Assembly: GCF_008831285.2 (NCBI RefSeq) | Contig: NC_045147.1 | Coordinates: 10,853,427-10,917,426 of the forward strand | DNA: 64,000 bases | Direction: 5' to 3' | Source: Nymphaea colorata | Lineage: Eukaryota > Streptophyta > Magnoliopsida > Nymphaeales > Nymphaeaceae | Shown: positions 1 to 64,000 of the stretch, one piece after another | Layout: each line of letters begins with the position of its first letter | Numbering within the stretch: the stretch's first letter is position 1 | Program-made: the position numbers and the translations under genes | The notes under the pieces: model-generated | What the model was told of the DNA's origin: nothing | The model's database searches: none | What the model saw: the letters and a program-made list of their open reading frames with translations, nothing else

Positions 1-359
1 CCCAGTGACCATGTGATATTTCGAAACTTTCGTGATTCAAAAATGAAATCGTACACAGGTAAACGCAAAAAATACGTTACAATTGGTGTAAGCCTTAAAA
101 CATGACAATTATCACATTCTTTTCTTCATGCTTTAGTGGCATATATAGTTGCAGTCCCTACTGAGGTAATTGTCACAAATTTATTCCTCATTATATATAT
201 ATATAGTCTATCAAATAAGCACAAGTTTTAGCTTTTCATTATTGAATAATAACTACAACGAATGGAAGTTGGGCCACACGAACAGTTGAATTGACAACTG
301 TAAACAAATAAACCAATTGAATGAATAAATAAACCACCAAGGACCTTTTTTTGACGGCC
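1..359 (-). other. 3' UTR and downstream flank of peroxidase gene 1
   Basis: No gene is visible. From about 200 to 359 the sequence, read on the minus strand, matches the 3' UTRs of the beta peroxidases (genes 2, 4, 5), with a deletion of roughly 25 bp relative to them. The stretch 1-180 has no recognisable match elsewhere in the window. Confidence 0.6.
238..243 (-). terminator. Degenerate poly(A) signal of gene 1 (AATAAT)
   Basis: At the position where genes 2, 4 and 5 carry AATAAA, the minus strand here reads AATAAT within an otherwise matching 3' UTR. Single-base variants of the hexamer are common in plants, so polyadenylation may still work. Confidence 0.4.
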
Positions 360-1528
360 TTAATTTACCACCCTGCAAGACTTCCTGATCTCCCCTCGAG
401 ATCCAGTCAGCACCTCTATCGAGCCCATCCGCACCATCGCTGCGGAGAACTTGTGAGCCCACACTGAACCTTGGTTCACGTTTTGGTCCACCATCCTGGC
501 CGTGTCTGCCCTTTCTGTCAGTGCTTGGTCCGATGTGAGCAGCCCTCGCTGGTACTTGAGGTTCACGTAATACTTGTTGTCCAGCCTATTTGGTGTCACT
601 GGGTCCAAAGCCACCGTTGCATCCTGGGTCGACGACTCCGGATCCGGGCACTTTGTCCTCAGGTAGCGCACATACTTGGGGTCCATGGATGGGTCGGCAG
701 CACCGGTCGAGTTGTTGAAGCCATAAAGCCGATCGGAAAACGATGAGCAGTGAGACACACCCAAGGTGTGTGCACCAGATAAAGTGACCATGTCTTCAAG
801 AGAAAGCCCCTTGGCAGCAAACTTCTCTTCCAGTTCGTCCACATTAGAGGTTGGTAAGGGCAGGTTATCGAGCACCTCAGACTCCTTAGATACACGTCCG
901 TCACGCCGTCCGGCAGGTACAGAGTAGTAGAAACCGCCGGTCATGTGAACGGCATCCCGAGCAGCAAAGGCAAGAACGTCGGCGCAGGACACCAGTTGAG
1001 GGCATTCTGATTCCAACACGGCTTTGGCCTCATCAATGATCTCGAACCCGCGGAGGCTGGGGTTGTTTGCAAGCGAGTCTTTCTCAGCCTTGTTCCCAGT
1101 AGTGGAGTCGAGGAGAACAGAACCATCGCAACCCTGTCATTTTTTAGGAATAATCATCATTTGTTATAAATCACCAGCAAAGCAGCTCACTAGCTGCGAT
1201 TCGTATCAAAATGTATACCCAAAGAAGCAATTCAAAGAAGCTAGGAGGAAGAGAAGTAAGTGCCTAGTACCCTAACAAAGCAGTCGTGGAAATGCATCCG
1301 GATCAATCCAGCAGCCATTCCTGGATTGCGGGCAACGGCCTTCGCTACTGTCCTCTGCACCACTGCCTCTGCCGATGGGCAGCTGTACCTGTAGTAGCCC
1401 ACGCTCAGTGAGCTACCATGATCGGCCTCGACGCAAGCAACTATTCCTATGAGCAGGCAGAATATGAGTGTAGAGCGTCGAAGCAAAGGGAAATGCTCAT
1501 TATGGCCGAAGTGCTGGAACGCAGCCAT
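360..1528 (-). CDS. Class III secretory peroxidase, gene 1 (alpha-like, mosaic)
   Basis: Plant haem peroxidase (EC 1.11.1.7 family), which uses H2O2 to oxidise phenolics and similar substrates in the apoplast or vacuole. Two exons: 1271-1528 and 360-1133 on the minus strand, with a phase-0 GT-AG intron directly after the distal-haem motif HFHDCFVR. The product is 343 aa. Residues 1 to about 35 are a hydrophobic signal peptide. Distal Arg77 and His81 and proximal His208 (LSGAHTLG) are present, as are eight cysteines (50, 83, 88, 130, 136, 215, 248, 339) in the usual disulphide pattern. The length is typical of the family. Exon 1 and the C-terminus resemble genes 3 and 6, while the intron, the 5' part of exon 2 and the 3' UTR resemble genes 2, 4 and 5, suggesting gene conversion. 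It diverges from gene 2. The exact substrate is unknown. Confidence 0.93.
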
Positions 1529-1627
1529 ATTGTCTATGGAAGAAATTGTATATACGAGAACGAGTGATTGGTATGTAGGATCTGAGCTGAGGATTTGTGT
1601 GTTTCAATTGGGGGCGTGTGTGGTGGG

Positions 1628-1635
1628 TATTTATA
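1628..1635 (-). promoter_or_regulatory. TATA box of gene 1
   Basis: TATAAATA on the minus strand about 100 bp upstream of the ATG. The same box and its surroundings occur at the same place in genes 3 and 6. Confidence 0.75.
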
Positions 1636-1977
1636 GAAAGAAGTGGCTAGCTGTTCACTTCTTCCTGGAAGAAGCGATCGTGAGACGGCGGGCAACATGT
1701 AGGTTTGAAGGTTGGAATGTGAAAGGCATATTTCCAAGTGTGGGCATTACTCGCTTTCTCAAGTCCTGTATGCGCTTTGAATCGGTCGACTTGCCCCGGT
1801 GTTTTGAAGATGAAGGTCAGTGTGCCGATGTACAACCACTACACATGGACACGCTCTTCTCAAATTAAGTTCCTACTTTTAAACATCTTCTCCAAAGTAA
1901 TCACCGGTATTATTTTGGCGACGCATAAAGATTATTGACGACTACTTTGTACATCCCATAAAGGAGGAAAAATGAAA

Positions 1978-2049
1978 AGTCAGGTCAGCTTTGGCCTTCC
2001 CCCAAAAGAGGCTCGCCCATACATGTACACGTGCAAGTTTGACTTGAAT
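1978..2049. repeat. Internal spacer repeat, copy 1
   Basis: Shares a block containing CAGCTTTGGCC followed by a CCCAAAAGA-type stretch and a TACATG-rich end with 2841-2908, about 862 bp away in the same orientation. This suggests the spacer was built by an old duplication of promoter DNA. Confidence 0.6.
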
Positions 2050-2840
2050 ATCTGCTAGATAAGTTCAATTGTGTCCGCCTAATAATCGATCAATTTCTTT
2101 CACCTAAGTACGTGCAAAAAACACAAACAATTCTCCTTTTTGTCGTAGAGGATGTATTGTAACTAATGACAAACCAATGAAAATCTCGTTATCGATTTGA
2201 TTTTTATGAGTTTTTTATTTTTATGAATACTACTTGTCTGAACTATTATAGTATAAATGATAAATATGAGGCACTTTTAGTTGATGGGTGTACTGCTTTT
2301 TACCTATGTTTCTAAAATAACTATGAAATCTGACGCAAAAAAAAAGATGAGGGACTTTTGGGCCTTTCAAAGTATCTCAATTCTCTCTCCCTGCCCAAGC
2401 GGTTAATGATGAATATGGGATTGAGCTATAAATCAAGTCCAAATTGGCTTTTGGTATTGAACCATTTAGAATGTGGCTCTGAAGCAAGAATAGAAATTCA
2501 GACGGACTTTTATATTTATATCTGAATTTGAATCCAAATCCAATCGAATGTCATTTCTTAAATTTGAATCCAATTTGATTTCTTAATTGGATATTAAATT
2601 TTATTACATATCAATTTTTTTCAGACTAATTGGATATATTTAAACTTACCTGAAATTGACTAGACCATGTCTTCCAATAACGACCGTTGATTTAATTTCC
2701 TTGAAAATCTTTTGTGGTTGCAACTTTGCCTTCGCACCCAGCATCTAAAAACATATCATAGGGCCGTCCTTGTCCTTTAGACCCATAGATTAAGATTTTT
2801 GATATAATCGCTTTGGATCCAAACAACGAGGAAAAAGAAA

Positions 2841-2908
2841 AGTCAAGTCAGCTTTGGCCATTACCCAAAAGAAGTGCGCCTATACATGCATTCATGCAAA
2901 CTGCCCTT
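2841..2908. repeat. Internal spacer repeat, copy 2
   Basis: Diverged direct partner of 1978-2049. The same pair recurs in the spacers of units B and C. Confidence 0.6.
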
Positions 2909-4710
2909 ACACCGCTTAAAATCAATTCATTTTTTAAATGTGCCAACAAAGTTTGAATCGGAATCTACGAACTGGAGTGGAATCAAGAAATTTGAATTAG
3001 TTTGTTGTGCTTGGTCAACCAAACCATGAAGGCCCCAGTATGATTGAACAAACACGTAAGTAACAAAAGCTGATATTAGAGAATTTCTATCCTTATCGGA
3101 GGACTAGAAGGAGTATTTTATCATATCGTCTACCAAGAGAGCCGAAGTCAGCACGATTTTCCATTCCATATTTCCCTAGTAACAATAAGCTTAGTTTTGG
3201 TTTGCCTTTGTCCTCTCCTTTCATTTTGTAGTACGCAGAGTTGACGTTCTGAAAGCTCAAAACATAGGTTGGTCACCTACTCTTAAAAGCAAATTTGCTT
3301 CTAAATCCAGCCTTCTCTTTTTGGACATCAGATCAATATAGTTGAGTCCACGGGAGCAACAAAAGTATTACCAATAAAAAGGATTGGCTACCAATTAGAA
3401 ATACCATTGCATTAACATAAACCTATGCTCAAGAATCTTCATGTCCCTCACTGAACTCTTTTACTTGGCCTTAATGACCTTCAGGTATAGGCAGAGTTGC
3501 AAGCGCCATTCGGTACATCCAACATACATATGCCAAATGAAAGAAAGGGACATTTTCAAAATTGTTGAAAAAGAAATATCCTTTTGAGTCTTTTTACGTT
3601 TTTTTCTATTTCCACTAAAAGTTTCCCTTTTCTATCTAAATGGGAGCATTTTTGTCAACAACAACAAAACCAGCTTCAGTTGAGGTATGTTGTTGTTAAT
3701 AAAAACGAATAAATAAGTATCATAAATACAAAAGACTGAATCTTGTATATACTTTTTCAAAGTATTTAGCAATAGGGCAGGTTATCCAGCTGGCCTGGCC
3801 CAATAAGAAGTTAGGCTTGGGCGGAGCTCCATTAGGATTCTTGGGCCCAGCCGACAGCCCATAAGGGCCGCAACTGCAGTCCCAGCTAAGCTTCTTATTG
3901 GGACAAGTGGATTCACAACGAACGGATGAGATCATTCACTAAGACAAAATATTTGATCGGTTTAAATGGAATTAAGCTACAAAATAATATACTGAGATGG
4001 AGTTGCATGTACAGCTTGTGTGTACCTAACAAATAAGCACTAAAAAAAGGGTTGGGGTATTTTTTTATATAGATAATCACATTTTATATAGATAAACACA
4101 TTTTTTAATTTTGTTTTCTTCCTTTTAAAAATATTTTTATTTATCAAAGATATTTTGGTTATTACATATCAGTGTACACATAACCAGTTTGGCATGAAAC
4201 TCTCTTTCTTTCTCTAAGAAAGGGTCAACTCAATAATAGTGCATGCTACCATTTATGGTGATTGTAAAAACAATGACTACAGAAATTAAATTAATGACCA
4301 AGCTTTTACCAGCCAATCAATTCAACCAGATATGCTGCTACCCATAAGAAGACAAAAGCCAAAAGAAGTTTGACTTAAATTATTGTGTTCGGGTTAATCA
4401 ATTATGGAGGCCCTCAACCTAGTCTACTTTTTGATGGAACAAAGTTGTAAGCAACAAATTAAAGCTAATGTTTAGAGAATTTCCCACAATAAGCTTCATT
4501 CATGAGCACACTTCCAACAGCAAATTAATATCTTCCATCAGTTGCTTTCTACCATTGCCAAATCTGTCTTTCTTTTAATCTGGACATCAGAACGTGTTGA
4601 TCAATCATGAGTACATCCTTCTAACACCACTCAAGGAATTAAAATTACCAACATACAGGCTTGTTGGCTACCAATAGAATTATATAACACCCCACACCTA
4701 TGCTCAAGAA

Positions 4711-4746
4711 TCTCTCTCTCTCTCTCTCTCTCTCTCCCTCTCTCTC
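4711..4746. repeat. (CT)n microsatellite in spacer A
   Basis: A CT dinucleotide tract with one CCC interruption, about 580 bp upstream of the gene 2 TATA side of the spacer. It also occurs at 10905-10940 and, as (GA)n, at 33910-33945. Confidence 0.85.
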
Positions 4747-5201
4747 AACACTTTTATGAATTCTCAAACCGATCGCCAAGTTTTCCTTTGCACCCAAAAA
4801 GGTTAACTAGTTAATGTACTCTACACGCTTGCAGTTGCTAGATGCAAAGGGGAGCATGATATAAAAAATGCTAGAAGGGCAAGCTCTTGCTTTTGCGAAT
4901 ATATAAAATTTAAAAATATTGATCATGTTTACACATAAAATTGTAGGCCATCTGTGTTTAATTTACTATTTAAAGCTACGACTTTTTGGGAAGACTCCGT
5001 GTAGTGGTTGTGTGCATCCCATTGATCTTCAAATAACTGTATCCGTCATACTCACGACTTGTTCAAAGCATTAGACTTCAAAGAATGGCTACTGCCGAGA
5101 CTTAGAGAAATAGTATTGTTCACATTAAATCCTTGAAAAGGACAGATTGGCCCTGTCACGGCCGCTTCTTCTAAGAACTGATCGCCGGCCATCTCTTCAT
5201 C

Positions 5202-5209
5202 TATAAATA
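5202..5209 (+). promoter_or_regulatory. TATA box of gene 2
   Basis: TATAAATA about 120 bp upstream of the ATG, followed by a CCCACCATCTACGCCCCC-type leader that resembles the alpha leader. Confidence 0.75.
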
Positions 5210-5328
5210 CCCACCATCTACGCCCCCATTTGACACACACAACTCCGTAGCTCATATCCACTATTCTGCGAGCACCTGCTACTTACCAATTAGCCTTTCT
5301 CGTACATACCGTTTCTTCCATAGACAAT

Positions 5329-6494
5329 ATGGCTACCTACCAGCACTTCTGCCAATGCAATCTCTCTTTGCTTCGAAGCTTGGCACTCATTTTCTGCCTG
5401 CTCATAGGAATAGTTGCTGGCGTCGAGGCCGATCATGGTAGCTCACTGAGCGTCGGCTACTACAGGCACAGCTGCCCATCAGCAGAGGTAGTGGTGCAGA
5501 GGATAGTAGCAAAGGCCGTTGCCCGCAATCCAGGAATGGCTGCTGGATTGATCCGGATGCATTTCCACGACTGCTTTGTTAGGGTACTAGGCACTTACTT
5601 CTCTTCCTCCTAGCTTCTTTGAATTGCATCTTTGGGTATACATTTTGATACGAATCGCAGCTAGTGAGCTGCTTTGCTGGTGATTTATAACAAATGAAGA
5701 TTATTACTAAAAAATGACAGGGTTGCGATGGTTCTGTTCTCCTCGACTCGACTACTGGGAACAAGGCTGAGAAAGACTCGCTTGCAAACAACCCCAGCCA
5801 ACGCGGGTTCGAGATCATTGATGAGGCCAAAGCCGTGTTGGAATCAGAATGCCCTCAACTGGTGTCCTGCGCCGACGTTCTTGCCTTTGCTGCTCGGGAT
5901 GCCGTTCACATGACCGGCGGTTTCTACTACTCTGTACCTGCCGGACGGCGTGACGGACGTGTATCTAAGGAGTCTGAGGTGCTCGATAACCTGCCCTTAC
6001 CAACCTCTAATGTGGACGAACTGGAAGAGAAGTTTGCAGCCAAGGGGCATTCTCTTGAAGACATGGTCACTCTATCTGGTGCACACACCTTGGGTGTGTC
6101 TCACTGCTCATCGTTTTCCGATCGGCTTTATGGCTTCAACAACTCGACCGGTGCTGCCGACCCATCCATGGACCCCAAGTATGTGCGCTACCTGAGGACA
6201 AAGTGCCCGGATCCGGAGTCGTCGTCCCAGGATGCAACGGTGGCTTTGGACCCAGTGACACCAAATAGGCTGGACAACAAGTATTACGTGAACCTCAAGT
6301 ACCAGCGAGGGCTGCTCACATCGGACCAAGCACTGACAGAAAGGGCAGACACGGCCAGGATGGTGAACCAAAACGTGAACCAAGGTTCAATGTGGGCTCA
6401 CAAGTTCTCTGCAGCGATGGTGCGGATGGGCTCGATAGACGTGTTGACTGGATATGAAGGGGAGATCAGGAAGTATTGTATGGTTGTTAATTAA
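5329..6494 (+). CDS. Class III secretory peroxidase, gene 2 (beta)
   Basis: Two exons, 5329-5583 and 5721-6494, separated by a 137-bp phase-0 GT-AG intron. The product is 342 aa. A hydrophobic signal peptide covers residues 1 to about 34. Distal Arg76 and His80 lie in [13 protein letters not shown] and the proximal haem ligand is His207 in LSGAHTLG. Eight cysteines (49, 82, 87, 129, 135, 214, 247, 338) match the class III disulphide pattern. The VPAGRRDG motif is kept and there is an NST glycosylation sequon at 226. It differs from the alpha copies near the C-terminus ([10 protein letters not shown]). It shares the divergent spacer with gene 1. Function is by family: secreted, haem- and Ca-binding, H2O2-dependent oxidation. 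The substrate cannot be read from the sequence. Confidence 0.95.
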
Positions 6495-6630
6495 GGCCGT
6501 AAAAACAGGTCCTTGGTGGTTGATTTATTCATTCAATTGGTTTAATTGTTTATAGTTGTTATACGGTGGCCGGAAATGTCAATTCAACTGTTCGTGTGGC
6601 CCAACCTTCCATTCGTTGTAGTTATTATTC

Positions 6631-6636
6631 AATAAA
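6631..6636 (+). terminator. Poly(A) signal AATAAA of gene 2
   Basis: AATAAA 137 bp after the stop codon, inside the conserved 3' UTR. Confidence 0.7.
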
Positions 6637-6645
6637 GAAAAGCTA

Positions 6646-7077
6646 GAACTTGTGCTTATTTGATAGAATATATATTGCTCTCGTTGCTCTCACATTCGTT
6701 AGGCACATCAATACCAATAACAACTCACATCATTAAGTAAACAGATTAATAAATATATCTCATTACACAATAAACTGCCACACATTTCATCAGTTGGTAT
6801 CACCACAACATTACAGACCAATCATCATTAAACTGTCACAACACACATATTTGCCAGGACTGGCGAAACTCCGACAAACACATGGACACTCAAAACAATT
6901 AATTTCAATTATCAAGCACATCCTCATGATGCATATCAATAAATATATTTCTTAGCAAAGTACATTTCAGTTCAAAATTAGGATTCATATTCCCACATAA
7001 GTGTAGAAACAGAATTTGGATTGGGAAATCAGATATCTGGAAACTATCAATTGCTGATGGAGGAGCACAAAACTCAC
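6646..7077. other. Downstream flank of gene 2, up to the gap
   Basis: No gene. The sequence matches 12840-13271 (behind gene 4) and, inverted, about 31579-32010 (behind gene 5). It stops abruptly at the N run. Confidence 0.7.
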
Positions 7078-7177
7078 NNNNNNNNNNNNNNNNNNNNNNN
7101 NNNNNNNNNNNNNNNNNNNNNNNNNNNNNNNNNNNNNNNNNNNNNNNNNNNNNNNNNNNNNNNNNNNNNNNNNNNNN
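7078..7177. other. Assembly gap of 100 N
   Basis: Exactly 100 N, the usual placeholder for a gap of unknown size. It separates the flank behind gene 2 from the middle of gene 3 exon 2, so the missing DNA includes at least the 3' part of gene 3. Confidence 0.97.
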
Positions 7178-7719
7178 GTCGGCGCAGGACACCAGTTGAG
7201 GGCATTCTGATTCCAACACAGCTTTGGCCTCGTCAATGATCTCGAACCCGCGGAGGCTGGGGTTGTTTGCAAGCGAGTCTTTCTCGGCGTCGTCGTTGCC
7301 AGGAGTCGAGTCCAGAAGAACAGAACCATCGCAACCCTGTCATTTTTTAGGCATAATTTCATTTGTTATAAATCACCATCCAAGCAGCTCGCTAGCTGCG
7401 ATTCGTATCAAAAGGTATACACAAAGAAGCAATTCAAAGAAGCTAGGAGGAAGAGAAGTACCCTAACAAAGCAGTCGTGGAAATGCATCCGGATCAATCC
7501 AGCAGCCATTCCTGGATTACGGGCAACGGCCTTCGCTACTGTCCTCTGCACCACTGCCTCTGCTGATGGGCAGCTGTGCCTGTAGTAGCCCACGCTCAGT
7601 GAGCTACCATGATCGGCCACGACGCAAGCAACTATTCCTATGAGCAGGCAGAAAATGAGTGCAGAGCGTCGAAGCAAAGGGAGATGCTCATTATGGCCGA
7701 AGTGCTGGAACGCAGCCAT
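7178..7719 (-). CDS. Class III peroxidase, gene 3 (alpha), truncated by the gap
   Basis: Exon 1 is 7462-7719 (86 codons) and the visible part of exon 2 is 7178-7336 (53 codons), minus strand, with the phase-0 GT-AG intron at the usual site. Residues 1-139 are visible: signal peptide, distal Arg77 and His81, and the first five conserved cysteines, ending in VSCAD at the gap. The proximal-haem half is hidden by the N run and need not be absent from the genome. The visible protein is identical to gene 6 over this part, including the PGNDDAEK variant loop. It diverges from gene 4. Confidence 0.88.
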
Positions 7720-7818
7720 ATTGTCTATGGAAGAAATTGTATATATGAGAACGACTGATTGGTATGTAGGATCTGAGCTGAGGATTTGTGTGTTTCAATT
7801 GGGGGCGTGTGTGGTGGG

Positions 7819-7826
7819 TATTTATA
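7819..7826 (-). promoter_or_regulatory. TATA box of gene 3
   Basis: TATAAATA on the minus strand, 100 bp upstream of the ATG, as in genes 1 and 6. Confidence 0.75.
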
Positions 7827-10800
7827 GAAAGAAGTGGCTAGCTGTTCACTTCTTCCTGGAAGAAGCGATCGTGAGACGGCGGGCAACATGTAGGTTTGAA
7901 GGTTGGAATGTGAAAGGCATATTTCCAAGTGTGGGCATTACTCGCTTTCTCAAGTCCTGTATGCGCTTTGAATCGGTCGACTTGCCCCGGTGTTTTGAAG
8001 ATGAAGGTCAGTGTGCCGATGTACAACCACTACACATGGACACGCTCTTCTCAAATTAAGTTCCTACTTTTAAACATCTTCTCCAAAGTAATCACCGGTA
8101 TTATTTTGGCGACGCATAAAGATTATTGACGACTACTTTGTACATCCCATAAAGGAGGAAAAATGAAAAGTCAGGTCAGCTTTGGCCTTCCCCCAAAAGA
8201 GGCTCGCCCATACATGTACACGTGCAAGTTTGACTTGAATATCTGCTAGATAAGTTCAATTGTGTCCGCCTAATAATCGATCAATTTCTTTCACCTAAGT
8301 ACGTGCAAAAAACACAAACAATTCTCCTTTTTGTCGTAGAGGATGTATTGTAACTAATGACAAACCAATGAAAATCTCGTTATCGATTTGATTTTTATGA
8401 GTTTTTTATTTTTATGAATACTACTTGTCTGAACTATTATAGTATAAATGATAAATATGAGGCACTTTTAGTTGATGGGTGTACTGCTTTTTACCTATGT
8501 TTCTAAAATAACTATGAAATCTGACGCAAAAAAAAAGATGAGGGACTTTTGGGCCTTTCAAAGTATCTCAATTCTCTCTCCCTGCCCAAGCGGTTAATGA
8601 TGAATATGGGATTGAGCTATAAATCAAGTCCAAATTGGCTTTTGGTATTGAACCATTTAGAATGTGGCTCTGAAGCAAGAATAGAAATTCAGACGGACTT
8701 TTATATTTATATCTGAATTTGAATCCAAATCCAATCGAATGTCATTTCTTAAATTTGAATCCAATTTGATTTCTTAATTGGATATTAAATTTTATTACAT
8801 ATCAATTTTTTTCAGACTAATTGGATATATTTAAACTTACCTGAAATTGACTAGACCATGTCTTCCAATAACGACCGTTGATTTAATTTCCTTGAAAATC
8901 TTTTGTGGTTGCAACTTTGCCTTCGCACCCAGCATCTAAAAACATATCATAGGGCCGTCCTTGTCCTTTAGACCCATAGATTAAGATTTTTGATATAATC
9001 GCTTTGGATCCAAACAACGAGGAAAAAGAAAAGTCAAGTCAGCTTTGGCCATTACCCAAAAGAAGTGCGCCTATACATGCATTCATGCAAACTGCCCTTA
9101 CACCGCTTAAAATCAATTCATTTTTTAAATGTGCCAACAAAGTTTGAATCGGAATCTACGAACTGGAGTGGAATCAAGAAATTTGAATTAGTTTGTTGTG
9201 CTTGGTCAACCAAACCATGAAGGCCCCAGTATGATTGAACAAACACGTAAGTAACAAAAGCTGATATTAGAGAATTTCTATCCTTATCGGAGGACTAGAA
9301 GGAGTATTTTATCATATCGTCTACCAAGAGAGCCGAAGTCAGCACGATTTTCCATTCCATATTTCCCTAGTAACAATAAGCTTAGTTTTGGTTTGCCTTT
9401 GTCCTCTCCTTTCATTTTGTAGTACGCAGAGTTGACGTTCTGAAAGCTCAAAACATAGGTTGGTCACCTACTCTTAAAAGCAAATTTGCTTCTAAATCCA
9501 GCCTTCTCTTTTTGGACATCAGATCAATATAGTTGAGTCCACGGGAGCAACAAAAGTATTACCAATAAAAAGGATTGGCTACCAATTAGAAATACCATTG
9601 CATTAACATAAACCTATGCTCAAGAATCTTCATGTCCCTCACTGAACTCTTTTACTTGGCCTTAATGACCTTCAGGTATAGGCAGAGTTGCAAGCGCCAT
9701 TCGGTACATCCAACATACATATGCCAAATGAAAGAAAGGGACATTTTCAAAATTGTTGAAAAAGAAATATCCTTTTGAGTCTTTTTACGTTTTTTTCTAT
9801 TTCCACTAAAAGTTTCCCTTTTCTATCTAAATGGGAGCATTTTTGTCAACAACAACAAAACCAGCTTCAGTTGAGGTATGTTGTTGTTAATAAAAACGAA
9901 TAAATAAGTATCATAAATACAAAAGACTGAATCTTGTATATACTTTTTCAAAGTATTTAGCAATAGGGCAGGTTATCCAGCTGGCCTGGCCCAATAAGAA
10001 GTTAGGCTTGGGCGGAGCTCCATTAGGATTCTTGGGCCCAGCCGACAGCCCATAAGGGCCGCAACTGCAGTCCCAGCTAAGCTTCTTATTGGGACAAGTG
10101 GATTCACAACGAACGGATGAGATCATTCACTAAGACAAAATATTTGATCGGTTTAAATGGAATTAAGCTACAAAATAATATACTGAGATGGAGTTGCATG
10201 TACAGCTTGTGTGTACCTAACAAATAAGCACTAAAAAAAAGGGTTGGGGTATTTTTTTTATATAGATAATCACATTTTATATAGATAAACACATTTTTTA
10301 ATTTTGTTTTCTTCCTTTTAAAAATATTTTTATTTATCAAAGATATTTTGGTTATTACATATCAGTGTACACATAACCAGTTTGGCATGAAACTCTCTTT
10401 CTTTCTCTAAGAAAGGGTCAACTCAATAATAGTGCATGCTACCATTTATGGTGATTGTAAAAACAATGACTACAGAAATTAAATTAATGACCAAGCTTTT
10501 ACCAGCCAATCAATTCAACCAGATATGCTGCTACCCATAAGAAGACAAAAGCCAAAAGAAGTTTGACTTAAATTATTGTGTTCGGGTTAATCAATTATGG
10601 AGGCCCTCAACCTAGTCTACTTTTTGATGGAACAAAGTTGTAAGCAACAAATTAAAGCTAATGTTTAGAGAATTTCCCACAATAAGCTTCATTCATGAGC
10701 ACACTTCCAACAGCAAATTAATATCTTCCATCAGTTGCTTTCTACCATTGCCAAATCTGTCTTTCTTTTAATCTGGACATCAGAACGTGTTGATCAATCA

Positions 10801-11395
10801 TGAGTACATCCTTCTAACACCACTCAAGGAATTAAAATTACCAACATACAGGCTTGTTGGCTACCAAATAGAATTATATAACACCCCACACCTATGCTCA
10901 AGAATCTCTCTCTCTCTCTCTCTCTCTCTCCCTCTCTCTCAACACTTTTATGAATTCTCAAACCGATCGCCAAGTTTTCCTTTGCACCCAAAAAGGTTAA
11001 CTAGTTAATGTACTCTACACGCTTGCAGTTGCTAGATGCAAAGGGGAGCATGATATAAAAAATGCTAGAAGGGCAAGCTCTTGCTTTTGCGAATATATAA
11101 AATTTAAAAATATTGATCATGTTTACACATAAAATTGTAGGCCATCTGTGTTTAATTTACTATTTAAAGCTACGACTTTTTGGGAAGACTCCGTGTAGTG
11201 GTTGTGTGCATCCCATTGATCTTCAAATAACTGTATCCGTCATACTCACGACTTGTTCAAAGCATTAGACTTCAAAGAATGGCTACTGCCGAGACTTAGA
11301 GAAATAGTATTGTTCACATTAAATCCTTGAAAAGGACAGATTGGCCCTGTCACGGCCGCTTCTTCTAAGAACTGATCGCCGGCCATCTCTTCATC
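7827..11395. promoter_or_regulatory. Divergent spacer of unit B
   Basis: There are 3,803 bp between the starts of genes 3 and 4. It is almost identical to spacer A, with three extra bases near homopolymers and the tract at 10.2-10.9 kb. It matches spacer C base for base in length when inverted. It has the same internal repeats and a (CT)n tract at 10905-10940. No supported gene. Confidence 0.6.
10905..10940. repeat. (CT)n microsatellite in spacer B
   Basis: CT dinucleotide tract equivalent to 4711-4746. Confidence 0.85.
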
Positions 11396-11403
11396 TATAA
11401 ATA
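11396..11403 (+). promoter_or_regulatory. TATA box of gene 4
   Basis: TATAAATA 120 bp upstream of the ATG, identical in context to gene 2. Confidence 0.75.
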
Positions 11404-11522
11404 CCCACCATCTACGCCCCCATTTGACACACACAACTCCGTAGCTCATATCCACTATTCTGCGAGCACCTGCTACTTACCAATTAGCCTTTCTCGTACA
11501 TACCGTTTCTTCCATAGACAAT

Positions 11523-12688
11523 ATGGCTACCTACCAGCACTTCTGCCAATGCAATCTCTCTTTGCTTCGAAGCTTGGCACTCATTTTCTGCCTGCTCATA
11601 GGAATAGTTGCTGGCGTCGAGGCCGATCATGGTAGCTCACTGAGCGTCGGCTACTACAGGCACAGCTGCCCATCAGCAGAGGTAGTGGTGCAGAGGATAG
11701 TAGCAAAGGCCGTTGCCCGCAATCCAGGAATGGCTGCTGGATTGATCCGGATGCATTTCCACGACTGCTTTGTTAGGGTACTAGGCACTTACTTCTCTTC
11801 CTCCTAGCTTCTTTGAATTGCATCTTTGGGTATACATTTTGATACGAATCGCAGCTAGTGAGCTGCTTTGCTGGTGATTTATAACAAATGAAGATTATTA
11901 CTAAAAAATGACAGGGTTGCGATGGTTCTGTTCTCCTCGACTCGACTACTGGGAACAAGGCTGAGAAAGACTCGCTTGCAAACAACCCCAGCCAACGCGG
12001 GTTCGAGATCATTGATGAGGCCAAAGCCGTGTTGGAATCAGAATGCCCTCAACTGGTGTCCTGCGCCGACGTTCTTGCCTTTGCTGCTCGGGATGCCGTT
12101 CACATGACCGGCGGTTTCTACTACTCTGTACCTGCCGGACGGCGTGACGGACGTGTATCTAAGGAGTCTGAGGTGCTCGATAACCTGCCCTTACCAACCT
12201 CTAATGTGGACGAACTGGAAGAGAAGTTTGCAGCCAAGGGGCATTCTCTTGAAGACATGGTCACTCTATCTGGTGCACACACCTTGGGTGTGTCTCACTG
12301 CTCATCGTTTTCCGATCGGCTTTATGGCTTCAACAACTCGACCGGTGCTGCCGACCCATCCATGGACCCCAAGTATGTGCGCTACCTGAGGACAAAGTGC
12401 CCGGATCCGGAGTCGTCGTCCCAGGATGCAACGGTGGCTTTGGACCCAGTGACACCAAATAGGCTGGACAACAAGTATTACGTGAACCTCAAGTACCAGC
12501 GAGGGCTGCTCACATCGGACCAAGCACTGACAGAAAGGGCAGACACGGCCAGGATGGTGAACCAAAACGTGAACCAAGGTTCAATGTGGGCTCACAAGTT
12601 CTCTGCAGCGATGGTGCGGATGGGCTCGATAGACGTGTTGACTGGATATGAAGGGGAGATCAGGAAGTATTGTATGGTTGTTAATTAA
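11523..12688 (+). CDS. Class III secretory peroxidase, gene 4 (beta)
   Basis: Exons 11523-11777 and 11915-12688, phase-0 GT-AG intron, 342 aa. The predicted protein is the same as gene 2 in every residue I compared, including NNPSQRGF and the C-terminal IRKYCMVVN. It has a signal peptide, distal Arg76/His80, proximal His207 and eight cysteines. It is the right-hand partner of the divergent unit B. Being indistinguishable from gene 2, it is either a very young duplicate or an assembly duplicate (allelic contig). Confidence 0.94.
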
Positions 12689-12824
12689 GGCCGTAAAAAC
12701 AGGTCCTTGGTGGTTGATTTATTCATTCAATTGGTTTAATTGTTTATAGTTGTTATACGGTGGCCGGAAATGTCAATTCAACTGTTCGTGTGGCCCAACC
12801 TTCCATTCGTTGTAGTTATTATTC

Positions 12825-12830
12825 AATAAA
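12825..12830 (+). terminator. Poly(A) signal AATAAA of gene 4
   Basis: AATAAA 137 bp after the stop codon, in the same 3' UTR context as gene 2. Confidence 0.7.
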
Positions 12831-12839
12831 GAAAAGCTA

Positions 12840-13435
12840 GAACTTGTGCTTATTTGATAGAATATATATTGCTCTCGTTGCTCTCACATTCGTTAGGCAC
12901 ATCAATACCAATAACAACTCACATCATTAAGTAAACAGATTAATAAATATATCTCATTACACAATAAACTGCCACACATTTCATCAGTTGGTATCACCAC
13001 AACATTACAGACCAATCATCATTAAACTGTCACAACACACATATTTGCCAGGACTGGCGAAACTCCGACAAACACATGGACACTCAAAACAATTAATTTC
13101 AATTATCAAGCACATCCTCATGATGCATATCAATAAATATATTTCTTAGCAAAGTACATTTCAGTTCAAAATTAGGATTCATATTCCCACATAAGTGTAG
13201 AAACAGAATTTGGATTGGGAAATCAGATATCTGGAAACTATCAATTGCTGATGGAGGAGCACAAAACTCACAAGCTTTGGTGGGAAATTTGGTAATCGTG
13301 ATCTCTAGTATATGCTAAAAAATGTAGAAATTCTGCTGCAACAAACACATCAAGTATCCAAGAAGACTCCAATACCAGCATAATAAATAAACAACAATGG
13401 TTCTCTGGAAAACACTTTCACTGACGCGAGCATGA
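12840..13435. other. Downstream flank of gene 4
   Basis: No gene. It is repeated behind gene 2 (to the gap) and, inverted, behind gene 5 (31415-32010). Part of it (from about 13235) also has a diverged third relative at 54907-55260. Confidence 0.6.
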
Positions 13436-13606
13436 ATATATAACAGTTAATTTTTTACTGACATTTGCACACTAGGCGTTGATAAAAACTGAATCTTAAC
13501 TTCTTCTTGTAGCACTTGTCGTTGAAGACTTGTTTTCAAAGGCGTTTTCCCTCAAACACCGATGAAAAGCTTCTTCACCGTCAAGTCAACTAAAAGTAAG
13601 CTTTAA
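13436..13606. other. Possible DNA-transposon remnant next to the decayed spacer
   Basis: Contains TTCTTGTAG followed by CAC, reminiscent of CACTA-type ends, plus several ACTGACG/CGTTGATAAAA-like short motifs. The inverted copy is at 31244-31414 and a diverged relative lies inside 54907-55260. The family assignment is a guess. Confidence 0.25.
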
Positions 13607-14221
13607 TGGAGACAGAGAGAGAGAAAGAAAGAGATTCTGAGCATAGATTCGGGTTGTTATGTAATTCTATTTGGTAGCCGACAATTCTGTATGCTAGTAA
13701 GTTTAATTCTTTGGGTGATGTCAGAAGGATGTACTCACGATTGATCAACGCGTTCTGATGTGCAGATTAAAAGAAAGACGGATTTGGCAACGGTAGAAAG
13801 CAAGGGAGGGAAGATTTAATTTGCTTTTGGAAGTATGCTCATGAATGAAGCTTATTGAGGAACTTCTCTAAACATTAGCTTTAATTTGTTGCTTACAAGT
13901 TTCTTTCATAGAAAATTAGACTTGGTTAAGAGCCTCCACGATTGATTGACCGAACACAATATTTTAAGTTAGACTTCTTTTCAGTTTTGTCTTCAAACGC
14001 GTAGCATATCTAGTTGAGCTGATTAGCTGGTAAAAGCTTGGACATTATTTTAACTTCTATGGGCATTGCTCTTTTAATCTCCACAAACAGTGACAAGTAC
14101 TACTATTGAGTTCACCTAAATCCCCAAGCATGCCAAACCTCATGACCAAAAGTAGGAAATGGAGGAACAAGCTTGAGCATGTTTCTAAGTCAAACATTTT
14201 CATTATATTACACTTTGTAGA
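13607..14221 (-). repeat. Decayed peroxidase spacer, segment 1 (left arm)
   Basis: A diverged relative of 33910-34440 (the beta-side spacer upstream of gene 5) in the same orientation. It starts at the GA-rich tract and runs through the GCATAG, GATTGATCAAC and AAGCTTATTG landmarks. No peroxidase coding sequence is attached, so the gene once driven by it has been lost. Confidence 0.75.
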
Positions 14222-14229
14222 TTGAGAGT

Positions 14230-15330
14230 TAAGCCTGGGCACCGGGCCGGGCCGGCACCGAGTACCCGGTACTCCGCCCCACTCGGGCTCGGGTATCTGA
14301 AAATGGCTTAACAGGCTGGTGTTGTCGGGTCTGCTCTGGCCCGGTATTTCAACGGGTCGGGTTTGGGCTTGAAACTGTATACCGTGAGGGCCCAAGAAGC
14401 CCGGTAACTAAAAAAAATATATTTTTTTTATAAGAGGTAAGTTAAGTTAGGGTTTCGTGTTGACTGTTTCAACTTTAACATTGATGGCAACAGGGGAGGG
14501 GACGACAATGGAAATGGTGGTTTTGAATTTTTACCACACTGCCTTTGAATCGTCATGGCTGGGAGACAACAGTAGGAGTGATTTGTAACCACGAATTCCT
14601 TTGTCCTACGGAAGAACCTGAAACTCCAATTTTGCAGCTCCAACAAAATAAGCATAAACCCAATACAGTGAAGACGTTGCTGCCATTGGAACCACCAACG
14701 CCTGCCCACCTCTCTGTATGCCAAACTAGTACGTGACGATAATGGTGGGCTGTTTTCTCCATAAGCGGGTCGCCAAAAGGTGTCTCCTCTCCCTTCCCCA
14801 TCAACTTTGGAAAACCAGCCTTCCACAAATGCAGAGGCTTCCTTCTGCCTCCAATCGCCTTTCAAATCGAGCGCCTTCTTCTTCTGGCCACTGCCACTGC
14901 CACTGCCACGGAGGATGACTACCACCGTCATTGATTTTGACAGACCTCAGTTAGAGAGAGACATTAAGCCCTCGGCTTTCCACTTCACCAAGACTCTCAT
15001 CCTTGGCCTTTCTTAGGAATCCAAAGAGCTTCGTCGACAAGTAATCAGGCTCGAATGAGCCTCGGGCATCAACTCAAGCCGGAGGCCTGATATCTCAAAG
15101 GCCCGCTCGGCCCTGTTAGAAACGACCTGATGGCCTTAACGGGCTTCGATTTTGTCATGTTTTCAGGCCGGTTGGGCATCAACTCAAGCCGGAGGCTTGA
15201 TATCTCAAAGGCCCGCCCGGGCTGGTTAGAAACGACCCGCTGGCCTTAACGGGCTGACCCGATGGCCTTAACGGGCTTCGATTTAGTCATGTTTTTTAGG
15301 CCAAGCCGGCCGGCCTGATGCCCAGCCCTA
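14230..15330. mobile_element. hAT1, copy 1: hAT-like nonautonomous element
   Basis: 1,101 bp. The ends are TAAGCCTGGGCACC and, on the other strand, TAGGGCTGGGCATCAGGCC, imperfect terminal inverted repeats. It is flanked by TTGAGAGT (14222-14229) and TTCAGAGT (15331-15338), a 7/8 target duplication; 8-bp duplications are typical of hAT elements. The subterminal parts are GC-rich with repeated GGCC motifs. The interior carries a gene-like stretch, including an ORF beginning MTTTVIDFDRPQLERDIK at about 14915 (+). There is no transposase. It is inserted in the decayed spacer. Confidence 0.8.
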
Positions 15331-15338
15331 TTCAGAGT

Positions 15339-15800
15339 CAAAATTTATCAATAAATTCACAACTTTTTTGTGGCAGTTCCGATTCTGACCTTGACCCTTT
15401 CTTAGAAAAAGGAAGAAGGAGAGAGAGAGACTTTTATGCTGAACGGGTTATGTGCACACTGGTATGTAATAACCAAAATGCTTTTGATAAAAAAAAGAGA
15501 CTTTTAGAAGGTGGAAAACAAAATTATGAAAATATTAAAAGTCTAAAATGTGTTTATTTATATTAAAAAATCAAGAAAATATCCCAACCTTTCTTTTTGG
15601 TGCATATTTAATGGGTGCACGCACGCTGTACACGCAACTCCATCTCAGTATTATGTGGCTTTTAAGTAATTTATGTGATACATTTTCAAGTCAAACTTGC
15701 ACATATAACCTGTTTTGGGCCTGACCGAAGATGCACCGTCTTTTCCTTCTCCTTTCGATCCAAAGTCGTTTTCAAGAATCTTAACAAGTCTAAATATTGG
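15339..15800 (-). repeat. Decayed peroxidase spacer, segment 2 (left arm)
   Basis: From about 15375 to 15655 it continues the spacer homology (34433-34672), including the CTGGTATGTAATAACCAAAA-like and CAACTCCATCTCAGTATTA landmarks. From about 15680 to 15800 it resembles a different spacer part (around 35760-35870). hAT1 separates it from segment 1. Confidence 0.65.
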
Positions 15801-16021
15801 TGAGGAGTATTATTTTGTGTAGACCTATTACTGTACATTGATCATAAGCGAATGGTGTTATAATCTTATTTGACAAACAATGCTTCAAATTCTGCCAACC
15901 ACAAGACGATCAGCTATTGATTTGTGGGGAACTTAATCATGATTTCTATATGTGAGCCGATGAGGCTAAATTCAGTAAGATATGATGACACTAATGCTTC
16001 TTGAGCAGCCACACGTGGTCC
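15801..16021. other. Unassigned DNA left of copia-1
   Basis: AT-rich, without ORFs. I recognise nothing here beyond the flank of the copia-1 5' LTR. Confidence 0.4.
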
Positions 16022-16435
16022 TGTTGGATAGTGGCCTAGAAACCTATCCTTCCCTTCGTAACTGCAAGACCGTTGCATTTACGAGATTATAACAGAAAAT
16101 TCATTTCAAAAATTAATTTCAAAATCAATGTTACCATTTGCATTCTTATCATATTTTTCTTGTAGATACGAGATTATAACAAGAAATTCAGTTCAAAAAT
16201 TTATTTGAAAATCAATGTTACCATTTACATTCTTAACATATTTTTCCCTGTCATAACCGTAGCTGGGATTTCGGAAATCCTGTGAGGCAGATTATTAAAC
16301 CCCAGCTTCTGTTCATCTAATGGTTGTTGATTAGTCAACCTGAGAAGCAAACCTACAAGCCAATTTATCTCTTGCTTCTTCCCTTTCGCCACAGGTGCTG
16401 CCTCTTGACGCAGCTGTTGCATTACTCAGGTACCA
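16022..16435 (+). repeat. copia-1 5' LTR
   Basis: 414 bp, TG...CA ends. It contains an internal tandem duplication of about 85 bp (GAGATTATAACA...TTACCATTT blocks) not found in the 3' LTR. Confidence 0.85.
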
Positions 16436-16436
16436 T

Positions 16437-16449
16437 TAGTATCAGAGCC
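16437..16449 (+). promoter_or_regulatory. copia-1 primer-binding site
   Basis: TAGTATCAGAGCC directly after the LTR, one base off the usual TGGTATCAGAGC that pairs with the 3' end of initiator tRNA-Met. Confidence 0.75.
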
Positions 16450-16561
16450 ACGGTTCTTCCAATTAAGTCTGTTCGACCTCTTTGGTGCCTGTGCTGTCTA
16501 CACTATCTACACATCCAAGTATATCAGTAGTTATCATTCTGCTAATCTGGATAGCGTCTTC

Positions 16562-16865
16562 TAGGGCTGAACAACGAGCCGAGTAACTCGAACTCGGCTC
16601 GACATCGAGTTTGGGCCAGCTTTTCTACTCAACGAGCCAACCTCGAGTTGATCGTTCAGCTCGTTTATTTTATCGAGCCGAGTTCGAGTTCGTTTAACGA
16701 AGCTCGCTCAACCCAACTCGGCTCGTTAGGTCGACGAACAGATATTTATTGTTTTCCTCATTCAGTCAACTTCATTTTTGGTCTTTTTTTCTCTCTCTTC
16801 ACTCTCTTCCTTCTTTTGGTGATTGGTGGAACTGAAGGCAATCTGCAGCAATGGTACTCTTCTCT

Positions 16866-16911
<46 letters not shown>

Positions 16912-17717
16912 ATTCTCTAAATCATAGAAAACAAAGTTTCTGAAGCCCCCTCTCCCTCAAATGAGAGAGGATCTCGAAAACCCAATGATTTATGCTTGAG
17001 CAAGGGTTTCACTCGAGTGAGGGTTTCGCTTGAAGACACCAATCCTTTCGTCTTCGAGTCATTTTTGTTGTTCTTTCTCTGTTTCTTTGAGATCCGAGGC
17101 TGAGAAGATTGAAACAGATTCTCAGCCTAATATGGGTGTTGTGCGCTTCTTCCATTTCATATTCTTCTTTCCCCTCCTCTTGCTGCCTTCAGAGTCCAGT
17201 GGTCATACCATGTGTGGTAGCACAAATGGGTTGTTCTGATGGGCGGTCATAGGATCTTGGGCTTCAAAGAAGTTCCTGACTTGGAGAATAAGGAGGACAA
17301 AGACAAAGCATCTGATTCAATCTCTCTTCGAGTGAAGAAGAAGAAGCAGGACAAAGAGGTGTAGGTTTCAGCTTTGTGTTGGAGAAGAAGAAGAAAATGA
17401 AGGAGAAAGAAGCATCTGAATCTAGCTCCTTTCTAGAGAAGAAGGCACAGTTCTGGCTCTATGAAGAAGACCAAGGGAGAAAGTTTCTCCCTCAAACCCT
17501 CGTTCAAGTGACATCACCTTCCACATCAAAAGCATATGAAAGAAGCAACTAATCGAGTTAAACGAGTTAGTCGAGTCAGTCTCGAGCTCGAACACAGTTG
17601 ATCGAGTCAAGCTCGAGCTACCATTGTGAAGCTCAACTCGAGTTCGAGCTGAGCTCGAGCTGACCAAAACAACAGTCGAGCCGAGCTCGGGCACAACTCG
17701 GCTCATGTTCATCCCTA
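16562..17717. mobile_element. hAT2, copy 1: hAT-like nonautonomous element
   Basis: 1,156 bp. The ends are TAGGGCTGAACAACGAGCC and, on the other strand, TAGGGATGAACATGAGCC. The flanks GCGTCTTC (16554-16561) and GCTTCTTC (17718-17725) form a 7/8 target duplication, and the inverted copy keeps GCGTCTTC, which confirms it. The subterminal regions are rich in GAGCTCGA/CGAGCCGAG motifs. Inside are a (CT)n tract (about 16861-16909) and a gene-like stretch with a secreted-peptide-like ORF (17132-17239, cut short by a frameshift). There is no transposase. It is nested in the copia-1 leader. Confidence 0.85.
17132..17239 (+). pseudogene. Small secreted-peptide-like ORF inside hAT2 (frameshifted)
   Basis: 35 codons starting MGVVRFFHFIFFF, a strongly hydrophobic signal-like N-terminus. 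It stops early because of an indel relative to the longer version in the right arm (26464-26697). I do not recognise the gene. It could be a captured host fragment. Confidence 0.35.
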
Positions 17718-17725
17718 GCTTCTTC

Positions 17726-17880
17726 CGAATGTATGCAGCATGCCAGAATAAACAGTTCGTGCTAGATTAAAAATCTATCTCGAACGTGTGAAGCATGCTA
17801 GAATAAACAGTTCATCGTAGATGAAAAAATCTATCTCGAATTTGTGAAAGCATGCTAGTATAAACAGCTTGCAGTTACGA
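17726..17880. repeat. Short tandem repeats of about 55-58 bp in the copia-1 leader
   Basis: Three imperfect repeats, each with GCATGC(T/C)AG(A/T)ATAAACAG and AATCTATCTCGAA. They are also present in the right arm (about 25935-26075). Confidence 0.7.
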
Positions 17881-18993
17881 AAGAAACAAAAAATAGTTAT
17901 AGCCTGCGCATGTAGTTCCAGTTAGCAGAGGCATTTATTTTCTTTTCTCTAAATCGCTTCACTGGAGGGTTTCTAAGCGCTGTAGTTTAGAAGCCCTCAC
18001 CGGCAGCGTCGTCTATTTTGCCCATAAATACCTTGCAAGGAGTGTTTTTCCTTTGTTTCTCGCCGACACCCACTGTCGTAGCCGTTGAGTCCACCCCTGC
18101 ACCTTTTTTTCTGGTGGATTCAAATCCTGTTGTTACCTTTTTCCGGCGTTGACCCAAAAGACAAAACATAGAGTCTGACATGGTCTGCTGCTAGGCTGGA
18201 CCTTCTGCTCGCATGGAGCTCATCCCTTCCCAAATCCCGTTTCTTCTCATCGCAGTGACCTAGGCTTTCAACTGTCCTGCCATGGGTTTGCTTCTTGCTG
18301 GTGGCAGTGTCGTCTGTCTCACTTGCAAATCCTTTGTCCATTACGCGGTGGCAACAACAGTAGGTCAGGATCAGGAAGAGTCGGCGAAAGAACAATCGCA
18401 CAACAAAACCGAACCAGTGCCCTTGCGAGTAGAGAGAGGAGCTCCCGGGAGGAGAGAAAAAGACCAGCATAAAAATGAAAAATCTCGGGTCGGATCGCTT
18501 TTATATCATAAATTGAAAATTACAAAAGTAGTCCACCTTATTAACAAACTTTTCAAAAATGTTGTTGCTTTTTTCAAAAATTAGTGCTGCAACGTTTTTA
18601 CAAAGAACTTTTTCAAAAAGCGGCCTGTGAAAGTTAATTTCAGCAAAAACCAGAGATTTCATACGAAATTTCGTAGTAATACCCTCGAAGTTATTAAAAA
18701 AAATTACTGAAAGAGATTTTCGTAAATTTATTTTTGCAATTTCGGTGGAAAACTGAGATGTTTTGTACAATTGCAACTTGGTACTTTAGTCTTATTTAAA
18801 ATTGCACATAAAGAGTTCTGAAAATAAATTTGAAAATAAAGGAAGAAATTCACGTTGTAAAATTTAAATTAAGAGATCTTCGTGCTTTTGAGTAATGTTT
18901 TAGAATATTATTGGAGATTTCCTGAAGTGATATTCTTAGTGTTGCTTCTGGTTAATTGTATTTTGTTTTGCTTGCCATTAAATTAACTTAGAA
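17881..18993 (+). other. copia-1 untranslated leader
   Basis: No convincing gene. The 18.0-18.48 kb part is GC-richer with short ORFs on both strands that are not maintained between the two arms. The rest is AT-rich. The inverted copy lies at about 24840-25935. Confidence 0.5.
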
Positions 18994-21900
18994 ATGACTT
19001 CAAGAGTGGGAGCCTCAAACTTGGCCAAGACCGAAAAACTAAATGGAACCAATTTTATGCATGGTAGCGCAAGATCATGTTGACCTTGACTCTAGAAAGA
19101 CTGATTTATGTAATCAACAAACTCTTTCCCACTTTAGGAGACAAACCTACTAATAAGGAAAGGAAGGCATATGAGGCTTTTGTGAATGATGACTTGATGG
19201 CCAAAACCATCATGCTAACGTTCATGGAAGATGACTTGATCAGGATGTTTGAAGATTGTCTAATGGCTACAGATATGTTTGATACCATATCATCAAAATA
19301 CAACACCACTGCTACAATGCGTGTTCAATTGCTGTTGGAACTGTACAACTTGTATAAAATGAAGGAGTTGGATAGGGTAGTTGACTATGGTAACAAGATG
19401 TTGGTTATAGCTAAAGTCCTAGTCGTAGTGAAAAATGTAATATCAGCTGAACAGCCTACCACCTTCTTGGGATATGACAGTTACTGTCCTGAGTCTCCAG
19501 TTTGACACTCTAACCTTAGAAAAACTCTCCATTCAGTAGTCATTCAATAAAAACGTTTGGCCAAGAGAAAAGATGCATAACTTATGATAGTCCAAGATAA
19601 ACCAGCCAATAGTCATGTACCTGTAAAACCCAAAGAATTTAAAAAGAGAAACAACGACAAATTTGAGAACGATTTTACAGGTACTCAGAAATCTCAAAGA
19701 ATTGTAATGAAATGCTATAGATGAGGAAAGGCTGGACACATCAAGAAGAACTGCATGATAAAATTCCTGAACAAGAAAGACAACAAGAGTCAAGACACCT
19801 ATAACAAGAGGAGATATCAAGTGGTTCCGATAAAGAAGTCATTTGCGTTGAGTCACAGTGCTTGTTCTCAGATATAAATCTAACTGGTTGGTGGGTCAAT
19901 TCGGGAGCTACACGTTACATTGCAAAAACAAAAGAAGACATAATTCGTATGGAATATTTGAGTCCAGGAATGCAAAAAGTCTATATGAGTAACAACTCAT
20001 ACTGATGTCATGGGAGTCGGGTTATATTGACTGAATATTGGGGACACAAATGTCATTCTTACTAAAGTCTTGTACGTCCCTCAATGAGGAGGAACTTAGT
20101 GTCAGTGCCCGCTCTGATTGAGAAAGGTATTGAAGTCTGTTTTGTTCCAGAAAAAAGTAACAATGAAAAAACATGAGAGGACAATGTTTGATGAGAAGAC
20201 AATGTTTGATGAGAAATGTGTAAAAGAACACAATATGTTCAAACTTAATGAAATGAATAAAGTTTTCAGTTCTGCTTATATTAACTATGCAATGAGTGTG
20301 AGTATAAACTTATGGCATGAAAGCTTAGGTAATGTATGCATCAACAAGATGAAGATTCTAGCACAACAAGGTATAATATCGACATAAACGTAAATGATTT
20401 CACAAAATGTGAGTCGTATTTATATGGAAAGATGAAGAGTAAACCCTTTCCGTCTGAAGTAATTCAGGTCACTGAACTATTGAAAATAATGGATACTAAT
20501 ATTTGTGGACTTTTTAGAGTCCAAACATATAGTGACAAGATATACTTCATAACATTTATTAACGGCTTCTCAAAATTTGGTTATATTTATCTTATTAAAT
20601 ATAAGTCAGAAGCACTTGAATAAATTCAAGGAATATAAATATGAAGTCGGAAGATAACTTAGAACAAATATCAAAGTTGTAAGGTCAGACCGTGGAGGTG
20701 AATATACATCAAATGAATTCTTCGAACACTGCAAAGTCCTTAGAATTAATAGGCAAAGAACAATACTTAAGACGCCGCAGCAAAATGATGTCGTTGAGAG
20801 GTGTAACAGAACCCTCTTGAACATGGTGAGATCCATGTTGGCTGGTGCATAATTACCCAAAGTTTGGGGTGAAGCTGTGTTAACAGTTATGTATACATTA
20901 AATCCAGTGGCCTGCAAAGCAATCCCAACCACTCTTGATGAGAGATGGAATGATGTGAAACTAGACTTGAGACTTCTCAGGAGATGGGGATCTATAGCAC
21001 ATGTGAAAATTTTAGATCCAAAAGTGGATAAATTAGATAACAGAACTGTATGATGTGTGCTTACTGGATATCCAAACAGATCCATAGGCTACAGATTATA
21101 TCACTCTACTATGGAGCTTAAAGAAAGTCGAGATGTAGAGTTCCTAAAAGAACTAAACAAGATAATAATCCAGTGGAAGATCATATTTAGATGAACAATT
21201 TGGTAATGAACCAACTAAGCATGAATTGTTTAAGGAACAATCTAGTAACTGATCGACTAAGGAACAATTAGGTAATGAACCAACTGATCTGGGCATATCA
21301 TCTCAGACTGTGTTAGGTCATAAAAGACCTAGAGCTCCTCCTTCATATTTAAGTGATTATTATGCATATCTTGCAGAGGAGTTGTGCTGTTTAACAGATA
21401 TTGACAAGATGTCTGACAATCTGATATACGACAAAGCGATAAACTCACTTGAATCGTCAGATTGGGTGAATGCCATGGATGAGGAAATCAAATCCATAGT
21501 AAAAGACAAAGTTTGGGAACTAGTAGATCTTCCTAAGGATAGAAGATCCATTAGGGTGCAAATAGGTGCTGAAGAAAAAATATAAAGCTGATTGATCATG
21601 CGAGAAATATAAAGCAAAACTTGTGGCGAAAGGTTTTTCCCAAAATGAAGAAATTGATTACTTAGAAATCTATTCGCGTGTAGCAAAGTTTACATCAATC
21701 ATAATAATTTTGGTTGTTGCAACTTTCTATGACATGCATGTTTGTTAGATTGATGTAAAAACTGCTTTCTTAAATGATGAGTTAAAGGAAACTATCTATA
21801 TAACTCAGCTGCTGGGATATATCATGAAAGAAAACGAAGACAAAGTGTACAAGTTTTATATTTCATTATACCGTTTGAAACAGTCACCAAGACAGTGGTG

Positions 21901-23090
21901 TTTTGCCTTTCATAAGGCAATTACAAAGCTTGGATACATAGCAAATCAGCTAGACCAGTGTGTATATGTCTGGAAAAGTGAAAGCCTCTTCTGTATCCTA
22001 TCTTTATATGTCGATGACATTCTGTTGACCGAAAACAATAATAGTATAATATCTAAAACAAAGACTTGGTTGAATGAGAACTTCGAAATGAAGAACATGG
22101 GTAAAGCATCCTATATATTAGGAATAAAGATCACTCGAGATAGAGACTTGAGAATCCTGAGTTTGAGCCAAGAACAATATAATGATTATATCTTGAAGAA
22201 GTTTTGAATGCAAGAGTGCAAACCCATTGGAACTCTCATGGCTAAAGGAGCAAATATAAGCATGAGCGATTGTCGTGGAGGAGAACAACAAAATTAAATG
22301 TTCCTTATGCACAAGCTATTGGCAGTTTAATGTATCTAATGCTTTGTACATAACCTGACATAAGTTTTCCTATTGGTCTTGTGAGTTGTTACCAAAGTAA
22401 TTCTGGTTGGCCTCACTAGCAAGCAGTTAAAAGAATTTTTCGGTATATTAAAGGAACTAAAGGACTGAAATTGTCGTATCAAACGGATTAGCTATCTTTA
22501 GTTGGGTATGCCAACGCAGATTTTGCTAGTTGTAAAGACGATAGAAAGTTCACATCTAGATATGTTTTTCTCTTTGGAGGTGGAACGATAGCCTGGTCCT
22601 GTAAAAAACATTGATGTGTTGCTCAACACACACACAAGAAGCTAAATATGTAGCATGTATGTTGCAACTCTGTTTGTTGTATATATAAATCGGTTCTTGA
22701 AAAACTTGAAGTTAAATCTTGAACATGAACCAGTTCAACTATATTGTGATAATCAGGTAGTAATATCTCTTATGAAAAATAGAGTTGTTCACTGAAAGAG
22801 TAAACGTATAATGGTGAAATATCATTATGTCCATGAAATGTTTGAAAAAAATTAAATCTCAATTGAATACATGCCTACCAACGACATAGTAGCGGATCAC
22901 CTAATGAAGAAAAAATCTGAATACTTGTTTACCAAGCATATAGCCCATATGAGGCTAAGATACATACGAAAGGTTGCGATGGAAAACCTTGAATGGAAAC
23001 CTTTGCTACAAACTTTGAATAAAAATTCTAGTTACGATGGACAAACCAATATGAAAAGCCATGTAACAAAAGATCAAAAAACCCACACCT
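18994..23090 (+). pseudogene. copia-1 gag-pol remnant
   Basis: Gag begins at the ATG at 18994 (MTSRVGASNLAK) and runs with one early frameshift to 19502 (KLNGTNF and the ORF from 19077). A zinc-knuckle relic lies near 19711-19755 (CYR, stop, GKAGHIKKNC). The protease relic near 19885-19930 is WWVNSGATRYI, with the catalytic Asp changed to Asn. The GAG-pre-integrase motif LWHESLGN is at about 20311. The integrase core spans about 20490-21100 (SDRGGEYTSNEF). Reverse transcriptase spans about 21430-22207, with an intact YVDD at 22007-22018. RNase H remnants continue to about 23090. Multiple stops make a functional polyprotein impossible. Confidence 0.88.
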
Positions 23091-23123
23091 AATGGAAGCA
23101 AACTGGCGGTCTCATGGCCAATT

Positions 23124-23129
23124 GGGAGA
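23124..23129 (+). promoter_or_regulatory. copia-1 polypurine tract
   Basis: GGGAGA directly before the 3' LTR, the usual plus-strand priming site. Confidence 0.55.
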
Positions 23130-23515
23130 TGTTAGATAGTGGCCCTAAGCCCTATCCTGCTTTTCGTAACTGCAAGAGGGTACTCTGTAGTTTGGAGGTT
23201 ATAACAGGAAATTCATTTCAAAAATTGATTTCAAAATCAATGTCACTATTTACATTTTTACCATATTTTCCCCTGCCATAACCATAGCTGGGATTTGAGA
23301 AATCCTGAGAGGTGTACTATTAAACCCTAGCTTCTGTTCATCTAATGGTTGATCGTTGATTAATCAACCTGTGCCTCTCAAAAGCAAACCCACAAACCAA
23401 TTTCTCTCTTGCTTCTTCCCTTTTGCCACAGGTGCTGCTTCTTGACGCTACTGCTGAGAAGCTTACGGTGAGACACTACTACTGTTTCCGTTGCTATTGC
23501 ATAACTCAGGTACCA
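23130..23515 (+). repeat. copia-1 3' LTR
   Basis: 386 bp. Many substitutions and indels relative to the 5' LTR, indicating an old insertion. It carries an extra stretch near 23456-23500 that the 5' LTR lacks. Confidence 0.85.
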
Positions 23516-23547
23516 TCTTGTACTTTCCTAAGAATGAGGGAATCGAA

Positions 23548-23937
23548 ATATTATTTTGTACCTTAATTCTATTTAAGCCCAACAAACATTCTATCGTAGT
23601 GGATGATCTCATCTGTTCGTTGTGAATCCACATGTTCCAATAAGAAGTCTAGTTGGGGCTGCAGTTTGCAGCCCTTGCAGGCGGTCGGCTGGGCCCAAGA
23701 ATAGTAATGGGTCTCAATCCAAGCCAAACTCCTTATTGGGCCAGGCCAGCTGGCTGCCCTGCCCTATTGCTAAATACTTGGGAGAGGTAGATTCAATTTT
23801 TTTTTAATAAACATTGTCAAAGTAATGCCAGCATTTTATAATTATGATACTTATTTATTCTTTTTTTATTAAGAACAACATATCTCAACTGAAGCTAGAT
23901 ATGTAAGTCATGTTGGACAAGAAGTTTCATGAGCCAC
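23548..23937 (+). repeat. Decayed peroxidase spacer, segment 3
   Basis: A diverged copy of about 34670-34985, starting at ATTATTTTGTA and including GTTCGTTGTGAATCCAC and TTATTGGGCCAGGCCAGCTGG. It takes up the spacer where segment 2 breaks off at about 15655, so copia-1 and neighbouring DNA were inserted into this old spacer. Confidence 0.75.
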
Positions 23938-24024
23938 CATGGTTAATGACCAAAATTCCACTTTTGTCTTTCAAAAAGTTTCTTTTTTCTGTTTTAAAGG
24001 GAGCAATTTTGGTGATTAACCATG
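23938..24024. mobile_element. 87-bp hairpin, MITE-like
   Basis: Terminal inverted repeats of 20 bp with one mismatch (CATGGTTAATGACCAAAATT against CATGGTTAATCACCAAAATT) around an AT-rich loop. It sits exactly at the junction between the decayed spacer and the inverted copia-1 fragment. It could be a MITE or a structure involved in the rearrangement. Confidence 0.55.
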
Positions 24025-26088
24025 TTGTGCTTGAATTTATGTTAGGTATTACACCTTGCTATGCTAGAATCTTCATCATGTTGATGCTTACATGGCCTAA
24101 TCTTTCATGTCATAAGTTTGTACTCACACTCATTGCACAGTCAATATAAACATAACTGAAAACTTTATTCATTTCATTGACTTTGAAAATGCTGTGTTCT
24201 TTTACATATTTCCCATCAAACATAGTCCTCCTATGTTTTCCCACTATTACTTTTCCTAGAACAAAACGGACTACAAAACCATTTCCAATTAGAGCGGGCA
24301 CTGACACTAAGTTCCTCCTCATGAAGGGAATATACAAGACTTCAGTAAGAATGACATTTGTGCCCCCAACATTCAGTCAATATGACCCGACTCCCATGAC
24401 ATCACAGTATGAGTTGTTACCCATATAGACTTTTTGTATTTTCGAACTCAAGTTTTCCATACAAATCATGCCTTCTTTTGTTTATGCAATGTGATGTGTA
24501 GCTCTCGAATCGACCCCACCAACTAGTTAGATTTCCATCTAAGAACAAGCACTTTGACACAATGCAAATGACTTCTTTGTTGAAACCCTCTTGATTTCTC
24601 CTCTTGTTATAGGTGTCTTGACTCTTGTTGTCTTTCTGTTTGGAAATTTTGTCTTGCAGTTCTTCTTGATATGTCCAGCCTTTTCATATCTGTAGCATTT
24701 CACACTATAGTTCTTTGAGATTTCTGAGTACCTGTAAACTCGTTTCTAAACTTCCCATTGTTTTTCGATCTTGGCAAACTCTGAGGCTCCCACTCTTGAA
24801 GTCATTTCTAAGTTAATTTAATGGCAAGCAAAACAAAATACAATTAACTAGAAGCAACACTAAGAATATCACGTCAGGAAATCTCTAATAATATTCCAAA
24901 ACATTACTCAAAAGCAATAAGATCTCTTAATTTAAATTTTAGAACACAAATTCCCTCCTTTATTTTCAAATTTATTTTCAAAACTTTTATTTGCAATTTT
25001 AAATAAGGCTAAGGTACCAAGTCGGAATTGTACAAAACATCTCAGTTTTCTACCGAAATTGCAAAAATAAATTTATGAAAATCTCTTTCAGCAATTTTTT
25101 TTAATAACTTTGAGGGTATCACTACGAAATTTCGTATGAAATCTCTGGTTTTTGCTGAAATTAACTTTCACAAGCCTCTTTCTGAATTTTTTTTTTGTAA
25201 AAACGTTGCAGCATTAATTTTTGAAAAAAGCGACAACATTTTTGAAAAGTTTGTTAATAAGGTGGACTACTTTTGTAATTTTCAATTTATGATGTAAAAG
25301 CGATCCGACCCGAGATTTTTCATTTTTATGCTGGTCTTTCTCTCTCCTCCCGGGAGCTCCTCTCTCTTCTCGCAAGGGCACTGGTTCGGTTTTGTCCGGT
25401 GATGGTTCTTTCGCAGACTCTTCCGCTCCCGACCAACTGTTGTTGCCACCGCGTAATGTAGGACAAAGGATCTGCAAGTGAGACAACCGGCATTGCCACC
25501 GGCGAGAAGCAAACCCATGGTAGGACAGTTGAAAATCTAGGTCACTGTGAGGAGAAGAAACAATATTTGGGAAGGGATGAGCTCCATGCGAGGAGAAGGT
25601 CCAGCTTAGCAGCAGACCATGTCAGACTCTATGTTTTGTCTTTTGGGTTAACGCCGGAAAAAGGTAACAACAGTATTTGAGTCCACCAGAAAAAAAGGTG
25701 CAGGGGTGGACTCACCGGCTGCGACAGTGGGTGCCGGCAAGAAACAAAAAAAAAAACAAAGAAAAAACACTCCTTGCAAGGTATTTATGGGCAAAATAGA
25801 CGACGCTGCCGGTGAGGGTTTCTAAACTACGGCGATTAGAAACCCTCCAGTGAAGCGATTTAGAGAAAGGAAAATAAACACCTCTGTTAACTAGAACAAC
25901 ATGCGCAGGCTATAACTATTTTTTTGTTTCTTTCGTTACTGCAAGCTATTTATACTAGTATGCTTTCACAAATTCGAGATAGATTTTTTAATCTACGATG
26001 AACTGTTTATTCTAGCATGCTTCACACGTTCGAGATAGATTTTTAATCTAGCACAAACTGTTTATTCTAGCATGCTACATACATTCAG
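24025..26088 (-). mobile_element. Inverted partial copy of copia-1 (leader, gag, protease, pre-integrase)
   Basis: Minus-strand copy of about 17726-20388. Recognisable parts are the zinc knuckle relic CYRYEKAGHIKKNC, the protease region, and the MRRNLVSVPALI stretch at 24110-24337. The copy ends just after the pre-integrase motif at about 24030. It differs from the left arm by many substitutions and small indels. Confidence 0.85.
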
Positions 26089-26096
26089 AAGACGCT

Positions 26097-27060
26097 AGGC
26101 TTGAACACGATCCGAGCCGTGCCCGAGCTCGGCTCGACTGTTGTTTTGGTCAGCTCGAGCTCGGCTCGAACTCGAGTCGAGCTTTACAATGGTAGCTTCA
26201 GCTTGACTCGATCCACTGTGTTCGATTTCGAGACTGACTCGACCAACTCGTTTAACTTGATTAGTTGCGTCTTTCAGATGCCTTTGACGTGGAAGGTGAT
26301 GTCACTCGAACGATGGTTTGAGGGAGCAACTTTCTCCCTTGGTCTTCTTCACAGAGCCAGAACCAAGTGCCTCTTTGTGTGCCTTCTTCTCCAGAAAGGA
26401 GCTAGATTCAGGCGCTTCTTTCTCCTTCATTTTCTTCTTCTTCTCCAACACAAAACTAGAATCCTACACCTCTTTGTCCTGCTTCTTCTTCTTCACTGGA
26501 AGAGAGACTGAATCAGACGCTTTGTCTTCGTCCTCCTTATTCTCCGAATCAAGAACTTCTTTGAAGCCCAAGTTCCCACGACCGCCCATCAGAACAACCC
26601 CATTTGTGCTACCATGCATGGTCTGACCACTTGACTTTGGAGGCAGCAAGAGGAGAGCAAAGAAGAATATGAAATGGAAGAAGCGCACAACACCCATCTT
26701 AGTCTGAGAATCAGTTTCAATCTTCTCAGCCTCGGATCTCAAAGAAACAAAGAAACTACAACAAAAATGACTTGAAGACGAAAGGATGGGTTCCTTCAAG
26801 TGAAACCCTCACTCGAGTGAAACCCTTGCTCGAGCATAAATCATTGGGTTTTTGAGATCCCCTCTCGTTTGAGGGAGAGAGGGCTTCAGAAACTTTGTTG
26901 TCTATGATTTAGAGAGAGAGAGAGAGAGAGAGAGAAGGAGGGAAGAGTACCATTGCTGCAGGGTTGCCTTCAGTTCCACCGATCGCCAAAAGAAGGAAGA
27001 GAGTGAAGAGAGAGAAAAAAAGACCAAAAATGAAGTTGATTGAATAAGGAAAACAATAAA
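26097..27060 (-). mobile_element. hAT2, copy 2 (inverted, one end lost)
   Basis: Inverted copy of about 16740-17717. The retained end has the flank GAAGACGC (26089-26096), the complement of the left-arm target duplication. The other terminus, about 180 bp, is missing together with everything between it and about 15430 of the left arm. It contains a (GA)n tract near 26910-26935. Confidence 0.8.
26464..26697 (-). CDS. Secreted-peptide-like ORF captured in hAT2, copy 2
   Basis: 77 codons starting MGVVRFFHFIFFFALLLL, a typical signal-peptide profile, followed by SSGQTMHGSTNG and a charged, lysine/glutamate-rich tail ending in KKKKQDKEV. An in-frame upstream ATG gives 111 codons (26464-26799). 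It is the longer counterpart of the broken ORF at 17132-17239. I do not recognise the family. It lies inside a transposon, so it may be a captured gene fragment, with no evidence of expression. Confidence 0.3.
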   Translation of the reverse strand: MGVVRFFHFIFFFALLLLPPKSSGQTMHGSTNGVVLMGGRGNLGFKEVLDSENKEDEDKASDSVSLPVKKKKQDKEV

Positions 27061-27089
27061 ACTATCTCTATCTCTCTTCCTTTCTCTAA

Positions 27090-29567
27090 GGGCCAGTTTG
27101 ATGGCAGGGAAGAATTTAACATGGTAAATTTTTCTGGAAAAATTTAAAGGATGAAATTTCTCCCTCTTCCAATCTGAGTCCTTGTTTGATGCACAAGAAG
27201 AATTTAACCTGGTGAATTTAACCATGTTTGATGCACAGAGTAGTTTTTTACAGGATAAAATTAACCCTGTATGATGCATATGGTAGAAAAATTGAGAGAC
27301 TTTTTCAGAACAGTTAGTAGTTGTTTTTTTCCTTCTCCTCCCCAATTTGATAATCAGGTTGTACACATCTTATATATCAGAAACTATGTGTCCCCAGTCT
27401 ACCAACATTACAAGGAGGGTATGTGCCCCCGTGGGCAGCAGCAAATCAACTGATGAGCCATAAATAGTACTAAAAAAATTGAGAAGATTAAAAATTCACA
27501 AGAGAAAAAGAATGAGGGAGTACTCAAGGCATTCTATCTAGCCAACAAGCAAAATCAGATCAATCATATTTACAATTTAACTAAAAAATCCAAACTGGTT
27601 TAATGCTTCAACTGTCTAACATTAATTAGCAATCTGTTTTCAACTTTTCTTTTTCATTTTACTATGTACTGGTCTCCCCTTATCTTAGATTTCTAGCTCT
27701 GGCTGCTGCAAAAGCCACGAACAACTGAATATTTGTTCTTTCTGAATTTCCTTACCTGCTACTTATCAAACACAGTTTAAGCATATGATGTTGCTAACCA
27801 ATAATTAGATATTCGTTTGAGAATCTTTATATCCATAAAGAGAATAGACCAACCAAGCATAACATGTTCTCCCAAACAGCCACAGATTATAGAACAAGTT
27901 AGCTAACAGGAGATTAAATGGATGCAACTACAGAAAGGATTAAGCTTATGTAGCCCACAGAAAGGATTCAACAATTATATGCCTTTAGGCAAAATCACCT
28001 CCCAGAATTGGTAGTCTTGAAGAATATCACTCAAATGCAGCAGGAAAGCAAAGATGAAAATCTCATTCACCTCACATGGAATTAAGTAAACCACACATTT
28101 TTTTTTCTATTGTTACTTTCATCTCCTACCTATATATTGGTTCTCAAAATTGTGGCCATCAACATCTGCATTTGAGCATCTCTGCATAATCATTTACTCA
28201 TCTGTGTTTACATTTCTTCCATTTACTTCTCAGCTTCACGTTTATTTTGTTCTTGTCAATTTTTTTTCTATTGTTGGAACTTGGAAGTGCCCAACGTTTT
28301 CATGAGAACTAGCATCACCAAAAAGAAAGAAAAAAGGACCTGAGACATACGTCTGAGATTATGGTTCTCGATACATATACATGATATTTCTTCAAATATG
28401 AGCCTCCTTACAGGCTTCAACAATAGAATCACAAGAACATTCATTTGACGACTACTGAGAAAATTGAAAATCAGTTTCTCATCATACTTGGTTCTTTCCC
28501 TATAACTAAATATTTGGTATAGGGAAATAATACAGTCAACAAGATACACATTTCAACAAGATTGGAAAAGGAATTATACTCTAAAATAAACACCGATGTT
28601 GGAACGATGTTACGACCCCGTCCACCATACTGCATCCCCAAACCTATCTAGCCTACTCCCTAACATAGTCAAATAAACAGCAAACACTATGTCAATGCAA
28701 ACAGAGAATACAGCAAAAGGATTCCAGACCAGAAAACAAGAAGGTGCACGTCGATCTTTTCGTATAATAAAAAACAAGACAAGAAAGAGAGAAGAGCCTA
28801 CTCGAGAGCTTCGCGACTTTGTTACGGGGTGAGCTTTGCCGAGAAGCCGCTAGCGGCAGTTGAGTAGCTGTATATAAGAGCAGCCATCACGGCCTCTTCA
28901 CTGCGTTCAACTGTGTTCATTCGTGGAAAAAGAACATAAAGAATAGAAAAAGAAAAGCATCAGAAAGGGAAAAACACCGATCAAAAAATGAGAAGAGGAG
29001 GAAACGCAGCAAGAGAAGGAGGAAGCACAGCAAAGAGGAAAGTTGCAGCAACAGAGGAGGAAACGTAGGAAGTGAAGAGGAGACGCAGCAACAGTTCAGA
29101 GACCTGTGCAGTGAAGGTGAGGAAGAAAACCGCGACAGAGGAGGAGACATTGCAACAACAGAAGGACACGCAGACTTGTGGAACGAGAGAGGAGCAGAAG
29201 ACCGTCGATTGCGAGGGAGGAGGAGAAGCAGACCGGTGGAGTGCAGCGAGTGAGAGGCCCTTCCGTCGAGTGCGAGGGAGAAGGAGACGCAGACCTGTGG
29301 AGTGCAGCGAGAGAGGAGCCCTTCCTGCGAGGGTGTAGCGAGAGAGAAGAGGGGAAAAGAGGTAACGAATCTCAAAAATGTCTCCACCAAAAAGTCGGTC
29401 CTGTGAGGACCGACTTTTTCAAGGGCAAAATTTCACCCGATGACAAAGTAAATTTCGGGTGAAATTTCGCTGTGTTTGTTGCGAAGAAGGGTGAACGGGT
29501 GAAATTTCACCCTTCCGTACGATTTTCAACAGATGCACAGGATTTTTCCTATGCATCAAACGGGCCC
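27090..29567. mobile_element. PIF/Harbinger-like nonautonomous element
   Basis: 2,478 bp. Imperfect terminal inverted repeats: GGGCCAGTTTGATGGCAGGG at the left and, on the other strand, GGGCCCGTTTGATGCATAGG at the right. A 3-bp TAA target duplication (27087-27089 and 29568-29570) is characteristic of PIF/Harbinger. Joining the flanks recreates the uninterrupted sequence seen in the left arm near 15400. No transposase ORF is recognisable. The right part (28.9-29.35 kb) is purine-rich with low-complexity ORFs. It is absent from the left arm, so it inserted after the inverted duplication. Confidence 0.88.
29389..29419. repeat. Perfect 13-bp hairpin in the Harbinger-like element
   Basis: AAAAAGTCGGTCC, a 5-base loop, then GGACCGACTTTTT. 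It is followed by two further inverted motifs built on GGGTGAAATTT (about 29427-29510), so the right subterminal region could fold into a series of hairpins. Confidence 0.8.
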
Positions 29568-29641
29568 TAAGAAAAGGTCAAGGTCAGAATCCGAACTGCC
29601 ACAAAAAAGTTGTGAATTTATTGATAAATTCTGACTATGAA

Positions 29642-30601
29642 TAGGGCTGGGCATCAGGCCGGGCCGGCCCGGCCTGAAAAACATGACTAAATCGAAGCCC
29701 GTTAAGGCCATCGGGTCAGCCCGTTAAGGCCATCTGGTTGTTTCTAACCGGGCCGGGCAGACCTTTGACATATCAGGCCTCGGGCTTGAGTTGATGCCTG
29801 AGGCCCGGCCCAGCCTGATTACTTGTCGACGAAGCTCTTGGAATTCCTAATTAAGGCCAAGGATCAGAGTCTTGGTGAAGTGGAAAGCCGAGGGCTTAAT
29901 GTCTCTCTCTAACTGAGGTCTGTCAAAATCAATGACGGTGGTAGTCATCCTCCGCGGCAGTGGCCGGAAGAAGAAGGCGCTCGATTTGAAAGACGATTGG
30001 AGGCCGAAGGAAGCCTGGTTTTCCAAAGTTGATGGGGATGGGAGAGGACACACCTTATGGCGACCCACTTACGGAGAAAACTTCCCACCATTATCGTCGC
30101 GTACTAGTTTGGCATACAGAGAGGTGGAGGCGTTGGTGGTTCCAATGGCAGCAACGTCTTCACTGTATTGGGTTTATGCTTATTTTGTTGGAGCTGCAAA
30201 ATTCGAGTTTCAGGTTCTTCTGTAGGACAAAGGAATTTGTGGTTACAAATCACTCCTACTTTTGTCTCCGAGCCATGACGATTCGAAGGCAGTGTGGTAA
30301 AAATTCAAAACCACCATTGCCATTGTCGTCGCCTCCCCTGTTGCCATCAATGTTAAAGTTGAAACAGTCAAGACGAAACCCTAACTTAACTTACCTCTTT
30401 TGAAAAAAAAATATTTTTTTTAGTTACCGGGCTTCTCGGGCCCTCACGGTATACAGTTTCAAGCCCAAACCCGACCCGTTGAAATACCTGGCCAGAGTGG
30501 GCCCGACAACACCAGCCCGTTAAGCCATTTTCTGATACCCGAGCCCGAGTCGGGTGGGGTACCGGGTACTCGGTGCTGGCCCGGCCCGGTGCCCAGGCTT
30601 A
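29642..30601. mobile_element. hAT1, copy 2 (inverted, right arm)
   Basis: 960 bp, inverted counterpart of 14230-15330. The ends are TAGGGCTGGGCATCAGGCC and TAAGCCTGGGCACCGGGCC (other strand). The flanks ACTATGAA and ACTCTCAA match at 6/8. The captured stretch with MTTTVIDFDRPQLERDIK is kept on the minus strand (about 29847-29950). Confidence 0.8.
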
Positions 30602-31243
30602 ACTCTCAATCTACAAAGTGTAATACAATGAAAATGTTTGACTTAGAAACATGCTCAAGCTTGTTCCTCCATTTCCTACTTTTGGTCCTGATGTTTGGGC
30701 TGCTTCGGGATTTAGGTGAACTTATGGTTACTTCATCCAACTCAATAGTAGTACTTGCCACCGTTTGTGGAGATTGAAAGAGCAATGCCCATAGAAGTTA
30801 AAATAATGACCAAGCTTTTTCCAGCCAATCAGCTCAACTAGATATGCTACGCGTTTGAAGACAAAACTGAAAAGAAGTTTAACTTAAAATATTGTGTTCG
30901 GTCAATCAATCGTGGAGGCTCTTAACCAAGTCTAATTTTTTATGAAAGAAACTTGTAAGCAACAAATTAAAGCTAATGTTTAGAGAATTTCCACAATAAG
31001 CTTCATTCATGAGCATACTTCCAAAAGCAAATTAAATCTTCCCTCCCTTGCTTTCTACCGTGGCCAAATCCGTCGTTCTTTTAATCTGCACATCAGAACG
31101 CGTTGATCAATCGTGAGTACATCCTTCTGACATCACCGAAAGAATTAAACTTACTAACTTACAGAATTGGCGGCTACCAAATAGAATTACATAACAACCC
31201 GAATCTATGCTCAGAATCTCTTTCTTTCTCTCTCTCTGTCTCC
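30602..31243 (+). repeat. Decayed peroxidase spacer (right arm)
   Basis: Inverted copy of about 13607-14229, itself a diverged relative of the functional spacers. No coding sequence remains. Confidence 0.75.
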
Positions 31244-32019
31244 ATGAAAGCTTACTTTTAGTTGACTTGACGGTGAAGAAGCTTTTCATCGGTGTTTGAG
31301 GGAAAACGCCTTTGAAAACAAGTCTTCAACGACAAGTGCTACAAGAAGAAGTTAAGATTCAGTTTTTATCAACGCCTAGTGTGCAAACGTCAGTAAAAAT
31401 TAACTGTTATATATTCATGCTCGCGTCAGTGAAAGTGTTTTCCAGAGAACCATTGTTGTTTATTTATTATGCTGGTATTGGAGTCTTCTTGGATACTTGA
31501 TGTGTTTGTTGCAGCAGAATTTCTACATTTTTTAGCATATACTAGAGACCACGAGTACCAAATTTCCCACCAAAGCTTGTGAGTTTTGTGCTCCTCCATC
31601 AGCAATTGATAGTTTCCAGATATCTGATTTCCCAATCCAAATTCTGTTTCTACATTTATGTGGGAATATGAATCCTAATTTCGAACTGAAATGTACTTTG
31701 CTAAGAAATATATTTATTGATATGCTTCATGAGGATGTGCTTGATAATTGATATTAATTGTTTTGAGTGTCCATGTGTTTGTCGGAGTTTCGCCAGTCCT
31801 GGCAAATATGTGTATTGTGACAGTTTAATGATGATTGGTCTGTAATGTTGTTGTGATACCAACTGATGAAATGTGTGGCAGTTTATTGTGTAATGAGACA
31901 TATTTATTAATCTGTTTAGTTAATGATGTGAGTTGTTATTGGTATTGATGTGCCTAACGAATGTGAGAGCAACGAGAGCAATATATAGTCTATCAAATAA
32001 GCACAAGTTTTAGCTTTTC
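31244..32019. other. Downstream flank of gene 5
   Basis: No gene. 31244-31414 is the inverted copy of the possible transposon remnant at 13436-13606. 31415-32010 is the nearly identical inverted copy of the flank behind gene 4. Confidence 0.6.
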
Positions 32020-32025
32020 TTTATT
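32020..32025 (-). terminator. Poly(A) signal AATAAA of gene 5
   Basis: AATAAA on the minus strand in the conserved 3' UTR, 137 bp after the stop codon. Confidence 0.7.
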
Positions 32026-32161
32026 GAATAATAACTACAACGAATGGAAGGTTGGGCCACACGAACAGTTGAATTGACATTTCCGGCCACCGTATAACAA
32101 CTATAAACAATTAAACCAATTGAATGAATAAATCAACCGCCAAGGACCTGTTTTTACGGCC

Positions 32162-33327
32162 TTAATTAACAACCATACAAGACTTCCTGATCTCCCCTTC
32201 ATATCCAGTCAACACGTCTATCGAGCCCATCCGCACCATCGCTGCAGAGAACTTGTGAGCCCACATTGAACCTTGGTTCACGTTTTGGTTCACCATCCTG
32301 GCCGTGTCTGCCCTTTCTGTCAGTGCTTGGTCCGATGTGAGCAGCCCTCGCTGGTACTTGAGGTTCACGTAATACTTGTTGTCCAGCCTATTTGGTGTCA
32401 CTGGGTCCAAAGCCACCGTTGCATCCTGGGACGACGACTCCGGATCCGGGCACTTTGTCCTCAGGTAGCGCACATACTTGGGGTCCATGGATGGGTCGGC
32501 AGCACCGGTCGAGTTGTTGAAGCCATAAAGCCGATCGGAAAACGATGAGCAGTGAGACACACCCAAGGTGTGTGCACCAGATAGAGTGACCATGTCTTCA
32601 AGAGAATGCCCCTTGGCTGCAAACTTCTCTTCCAGTTCGTCCACATTAGAGGTTGGTAAGGGCAGGTTATCGAGCACCTCAGACTCCTTAGATACACGTC
32701 CGTCACGCCGTCCGGCAGGTACAGAGTAGTAGAAACCGCCGGTCATGTGAACGGCATCCCGAGCAGCAAAGGCAAGAACGTCGGCGCAGGACACCAGTTG
32801 AGGGCATTCTGATTCCAACACGGCTTTGGCCTCATCAATGATCTCGAACCCGCGGAGGCTGGGGTTGTTTGCAAGCGAGTCTTTCTCAGCCTTGTTCCCA
32901 GTAGTCGAGTCGAGGAGAACAGAACCATCGCAACCCTGTCATTTTTTAGTAATAATCTTCATTTGTTATAAATCACCAGCAAAGCAGCTCACTAGCTGCG
33001 ATTCGTATCAAAATGTATACCCAAAGATGCAATTCAAAGAAGCTAGGAGGAAGAGAAGTAAGTGCCTAGTACCCTAACAAAGCAGTCGTGGAAATGCATC
33101 CGGATCAATCCAGCAGCCATTCCTGGATTGCGGGCAACGGCCTTTGCTACTATCCTCTGCACCACTACCTCTGCTGATGGGCAGCTGTGCCTGTAGTAGC
33201 CGACGCTCAGTGAGCTACCATGATCGGCCTCGACGCCAGCAACTATTCCTATGAGCAGGCAGAAAATGAGTGCCAAGCTTCGAAGCAAAGAGAGATTGCA
33301 TTGGCAGAAGTGCTGGTAGGTAGCCAT
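32162..33327 (-). CDS. Class III secretory peroxidase, gene 5 (beta)
   Basis: Minus strand, exons 33073-33327 and 32162-32935, 137-bp phase-0 intron, 342 aa. Inverted counterpart of gene 4. It has a signal peptide, distal Arg76/His80, proximal His207, eight cysteines and an NST sequon at 226. It differs from genes 2 and 4 by NNPSLRGF instead of NNPSQRGF and by IRKSC instead of IRKYC, the states seen in the alpha copies. It diverges from gene 6 through spacer C. Confidence 0.95.
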
Positions 33328-33446
33328 ATTGTCTATGGAAGAAACGGTATGTACGAGAAAGGCTAATTGGTAAGTAGCAGGTGCTCGCAGAATAGTGGAT
33401 ATGAGCTACGGAGTTGTGTGTGTCAAATGGGGGCGTAGATGGTGGG

Positions 33447-33454
33447 TATTTATA
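33447..33454 (-). promoter_or_regulatory. TATA box of gene 5
   Basis: TATAAATA on the minus strand, 120 bp upstream of the ATG, as in genes 2 and 4. Confidence 0.75.
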
Positions 33455-36400
33455 GATGAAGAGATGGCCGGCGATCAGTTCTTAGAAGAAGCGGCCGTGA
33501 CAGGGCCAATCTGTCCTTTTCAAGGATTTAATGTGAACAATACTATTTCTCTAAGTCTCGGCAGTAGCCATTCTTTGAAGTCTAATGCTTTGAACAAGTC
33601 GTGAGTATGACGGATACAGTTATTTGAAGATCAATGGGATGCACACAACCACTACACGGAGTCTTCCCAAAAAGTCGTAGCTTTAAATAGTAAATTAAAC
33701 ACAGATGGCCTACAATTTTATGTGTAAACATGATCAATATTTTTAAATTTTATATATTCGCAAAAGCAAGAGCTTGCCCTTCTAGCATTTTTTATATCAT
33801 GCTCCCCTTTGCATCTAGCAACTGCAAGCGTGTAGAGTACATTAACTAGTTAACCTTTTTGGGTGCAAAGGAAAACTTGGCGATCGGTTTGAGAATTCAT
33901 AAAAGTGTTGAGAGAGAGGGAGAGAGAGAGAGAGAGAGAGAGAGATTCTTGAGCATAGGTGTGGGGTGTTATATAATTCTATTTGGTAGCCAACAAGCCT
34001 GTATGTTGGTAATTTTAATTCCTTGAGTGGTGTTAGAAGGATGTACTCATGATTGATCAACACGTTCTGATGTCCAGATTAAAAGAAAGACAGATTTGGC
34101 AATGGTAGAAAGCAACTGATGGAAGATATTAATTTGCTGTTGGAAGTGTGCTCATGAATGAAGCTTATTGTGGGAAATTCTCTAAACATTAGCTTTAATT
34201 TGTTGCTTACAACTTTGTTCCATCAAAAAGTAGACTAGGTTGAGGGCCTCCATAATTGATTAACCCGAACACAATAATTTAAGTCAAACTTCTTTTGGCT
34301 TTTGTCTTCTTATGGGTAGCAGCATATCTGGTTGAATTGATTGGCTGGTAAAAGCTTGGTCATTAATTTAATTTCTGTAGTCATTGTTTTTACAATCACC
34401 ATAAATGGTAGCATGCACTATTATTGAGTTGACCCTTTCTTAGAGAAAGAAAGAGAGTTTCATGCCAAACTGGTTATGTGTACACTGATATGTAATAACC
34501 AAAATATCTTTGATAAATAAAAATATTTTTAAAAGGAAGAAAACAAAATTAAAAAATGTGTTTATCTATATAAAATGTGATTATCTATATAAAAAAAATA
34601 CCCCAACCCTTTTTTTTAGTGCTTATTTGTTAGGTACACACAAGCTGTACATGCAACTCCATCTCAGTATATTATTTTGTAGCTTAATTCCATTTAAACC
34701 GATCAAATATTTTGTCTTAGTGAATGATCTCATCCGTTCGTTGTGAATCCACTTGTCCCAATAAGAAGCTTAGCTGGGACTGCAGTTGCGGCCCTTATGG
34801 GCTGTCGGCTGGGCCCAAGAATCCTAATGGAGCTCCGCCCAAGCCTAACTTCTTATTGGGCCAGGCCAGCTGGATAACCTGCCCTATTGCTAAATACTTT
34901 GAAAAAGTATATACAAGATTCAGTCTTTTGTATTTATGATACTTATTTATTCGTTTTTATTAACAACAACATACCTCAACTGAAGCTGGTTTTGTTGTTG
35001 TTGACAAAAATGCTCCCATTTAGATAGAAAAGGGAAACTTTTAGTGGAAATAGAAAAAAACGTAAAAAGACTCAAAAGGATATTTCTTTTTCAACAATTT
35101 TGAAAATGTCCCTTTCTTTCATTTGGCATATGTATGTTGGATGTACCGAATGGCGCTTGCAACTCTGCCTATACCTGAAGGTCATTAAGGCCAAGTAAAA
35201 GAGTTCAGTGAGGGACATGAAGATTCTTGAGCATAGGTTTATGTTAATGCAATGGTATTTCTAATTGGTAGCCAATCCTTTTTATTGGTAATACTTTTGT
35301 TGCTCCCGTGGACTCAACTATATTGATCTGATGTCCAAAAAGAGAAGGCTGGATTTAGAAGCAAATTTGCTTTTAAGAGTAGGTGACCAACCTATGTTTT
35401 GAGCTTTCAGAACGTCAACTCTGCGTACTACAAAATGAAAGGAGAGGACAAAGGCAAACCAAAACTAAGCTTATTGTTACTAGGGAAATATGGAATGGAA
35501 AATCGTGCTGACTTCGGCTCTCTTGGTAGACGATATGATAAAATACTCCTTCTAGTCCTCCGATAAGGATAGAAATTCTCTAATATCAGCTTTTGTTACT
35601 TACGTGTTTGTTCAATCATACTGGGGCCTTCATGGTTTGGTTGACCAAGCACAACAAACTAATTCAAATTTCTTGATTCCACTCCAGTTCGTAGATTCCG
35701 ATTCAAACTTTGTTGGCACATTTAAAAAATGAATTGATTTTAAGCGGTGTAAGGGCAGTTTGCATGAATGCATGTATAGGCGCACTTCTTTTGGGTAATG
35801 GCCAAAGCTGACTTGACTTTTCTTTTTCCTCGTTGTTTGGATCCAAAGCGATTATATCAAAAATCTTAATCTATGGGTCTAAAGGACAAGGACGGCCCTA
35901 TGATATGTTTTTAGATGCTGGGTGCGAAGGCAAAGTTGCAACCACAAAAGATTTTCAAGGAAATTAAATCAACGGTCGTTATTGGAAGACATGGTCTAGT
36001 CAATTTCAGGTAAGTTTAAATATATCCAATTAGTCTGAAAAAAATTGATATGTAATAAAATTTAATATCCAATTAAGAAATCAAATTGGATTCAAATTTA
36101 AGAAATGACATTCGATTGGATTTGGATTCAAATTCAGATATAAATATAAAAGTCCGTCTGAATTTCTATTCTTGCTTCAGAGCCACATTCTAAATGGTTC
36201 AATACCAAAAGCCAATTTGGACTTGATTTATAGCTCAATCCCATATTCATCATTAACCGCTTGGGCAGGGAGAGAGAATTGAGATACTTTGAAAGGCCCA
36301 AAAGTCCCTCATCTTTTTTTTTGCGTCAGATTTCATAGTTATTTTAGAAACATAGGTAAAAAGCAGTACACCCATCAACTAAAAGTGCCTCATATTTATC

Positions 36401-37023
36401 ATTTATACTATAATAGTTCAGACAAGTAGTATTCATAAAAATAAAAAACTCATAAAAATCAAATCGATAACGAGATTTTCATTGGTTTGTCATTAGTTAC
36501 AATACATCCTCTACGACAAAAAGGAGAATTGTTTGTGTTTTTTGCACGTACTTAGGTGAAAGAAATTGATCGATTATTAGGCGGACACAATTGAACTTAT
36601 CTAGCAGATATTCAAGTCAAACTTGCACGTGTACATGTATGGGCGAGCCTCTTTTGGGGGAAGGCCAAAGCTGACCTGACTTTTCATTTTTCCTCCTTTA
36701 TGGGATGTACAAAGTAGTCGTCAATAATCTTTATGCGTCGCCAAAATAATACCGGTGATTACTTTGGAGAAGATGTTTAAAAGTAGGAACTTAATTTGAG
36801 AAGAGCGTGTCCATGTGTAGTGGTTGTACATCGGCACACTGACCTTCATCTTCAAAACACCGGGGCAAGTCGACCGATTCAAAGCGCATACAGGACTTGA
36901 GAAAGCGAGTAATGCCCACACTTGGAAATATGCCTTTCACATTCCAACCTTCAAACCTACATGTTGCCCGCCGTCTCACGATCGCTTCTTCCAGGAAGAA
37001 GTGAACAGCTAGCCACTTCTTTC
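33455..37023. promoter_or_regulatory. Divergent spacer of unit C
   Basis: There are 3,803 bp between the starts of genes 5 and 6. It is the inverted copy of spacer B with identical length. It has (GA)n at 33910-33945 and internal repeats near 35770-35830 and 36620-36690. No supported gene. It presumably drives both genes. Confidence 0.6.
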
Positions 37024-37031
37024 TATAAATA
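37024..37031 (+). promoter_or_regulatory. TATA box of gene 6
   Basis: TATAAATA 100 bp upstream of the ATG, as in genes 1 and 3. Confidence 0.75.
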
Positions 37032-37130
37032 CCCACCACACACGCCCCCAATTGAAACACACAAATCCTCAGCTCAGATCCTACATACCAATCAGTCGTT
37101 CTCATATATACAATTTCTTCCATAGACAAT

Positions 37131-38299
37131 ATGGCTGCGTTCCAGCACTTCGGCCATAATGAGCATCTCCCTTTGCTTCGACGCTCTGCACTCATTTTCT
37201 GCCTGCTCATAGGAATAGTTGCTTGCGTCGTGGCCGATCATGGTAGCTCACTGAGCGTGGGCTACTACAGGCACAGCTGCCCATCAGCAGAGGCAGTGGT
37301 GCAGAGGACAGTAGCGAAGGCCGTTGCCCGTAATCCAGGAATGGCTGCTGGATTGATCCGGATGCATTTCCACGACTGCTTTGTTAGGGTACTTCTCTTC
37401 CTCCTAGCTTCTTTGAATTGCTTCTTTGTGTATACCTTTTGATACGAATCGCAGCTAGCGAGCTGCTTGGATGGTGATTTATAACAAATGAAATTATGCC
37501 TAAAAAATGACAGGGTTGCGATGGTTCTGTTCTTCTGGACTCGACTCCTGGCAACGACGACGCCGAGAAAGACTCGCTTGCAAACAACCCCAGCCTCCGC
37601 GGGTTCGAGATCATTGACGAGGCCAAAGCTGTGTTGGAATCAGAATGCCCTCAACTGGTGTCCTGCGCCGACGTTCTTGCCTTTGCTGCTCGGGATGCCG
37701 TCCACATGACCGGTGGTTTCTACTACTCTGTACCTGCCGGACGGCGTGACGGACGTGTATCTAAGGATTCCGAGGTGCTCGAGAACCTTCCCTTACCAAC
37801 CTCTAATGTGGACCAACTGGAAGAGAAGTTCGCTGCCAAGGGGCTTTCGCTTGAAGACATGGTCACTCTATCTGGTGCACACACGTTGGGCGTGTCTCAC
37901 TGTTCATCGTTTTCCGATCGGCTTTACGGCTTCAACAACTCGACCGGTGCTGCCGACCCATCCATGGACCCCAAGTATGTACGCTACCTGAGGACAAAGT
38001 GCCCGGATCCGGAGTCGTCGTCCCAGGATGCGACGGTGGCTTTGGACCCTGTGACACCAAATAGGCTGGACAACAAGTATTACGTGAACCTCAAGTACCA
38101 GCGAGGGCTGCTCACATCGGACCAAGCACTGACAGAAAGGGCAGACACGGCCAGGATGGTGGACCAAAACGTGAACCAAGGTTCAGTGTGGGCTCACAAG
38201 TTCTCTGCAGCAATGGTGCGGATGGGCTCGATAGGGGTCTTGACTGGATCTCAAGGGGAGATCAGGAAGTCTTGTAGGGTTGTTAATTATGGCAGTTAA
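37131..38299 (+). CDS. Class III secretory peroxidase, gene 6 (alpha)
   Basis: Exons 37131-37388 and 37514-38299, with a 125-bp phase-0 GT-AG intron. The product is 347 aa. It has a signal peptide, distal Arg77/His81, proximal His209 and eight cysteines, the last at 340. The loop after the LLDS motif reads TPGNDDAEK, one residue longer than in beta copies. The usual terminal ...RVVN-stop has changed: the stop codon TAA has become TAT and the frame continues for YGS, giving a three-residue C-terminal extension. It is the only complete pure alpha copy in the window and shows what gene 3 should look like beyond the gap. Confidence 0.95.
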
Positions 38300-38639
38300 A
38301 AAAAAAAAAAGGTCATTTGTTCATTAAATTGGTTGATTTATTCACTCAATTGGTTTAATTGTTTATAGTTGTTATACGGTTGCCGGCCGGAAGTGTCAAT
38401 TCAACTGTTCGTGAGGCGCAACTTCCATTCGTTGTAGTTATTCAATAAAGGAAATAGATTTTGGTTTGATATCTGAAATTCAGATTCAGATTCAAATATG
38501 GTTTTTTTTTTTTTGTATTTGAATTTGAATATATGAATATTTAAAAAAGCAAATACAGCTATAATTTGATTTGGATCCCTTGACATCCCTGCCTATAGTA
38601 AAACTGTAAAGTTTTTTTCTTTTTTGGTATTGGATCCTA
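38300..38639. other. 3' UTR and AT-rich flank of gene 6
   Basis: The 3' UTR contains a 12-base A tract. Beyond the poly(A) signal lies an AT-rich stretch with GAATTTGAAT/GATTCAGATT motifs and a GGATCCCTTGACATCCCTG end that resembles other repeats near 2.5 and 63.5 kb. Confidence 0.5.
38444..38449 (+). terminator. Poly(A) signal AATAAA of gene 6
   Basis: AATAAA about 145 bp after the stop codon. Confidence 0.7.
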
Positions 38640-39090
38640 GTCGGTTGGTAGACTGAGTTACTTCGTTAGTTGTTGTTGAATGATAATTGAGTTCTAATGT
38701 CCAAAGGAGGAAACTGGATTTGTAATGGTAAAGCTTTTCTGGAAGTATGCCAACCAATGAAGCGCTATTGTGGAAATTATATAAAATTGAGCTAGCTTTT
38801 GTTGATTTGGTCCGTCAAAACTTGGTCTTGGTTAAGGGCGTTAATAAATAATTGATTGACCACGCACGATAATCTAGTTCAAATCTCTTCATTCGCTTGC
38901 AGTTGGTATATTCCCATCCAACACTGCTAGGACTCGGTTGGTTCGACATTCCTCATTCACAATTTGGTTAGTTCTCTATAGCCTGTTCGATTCTGTTGCT
39001 GAAAGATTCTTAGAGAGAGTAGGAGAGAGTTGAAATACCTTGAAAAGTCAGGAACCCCTCCACCTTAGCCTCTGCACCACCGTCTACGGT
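38640..39090 (+). repeat. Decayed peroxidase spacer downstream of gene 6
   Basis: A diverged, internally deleted relative of about 35325-36320 (landmarks: TAATGTCCAAAGGAGG, TTGACCACGCACGATAAT, GAGAGAGTTGAAATACCTTG). No peroxidase exon follows, so this marks a further lost gene unit. Confidence 0.6.
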
Positions 39091-40204
39091 TGCTTTGAGA
39101 TTTGGTTAGGGTGCCGTATGTCTGTCAACTATAATATTGTCATATATCAACCAATTACATTCCAAAATAATAATGCCCATGGTAATAAAACTCAAAACTC
39201 GACATTTATCAATCCACCAACTCGACTAACTATGTTACACCCAGGGGCAGACCCAATGGTAGGACCGGTCTGCCAAGGTCTGTCGGGAGGCTGCCTACGC
39301 TGCACCCAATGATGAATTCCAGCTGCGCTCAAGGAACAGGCATATAGGGTTTCTCGGCTGGACAACAGCCCTAACCTTCCCATGAGTAATTTGCAATTGG
39401 TCCCGAACCCCAATCCTTGTCACATTCACTCCAAATGGCGACAGTGTTCAGGCCTTAGGAATACAACGGTGCGCGATACAAAATTTCAATCCACTCACAA
39501 CTCTCTCACATGCCATTGATCCGTGCCCAAGTTTCGTCCAAACCACCCAATTCTCAGTATGTCACACGTCCTGGGGCTGTGTACCCCGCACTTGGTGCTG
39601 GAGCAGGAGCCCTTTGAGTATCCCATAACTGATATCCAGGGAGGCAAACAAGGTCTCGTTGTCCCTTCTCAGTAAGACGAGGTCGTCATGGTTCCGGCAA
39701 CATCCAAGAGGCTCAAGCGGTGGCAGAGGGAATAGCTCGTTGGGAACAGAGAGACGCGACAAGAGAGGCAGCAGGAAGTGCATTGATTCCGGCCAGTTCC
39801 AAACGACTCGCCAGTCGAGCTTGGTTCGATGGATCCACGACACACTAGCGATTCAGCCTGGGGAGTCCTGCAGGTAGAGATGTCTGGTGCTTACAATGCC
39901 GTGGGGTTGAACGAAGGGGCGGAGGTCAGCTCTGCTCGAACTCGTGGGCAATGGAAAGACGCCTCAAGAATCGTAGACAGGTGAAGAGGCCTTCTTCTGT
40001 TTCGATCGACTTCGGCATTAGTTTTGTCCATCCACCGGAGCCTACAGTTCTGTCGGGAGGTCGCGTCCCCTAGAGGATCAACTGCGGATGGAAATGACGG
40101 ACGATCAACCATGGAAGATGAGACGCTGGGCTTCTACTGGTTTAGTCGGAATATGCCTTTCGGAAGATTAGCTTTTCGTGTTGGCTGCCACCATAGGTTC
40201 TTCA
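39091..40204. other. Repeat-like DNA left of copia-2
   Basis: Relatively GC-rich, with short overlapping ORFs on both strands and no recognisable domain. It is probably the left part of an older element that continues after copia-2 at 48747. Confidence 0.4.
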
Positions 40205-40665
40205 TGTTGCGAGATTTGTGGAAAAAATTGGTGCTGCCCAAAATACCAAATCAACTATATTCAGCTGTTACGACGTGATTGTGCATAATCAAGGGAGAAG
40301 GAAAGGAATCTTCTCTAACTTTTTGGAAGACTAGATAACCGCTCTCTTGGTTATCGCCTCATTCAAAATGTATAAAAGCCCTCTTTCTCTCTTGTGCTGC
40401 CCAAAATACCAAATCAACTATATTCAGCTGTTACGACGTGATTGTGCATAATCAAGGGAGAAAGAAAGGAATCTTCTCTAATTTTTTGGAAAGACTAGAT
40501 AACCGCTCTCTTGGTTATCACCTCTTTCTCTCTTGGATTGTAAGCATGAGAAGATAAATAAAATAGCAGCGTTCTTCTTCCTTCGTGGACGTAGGCCAAA
40601 CTGCCGAATCATGTAAATTTGCTGTTCTTTTTTCTGTCGTTGCTTCTACCTCATGTTTTTAAACA
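40205..40665 (+). repeat. copia-2 5' LTR with internal duplication
   Basis: 461 bp. A block of about 163 bp starting at GTGCTGCCCAAAATACC is present twice in tandem (about 40231 and 40394). The 3' LTR has it once. Confidence 0.88.
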
Positions 40666-40678
40666 TGGTATCAGAGCG
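40666..40678 (+). promoter_or_regulatory. copia-2 primer-binding site
   Basis: TGGTATCAGAGCG directly after the LTR, complementary to the 3' end of initiator tRNA-Met. Confidence 0.88.
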
Positions 40679-41326
40679 GGTTATATAAAGCTGCTGCATA
40701 TTTCTTCGACAATCTTGGAAAATTGGTGCTCCTCTTTTTTTCCCAAACCGCCAGGAAGCCTGCCACAAAACTAGCCGGTGTTGTTAGCTCCGGCGACGTC
40801 AGGGGTCAAACAAGGGCTCTTGAGAATCGTCTACTTCTGAGGAACGTCCCTACCAATTTTCAGATTTTTAGACGCATCCATTGAGGAGTTACGAATTTTT
40901 GAAGAGACGCCTATCGCTGGACAAACTGCCTGCAGCTCTCCAATGTTTTTTGCCGCCTATCTAGTTTGTCGTAATTTTGTCTCGAAGACTTGGTGTCAAT
41001 TGGTTGTCGGGAGCTGTTGCTGAGGACCGGGAAAAGGAATCAAAAGGTCTTCACTGGCGATCGAGGTTTTCTAAATCCATTATTGAGGTTCTTCATTATC
41101 GGGTGACATTCTCTTCTACCCTGTTCCTTGAGAACATGATTGATTATGCATATCTATTCTGAAACGAGGTTTTGAATGATCGAGTAACATCTTTCACTTG
41201 CTTCCTTGCTATATTCTGCAATTTTGTGAAGTATGTTTGGTATTCGATTATTCCCTGGCAAATAACCAGCAAGAGACTACAGAAAGTTTTAGACATCTCA
41301 ACAGCAACGAGCAAAGCAGCCAACCT

Positions 41327-43600
41327 CTAAAAATCACCAATATGCTTTTGAAGGGCACCAACTACTTAAGTTGGGCTAAGGCGGCCGATCCAAGGTTGGA
41401 TACATAAATGGGAAGATCAGTCCTCCTAATAGGTCAGATCCTAAATTTGATGATTGGCAATCTGAAAATGATATGGTGATGTCGTGGCTGATTAACTCCA
41501 TGGAACCATCTATTTCAAATCTGTTTATGTATCAAGAAAGTGCAAAGGAAATTTGGGATGAGTTAAAACAACTTTTCTCCTCACAGAATAACCTCGCTCG
41601 AGTCTATCAAATTCAGGTCGAGATTGCCTATCTTATGAAGGGCGACAAACCACTGAATCTCTACATAGGAGAACTCAAAAGCTGATTTGATGAACTTCTG
41701 CAATATAGGCATGCTACGACTGATCCTGATACATACAAAACCCGGTTTGAGGAAGACAAAATATTCAAATTTTTGGCAGGTTTAGGAGCCGATTATGAAG
41801 GTATTAGAAGTCAAATCCTCAATACCACTCTGCTGCCCAACTTCAACAATGTTTGTGAAATGATACAAAGGGAGGCTGCACGAAGACAAGTTATGAATTC
41901 CAAAATTGAAATTTATGAAGAAAGCGGTGAACAAATGGCATGTGTCACTCAGGCCGATTTTGTCAAAGGGGATCAAAAACTCCCGAATGCCAACAAACCT
42001 TCCAATGCTAACTTCAGCTATCAGAAAGGGAGAAATATATTTAGATGCACCCATTGCAAGCGAACTAATCACACACATGAAAGATGTTAGGAGCTGGTCG
42101 AAAGACCAACAAAAGACAAAGCTACCTCCTCCACAAAATCTGCGTATTCCACCAATCCTGATTTAGCAAACTTTGTTACCAAGGATGATCTTGAAAATTT
42201 TTTTCAGAAGTTCGCAAAGACCAATCTAGTATCATCTCAGCCCCTCAGCAATTCAGAAGGTAACAACTTTGCTTTGACCGCTACTTTAAATCGTTCTACA
42301 TGGTTATTGACACAAGGGCCACCGATCATATGTCTAACGACTTAAGAAAACTAATTAATCTTGACAAAACAAAACAATGGTCAATTTTTACAGCCGATGG
42401 ATCACCCATTATTGTTGAAGGATACGGTGAAACTACATTCTTTAAGAAAGGGTAGAAATCTCAAGTTTTATATATTCCCAAACTGTCAGCTAATCTCATA
42501 TCGGTAAGCAAATTAACCAAGTCTCATAACTGTTTGGCTGTTTTTTCCTCAAAGGATGTGATATTTCAGGATTGTGTGACGAACTGAGAGATTGGTAGAG
42601 GGCATGAGCAGAATGGGCTATACGTGATGGATGAAAATTGTTGCAACCTCATTGTGAATGATCAGCAAGATCGACGTTCTCACTACCGGACCTGGCATGC
42701 CAGACTTGGTCACATCTCTGATCAAAGTTTAACTTGTCTTATTCTAAATCTTACAGTTTTAAATAAATCATGTGATGCTTGTGAATTTTCTAAATCCACG
42801 AGAATACCATTTCAATCTTCTACTGAAAAATCAAATGACATTTTTTTTTCTGATGTTTGGGGACCAGCCCCAGAAGTGTCACATTCTAGATTTAGATATT
42901 ATGTTTCTTTTATTGATGACAAGACACGCATGACATGGCTGTTCTTTCTTAAGTATAAGAGTGAAGTTTTTAGTGCTTTCAAAAATTTTTCATGATGGTA
43001 CATACTCAGTATGGAGTAAAGATTAAAATCTTCGCTCTGACAATGGTGGAGAATATGTGAATGATGCTCTTGACACTTTTCTGAAAGGGGGAAGGAATAC
43101 GACCTCAATATTTTGTGCAGGTACTCCACAAAAAATGGAATGGCAGAACGAAAAAATAGGCAATTACTGAAAGTTGCTCGATCTCTTATGACTCACATGC
43201 ATGTTCCTTTTCGTTTTTGGAATGATGCATTTGCTACGGCTGTTATATTATCAACAGAGCACCAAGTTCCAGCATTGAAAAACAAGTCCCTATAGAACTT
43301 CTTCTCAATAGAAAAGTTTCTATAAAGCATTTAAAGTTTTTGGATGCAAATGCTATGTTCATATACAGGAAAACTTTAGGAACAAATTTGAAAAGCGTGC
43401 TATCAAAAGTATTTTCCTCAGTTACTCCAGTAGAAAGAAATGGTATAAATGTTATGATCCAGTCACTAGAAAATTATTTATATCTCGTGATGTGAAATTT
43501 TTTAACAGGAATCCTTCTTCAATTATCAAAGATAGGGGAAGATGAATGTTGCTAATCCGACCAAGCAGCCCACATTGTCAATAGTGAAAACCAGCTATGA
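41327..43600 (+). pseudogene. copia-2 gag, protease and integrase remnant
   Basis: Gag (about 41327-42087): PLKITNMLLKGTNYLSW, then, after a frameshift, ENDMVMSWLINSMEPSIS (UBN2-type gag), an in-frame stop at about 41683, and the zinc knuckle CTHCKRTNHTHERC at 42046-42087. Protease (about 42303-42340): VIDTRATDHMSN, where the usual DTGA is DTRA. GAG-pre-integrase and integrase (42624-43600): WHARLGHIS, CDACEFSKSTRIPF, DVWGPAP, YYVSFIDDKTRMTW, DNGGEYVND, NGMAERKNRQLL. The region then breaks at the nested insertion. Confidence 0.87.
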
Positions 43601-43744
43601 AGCTCCTAGTGCTAGCAAGCAGCCCATATTGCCTATGGTTGAACCCCATTTTGAAGTAGACAAAATCGATTCAAATGATGTGTCTCCACTTTCGCCTTAA
43701 GAACCCGACACCAGCTTCAATCCTCCCACTCTTTCCACCGAACC

Positions 43745-46700
43745 TGTCACACCCCAACCTTTTGACCTTCTAACATACTTTTTTCTAGACAAAACATTAA
43801 GGTGCGATGACACAACCATTCAAAAGGAGAGAGCTATGCCATTTGAAACAATGAGACAACTTTCATTTATGTAACAAATTCAGTTCGTACAAAATCACAT
43901 CTATGTGTATGACAAAAATGCCCCCAAACAATAGAATTGATGCTAACATAGACAAGACATCATATAACCAAAACAAGATGCACTGGCACTATAAAATATC
44001 CAAAACCTCCCAGTAGGATGTGAGTAGAGCCATCTGATCAACTGCTGCCCGGGTTTGCCAAAACCTGAAAAAGAAAAACGACTGAAGGCTTAGCCTTCGT
44101 AGTATGGCAACAAGTCAGGAAAATCCCTAATCCTCTTAGGTAGGGCTCAAAAATGAGATAATCACAATTACAAAACAAATCATCATCATATGGTGACAGG
44201 GCATAGTCACACCAGTTGCCAAAAAGGGCCCCCACATAGGCCACAACATGTAAAGGCATTCAATGCAAGCCATGCATAAACATCATTCGTTCATTCATCA
44301 CATTCACAATCACATTCTTCTCATTTACTTTAACTACGAAACAACTATCATGTGGTGGTAGGGCACACAGTCACATAACTTATCAAGGAGCCCTTATTTA
44401 TACCACGACATGCAAGGGCCATACACAAAGGCGCAATAACACATTCAATAACCACATGTTATTTAGAAATAACACATCGTTTCATTCACACTTCATTCAT
44501 ACTCACATCATTCACATACATTTCATTTCTATGCTTTTCATTTTCATTAAGTTCAGTGAATTGACAGTTCCTGTGGGTGCAAACACAGAGACATGCACAC
44601 CGCAGGCGGTCTACAGCCGGAAGACAACCCCGTGGTGGCCCAGAAAAGTATGGATCATTTACCCGCTGCAGCGGTAGAGCACTCATCCATGGATGTATGA
44701 ATTCAAGGAAAGATACTCAGTCTTCCCTAGGACACCCAGGATGGGAAGGCGGGAGCCCAATGCTCCAAGCACAACACACAACAGTACATGGGTCTTGCCC
44801 GCCTGCGCTCCGAACAGGCAAGACTAGTGGTGAAAGCGGGACGTCTTCCAAACACATTGCCACAACCCACTGGCCCCTCATCTCTTATTCTTTCATTCTT
44901 ATCATTATAATTATACATTCACAAAATGACTGGCTAGCTCATGAGGTTGGTTCACTTTACAAATGCACACATACCTCCAATTCCCTCCACACGAGGGCTA
45001 CACATAACAATAACATTCTTAGCTAGCCGTCATACAATACGGGTACAACTACCTCCAATTTCAATCAATTGCATTATTGCCCACGACAATACATATGCAA
45101 CAAATCGTAACATTCACATTCATAAAGATTCACATCTTATCAAACACATCAATCAGTTCTTTAAAACTTAGCCAAATCCCAGAGAGTAGTCTCGATTGTG
45201 ATGGCTATAGCTTCCTATGCAATTATCATTCTATGATGCTCTCTAATGCACAATCGGGGTCGAGGAGACACTCGACTCGATACCCCATTCATTTATCTAA
45301 GCATTATCAATTATAGCATGCATATGCGAATGCGTAACAATTTTCAAACAAACTTTTAATAGTTTTCAAAACAAAACTTGTCACATGACAAATCATTCAC
45401 AAACACACACATCAATCACATCTTTCCAAACTTAGCCAAACCACGGAGAGTAGTATCGATCCGTGATTGGCTCGTAGTTGTCCTATGCAATTATCATTCT
45501 ATGATGCTTTCTAATGCACGATTGGGGTCGAGGAGACACTCGAATCGATACCCACCTCATTTGTCCTAAACAGTTATCAATTTTAGCATGCACATGCAAT
45601 TGGTAGTCATTTAACAAAAACAAAACTAATCACATACATCCAATCTTATGCATACATTCATTCAATCAATCAATCACGATCTGAGGATCCAACGATCATA
45701 GAACACACATTCACAAATTGGCCCTAGGCAGGAATTTTCCTGGAATGCATCGTACTTGTCGCGCATCCACAAAACACCTCTAGCTACAAACCGCGTTGCT
45801 CAAGGTCTACTTGATGGTGTACCTGCAAATACAGTCATGCGATAAGTTCTCTATTCGGATCACTTTCCAATATATGTACAAATCTGAAAATACAATCATT
45901 GAGGCATGTCATCTCCTCAAGGGGGGTGTCGACAGGTAGTGTCGACCCACATGGCCCTCTAATTGGCCACTTCATAACTTCTTAACATTGCCACTAAACG
46001 TCAAAACCAAGGCTGCGATCAATCTATCAATACATAATTTTCATTTATTTTCTTTAGTCGATGCATCAACCCAATAGTTACATCCAACTTACGTATTCTT
46101 TCCCAAATAACGTCAAGATACACCCGTTCACAAAAGCATGCGCCACGTGCTCACTAAGACGATTCTAAATCTTCTCCACAACATCACAATCTCTACCATG
46201 CTTCCCTATTGCTTCGAAAATCAACACCTCAAGCTTAAAAGATCATTATAGACATGAATTATTGTTTTCCAACATAATCCTAAACATTCCCAAAAAGCAA
46301 AGTCGCTAACATGCATCCTAAAATCACCAATACTTAATTCTACCATGCTCAATTAATATTTATACGTGCTCAACAGAAAATACACAACAATATAGCTCGA
46401 TTAGGCCTTGCTCACACCAATTTAAGAATCTGAACTGCTGCGGTCCTCCCGACAGCCACCTCACGAGTTCGAGAGGTCCTCAAACGGCTAAATTCCTCAA
46501 TGCCGCCACCACCAACGCTTTTAGCCACTGTCATGAGGGGGAAGAACACCCCCAAGCGAAATCCAATCAAACAGCCTAAGAGAATCAAAATCGGCAAAAA
46601 GGAGGTTTAGGAGAGGGGTCTGTCGTTAGAAGAGACCCACGGTCGTTGTAAAGGGCTGTGAGAGAGGGAAAGGGTGTGGGCAGAGGGTGTTGACGGAGAG

Positions 46701-47132
46701 GGAGAGTGCAGGCTGAGAGAGAGCGTGAAGGATGCGTGGGAGGAAGAGGGCGTGCATAGAGAGAGGGCAAGCAAAGAGGGCTCGAACAGTGGGGAGAGGG
46801 CTCGAGCAGAGAGCATGGAAGGAGAGAGTGTGAGGGAGAGAAGGCTGGCAGAAAGGGGAATAACACGAGAGAGAGAGGAAGAGACAGAAAGAGAGACCAC
46901 TGGTTTACCTGAGCGCCGCCATCGCTGCCGTCGACTTCCATCGCCACTGCACTGACCTCCGCCTTCCTCAGATCTGCGTTGTGGTCGTAGCAAAGCGAGA
47001 GACGAAGAGGGGAAACGAGGGAGACGAGGGAAAGACGAGGGAGAGGACGACGACGTCGGGCTCCCACGCTGCTGGATTCGGGTCCGGGTCTGGACCCGAT
47101 CCGGCCCACCTACAAAAACAACGAGTGTTACA
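43745..47132. mobile_element. Solo-LTR-like insertion inside copia-2
   Basis: 3,388 bp, beginning TGTCACACCCCAACC and ending GAGTGTTACA. It is flanked by GAACC (43740-43744) and TAACC (47133-47137), a 4/5 target duplication. Removing it rejoins the copia-2 frame. TGTCACACCCC is a common start of plant (often gypsy-type) LTRs. It lacks gag-pol coding. It has imperfect repeats (about 45165-45310 and 45420-45575) with a shared CTATGCAATTATCATTCTAT block, and a purine-rich stretch at 46.6-47.0 kb. It may be a solo LTR left by recombination or a noncoding element; orientation is not determined. Confidence 0.75.
45165..45575. repeat. Two imperfect tandem blocks in the solo LTR
   Basis: Blocks of about 150 bp at 45165-45310 and 45420-45575, each with CTTAGCCAAA, GAGAGTAGT, CTATGCAATTATCATTCTAT and GGGGTCGAGGAGACACTCGA. 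Confidence 0.75.
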
Positions 47133-48350
47133 TAACCAAATCCCAATTCAAACCAATTAGAAAATTCCATTAGACAATCCACTCGTCCTACCAGACCACC
47201 AAAAAAATTTAGTGACTATTATATCTTACAACAAACGAAAACCATTTCATGGACCAATACTTGTCATTCGAAAATCTGCCCATTCACTATAAATCATATA
47301 TCCTAAATACCTACTCCCAAAATGAACCAAAAACTTTTGAGGAGGCAAAATCTGATCCAAATTGGCATAATGCAATGGAAGAAGAACTTGCGGCATTGAA
47401 AAAAAATCAAACATGGGATCTAGTTCCTCTACCGGATGGCAAGAAGCTGGTTGGATGTAAGTGGGTCTACCTTTGCCAATGACAGGTGATGATATTGATT
47501 TTATACCACGCGTCAAATACTATCTTAATCAGCTGTTTGAAATCAAATATTTGGGGATATTAAGATTATTCTTAGGAATTGAAGTTGCACACTCAAACAA
47601 AGGAGTCTTCCTTTGCCAAAAGAAGTATACGTTAGATCTATTGAAAGAAACAGGATGTTTGGGTGTGAAACCAGCAGAGACACCTCTTGAAGTCAATTAT
47701 AAATTAAAGAAAGATGAAGAAGAACTCATCAAGAATATTCAAAGCTTTTAGAAACTCATCGGTAAGCTCATATATTTAACTGTTATATGACCAGACATAT
47801 CATATGTTGTAAGTCTTATCAGTCAGTTTATGCACTCTCCTAGATCATCTCATATTGAAGCTGCTCATAAAATCTTGAGATATTTGAAAAGATGCCATAG
47901 AAAAAGAATTTTAATGAAACATGATCTGCCACTAGATGTTGTGGGTTATAATGATGCAGACTGGGCAGAGGATCCAAACGACCGAAGATCTACTTCTGGT
48001 TTTGCACCTTCATTGGAGGAAATATTGTAACTTGGAGAAGCAAAAAACAATCTGTAGTTGCTCGAACAATTGCTGAAACAGAATACAGAGCTATGGCTGG
48101 ATGTACATGTGAACTGGTGTGAATTAAAGTGTTTTTGAAGGATATAAATATTGACGTGCGGGACTCTATAAAGCTTATATGTGACAATATGGTCTCAATC
48201 TATATTGGGACAAATCCGGTCTTTCACAAAGAACCAAACACATTGAAATTGACTGTCACTTCGTTAGAGAGAAGATTCAAGAAGGAACTATCGAAACTTG
48301 TCTTGTTAAAAGTGAAAATCAATTGGCCGATATTTTCACCAAGAGCCTAG
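47133..48350 (+). pseudogene. copia-2 reverse transcriptase/RNase H remnant with central deletion
   Basis: The pol linker resumes after the insertion. The RT N-terminus (47249-47480) reads WHNAMEEELAALKKNQTWDL and VGCKWVY. It jumps directly to a C-terminal RT stretch (LPMTGDDIDFI, then FEIKYLGILRLFLGIEVAHS), so the RT core including the YVDD catalytic loop is deleted. RNase H follows (GYNDADWAEDPNDRRSTSGF, then AETEYRAMAGCTCELV) with several stops. It cannot encode a working enzyme. Confidence 0.87.
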
Positions 48351-48410
48351 CACGAGAGAAGCATCAAAGCATTGTAAACAAGTTGGGACAGATTGATATC
48401 TGTCATCCAA

Positions 48411-48422
48411 CTTGAGGGGGAC
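48411..48422 (+). promoter_or_regulatory. copia-2 polypurine tract
   Basis: CTTGAGGGGGAC directly before the 3' LTR. Confidence 0.75.
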
Positions 48423-48424
48423 AT

Positions 48425-48746
48425 TGTTGTGAGATTTGTAGATGAAGATTGGTGCTGCCCAAAATACCAAATCAACTATATTCTGCTGTTACGACGTGAT
48501 TGTGCATAATCAAGAGAGAAAGAAAGAAATCTTCTCTAATTTTTTGGAAAGACTAGATAACCGCTCTCTTGGTTATCATCTCATTCAAAATGTATAAAAA
48601 CCCTCTTTCTCTCTTGGATTGTAAGCATGAGAAGATAAATAAAATAGCACCCTTCTTCTTCCTCTGTGGACGTAGGCCAGAGTGCCGAACCAAATAAATC
48701 TGCTGTTCCTTTTTCTATTGTTGCTTCTACCTCATGTTTTTGAACA
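48425..48746 (+). repeat. copia-2 3' LTR
   Basis: 322 bp with TG...CA ends. Similar to the 5' LTR apart from the missing tandem block and scattered substitutions. Confidence 0.88.
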
Positions 48747-50640
48747 CTTTACGGCTTGCTCCCGAGTGACAATCGGGTGTTTGGGAGATGGAAATGAAGG
48801 GGGTGCCAGAGGGAGACACCAAAAGGACGGAAGGTTCCTCCGAAATCCAATAGACAAGGATCGGTGAAGGGTACCTCATTTTGTGTCATGAAACAAGGGG
48901 CAGAGTAGGGATGCGTTGGGTCGGGATGACGTTTATCACCATTGGCAACTCCGTTGTGATTGGTGGGAGTTACTTGACTGTCGTAGGGTGATCGTAGCCG
49001 CAAGAATACGCCCGATATAAAACCACGTCGCTGGATATTTGCCACCATATTTCTATTGTCTATTGATGAAGAGAACCAAGCCTTCAAATGTCGAGCGTTA
49101 CGGAGTTTTTGGATGGAAGAAGAAATACAGATCGGAGAAGGTGATTTATTAGCAAAGAGCCGACAAATGGGTCACTGGAAAACCCTCTGAACTTTTAGAC
49201 TTCAGAGATGGAATACGAGTTGGTCGAAAAAAGCCTCTTTTCAATTGAGTTCCCGGCTTTTATCATGCAAGGAAGAGGACGACGGCTTGGCTGGTTTCGC
49301 TCGTTAGTTTCGCTCAAACAAAACCGGCTCAGCTGGTTGGCGCTCACGTGCTTTCTGATGCGAGCCACCAACCGCCGACTCGGTTCGATAGCCGAATCTG
49401 GCCTGTCGAACCGGGTCGATCTAAATGACTCGCTCGGGTTTTGGTGTGGACCCGGGTTATTGGCCGATTCAAATAAAAGTATATCTAGGACCCATGCCAG
49501 ATCCCAAAATAACCAACTACCTGATCTAGGCGTCATCCCTCCTCGGATCGTGGTTGACAAAACTTGCGGGTCCGACCCACATTTACAATCACCGGACCCA
49601 TGTCCATTGACCCCGTTTCGGCCTGCCTCGCGCTGCTGTGTCCTTTGCCTCACGACATGTCCCGCTACATAGTTGAACGTGTCTCCCTCGGAAGTTCGCT
49701 GGTCGTGTCCCGAGCGTGTCTTGCCATCTTATCCCCAGCAGCTTGGCGTGTCCCGCTCCATAGAAGTCATGTCCCATCTTCACAAAGACAGCCGAGCTTC
49801 TTTCGGCCGCGGCTGGCCATGCCTGCGATCGTCTGTCAGCCGCCTCAGCCACTTCGGCCCATCTGTGCTAGGCCGTCTCGCCAGCCCTTGGTCAAGGCTA
49901 TTGGCTGCCTCTGTCCTCTCATGATGGCTGTTTGCAGCCATGCGTAGCCGCAGCGGCTTGCTTCTTGTTGTTGTGGCTGGGGCTGGCTTGGCAACCACCT
50001 TCAATATGCCCAGGAGTGTCCCTCGTATTGTGGCAGATGCTCTCATCTGTGCTTGGCCGAGGTTTGTTGAGTGGTCTTTGCTGTGCTGATCAGTAGCACA
50101 CCCTCGCGGCCGGCCGCGACATTGTGGAGACCTTGATCGCTGCTGGCTGAAACTGCTGCAGCCCCTTGGCCAAGACTGGTCGTGATAAAGGTTTCGGTCC
50201 ATGTCTATAACCGGCACGGGTCCTTGACTGCTTGGACAAGGCCCAATAGGGCCCAAATTCCATCATTGACCGCCCTCCCCTGGCCACGAATGGGGTGGTT
50301 ACGGCCATTTCGGCCGCGTGGGGTTTGGCCATAACACCCAGAATTCTTTCCTAAGGGGGGCGGAAACAAAGTTTCAAAATTTTCACATGAGCCAAATATC
50401 ATTTTTCAAAATTTTTATATAAGACAAATAAAATTTTTTAAAATTTACATGTAAATTAAAAAAAATGAGGTGGGGCGAGGGCCCATGTGGGCCCCCCTTG
50501 GCTCGGCCCCCCAACCGGGCCGGCCCGATGTCCCTTTTTTGGAGGTCGATCTAGGGCCTAAGTCAGGCCGAGAAACAGGTATCCGCCGACGTCCGACCCA
50601 GTGCGCAGCCTTAGTCAGGTATTCACTTCCTTGATTTGTA
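48747..50640. other. GC-rich repeat-derived DNA right of copia-2
   Basis: Overlapping ORFs of up to 154-158 codons on both strands (for example 49208-49672 + and 49780-50256 -) with no domain I recognise and arginine/serine/proline-rich composition. This looks like noncoding transposon DNA. An AT-rich bridge at 50340-50460 is followed by a GGCCC-rich palindromic stretch to about 50600. Confidence 0.45.
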
Positions 50641-53452
50641 AAAATTAAGCCTTTGACAAACGCCCCAAAAGTTTATCAATTTAATGGATGTCGCTCCATT
50701 TTTGTTCATATTGCTTCAATACTGCTTGTAAAAGACTTGCCCATGGTGGGCTTCAGTGGCCAATACCTAGATCAATCGGCGACGTTTCTAAAAGCATGTT
50801 AGAAATAAGTTTAGCACAACTAGTTTTGGTACTGGTGCCAAACATAAGTGCTCAACATGGTTTTAGAATTAGTGCCGATGGATTTTTGGTCTCAAATTTC
50901 ACAGCGATGACCGAGGAGGCCACACTAGACCATCAAAAGTTTCATTGTTAAAAATTTAACATAATTTTAACAACTTAAGTTTATCTTAAAATAAATACTG
51001 CTTAAGTTTATCTTGAAATTTCAACATAATTTTAAATTTAAACGATTTATACTCGAGCTGAAGCTTCGCTCGACTCATATATTGTTTGCTTCAACTTGGC
51101 TTAAGAGGTCATAGAAGATAGACTATGTCAACGGTCGGCTTACTTAAGCTCACATATTGAAATTTAACTGAACTTCAGCATGCAGGTTCAAGCTTCAGCT
51201 GCGGATAGATAACACTTTAGCTTGACTCCAGCTTGATAAGAAGCTAAATAATAGTCGAGTCCACTGGACTCGGATCCAGCTTTATAAGGGCCAAATGGGA
51301 CTTAAGTCGAGCCCTATGAGTTGAGTTTGTTTGACTCATTGAACGCCCCTAATTGTACATTAGACTACTTGAGTTTAATCTAGATGAGCTTCCAACTCAT
51401 GAGTGCTTGCTACTGACACATCTCTAGACCCTGTGGGTAATTCTTTTGCACACCCGACATCACAATTGTATGTCCATCTGTACCAAAATTTGTGATAATG
51501 ATTCAAGATTATTTAATTTTTGAAAATAAACATATATACCTTATGAACTTTTCATCAACTAAACTAACAGCATTTTTTCATCTGACAACTTGTGAAAAGG
51601 TATATTTGTTTACCTTCGTCAAAATTTATTAACATAACCCAAGTTATTACTAGGCCTGGGTGTTGAGCCGGGCCGCCGCCGGGTACCCGGTACCCAGCCC
51701 GATCAGGCCTGGGTTTGGGTTGAAAAATCGGGTCCGCCGATGGTGCGGCCGTTAGCCATTTAAAAATATTTTGTTTAATTTTTTAATTTAATAATATGTA
51801 TTTTATTATTAAAAAATAAATTTTACATTGTAAAAACTTATTTTATAATTTAAAATTAATTTTTTATTGTCAAACGGGCCGGGCCCGATTTTCGGGTCCG
51901 ACTGGCCAACCTGGGCCGAGTTTTACCCAGCCAGCCCGGGGACAACATGAGCAAAATAGAGTTTAAACAAGTTGAGATCATATGACCTGAACTGGAAGTC
52001 GAGCCCGAGTTGGCTCAACTTCTATTGACTTGTACATCAATAGATTTGGCCGTGAGTCGGTGAGCAAAACGACGTCACAGAGGTGGTACCTGCTTTCTTG
52101 CAAAAAAAGTAATTTAAATACGAGTGGCTGATGATGAACTTGTGCTTCCTTTTGTCAAGCAATCAAGGACGAACTGCACGAATTAACCATTAATAACGCG
52201 CGGTTGTCAACTTTCTGGAACAAGTCCAGTACTATCATTTTTTTACAAAGCTTCATTTGTTAAAGGATCTGTTACGTCGGAGCAGATGTCATGAGTACAT
52301 GGTCTTCAGTATGAGTTGAGTTTCAAATTAATTAGTGACGCAACTCAGACTGAGTTGGGCTTTCTGCCTAACTACGCGAGAGGGAGGGTGAGAGAGATGG
52401 TTTCGTGTGCTACCGTTCATTTATGGCTGTTTGTCACGAACAGTGAGAAAACCTGAAATACGAATTTTTTAAATTTTAAAATTAAAGGGGCTCTCAAAGC
52501 AATTCATATGCGCTGGTGTAGGCCACAAGTACCCCTCCAGTGGAGGATGTGAGAGTGTGCTTGGTTGAAATGAATCAAAACTTTGTTTTTATGTTTTCTT
52601 TCTTAGAGACAATTTGAAGGTTGGTTTTAGTTTTTCCTTATTAAAGGACAAGGTGTGTATAAGACATTGTTGCTTATGATAATTGGGTACCATATCGGCC
52701 GGGAGCAGAGGCTGGTGTGGGCACTGTGTGGGCAGTTGCCAACCCATTCTCAAGAAAAATGTTTATATTTATATTGATATTTCAAGATAATTTTTCTCAT
52801 TTACATATTGATGCCCCTTAAAAATTTTAAATTTTACTACTAATACCCCTTAACCAGAATTTTTGGCTCCGAAGAAGATTCTGGTTTCAACCCTCTTGAA
52901 AGTAGAGGTAAATCTCGTAACCTAATCTTCGCTACTGAGATTTAGTGGGACTTTTATCCCAGCTCTCTTCATCTTAAAAGCGTATACAATGACATGACAA
53001 GCGGTTAGGGGCCGTTTGGTAATGGAAACGATGATATACTGTTTCATATATCTGCCCTAAAGCTTGAGGCAGATTCATGGATACACTCTACACATTTCTC
53101 TTTTATTTTCTAAAACAAAAACATAATGCTTTTCTAAAACAAAAACATAATGCCTTTAGAGCACGCATTCTATAAGCATGTGTCCTAAGAATGGGCAGAT
53201 CGTTCTGTGCTCAAGACAAGTGATCAGAGCATTAAATAATGATCCAGACACGATGACAACAGTATTACTCTCGAGGAGGTTATATGTTTGGGCCTTCATC
53301 ATACCTAAGAGGGGATGTTTGGGCCCTGAGGTTTCAAATGATCAAAATGTCTTTCTTAAAAAAAAAAAAAAAGGAACCATCGAAGAATAAGAATAAAGTG
53401 AGAATTCTTTTAGAAGATAAAAATACCCTTAATACAATGACAGAGTTAAAAA
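50641..53452. other. AT-rich intergenic DNA with old repeat remnants
   Basis: No supported gene. About 51040-51360 is rich in GAGTCGAG/AGCTCGA motifs and ends like a hAT-type element (CATTGAACGCCCCTA). About 51650-51960 has GGGCCGG-rich ends around an AT-rich core, also hAT-like, but I find no target duplication. A possible MITE begins at about 53008 (GGGGCCGTTTGGTAATGG). Confidence 0.4.
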
Positions 53453-53680
53453 ATGGTGCGGTTGGGCTAGATAGAGGTGTTGACTGTATCTCAAGGGGAG
53501 ATCAGGAAGTCTTGTATGTTTGTTAATTAAGGCAGTTAAAGAAAAAGGTGGTTGATTTATTCATTCTTGTTATAGGTGTCATGGTGGAAAGTGTCCATTC
53601 GACTATTTGTGTGGCTCCAACTGCAATTAATTCTAGTTATTTAATAAAGAAGAGCTCAAACTTCTTGTTATTTAAAGCTA
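53453..53680 (+). pseudogene. Peroxidase 3'-end remnant
   Basis: 26 codons read MVRLG, stop, [19 protein letters not shown], stop: the last part of a class III peroxidase like genes 1-6, with an in-frame stop and Gly-to-Val change. It continues into a recognisable 3' UTR with AATAAA at 53643-53648. Nothing upstream resembles the rest of the gene. Confidence 0.85.
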
Positions 53681-53699
53681 TATGTTGGTTGCGAAGTTG

Positions 53700-53701
<2 letters not shown>

Positions 53702-53763
<62 letters not shown>

Positions 53764-53766
53764 TAT
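53702..53766. repeat. (TA)n microsatellite
   Basis: About 65 bp of TA with one G interruption, immediately behind the peroxidase remnant. Confidence 0.9.
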
Positions 53767-54764
53767 TGAGAGAGAGGGGAGAGAGAGAGATTGGTAAAAA
53801 CCAGACCCATTGGTTTTCTGTTAAAAAACTATCTAAACTGAAATAGAAGCATCTTAATGTGTTTATAAAATCTATTTTGATATAAAACATGCTTTGATTT
53901 AAGTTGTTTTAATGGAAAATGTTGATTTTTTTTACTTCAGTGTCATGGGGGCTGTTCATTTTTTCTTATTATAAAAACACCACTAAAGTCTAACAAGTAG
54001 TCAACTTACTGTATGTTTCAAATCATTATTCTTAAGATCATATCAATAAAGTTAGATTGTATAGAAAAAACATTTTTAAAAATCAAAATCAAAAGATATG
54101 GTTTTTATCCTGGACCTAAGTATCTGGCTTCTACAAATCATTATATATATATATATATCCTGTGGTTTTGGGTGAATAGGAGTTGAACAACAACCCATTG
54201 CTCCAAAAAGAAGACAAGACTCATCCATTCTCCTTACTTGTAGGACGCTAGTCCATGTCAAGACCTTTGTAGGTACAATACACCCTTACTAAAGTGTTAT
54301 GTTCACACCTATTATGATTCTTCAAGTAGCACCCTTAAGAATTTAAATATTAGTTAGTTGAGGATACTTATTTTACCGCTGGACGACAATGGACTTGCAT
54401 TTGGTTGTCAATCTACTCCAATTAATACTCTAATAGCACATGATATATATTTCAAAATAAAAAAATATAGACGGAACTAAAAAAACGATGAACTGTTTTC
54501 CTGGAGTTGCTTACACTTGTTGAGTGTATTCAATTGTAATTAGGTTATCGTTATAATGTTTCAACAGTACAAAAATACCACTTTTTATTGATTTCTCATC
54601 TTAATTCGTTGCTTAAAGACATCTTCTTAATGCATGCTTAAAATCTCAATATTAACAAATAAGGACCCACATATCAACATTCATTTATAAGGATATAAAT
54701 GAAGAGACTATTTGCCAAGCAAATTTTAGTCTTGATTTTTCTCATTTTCACTTGTAGCTTTGAA
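53767..54764. other. AT-rich intergenic DNA
   Basis: I see no gene, repeat or signal that I can support here. Confidence 0.4.
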
Positions 54765-54906
54765 CACTGCCGTTCGGTTGATCGAAGCCAAAAAAGATTA
54801 AGTAGGTTTTCTACTTACAAATGGAAAAAGACTGTCACTGCCGTTCGGTTGATCGAAGCCAAAAAAGATTAAGTAGGTTTTCTACTTACAAATGGAAAAA
54901 GACTGT
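54765..54906. repeat. Perfect 71-bp tandem duplication
   Basis: Two adjacent identical 71-bp units (54765-54835 and 54836-54906), each starting CACTGCCGTTCGGTTGATCG and ending GAAAAAGACTGT. Confidence 0.92.
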
Positions 54907-55260
54907 AGGGTCTGGAAACTATCAATTGCTGATGGAAGAGCACAAAAGTCACCAGCTTTAGTGGAAATTTTGGTAATCCTGATCTCTAATGTATTCTAAG
55001 AAAAGTAGAAATCCTCTGCAACAACACAGCAAGTATGCAAGAAGACTCACATACCAACATAATAAATAAACAACCATGGTTCTCAGGAAAAACACTTTCA
55101 CTGACGCTAAGTTAAATTTGTACCGATTTGCACAATGGCCGTCTGTAAAAACTGAATTTTACTGACGTTCTTGTATCACTAGTCGGTGAGGACTTATTTT
55201 CAGCGGCATTTGCCCTAAAACGTTGGTAAAAAGCATCTTCACCAACGTCCAATTTTTTCC
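54907..55260 (+). repeat. Diverged copy of the peroxidase downstream flank
   Basis: Resembles 13232-13600 (and inverted 31250-31618): CTGGAAACTATCAATTGCTG, ATAATAAATAAACAACCATGG, CTTTCACTGACGC and the CACTA-like motifs. It lies 1.2 kb behind the peroxidase remnant in the same order as behind intact beta genes, so the remnant and this block probably belong to one decayed unit. Confidence 0.75.
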
Positions 55261-56194
55261 TCGCGTCGATGAATCCGTCCTGTTTTGTAGTGCCAATAAG
55301 AAAAACATGTTGGGATACTTTTCTTGTCCGTAACGCATTTCAATCTCCTCTCGCCGTTAGACCATTCATAGAGCCGACGGTGAGAAAATCCACGCATCGT
55401 ATTTCAAGTAGGTGGATAACAAGGGAACCATCTCCCAATAACTGGATAAAGGTACAACATGGTTACAAATATCGTTTTTGTATTTTTAAACGGCAATGTT
55501 TTTCTCGTGCATTATATGATGAAATTGACAAAAAGGGAAATAAGATAAACAAAAAAATTGAAATTGAAAAAATGAAAATAAATGTGAAACTAATAATGCA
55601 GCATCAAAAGAACAAGTAGATAAACAACAAAATAAAAATTAAAAATTGAAAACAAATAGATTGTCATTAGAAAAATGTGAAAAAGAACTAAGAAAAAAAA
55701 GGGAAACTATGTATGTTTAAATAGGTATGAATTGGTTCTTGTGGGCTCGGCTTAGTTAAACTTGGTTAAGCTCAAAAAAGAAAATATATAAAATACATTT
55801 TATAAAATTAACAAAAAAAGTAGATTGTTCAAATGGGTCTGTGTTTCATGTTCAAATCTATACGCTTCCTCTTTTTTTAAAACAATAAATTTTTTAATGA
55901 AATGCTTGGCTGGGCTTTAGGCGAATCGAGCAAGTTTTAAGAACTCAGCCAAGTTGAACTCGAGCTAATGAAATTGAGCTCGACTCAAGGTCGAGCGGAG
56001 TTAGAGTTTCTTTCAAAACACTGGAGTCGAGTTCGAGCTGGGCCAATTAGACTCGCACACACTGATGAACAACCCTACTTAGAATCACCTTAGGCCTCAA
56101 TATAGGAATGTCGACAAAAACTAACTCTTTATTTGAAAGAATGGAGCCACGCATTGGTGGAAGAAGAAACTTATTTTGTAGAAATGGTTGATGC
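55261..56194. other. AT-rich intergenic DNA with a hAT-like remnant
   Basis: No supported gene. About 55740-56080 has GGCTCGGCTTAG and GAGCTCGACTC motifs and ends GATGAACAACCCTA, like a decayed hAT2-type element. No target duplication was found. Confidence 0.4.
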
Positions 56195-56202
56195 AGGAGA
56201 TT

Positions 56203-57071
56203 AGAGCTGCGCATCTGGCCGGCCCAACAAGAAAAAAATGGCCGAATCTAAGCCTGTTAAGGCCATCGGGTCAACGCTCGTTTCTAACCGAGCCGGACCG
56301 GGCCTTTGACATATCGGACCTCGGGCTTGAGTTTATGCTCAAGCCCAACCCGATTACTTGTCGTAGAAGCTCTTTGAATTGTTAAGAAAGGCGGAGGATA
56401 AGGGTCTTGGTGAAGTGGAAAGCCAAGGGTTGAATGTCTCTCGCGAACTGGCGAGCAGCTCTTTCAACTGCTGCCGTCTCTCCTAATGGGCCAATGTCGA
56501 CGTCCTTCCTGTAACGCCGTTGGGTAAGACAGCTCCCTGTGTGAGTTCCATCGAGTGGACCAAGCCGCTACAGGCTTTCCATCCAAACGCAAAGCTTGAA
56601 AGCTGCTACAGGCAAAGCCCGTTGAAATCGATGACGATGGTAGTCATCCTTCTATGGTGGAAGAGGAAGACCGGCTTTCCGGCAGCGGAAGTGGCCGGAA
56701 GAAGAAGGCGCTCGATTTGAAAGGCAATTGGAGGCCGAAGGAAGCTTATGCATCTGTGGAAGCCTGGTTTTTCAGAGCTGATGGCGGAAGGGAGAGGAGA
56801 CACGTTCTGGCAGCCCGCTTACGGAGAAAACTGCCCACCAATTTCTGAGAGAGGATGATTTTGAATCTCCTGTTCCTCTCAAAATCTTTCACGTCGATAA
56901 CGGTAGCCTTGTTCACAAAAAATATCCTTCTTTTATGCTGTCACCACCATCGCCACCGGCTGCCTCCCGCTGCCACCAATGTTGAAAGTTGAAACAATGA
57001 AAAAGAAACCCTAACTTAAATTATCTTTTTTGAATACCAATACTCGGCAGCGGTCCAAGTGCCCAGGCTTA
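56203..57071. mobile_element. hAT1, copy 3
   Basis: 869 bp. The ends are TAGAGCTGCGCATCTGGCC and, on the other strand, TAAGCCTGGGCACTTGG. The flanks CAGGAGAT (56195-56202) and CAGATGAT (57072-57079) agree at 6/8. The interior contains the same captured stretch on the minus strand (RRMTTIVIDF), plus about 150 bp (56440-56610) not seen in copies 1 and 2. Confidence 0.75.
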
Positions 57072-57151
57072 CAGATGATATGGTGCACAGATGATATGGT
57101 GCCTGATTCCAACTTAAATGAAAGATGTGACGGAGGTAAGACAGTACTTTA

Positions 57152-57155
<4 letters not shown>

Positions 57156-57192
<37 letters not shown>
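57156..57192. repeat. (TA)n microsatellite
   Basis: About 37 bp of TA repeats. Confidence 0.9.
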
Positions 57193-57194
<2 letters not shown>

Positions 57195-57583
57195 CTTCGA
57201 CCATGAAATATCACCAAGTTAATAATTTTAAAAATGTGAAGCCTAATATTTCCGGGATGTTCCCGCACCAAAAGAAGAAAGGAGTCTTATTTGGAGGAAG
57301 AGTTTCTGTGCCATCAAGCAGCCGAGTCAGAGCCACCGCGTCAGCAGCGGGTGCGAGACCGGGGAGGAGCTTCGGATATATATTTTTTGTTCCTCTTTCC
57401 GTGTTCCTTCTTAACGTTACATATCTTTATTTATTATTAAATCACACTCACGCGAACTCCATTATTTAATAGCAGTACTTCGGATTTAGTCCATCCCAGA
57501 GAATTAGACCGAGCAGAATTAGACCGAGCAACTCTAGGCGGACTAGATCTGCCCGCCCGGTTTATTTGTCGGCTACAAGCAAT

Positions 57584-57624
<41 letters not shown>

Positions 57625-57870
57625 AAACTGCTATGAATTAATCCAAGCACGGTTGCCAAAGCAGCTAAGACATGGCCGCCAGAAAATAGCAATATTGGGA
57701 AGGACGCAAGCGTTTTGTTCTGGTCAAACCATGGCGCCAACAGGAATGAGAATAATATAAGTATTTTTTATTGAAACCGGCTGCTTGGACCAGTCTTGCT
57801 TCTGCCTCGTCTGTATCCCAAGGTCATAATTCCATTCTGTCGACTTCACGACGGCCATCTTCTTCCTCCT
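57193..57870. other. Upstream region of gene 7
   Basis: No supported gene. It contains a second (TA)n tract at 57586-57621. It is not obviously related to the spacers of units A-C, so gene 7 has its own promoter. Confidence 0.5.
57586..57621. repeat. (TA)n microsatellite upstream of gene 7
   Basis: About 36 bp of TA repeats, 250 bp upstream of the TATA box. Confidence 0.9.
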
Positions 57871-57878
57871 TATAAATA
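57871..57878 (+). promoter_or_regulatory. TATA box of gene 7
   Basis: TATAAATA 81 bp upstream of the ATG. Confidence 0.75.
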
Positions 57879-57951
57879 GTTTAGGGCGCACACGCCTACT
57901 CCACACTGCAAAACACCACGTAAAGTACACCACCACCCATCAACTCCAAGT

Positions 57952-59109
57952 ATGGCTCCTTACTTCTCCACTCATGCCCGTCTCTCCTTGCTTGGTAGCT
58001 TGGCACTTGCCTGCTGCCTCCTCATGGAGGTCGCCGCCTGGGCTGCTTTAGCTCAGGCCCACGGCCTGCGCGTCGATTACTATAAGCACACCTGCCCTTC
58101 CGCTGAGGCAGTGGTGCGGCAGACCGTCGCCAAGGCCGTTGCTCGTGATTCCGGCGCACCAGCCGGCCTCCTCAGGTTGCATTTCCACGACTGCTTCGTC
58201 AGGGTACTACTCCAGCACTTTCTCGTTTTATCTTCTCGATTGCCAATCTATAGCTAGTAGCAGAATGAAAAAAACTCATTTATTCCTCTGAGGAAGTTCA
58301 AGAATTCAATATCTAAATTAAGTTTTCGTTTCATTTGACAGGGTTGTGATGCATCTGTGCTGCTGGACTCTACACCGGACAACACAGCCGAGAAGGATTC
58401 TCCTATAAACAACCCCAGCCTCACCGGCTTCGACGTCATCGATGAAGCCAAATCCATCTTGGAGACCCAGTGCCCGCAAGTGGTGTCTTGTGCCGACATC
58501 GTTGCCTTTGCTGCCCGGGATTCCGTCCACATCGCTGGCGGATTTTACTATCCGGTGCCGGCAGGGCGACGGGACGGCCTCGTCTCCATGGAATCTGAAG
58601 TCGTCGAGAACTTGCCGATGGCATTCTTCGACGTCAAGCAGTTGGAAGAGAACTTTGCACGGAAGGGCCTTTCTCTCGAGGACATGGTCACGCTATCTGG
58701 TGCGCACACGATCGGGGACTCCCACTGCTCATCGTTTTCAGATAGGCTCTATGACTTCAACTCCATGAATGCCTCGGATCCGTCCTTGGACCCCAAGTAC
58801 GTGTCGTATCTGAAAACAAAGTGTCCAGCTCCGGACTCGGCGCAGGATCCGACAGTACCATTGGACGTGACGACGCCAAAGAGACTGGATAACAAGTACT
58901 ACGTGAACCTCAAGTACCACCGTGGCCTCCTCTCGTCGGACCAAGCACTGATGGATAGGGCAGACACGGCCAGGATGGTCCATGCCAACATCAACCGTGG
59001 CTCCATGTGGGCGCATAAATTTTCTGAATCGATGGTTCGGATGGGCTCAATCCAGGTGCTCACTGGTTCGCAGGGGCAGATCAGAAAGTCCTGCAGAGTT
59101 GTCAACTGA
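57952..59109 (+). CDS. Class III secretory peroxidase, gene 7 (divergent single copy)
   Basis: Exons 57952-58203 and 58342-59109, with a 138-bp phase-0 GT-AG intron at the same place as in genes 1-6. The product is 339 aa. Signal peptide to about residue 35. Distal Arg75/His79 ([15 protein letters not shown]) and proximal His206 (LSGAHTIG) are present, with eight cysteines (48, 81, 86, 128, 134, 213, 245, 335) and an NAS sequon at 227. It is closer to the common class III consensus (CDASVLLDS) than the cluster copies and more GC-rich at third positions. It is clearly paralogous to genes 1-6, with the C-terminus IRKSCRVVN shared. By family a secreted H2O2-dependent oxidase, similar to 'peroxidase 5-like' proteins; the substrate is unknown. 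Confidence 0.96.
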
Positions 59110-59203
59110 AGTACTCATGATGCAACTGTGTTATTATATAGGTGGATTTCATTGATGTCTTGTTGGTTTTGCAGGATGATCTCTTGTCGCTGTGCATTAT
59201 TTG

Positions 59204-59209
59204 AATAAA
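59204..59209 (+). terminator. Poly(A) signal AATAAA of gene 7
   Basis: AATAAA about 95 bp after the stop codon, in an AT-rich 3' flank. Confidence 0.65.
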
Positions 59210-59342
59210 AACTTTATTTTTTCCATTAGAAATGGTCGATCCATTCAGTGTTATCATATTGTGAATGTTACCAGCGAAGTGGCTGTTACAATTATACATT
59301 ATAGCAAATATCTTCAATTATTTGATTTGATGATTAATTTCA

Positions 59343-59370
59343 CATGACCTATATATATATATAGGTCATG
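59343..59370. repeat. Perfect 28-bp palindrome
   Basis: CATGACCTAT, TA-rich centre, ATAGGTCATG: every base pairs with its mirror. Located behind gene 7. Confidence 0.9.
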
Positions 59371-61130
59371 ATTTGATGGAAAAGCTCTTCGTCCTCTCAC
59401 AGCATACTGCAACGTAAATGAAGTTCAAAACAGCTGGAGGATTTCGGCTTCCCATATTATAAGCTAAATCGAGTCAACTTAAGGAATAAGCGTATTGAAT
59501 AGTTCTACCCAGATGTTGCTCGTTACATACTAATTAAGCTAATTGACTAGTTCGTAGACCCATTGGCTGCTACAAGTAAAATAATTGTTGTAATAAGCTC
59601 ATGCAGTCGTGATCCTTATACCATTCAACTTGATTACAAAAGTGGAAAACTGACGTCAATTAATTCCTTCTCATTCTTCTTCAAATCGTTGTCAGGAATG
59701 TATGAATACGTGGGCATCCTCCGTTCAAAATACAAGCGCCGGCAAATTGGCTGGTGCATTATATATATATATATACTGGTCCGAGAGAGCACCGTTCAAA
59801 ATGAGACCGGTTTCTTGACAAATTCTGCCAAGCAAGTGGTCCACGACTCTCTTTAAATTTTCTTTCCAGATGTATTCCTGCGTTTGTTAACAATATATGA
59901 GGAAAGTGCGCCTCCTCTTTATCTTTGTTATGGTTAACCTGTACCTAGATCAATACATACCCACTAAAGTTAACAACAGTTTTAGACAGTACCATTAAAA
60001 TCAACATGCGTCAGCTCATACCAACGATCAAGCTAGGGATCACCAAAAAAGTTTTTTTGTCTTACTTATTGGGTTTTTGGACAACACCACTTGACAGAGT
60101 CTTTTTTTGCATATAAACCAATATACAATTATTTTATTAAAGATTGAGGTAGATTCATAAAACGCCTTGAAAAGTGTTTTATGAATCAAGGCAGATTCAT
60201 GAAGCGGATATAAATTATCCCATTTGCCAAATGCGGCATAAGGTCTTCAATATAGAATAAGAACCGACATTCTTACAACATCAGTTTTAGGACCTGATGA
60301 TCAACAAGCTGTTCACGGCTCAAACTTTACTCAACTCTCATTTGTGATGCCTTTTATAAACGAGGCAGGTTATATGCACCACTCGTGTGCAGAACTAAAA
60401 GATCTGTATGGATTCAAGAGATGCGTTCCTGACTTCAACGTCTGCGAGAGGAGTCAATTGATCTTGTTGCCTTGAATGCTAGTATGAGATATGGGAGCAT
60501 ATTTTTTTCTAAAAGCATAAAATATATTCATTTTTGTGGGCGCCAACTTTTCCCATGTGAACATGCACAGACCTAAGGAGGCCTGTGGGCTTGACTTAGT
60601 TGCTGACCACGTGGAAGTCCTATCCTAAGGAGGCTTGTGGGCTTGACTTCTCACACGGAACCGTACCTTTGGCAGGATGTAGGAAGGACATACCATTTGG
60701 TAGCAAGAACAGGACATTTGTCTTTGAAACATGTGTTCTAAAGACGATGAGTTTTTTTTGTCCATGTAGACAAGTTGTAATTTTGTATAGCGTTTGCTTG
60801 CGACATCTTTAATTTGTCTTATCCAACTTTTGCTTATATCATTGGATAGACATGGTTAACACATAGTTAGCATCTCTTTCTCTCTCTGTCATGTACAAAT
60901 CAAACATCTATGTATAATGAAATAAAGCATGAGAAAACATATAAAAAACATATGAACGGATAAAAATACTTTCTTTTTTCTTTCTCAATGCATACAACAG
61001 CCTAAAATAGACATGTGATGAAAGGAAGTATTGGACAAAGCATATCAAACAATTCCTCTCTTTTTCAACTCGTCTTGTCTGTCGTTTGTTTAAATAATTA
61101 TTCAGACAAACTTGACATATGTTTTGCATT
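59371..61130. other. AT-rich intergenic DNA
   Basis: No supported gene. A short direct repeat, (G/T)CCTAAGGAGGC(C/T)TGTGGGC, occurs near 60572 and 60623. About 60130-60240 has an AT-rich inverted motif around AGATTCAT(A/G)AA that may be MITE-derived. Confidence 0.45.
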
Positions 61131-61133
61131 TCC

Positions 61134-61178
<45 letters not shown>

Positions 61179-61409
61179 ACACATTATAAAACAAATGAAA
61201 GACATATGAACTAATAAAAATACTATATTTTTCTGTAAAAAAATTCACATATGACAAAGCAAAATATTTCGAAAAATATATTACAAATAAAAATATTCAC
61301 TCTCGCTTATCTCATTCTAGTATTTTTTTCTCTCTCTGCAAATAAAACGACCCAAATCCACTTGAAATAAAATGAAACACTTAACTAAAGAAAATATGAG
61401 CCAATAAAA

Positions 61410-61466
<57 letters not shown>

Positions 61467-61670
61467 ACATATAAGCAACTTAAATTCCAAATCCAATAGA
61501 ATACAACGCCTAATAAAATATGTAAAAAAAACATATAAACCCATTAAAATACTTTCTTTATCTTTCTCTACACATACAAATGACCTAACATCAACATAGA
61601 ACAACTACATACAATGAAATAAAGCAACTAACAAAGTGTGTGTGTGTATATATATATATTGTATACTGTT

Positions 61671-61738
<68 letters not shown>

Positions 61739-61800
61739 AACGGTATGCAGTCAATGTCAATCAGATAAAGTGTATATAAAATTGATAGAAACATTAGCAA
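61131..61800. repeat. Microsatellite-rich block
   Basis: Contains (CT)n-(TA)n near 61133-61178, (CT)n at 61414-61464 and a (TG)n-(TA)n compound tract at 61636-61736, in AT-rich DNA. No coding signal. Confidence 0.85.
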
Positions 61801-62655
61801 TGAATTGACTCTAGACTGATAAATGAGGGAAATGTAAAAATAAAAGGACGAGCATTACATTATGACCAAATTGATCTGAATGATTTGTGTAAACGTTGTT
61901 ATGGTGGTAGGAAAAAGAAAATAAAAAGAAACGTAGTAGTAGACTTGCATTATTTTACAACTTTCAACCAACCAGACAACTCAAATCTTGACCTTCATTT
62001 CCCCTCTCCCTTTAGTATTAAGATTCTTACATAAAATGGTAGGTAACTACAACATTTTGTTGGAAAAAAAGGCGCAGGTAATTTGAAAAAGAAAAGGAGA
62101 TCAATTAATGAGAAAAAAATGTGTTTGATATACATGCAGATAGATGGTTGACATACATGGTTCAAAGATTGAAGCCACCCGGCTTCGAGTCTCTCTTGAG
62201 CATTTCCTCAATCAGTTAGCGAGCATCTTCAATGTAAGGGCAGAGGCACTTCAAGAAATGCAGATCAGGCACAATCACAGGAAAAGAAAAATTTTGGACG
62301 TTTGATTTCATTCACAAAACAAGAAAAAGAATATGGATGCTATAGATATAATCATCATGGAGAAATCAACTAATTGTAATTCGAGCATGAACTAATAAAA
62401 ATATGAGATCCCTCAAAAAACGTTATCTTCAACATCATTCAAGACCCGCGAAGCACCGATAAACACCATTGTTGCTTGGAAGATACCAATGGCAAGAGGA
62501 GACGACGACTGTATGGAGGCCATGGGCCTCTTGAGGCAGGGAAGTAGAAACCTGAAAAAGCAGACAGGCAATAGACTGAGCAACAATGTTGACAGGGTGG
62601 GCAAGAAAGGGAAAACAAAGAGGACGAAATGGCCGAAGCAAGGCAAGAAGGCAAC

Positions 62656-62695
<40 letters not shown>

Positions 62696-63104
62696 GAAGG
62701 TGAAAGCGACCAAGAGAGGGATGAAAAGCAGCATGTGCAATGGGGGGAGTAGCGAGCGCGATCATGAATTTTTCCATGGGCAGGGTGCGAACGAAAAGGG
62801 ACACTTCTTTGCGTTCCAAGACGACACACGAACAAGTTAGTTCCCATGTTATTCTGTCCGATGTTTGGTGCACCAAGCTCAAGACTGGAACAGTGTGTTC
62901 CTAAAAATGCACTGTAAGGGACTTGGCTTGCTAACCTAATTTGTAAGCCAACATGAACCCAGCAGCTTCCCATCTTCAAGCCAGATGTTAGAAAAAAACT
63001 GAAAGATTATTCTGTTAAATGATGTTATGATCTTATAAATCTCGTCAAGCTGCGTCTATCTCTGACTAGGGACTTCAGTGGATTAGATTCATGTATCTTA
63101 TATC
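61801..63104. other. Intergenic DNA with one low-complexity ORF cluster
   Basis: 62.41-62.98 kb holds overlapping ORFs on both strands created by a (GA)n tract (62659-62692) and GC-richer flanks. I recognise no domain and see no splice or promoter support. The rest is AT-rich without features. Confidence 0.45.
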
Positions 63105-63306
63105 TCAGGGCGAAGCCAGGATTTTTTTAAGCGTGGACCAAATGGGAGTTGGGTTTATTGGGTTGGATTTAGGTATAGTCAAACTGAACTCACATTCAAA
63201 AAAAAAAAAAAAAAAATTGAATTTTTACACTCTAATTTTCTTTTTTCATTTGGTTGAGGTGGGGTGGGGCCATGACCTAGGCAGCCCCCCCTTCCCTCCG
63301 CCCTTG
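63105..63306. mobile_element. 202-bp hAT-like MITE
   Basis: The ends are TCAGGGCGAAGCCAGGA and, on the other strand, CAAGGGCGGAGGGAAGG. The flanks CTTATATC (63097-63104) and CTTATATG (63307-63314) form a 7/8 target duplication. The interior has an 18-base A tract and a GTGGGGTGGGGCCATG stretch. Noncoding. Confidence 0.75.
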
Positions 63307-63314
63307 CTTATATG

Positions 63315-64000
63315 ACATATGACCGAAAGTTGGATGACACTGGATTAGGTTTCGGTTTGATTTTAACAGATACATGATCAAATAATAACAATGAATATGG
63401 CGTAATATCTTCAAATTTGGAAAGTTGCTTTTTAACTATCGTAATGCAGCACGGATCGAATTGTGAATTTAGAATTTGGATTCACATTTAAATTTAGTAT
63501 GAATTTGAACTTGATATACGGTTGGATTTGGACTCCCAATTCAAAAGCCAGACTCAAATATGATATAAGATTTTTTTTTTAATTCAAATTCAAATTTGAT
63601 CAATCTCAATATACCAATATCATATAAGTTGGATATGGTATAAGTACATCCAAATTGAATCCCCTGGCACCCCTACATGTGAATTTTAAGGGTTGCATCC
63701 GTCATTAATACCAGTGAGACGCAGCTATCGAGTGATACAACTCCAAAAATCATAAAATCATTTGTTCTTAAACAAATATACGTGGGAGTTCACTAACTTT
63801 ATATAACTTGAAATTTTTATTTCAGGAATGTCATGGTTTATTTAGAAAACAATAATAGCATTTTCACGAGAAAAGAACTGCAGGTCCTAAGAAATTAGGA
63901 GTTCTCGTGGGTGACGTTGGAGAATCTATTAATCTTGTCAATGAACGATTTAAGTGCCACATACCAGGCTGGGTTGGCCCAAGGCTCGACAAAGTCATGC
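63315..64000. other. AT-rich DNA with a GAATTTGAAC-type repeat
   Basis: About 63470-63675 is an AT-rich repeat with AATTTGGATTCAC, GAATTTGAACTTG and a GAATCCCCTGGCACCCCTA end, similar in style to parts of 2480-2640 and 38460-38595. No gene. Confidence 0.45.

Follow-up and report, generated by a model that had tools for sequence, protein, structure and literature searches.

A peroxidase gene-bearing palindrome in the chromosome 10 array of the water lily Nymphaea colorata

In the soybean I locus, two inverted CHS arms of 10.91 kb are separated by 5.71 kb (PMC6710647). The locus analysed here resembles the published outline of soybean CHS1-3-4 (PMC6710647) in that a gene-family cluster forms an inverted repeat of ~27 kb whose arms are some kb apart, other members of the family lie close by, and assembly gaps occur across the locus in the reference. 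In that account, however, the soybean arms are described as identical, recent, and siRNA-making, whereas the water-lily arms, known from sequence alone, are 2.7% diverged by transversions outside a core and contain much transposon sequence. The W-chromosome palindromes of willow (PMC7023750) are likewise old by divergence, and a difference-free stretch was read as conversion there (3 kb, compared with at least 4.2 kb here). The willow palindromes are sex-linked, comprise four arms over 200 kb, and had conversion tested with a second species; the water-lily palindrome has two arms, and conversion is deduced from one assembly. The VIM4-VIM2 genes of Arabidopsis Cvi (PMC13213937) are also plant inverted gene duplicates but are separated by a short intergenic stretch, with transcription across the repeat and siRNAs shown, whereas 19.5 kb lie between the convergent genes here.

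The sequence analysed (the window) is a 64,000-bp stretch of chromosome 10, and the published gene coordinates agree with all 15 peroxidase loci of our tree. It contains a clear gene-bearing palindrome in an early-branching flowering plant, for which we know of no sex link. The source assembly (project PRJNA565347) was built with Canu 1.3 from PacBio RSII reads, for which the quoted totals (5.5 million reads, 49.8 Gb) give a mean length of 9 kb.

Outline of the palindrome and its genes

The window and the sequence to its left are divided as follows.

-4999..0, 5,000-N stretch before contig 1
1..7077, plus strand, contig 1 (unit A), 7.1 kb, flanked by the 5,000-N stretch and the 100-N gap
233..977, outer continuation of the left arm in contig 1
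7078..7177, scaffold gap, 100 N
7178..15145, plus strand, left arm, outer gene-bearing part as assembled in contig 2 (containing unit B)
15175..20388, plus strand, left arm, inner transposon part (mirrored pieces 15175-15405, 16740-19046, and 19646-20388)
20389..24035, loop, 3,647 bp
24036..29798, minus strand, right arm, inner transposon part, without left 19047-19645 and about 15435-16735
29718..38454, minus strand, right arm, outer gene-bearing part (unit C)

The palindrome is real, but its previously stated outline needed correction. Units B and C lie in opposite orientation, as the initial annotation had reported: positions 7178-15145 match 37672-29718 inverted with 98.16% identity over 7,988 columns (bit score 13,769). 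This alignment contains no indels from 7178 to at least 13.4 kb, and the proposed rule that a right-arm position equals 44850 minus the left-arm coordinate is therefore exact in that part; further inward, indels shift the coordinate sums (44,973, 43,807, and 44,412), and the mirror continues to 20388/24036, in agreement with the loop previously placed at 20.4-24.0 kb. The palindrome is present in the interval originally assigned to it (7178..37672), but position 7178 is the first base after the 100-N gap, i.e. a contig edge, and the left arm extends leftward into contig 1 to ~233, with its mirror position at 38454. After merging, the palindrome consists of long inverted arms of ~14.0 and ~14.4 kb and a short loop of 3.6 kb, with two genes per arm when contig 1 is included.

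Arm identity is not uniform, ranging from 0 substitutions at 7756-11950 to 13.4% at 19646-20388. The inner arms are 7-13% diverged, and each contains arm-specific insertions and deletions, which supports the view that the palindrome is not a fold-back assembly product. In a search of the 408-Mb genome with 7178-13271 as the query, in which 39 of 1,522 candidates were scored and B itself and A were absent from the listing, so that the result is a lower bound, the right arm and three 33-35-base pieces were the only other matches of >92% listed. Haplotype copies on other contigs were also sought, and the longest arm match outside chromosome 10 was 131 bases among the matches listed.

The peroxidase genes are the following.

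360..1530, minus strand, gene 1 of the left arm, NcPOD50, two exons, 343-aa reading frame, annotated as 306 aa
5329..6494, plus strand, gene 2 in contig 1 (A2), NcPOD55, 342 aa, protein identical to B2
7178..7719, minus strand, gene 1 fragment (B1), residues 1-137, cut by the contig edge
11523..12688, plus strand, gene 2 of the left arm (B2), NcPOD51, two exons, 342 aa
32162..33327, minus strand, gene 2 of the right arm (C2), NcPOD48, 342 aa
37131..38299, plus strand, gene 1 of the right arm (C1), NcPOD52, 347 aa

Two mirrored peroxidase pairs, as first proposed, exist only if contig 1 and 37673-38299 are included; within the original interval, gene 1 is cut in both arms. The reading frames of all five modelled genes (the cut-off B1 left out) are intact, and B2 and C2 are convergent, with 19.5 kb separating their stop codons. 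The one protein scanned (A2/B2) contains the peroxidase domain PF00141 (E 9.2e-87), and one of its two best solved-structure matches is named Royal Palm Tree Peroxidase. Class III peroxidases are marked by distal and proximal histidine motifs and eight cysteines; inspection of the A2/B2 translation by eye identified HFHDC and SGAHTLG as well as eight cysteines downstream of the signal region, which together with the domain identify it as a class III plant peroxidase. Most likely, the locus simply supplies additional gene copies for secreted class III peroxidases.

Transposons and the overlap between the contigs

Two transposable elements were delimited in the inner arms and the loop.

16022..23456, plus strand, old copia element extending from the left arm into the loop, with LTR-like repeats (16022-16419 and 23130-23456), a gag domain (19077-19505), and a reverse transcriptase domain (21824-22207)
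27090..29567, right-arm-only insertion, 2.5 kb, with inverted ends GGGCC...GGCCC and a TTA/TAA target duplication

The reverse transcriptase domain lies inside the loop, which agrees with the earlier assignment of the loop to copia sequence; the order of the domains and the LTR-like pair suggest that the element is continuous across 20388. This element and an older inverted copy of the spacer (13608-14116, 15391-15651, and 23548-23904) span the left arm and the loop. The 2.5-kb insertion, for which an empty site is found in the left arm near 15400, is presumably Harbinger-like, a superfamily name given from its end and target motif only. A grass source for the DNA was weighed and rejected: sites of CTCCCTCCGT, a grass-transposon motif, were found on neither strand in 324 kb, and the match to the published gene coordinates fixed the species.

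Units A and B, treated as separate units in the initial annotation, look like a single locus assembled twice. Positions 978-7077 repeat 7178-13271, and the alignment ends exactly at both contig edges, i.e. the adjacent contig ends align up to both edges, as in duplicated overlapping contigs (Kelley and Salzberg 2010, PMC2864568). The test in that paper uses mate pairs, whereas contig alignment is used here, and the cause in the present case is probably the inverted repeat rather than a haplotype difference. Over 1565-7077 (5.5 kb), A and B differ by 0 substitutions and three one-base indels, of which two fall in long homopolymers and the third is AA/AAA. Because the overlap is bounded exactly by contig edges and contains no substitutions over 5.5 kb, A and B are most likely one locus; less probably, A is a genuine tandem copy of very recent origin or a second haplotype. 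Of the 44 columns in which A and B differ, 41 (26 substitutions and 15 gap columns) fall within 1020-1564, and C equals B in all 44. A carries left-arm alleles against C on both sides of the substitution-free core described below, and 7178-7755 is identical to the C arm and not to A; this segment is probably right-arm sequence joined on at the contig end. The gene list is corrected in two respects: NcPOD55 and NcPOD51 most likely represent a single gene, and NcPOD50 is intact and longer than annotated. Dosage and tandem-duplication analyses of the array should first merge the two contigs.

Divergence of the arms and probable gene conversion

One part of the arms stands apart from the rest.

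7756..11950 (mirror 37094-32900), substitution-free core, taking in the non-coding spacer that separates genes 1 and 2

The left and right arms differ by 0 substitutions in the 4,195 columns of this core. A count of 0 of 4,178 there compares with 2.7% transversions (161/6,062) and 4.3% transitions in the pooled sequence outside, so that identity in the core greatly exceeds what the age of the duplication would lead one to expect. Outside the core, the transversion rate is homogeneous (chi-square P = 0.81), small age differences being beyond the resolution of the test. The longest substitution-free runs were 4,816 of 8,080 columns between B and C (including 578 bp at the contig end) and 4,235 of 6,823 columns between A and C; with sites taken as independent, runs that long occurred in none of 20,000 permutations for either comparison. 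The proneness to gene conversion suggested earlier for this palindrome is thus matched by its signature, a core of at least 4.2 kb. From the flat transversions outside and the substitution-free core, we read an old duplication and, in addition, a single recent gene conversion between the arms in this one assembly, and the relative age of the duplication can be separated from the recent tract. Divergence at 11951-13600 is intermediate (17 of 1,649), and more than one conversion event is therefore possible. A conversion gradient fading toward the loop (98, 90, and 83% identity) was considered and rejected, since transversions are flat and transitions in the transposon part make the gradient.

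We consider it probable that the locus arose by one inverted duplication with later arm-to-arm conversion, and that its left arm was assembled twice. The mirrored arms, the contig-edge overlap, the divergence profile, and the intact genes are direct observations. A head-to-head gene pair and flanking transposons would have been copied once as an inverted duplication inside the peroxidase array, the left side with the loop probably being parental and the right arm a truncated copy. The arms would then have diverged at a single rate, with separate insertions and deletions arising in each, and extra C-to-T changes would have built up in the silenced transposon part. Later, one conversion would have overwritten a tract of at least 4.2 kb that takes in the spacer and the beginning of gene 2. 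Contig 1 (7 kb) would be the left arm assembled again, with its overlap with the main contig left unmerged; right-arm reads probably supplied the final ~580 bp of the main contig at the gap side. The parental arm, the conversion, the assembly cause, and the function are what we infer.

It is unlikely, although the outer arms are roughly one read long and read correction or consensus in Canu could sharpen exact identity, that the perfect core is an assembly effect in which truly diverged arms were merged: the pipeline that produced the core also resolved the two arms outside it, on the gene-1 side and at 13.6-15.1 kb, where they differ by 4-5%, which requires true divergence in the core to be far lower, and left-specific alleles flank the core on both sides in contig 1. 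Three real copies, with A a very recent tandem duplicate of B whose outer end was later converted by C, would account for the confinement of most A/B differences to 1020-1564, and conversion at 978-1564 is conceivable because the genes of the array are mosaic. This reading is quite improbable, however, given that the A/B alignment stops exactly at both contig edges, that three one-base indels are the sole differences beyond 1020-1564, and that the only divergent part lies at the contig end and equals C. Independent opposite insertions of the same repeats, with a true palindrome limited to the outer 8 kb, would suit the 18.4-20.4 kb part, a member of a dispersed copia family, and its innermost piece (19646-20388), which is barely closer to its mirror (83%) than to its best copia relatives (80-81% among the matches listed). 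Against this, the arms have in common a 2.3-kb composite of different repeats (16740-19046) with 90% identity, and the border to the outer arm is nearly the same when the arm-specific insertion and deletion are allowed for. Among the genome matches listed, only the right arm carries this composite in one piece, and the matches at other loci cover its first 953 bases or, as separate hits, the copia part starting at ~base 1683. This joining, found nowhere else among those matches, argues for one inverted duplication and makes independent insertion extremely unlikely.

A role as a silencing locus, in which read-through from arm to arm would yield hairpin RNA as well as small RNAs directed at the peroxidase array, has precedents of similar plan in the published outlines of the soybean I locus (PMC6710647) and Arabidopsis Cvi VIM4-VIM2 (PMC13213937). 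Such a role is very unlikely here, given the intact reading frames and the 19.5 kb with transposons between the convergent B2 and C2, from which read-through would meet the transposon part first. The transition:transversion ratio is 76:84 (0.90) in the gene-bearing arms and 182:79 (2.30) in the inner arms (Fisher P = 8e-6), and four other peroxidase comparisons gave 0.73-1.08; a cytosine-methylation footprint, an indirect sign, was thus not seen in the gene-bearing arms, and the methylation-like transition excess is limited to the innermost transposon part. The earlier suggestion of read-through double-stranded RNA accordingly finds no support in the sequence. A silencing and homogenising hub, in which conversion would keep the spacer and gene 2 identical and rare read-through small RNAs would tune the chromosome 10 array, seems to us similarly remote.

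In the wider array, a much larger palindrome with nearly the same centre (-53553..-47468 with 101643..95623, sum 48,090) was rejected, as both members of the pair are the same 6-kb LTR-type element, oppositely oriented and bearing terminal repeats of its own. An older palindrome of the whole array is not claimed, because the tree does not pair the outer loci in mirror order. Of the seven peroxidase loci to the left of the palindrome, six lie on the minus strand, and the six to its right all lie on the plus strand (fragments counted).

Outline of the palindrome and a probable unmerged contig overlap

The window (bases 10,853,427–10,917,426) lies within a 24.86-Mb sequence of the 407.8-Mb genome, the assembly of which is described in the available text of PMC7015852 as PacBio RSII, Canu 1.3, Arrow, Pilon, and Hi-C/Lachesis. 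In a self-BLAST, 7178–15145 matched 37672–29718 in inverted orientation (98.16% over 7,988 columns). Between 7178 and at least 13.4 kb the alignment of the arms is free of indels, and the mirror line drawn in the initial annotation (right-arm position = 44850 minus the left-arm coordinate) is therefore exact over this range. Further inward, the following features were identified:

15175–15405 / 29798–29567, inverted, mirrored inner piece 1
16740–19046 / 27067–24755, inverted, mirrored inner piece 2
19646–20388 / 24766–24036, inverted, mirrored inner piece 3
20389–24035, loop

Peroxidase genes 1 and 2 are present in unit A (contig 1, described below), in unit B (left arm, from 7178), where gene 1 is cut off at the contig edge, and in its mirror image, unit C. 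Reading frames are open in all five two-exon models (A1, A2, B2, C2, and C1, i.e. NcPOD50, NcPOD55, NcPOD51, NcPOD48, and NcPOD52; 342–347 aa), a set that omits the cut-off B1, and a PF00141 domain is present in A2/B2, the one protein scanned. NcPOD50 (360–1530) is annotated as 306 aa, but its intact two-exon frame specifies 343 aa. Genes 1 and 2 are head-to-head within each arm, and B2 and C2 are thus tail-to-tail across the centre, with stop codons 19.5 kb apart. The two genes are inverted copies of each other (6.6% substitutions), and the spacer segment 9855–10931 has an interrupted inverted copy at 13608–14116, 15391–15651, and 23548–23904.

Positions 7078–7177 are N, and 5,000 N, which could be a scaffold gap, directly precede the window; bases 1–7077 thus represent a 7-kb contig (contig 1). 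Its segment 978–7077 repeats 7178–13271 of contig 2, and the alignment ends exactly at the end of contig 1 and the start of contig 2. Forty-one of the 44 differing columns fall in 1020–1564 and the other three are one-base indels, with no substitution over 1565–7077. The right arm agrees with B at all 44 columns, and A carries the left-arm alleles at the sites distinguishing the arms. The right arm is also identical to the outermost 578 bp of contig 2 (7178–7755), as expected if right-arm reads extended this contig through the identical core (7756–11950). The simplest reading of these sequence patterns is that the A/B repeat is an overlap left unmerged, of the kind termed duplicated overlapping contigs by Kelley and Salzberg (PMC2864568). 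After merging, the left arm comprises 233–7077 plus 13272–20388 (about 14.0 kb) and the right arm 24036–38454 (14.4 kb), for a palindrome of about 32 kb.

The published Nymphaea colorata chromosome 10 entries (NcPOD) in Table 1 of PMC11788295 overlap all 15 loci of our peroxidase tree (coordinates compared by hand), which was built without four partial loci (an exon at -74.8 kb, B1, a scrap at 53.5 kb, and a split copy at 110–116 kb). That paper assigns 29 of 94 NcPOD genes to chromosome 10 in its text and 28 in its table. It lists equal length, mass, pI, and hydropathy for NcPOD55 and NcPOD51, which are most likely a single gene counted twice.

Divergence between the arms

By segment, arm-to-arm substitution lies between 0 and 13.4%. 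When the core and the intermediate stretch 11951–13600 are omitted, transversions are homogeneous across six segments (2.3–3.3%, pooled 161/6,062, P = 0.81), and transitions differ strongly (P = 6e-17), reaching 10% in 19646–20388. The core (mirror, 37094–32900) contains no substitutions (0/4,178 against contig 1 and 0/4,195 against contig 2). The longest clean runs, 4,816 of 8,080 columns for B/C (a run that takes in the outermost 578 bp of contig 2) and 4,235 of 6,823 for A/C, were reached in 0 of 20,000 permutations each, with sites treated as independent.

The core is mostly non-coding spacer, and the adjoining gene 1 outside it is 4.3–5.4% diverged, the opposite of what purifying selection would produce. 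Consensus collapse could have sharpened the core, but the same pipeline held apart stretches that are 4–5% diverged. One recent gene conversion fits the core best, and the intermediate stretch (17/1,649 substitutions) may record another. Palindromes with limited conversion are described for the willow W chromosome in the available text of PMC7023750.

Composition and probable parental side of the arms

A whole-genome search with 16740–20388, in which 40 of 775 candidates were scored, listed two chromosome-8 loci covering the first part of the query (bases 1–953, 90%; 291–707, 88%), a short piece at bases 815–922, and, from about base 1683 onward, many copia relatives (73–81% in the longer rows). 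Among the matches listed, bases 1–2307 were matched in one piece by the right arm only (90%); what the arms share is thus a composite rather than just a transposon family. The innermost piece is hardly closer to the right arm (83%) than to its best relatives among the matches listed (80–81%), so the argument for this piece is one of order and position.

An insertion of 2.5 kb in the right arm is bounded by GGGCC ends and has a TTA target duplication; the corresponding empty site, near 15400 in the left arm, is intact. Two stretches of the left arm (1.3 kb and 0.6 kb) have no counterpart in the right arm. A copia element with LTR-like repeats 81–83% alike spans the left arm into the loop. We infer that the left arm and loop probably represent the parental side.

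Proposed silencing and the surrounding array

The initial annotation had also raised the possibility of long double-stranded RNA, and of small RNAs against all copies, from read-through of an arm into the loop. Transitions and transversions number 76 : 84 in the gene-bearing arms and 182 : 79 in the inner transposon arms (Fisher P = 8e-6; 15175–15405, with 10 : 7, was omitted). The ratio is 0.73–1.08 in four other peroxidase comparisons, two of which use the palindrome's own genes, and 1.87 for a pair of LTR elements located elsewhere in the array. The repeat-derived 13601–15145 has no transition excess (35 : 42); the signature is thus a feature of the copia-rich part, not of all repeats. These ratios speak against the genes having been under small-RNA-directed methylation for a long time; they do not address post-transcriptional silencing. 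Silencing by comparable inverted structures has precedents (in the available text of PMC13213937 and PMC6710647), among them the inverted CHS cluster of soybean (PMC6710647), the plan of which is similar to that of the present palindrome.

At the level of literature listings, no earlier account of this palindrome was found in work on plant palindromes or Nymphaea colorata peroxidases, and the one paper listed for class III peroxidases with inverted and tandem duplication concerns another family; 'palindrom' has no match in the available text of PMC7015852.

Outside the palindrome (-75 kb to 116 kb), six of seven peroxidase loci to the left lie on the minus strand and all six to the right on the plus strand; the array thus points outward from the palindrome. 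No mirror order of array members was seen in the peroxidase tree. Gene-1 copies A1, C1, and NcPOD63 (200–2012, 36647–38893, and -10796 to -8590) look mosaic, with shared variants changing partner along the gene, which suggests that array members exchanged sequence. NcPOD58 (plus) and NcPOD63 (minus), at -13427 to -9052 (about 10840000–10844375 of the chromosome 10 sequence), are convergent, tail-to-tail, about 84% alike, and about 2 kb apart, and this pair ranks above the large palindrome as a candidate for a read-through hairpin. To the right, beyond the window, a peroxidase copy at 109858–116007 is interrupted by about 5 kb of DNA and is possibly a pseudogene. The palindrome is flanked on its two sides by oppositely oriented copies of an LTR-type element of 6 kb (-53553 to -47468 and 95623 to 101643).
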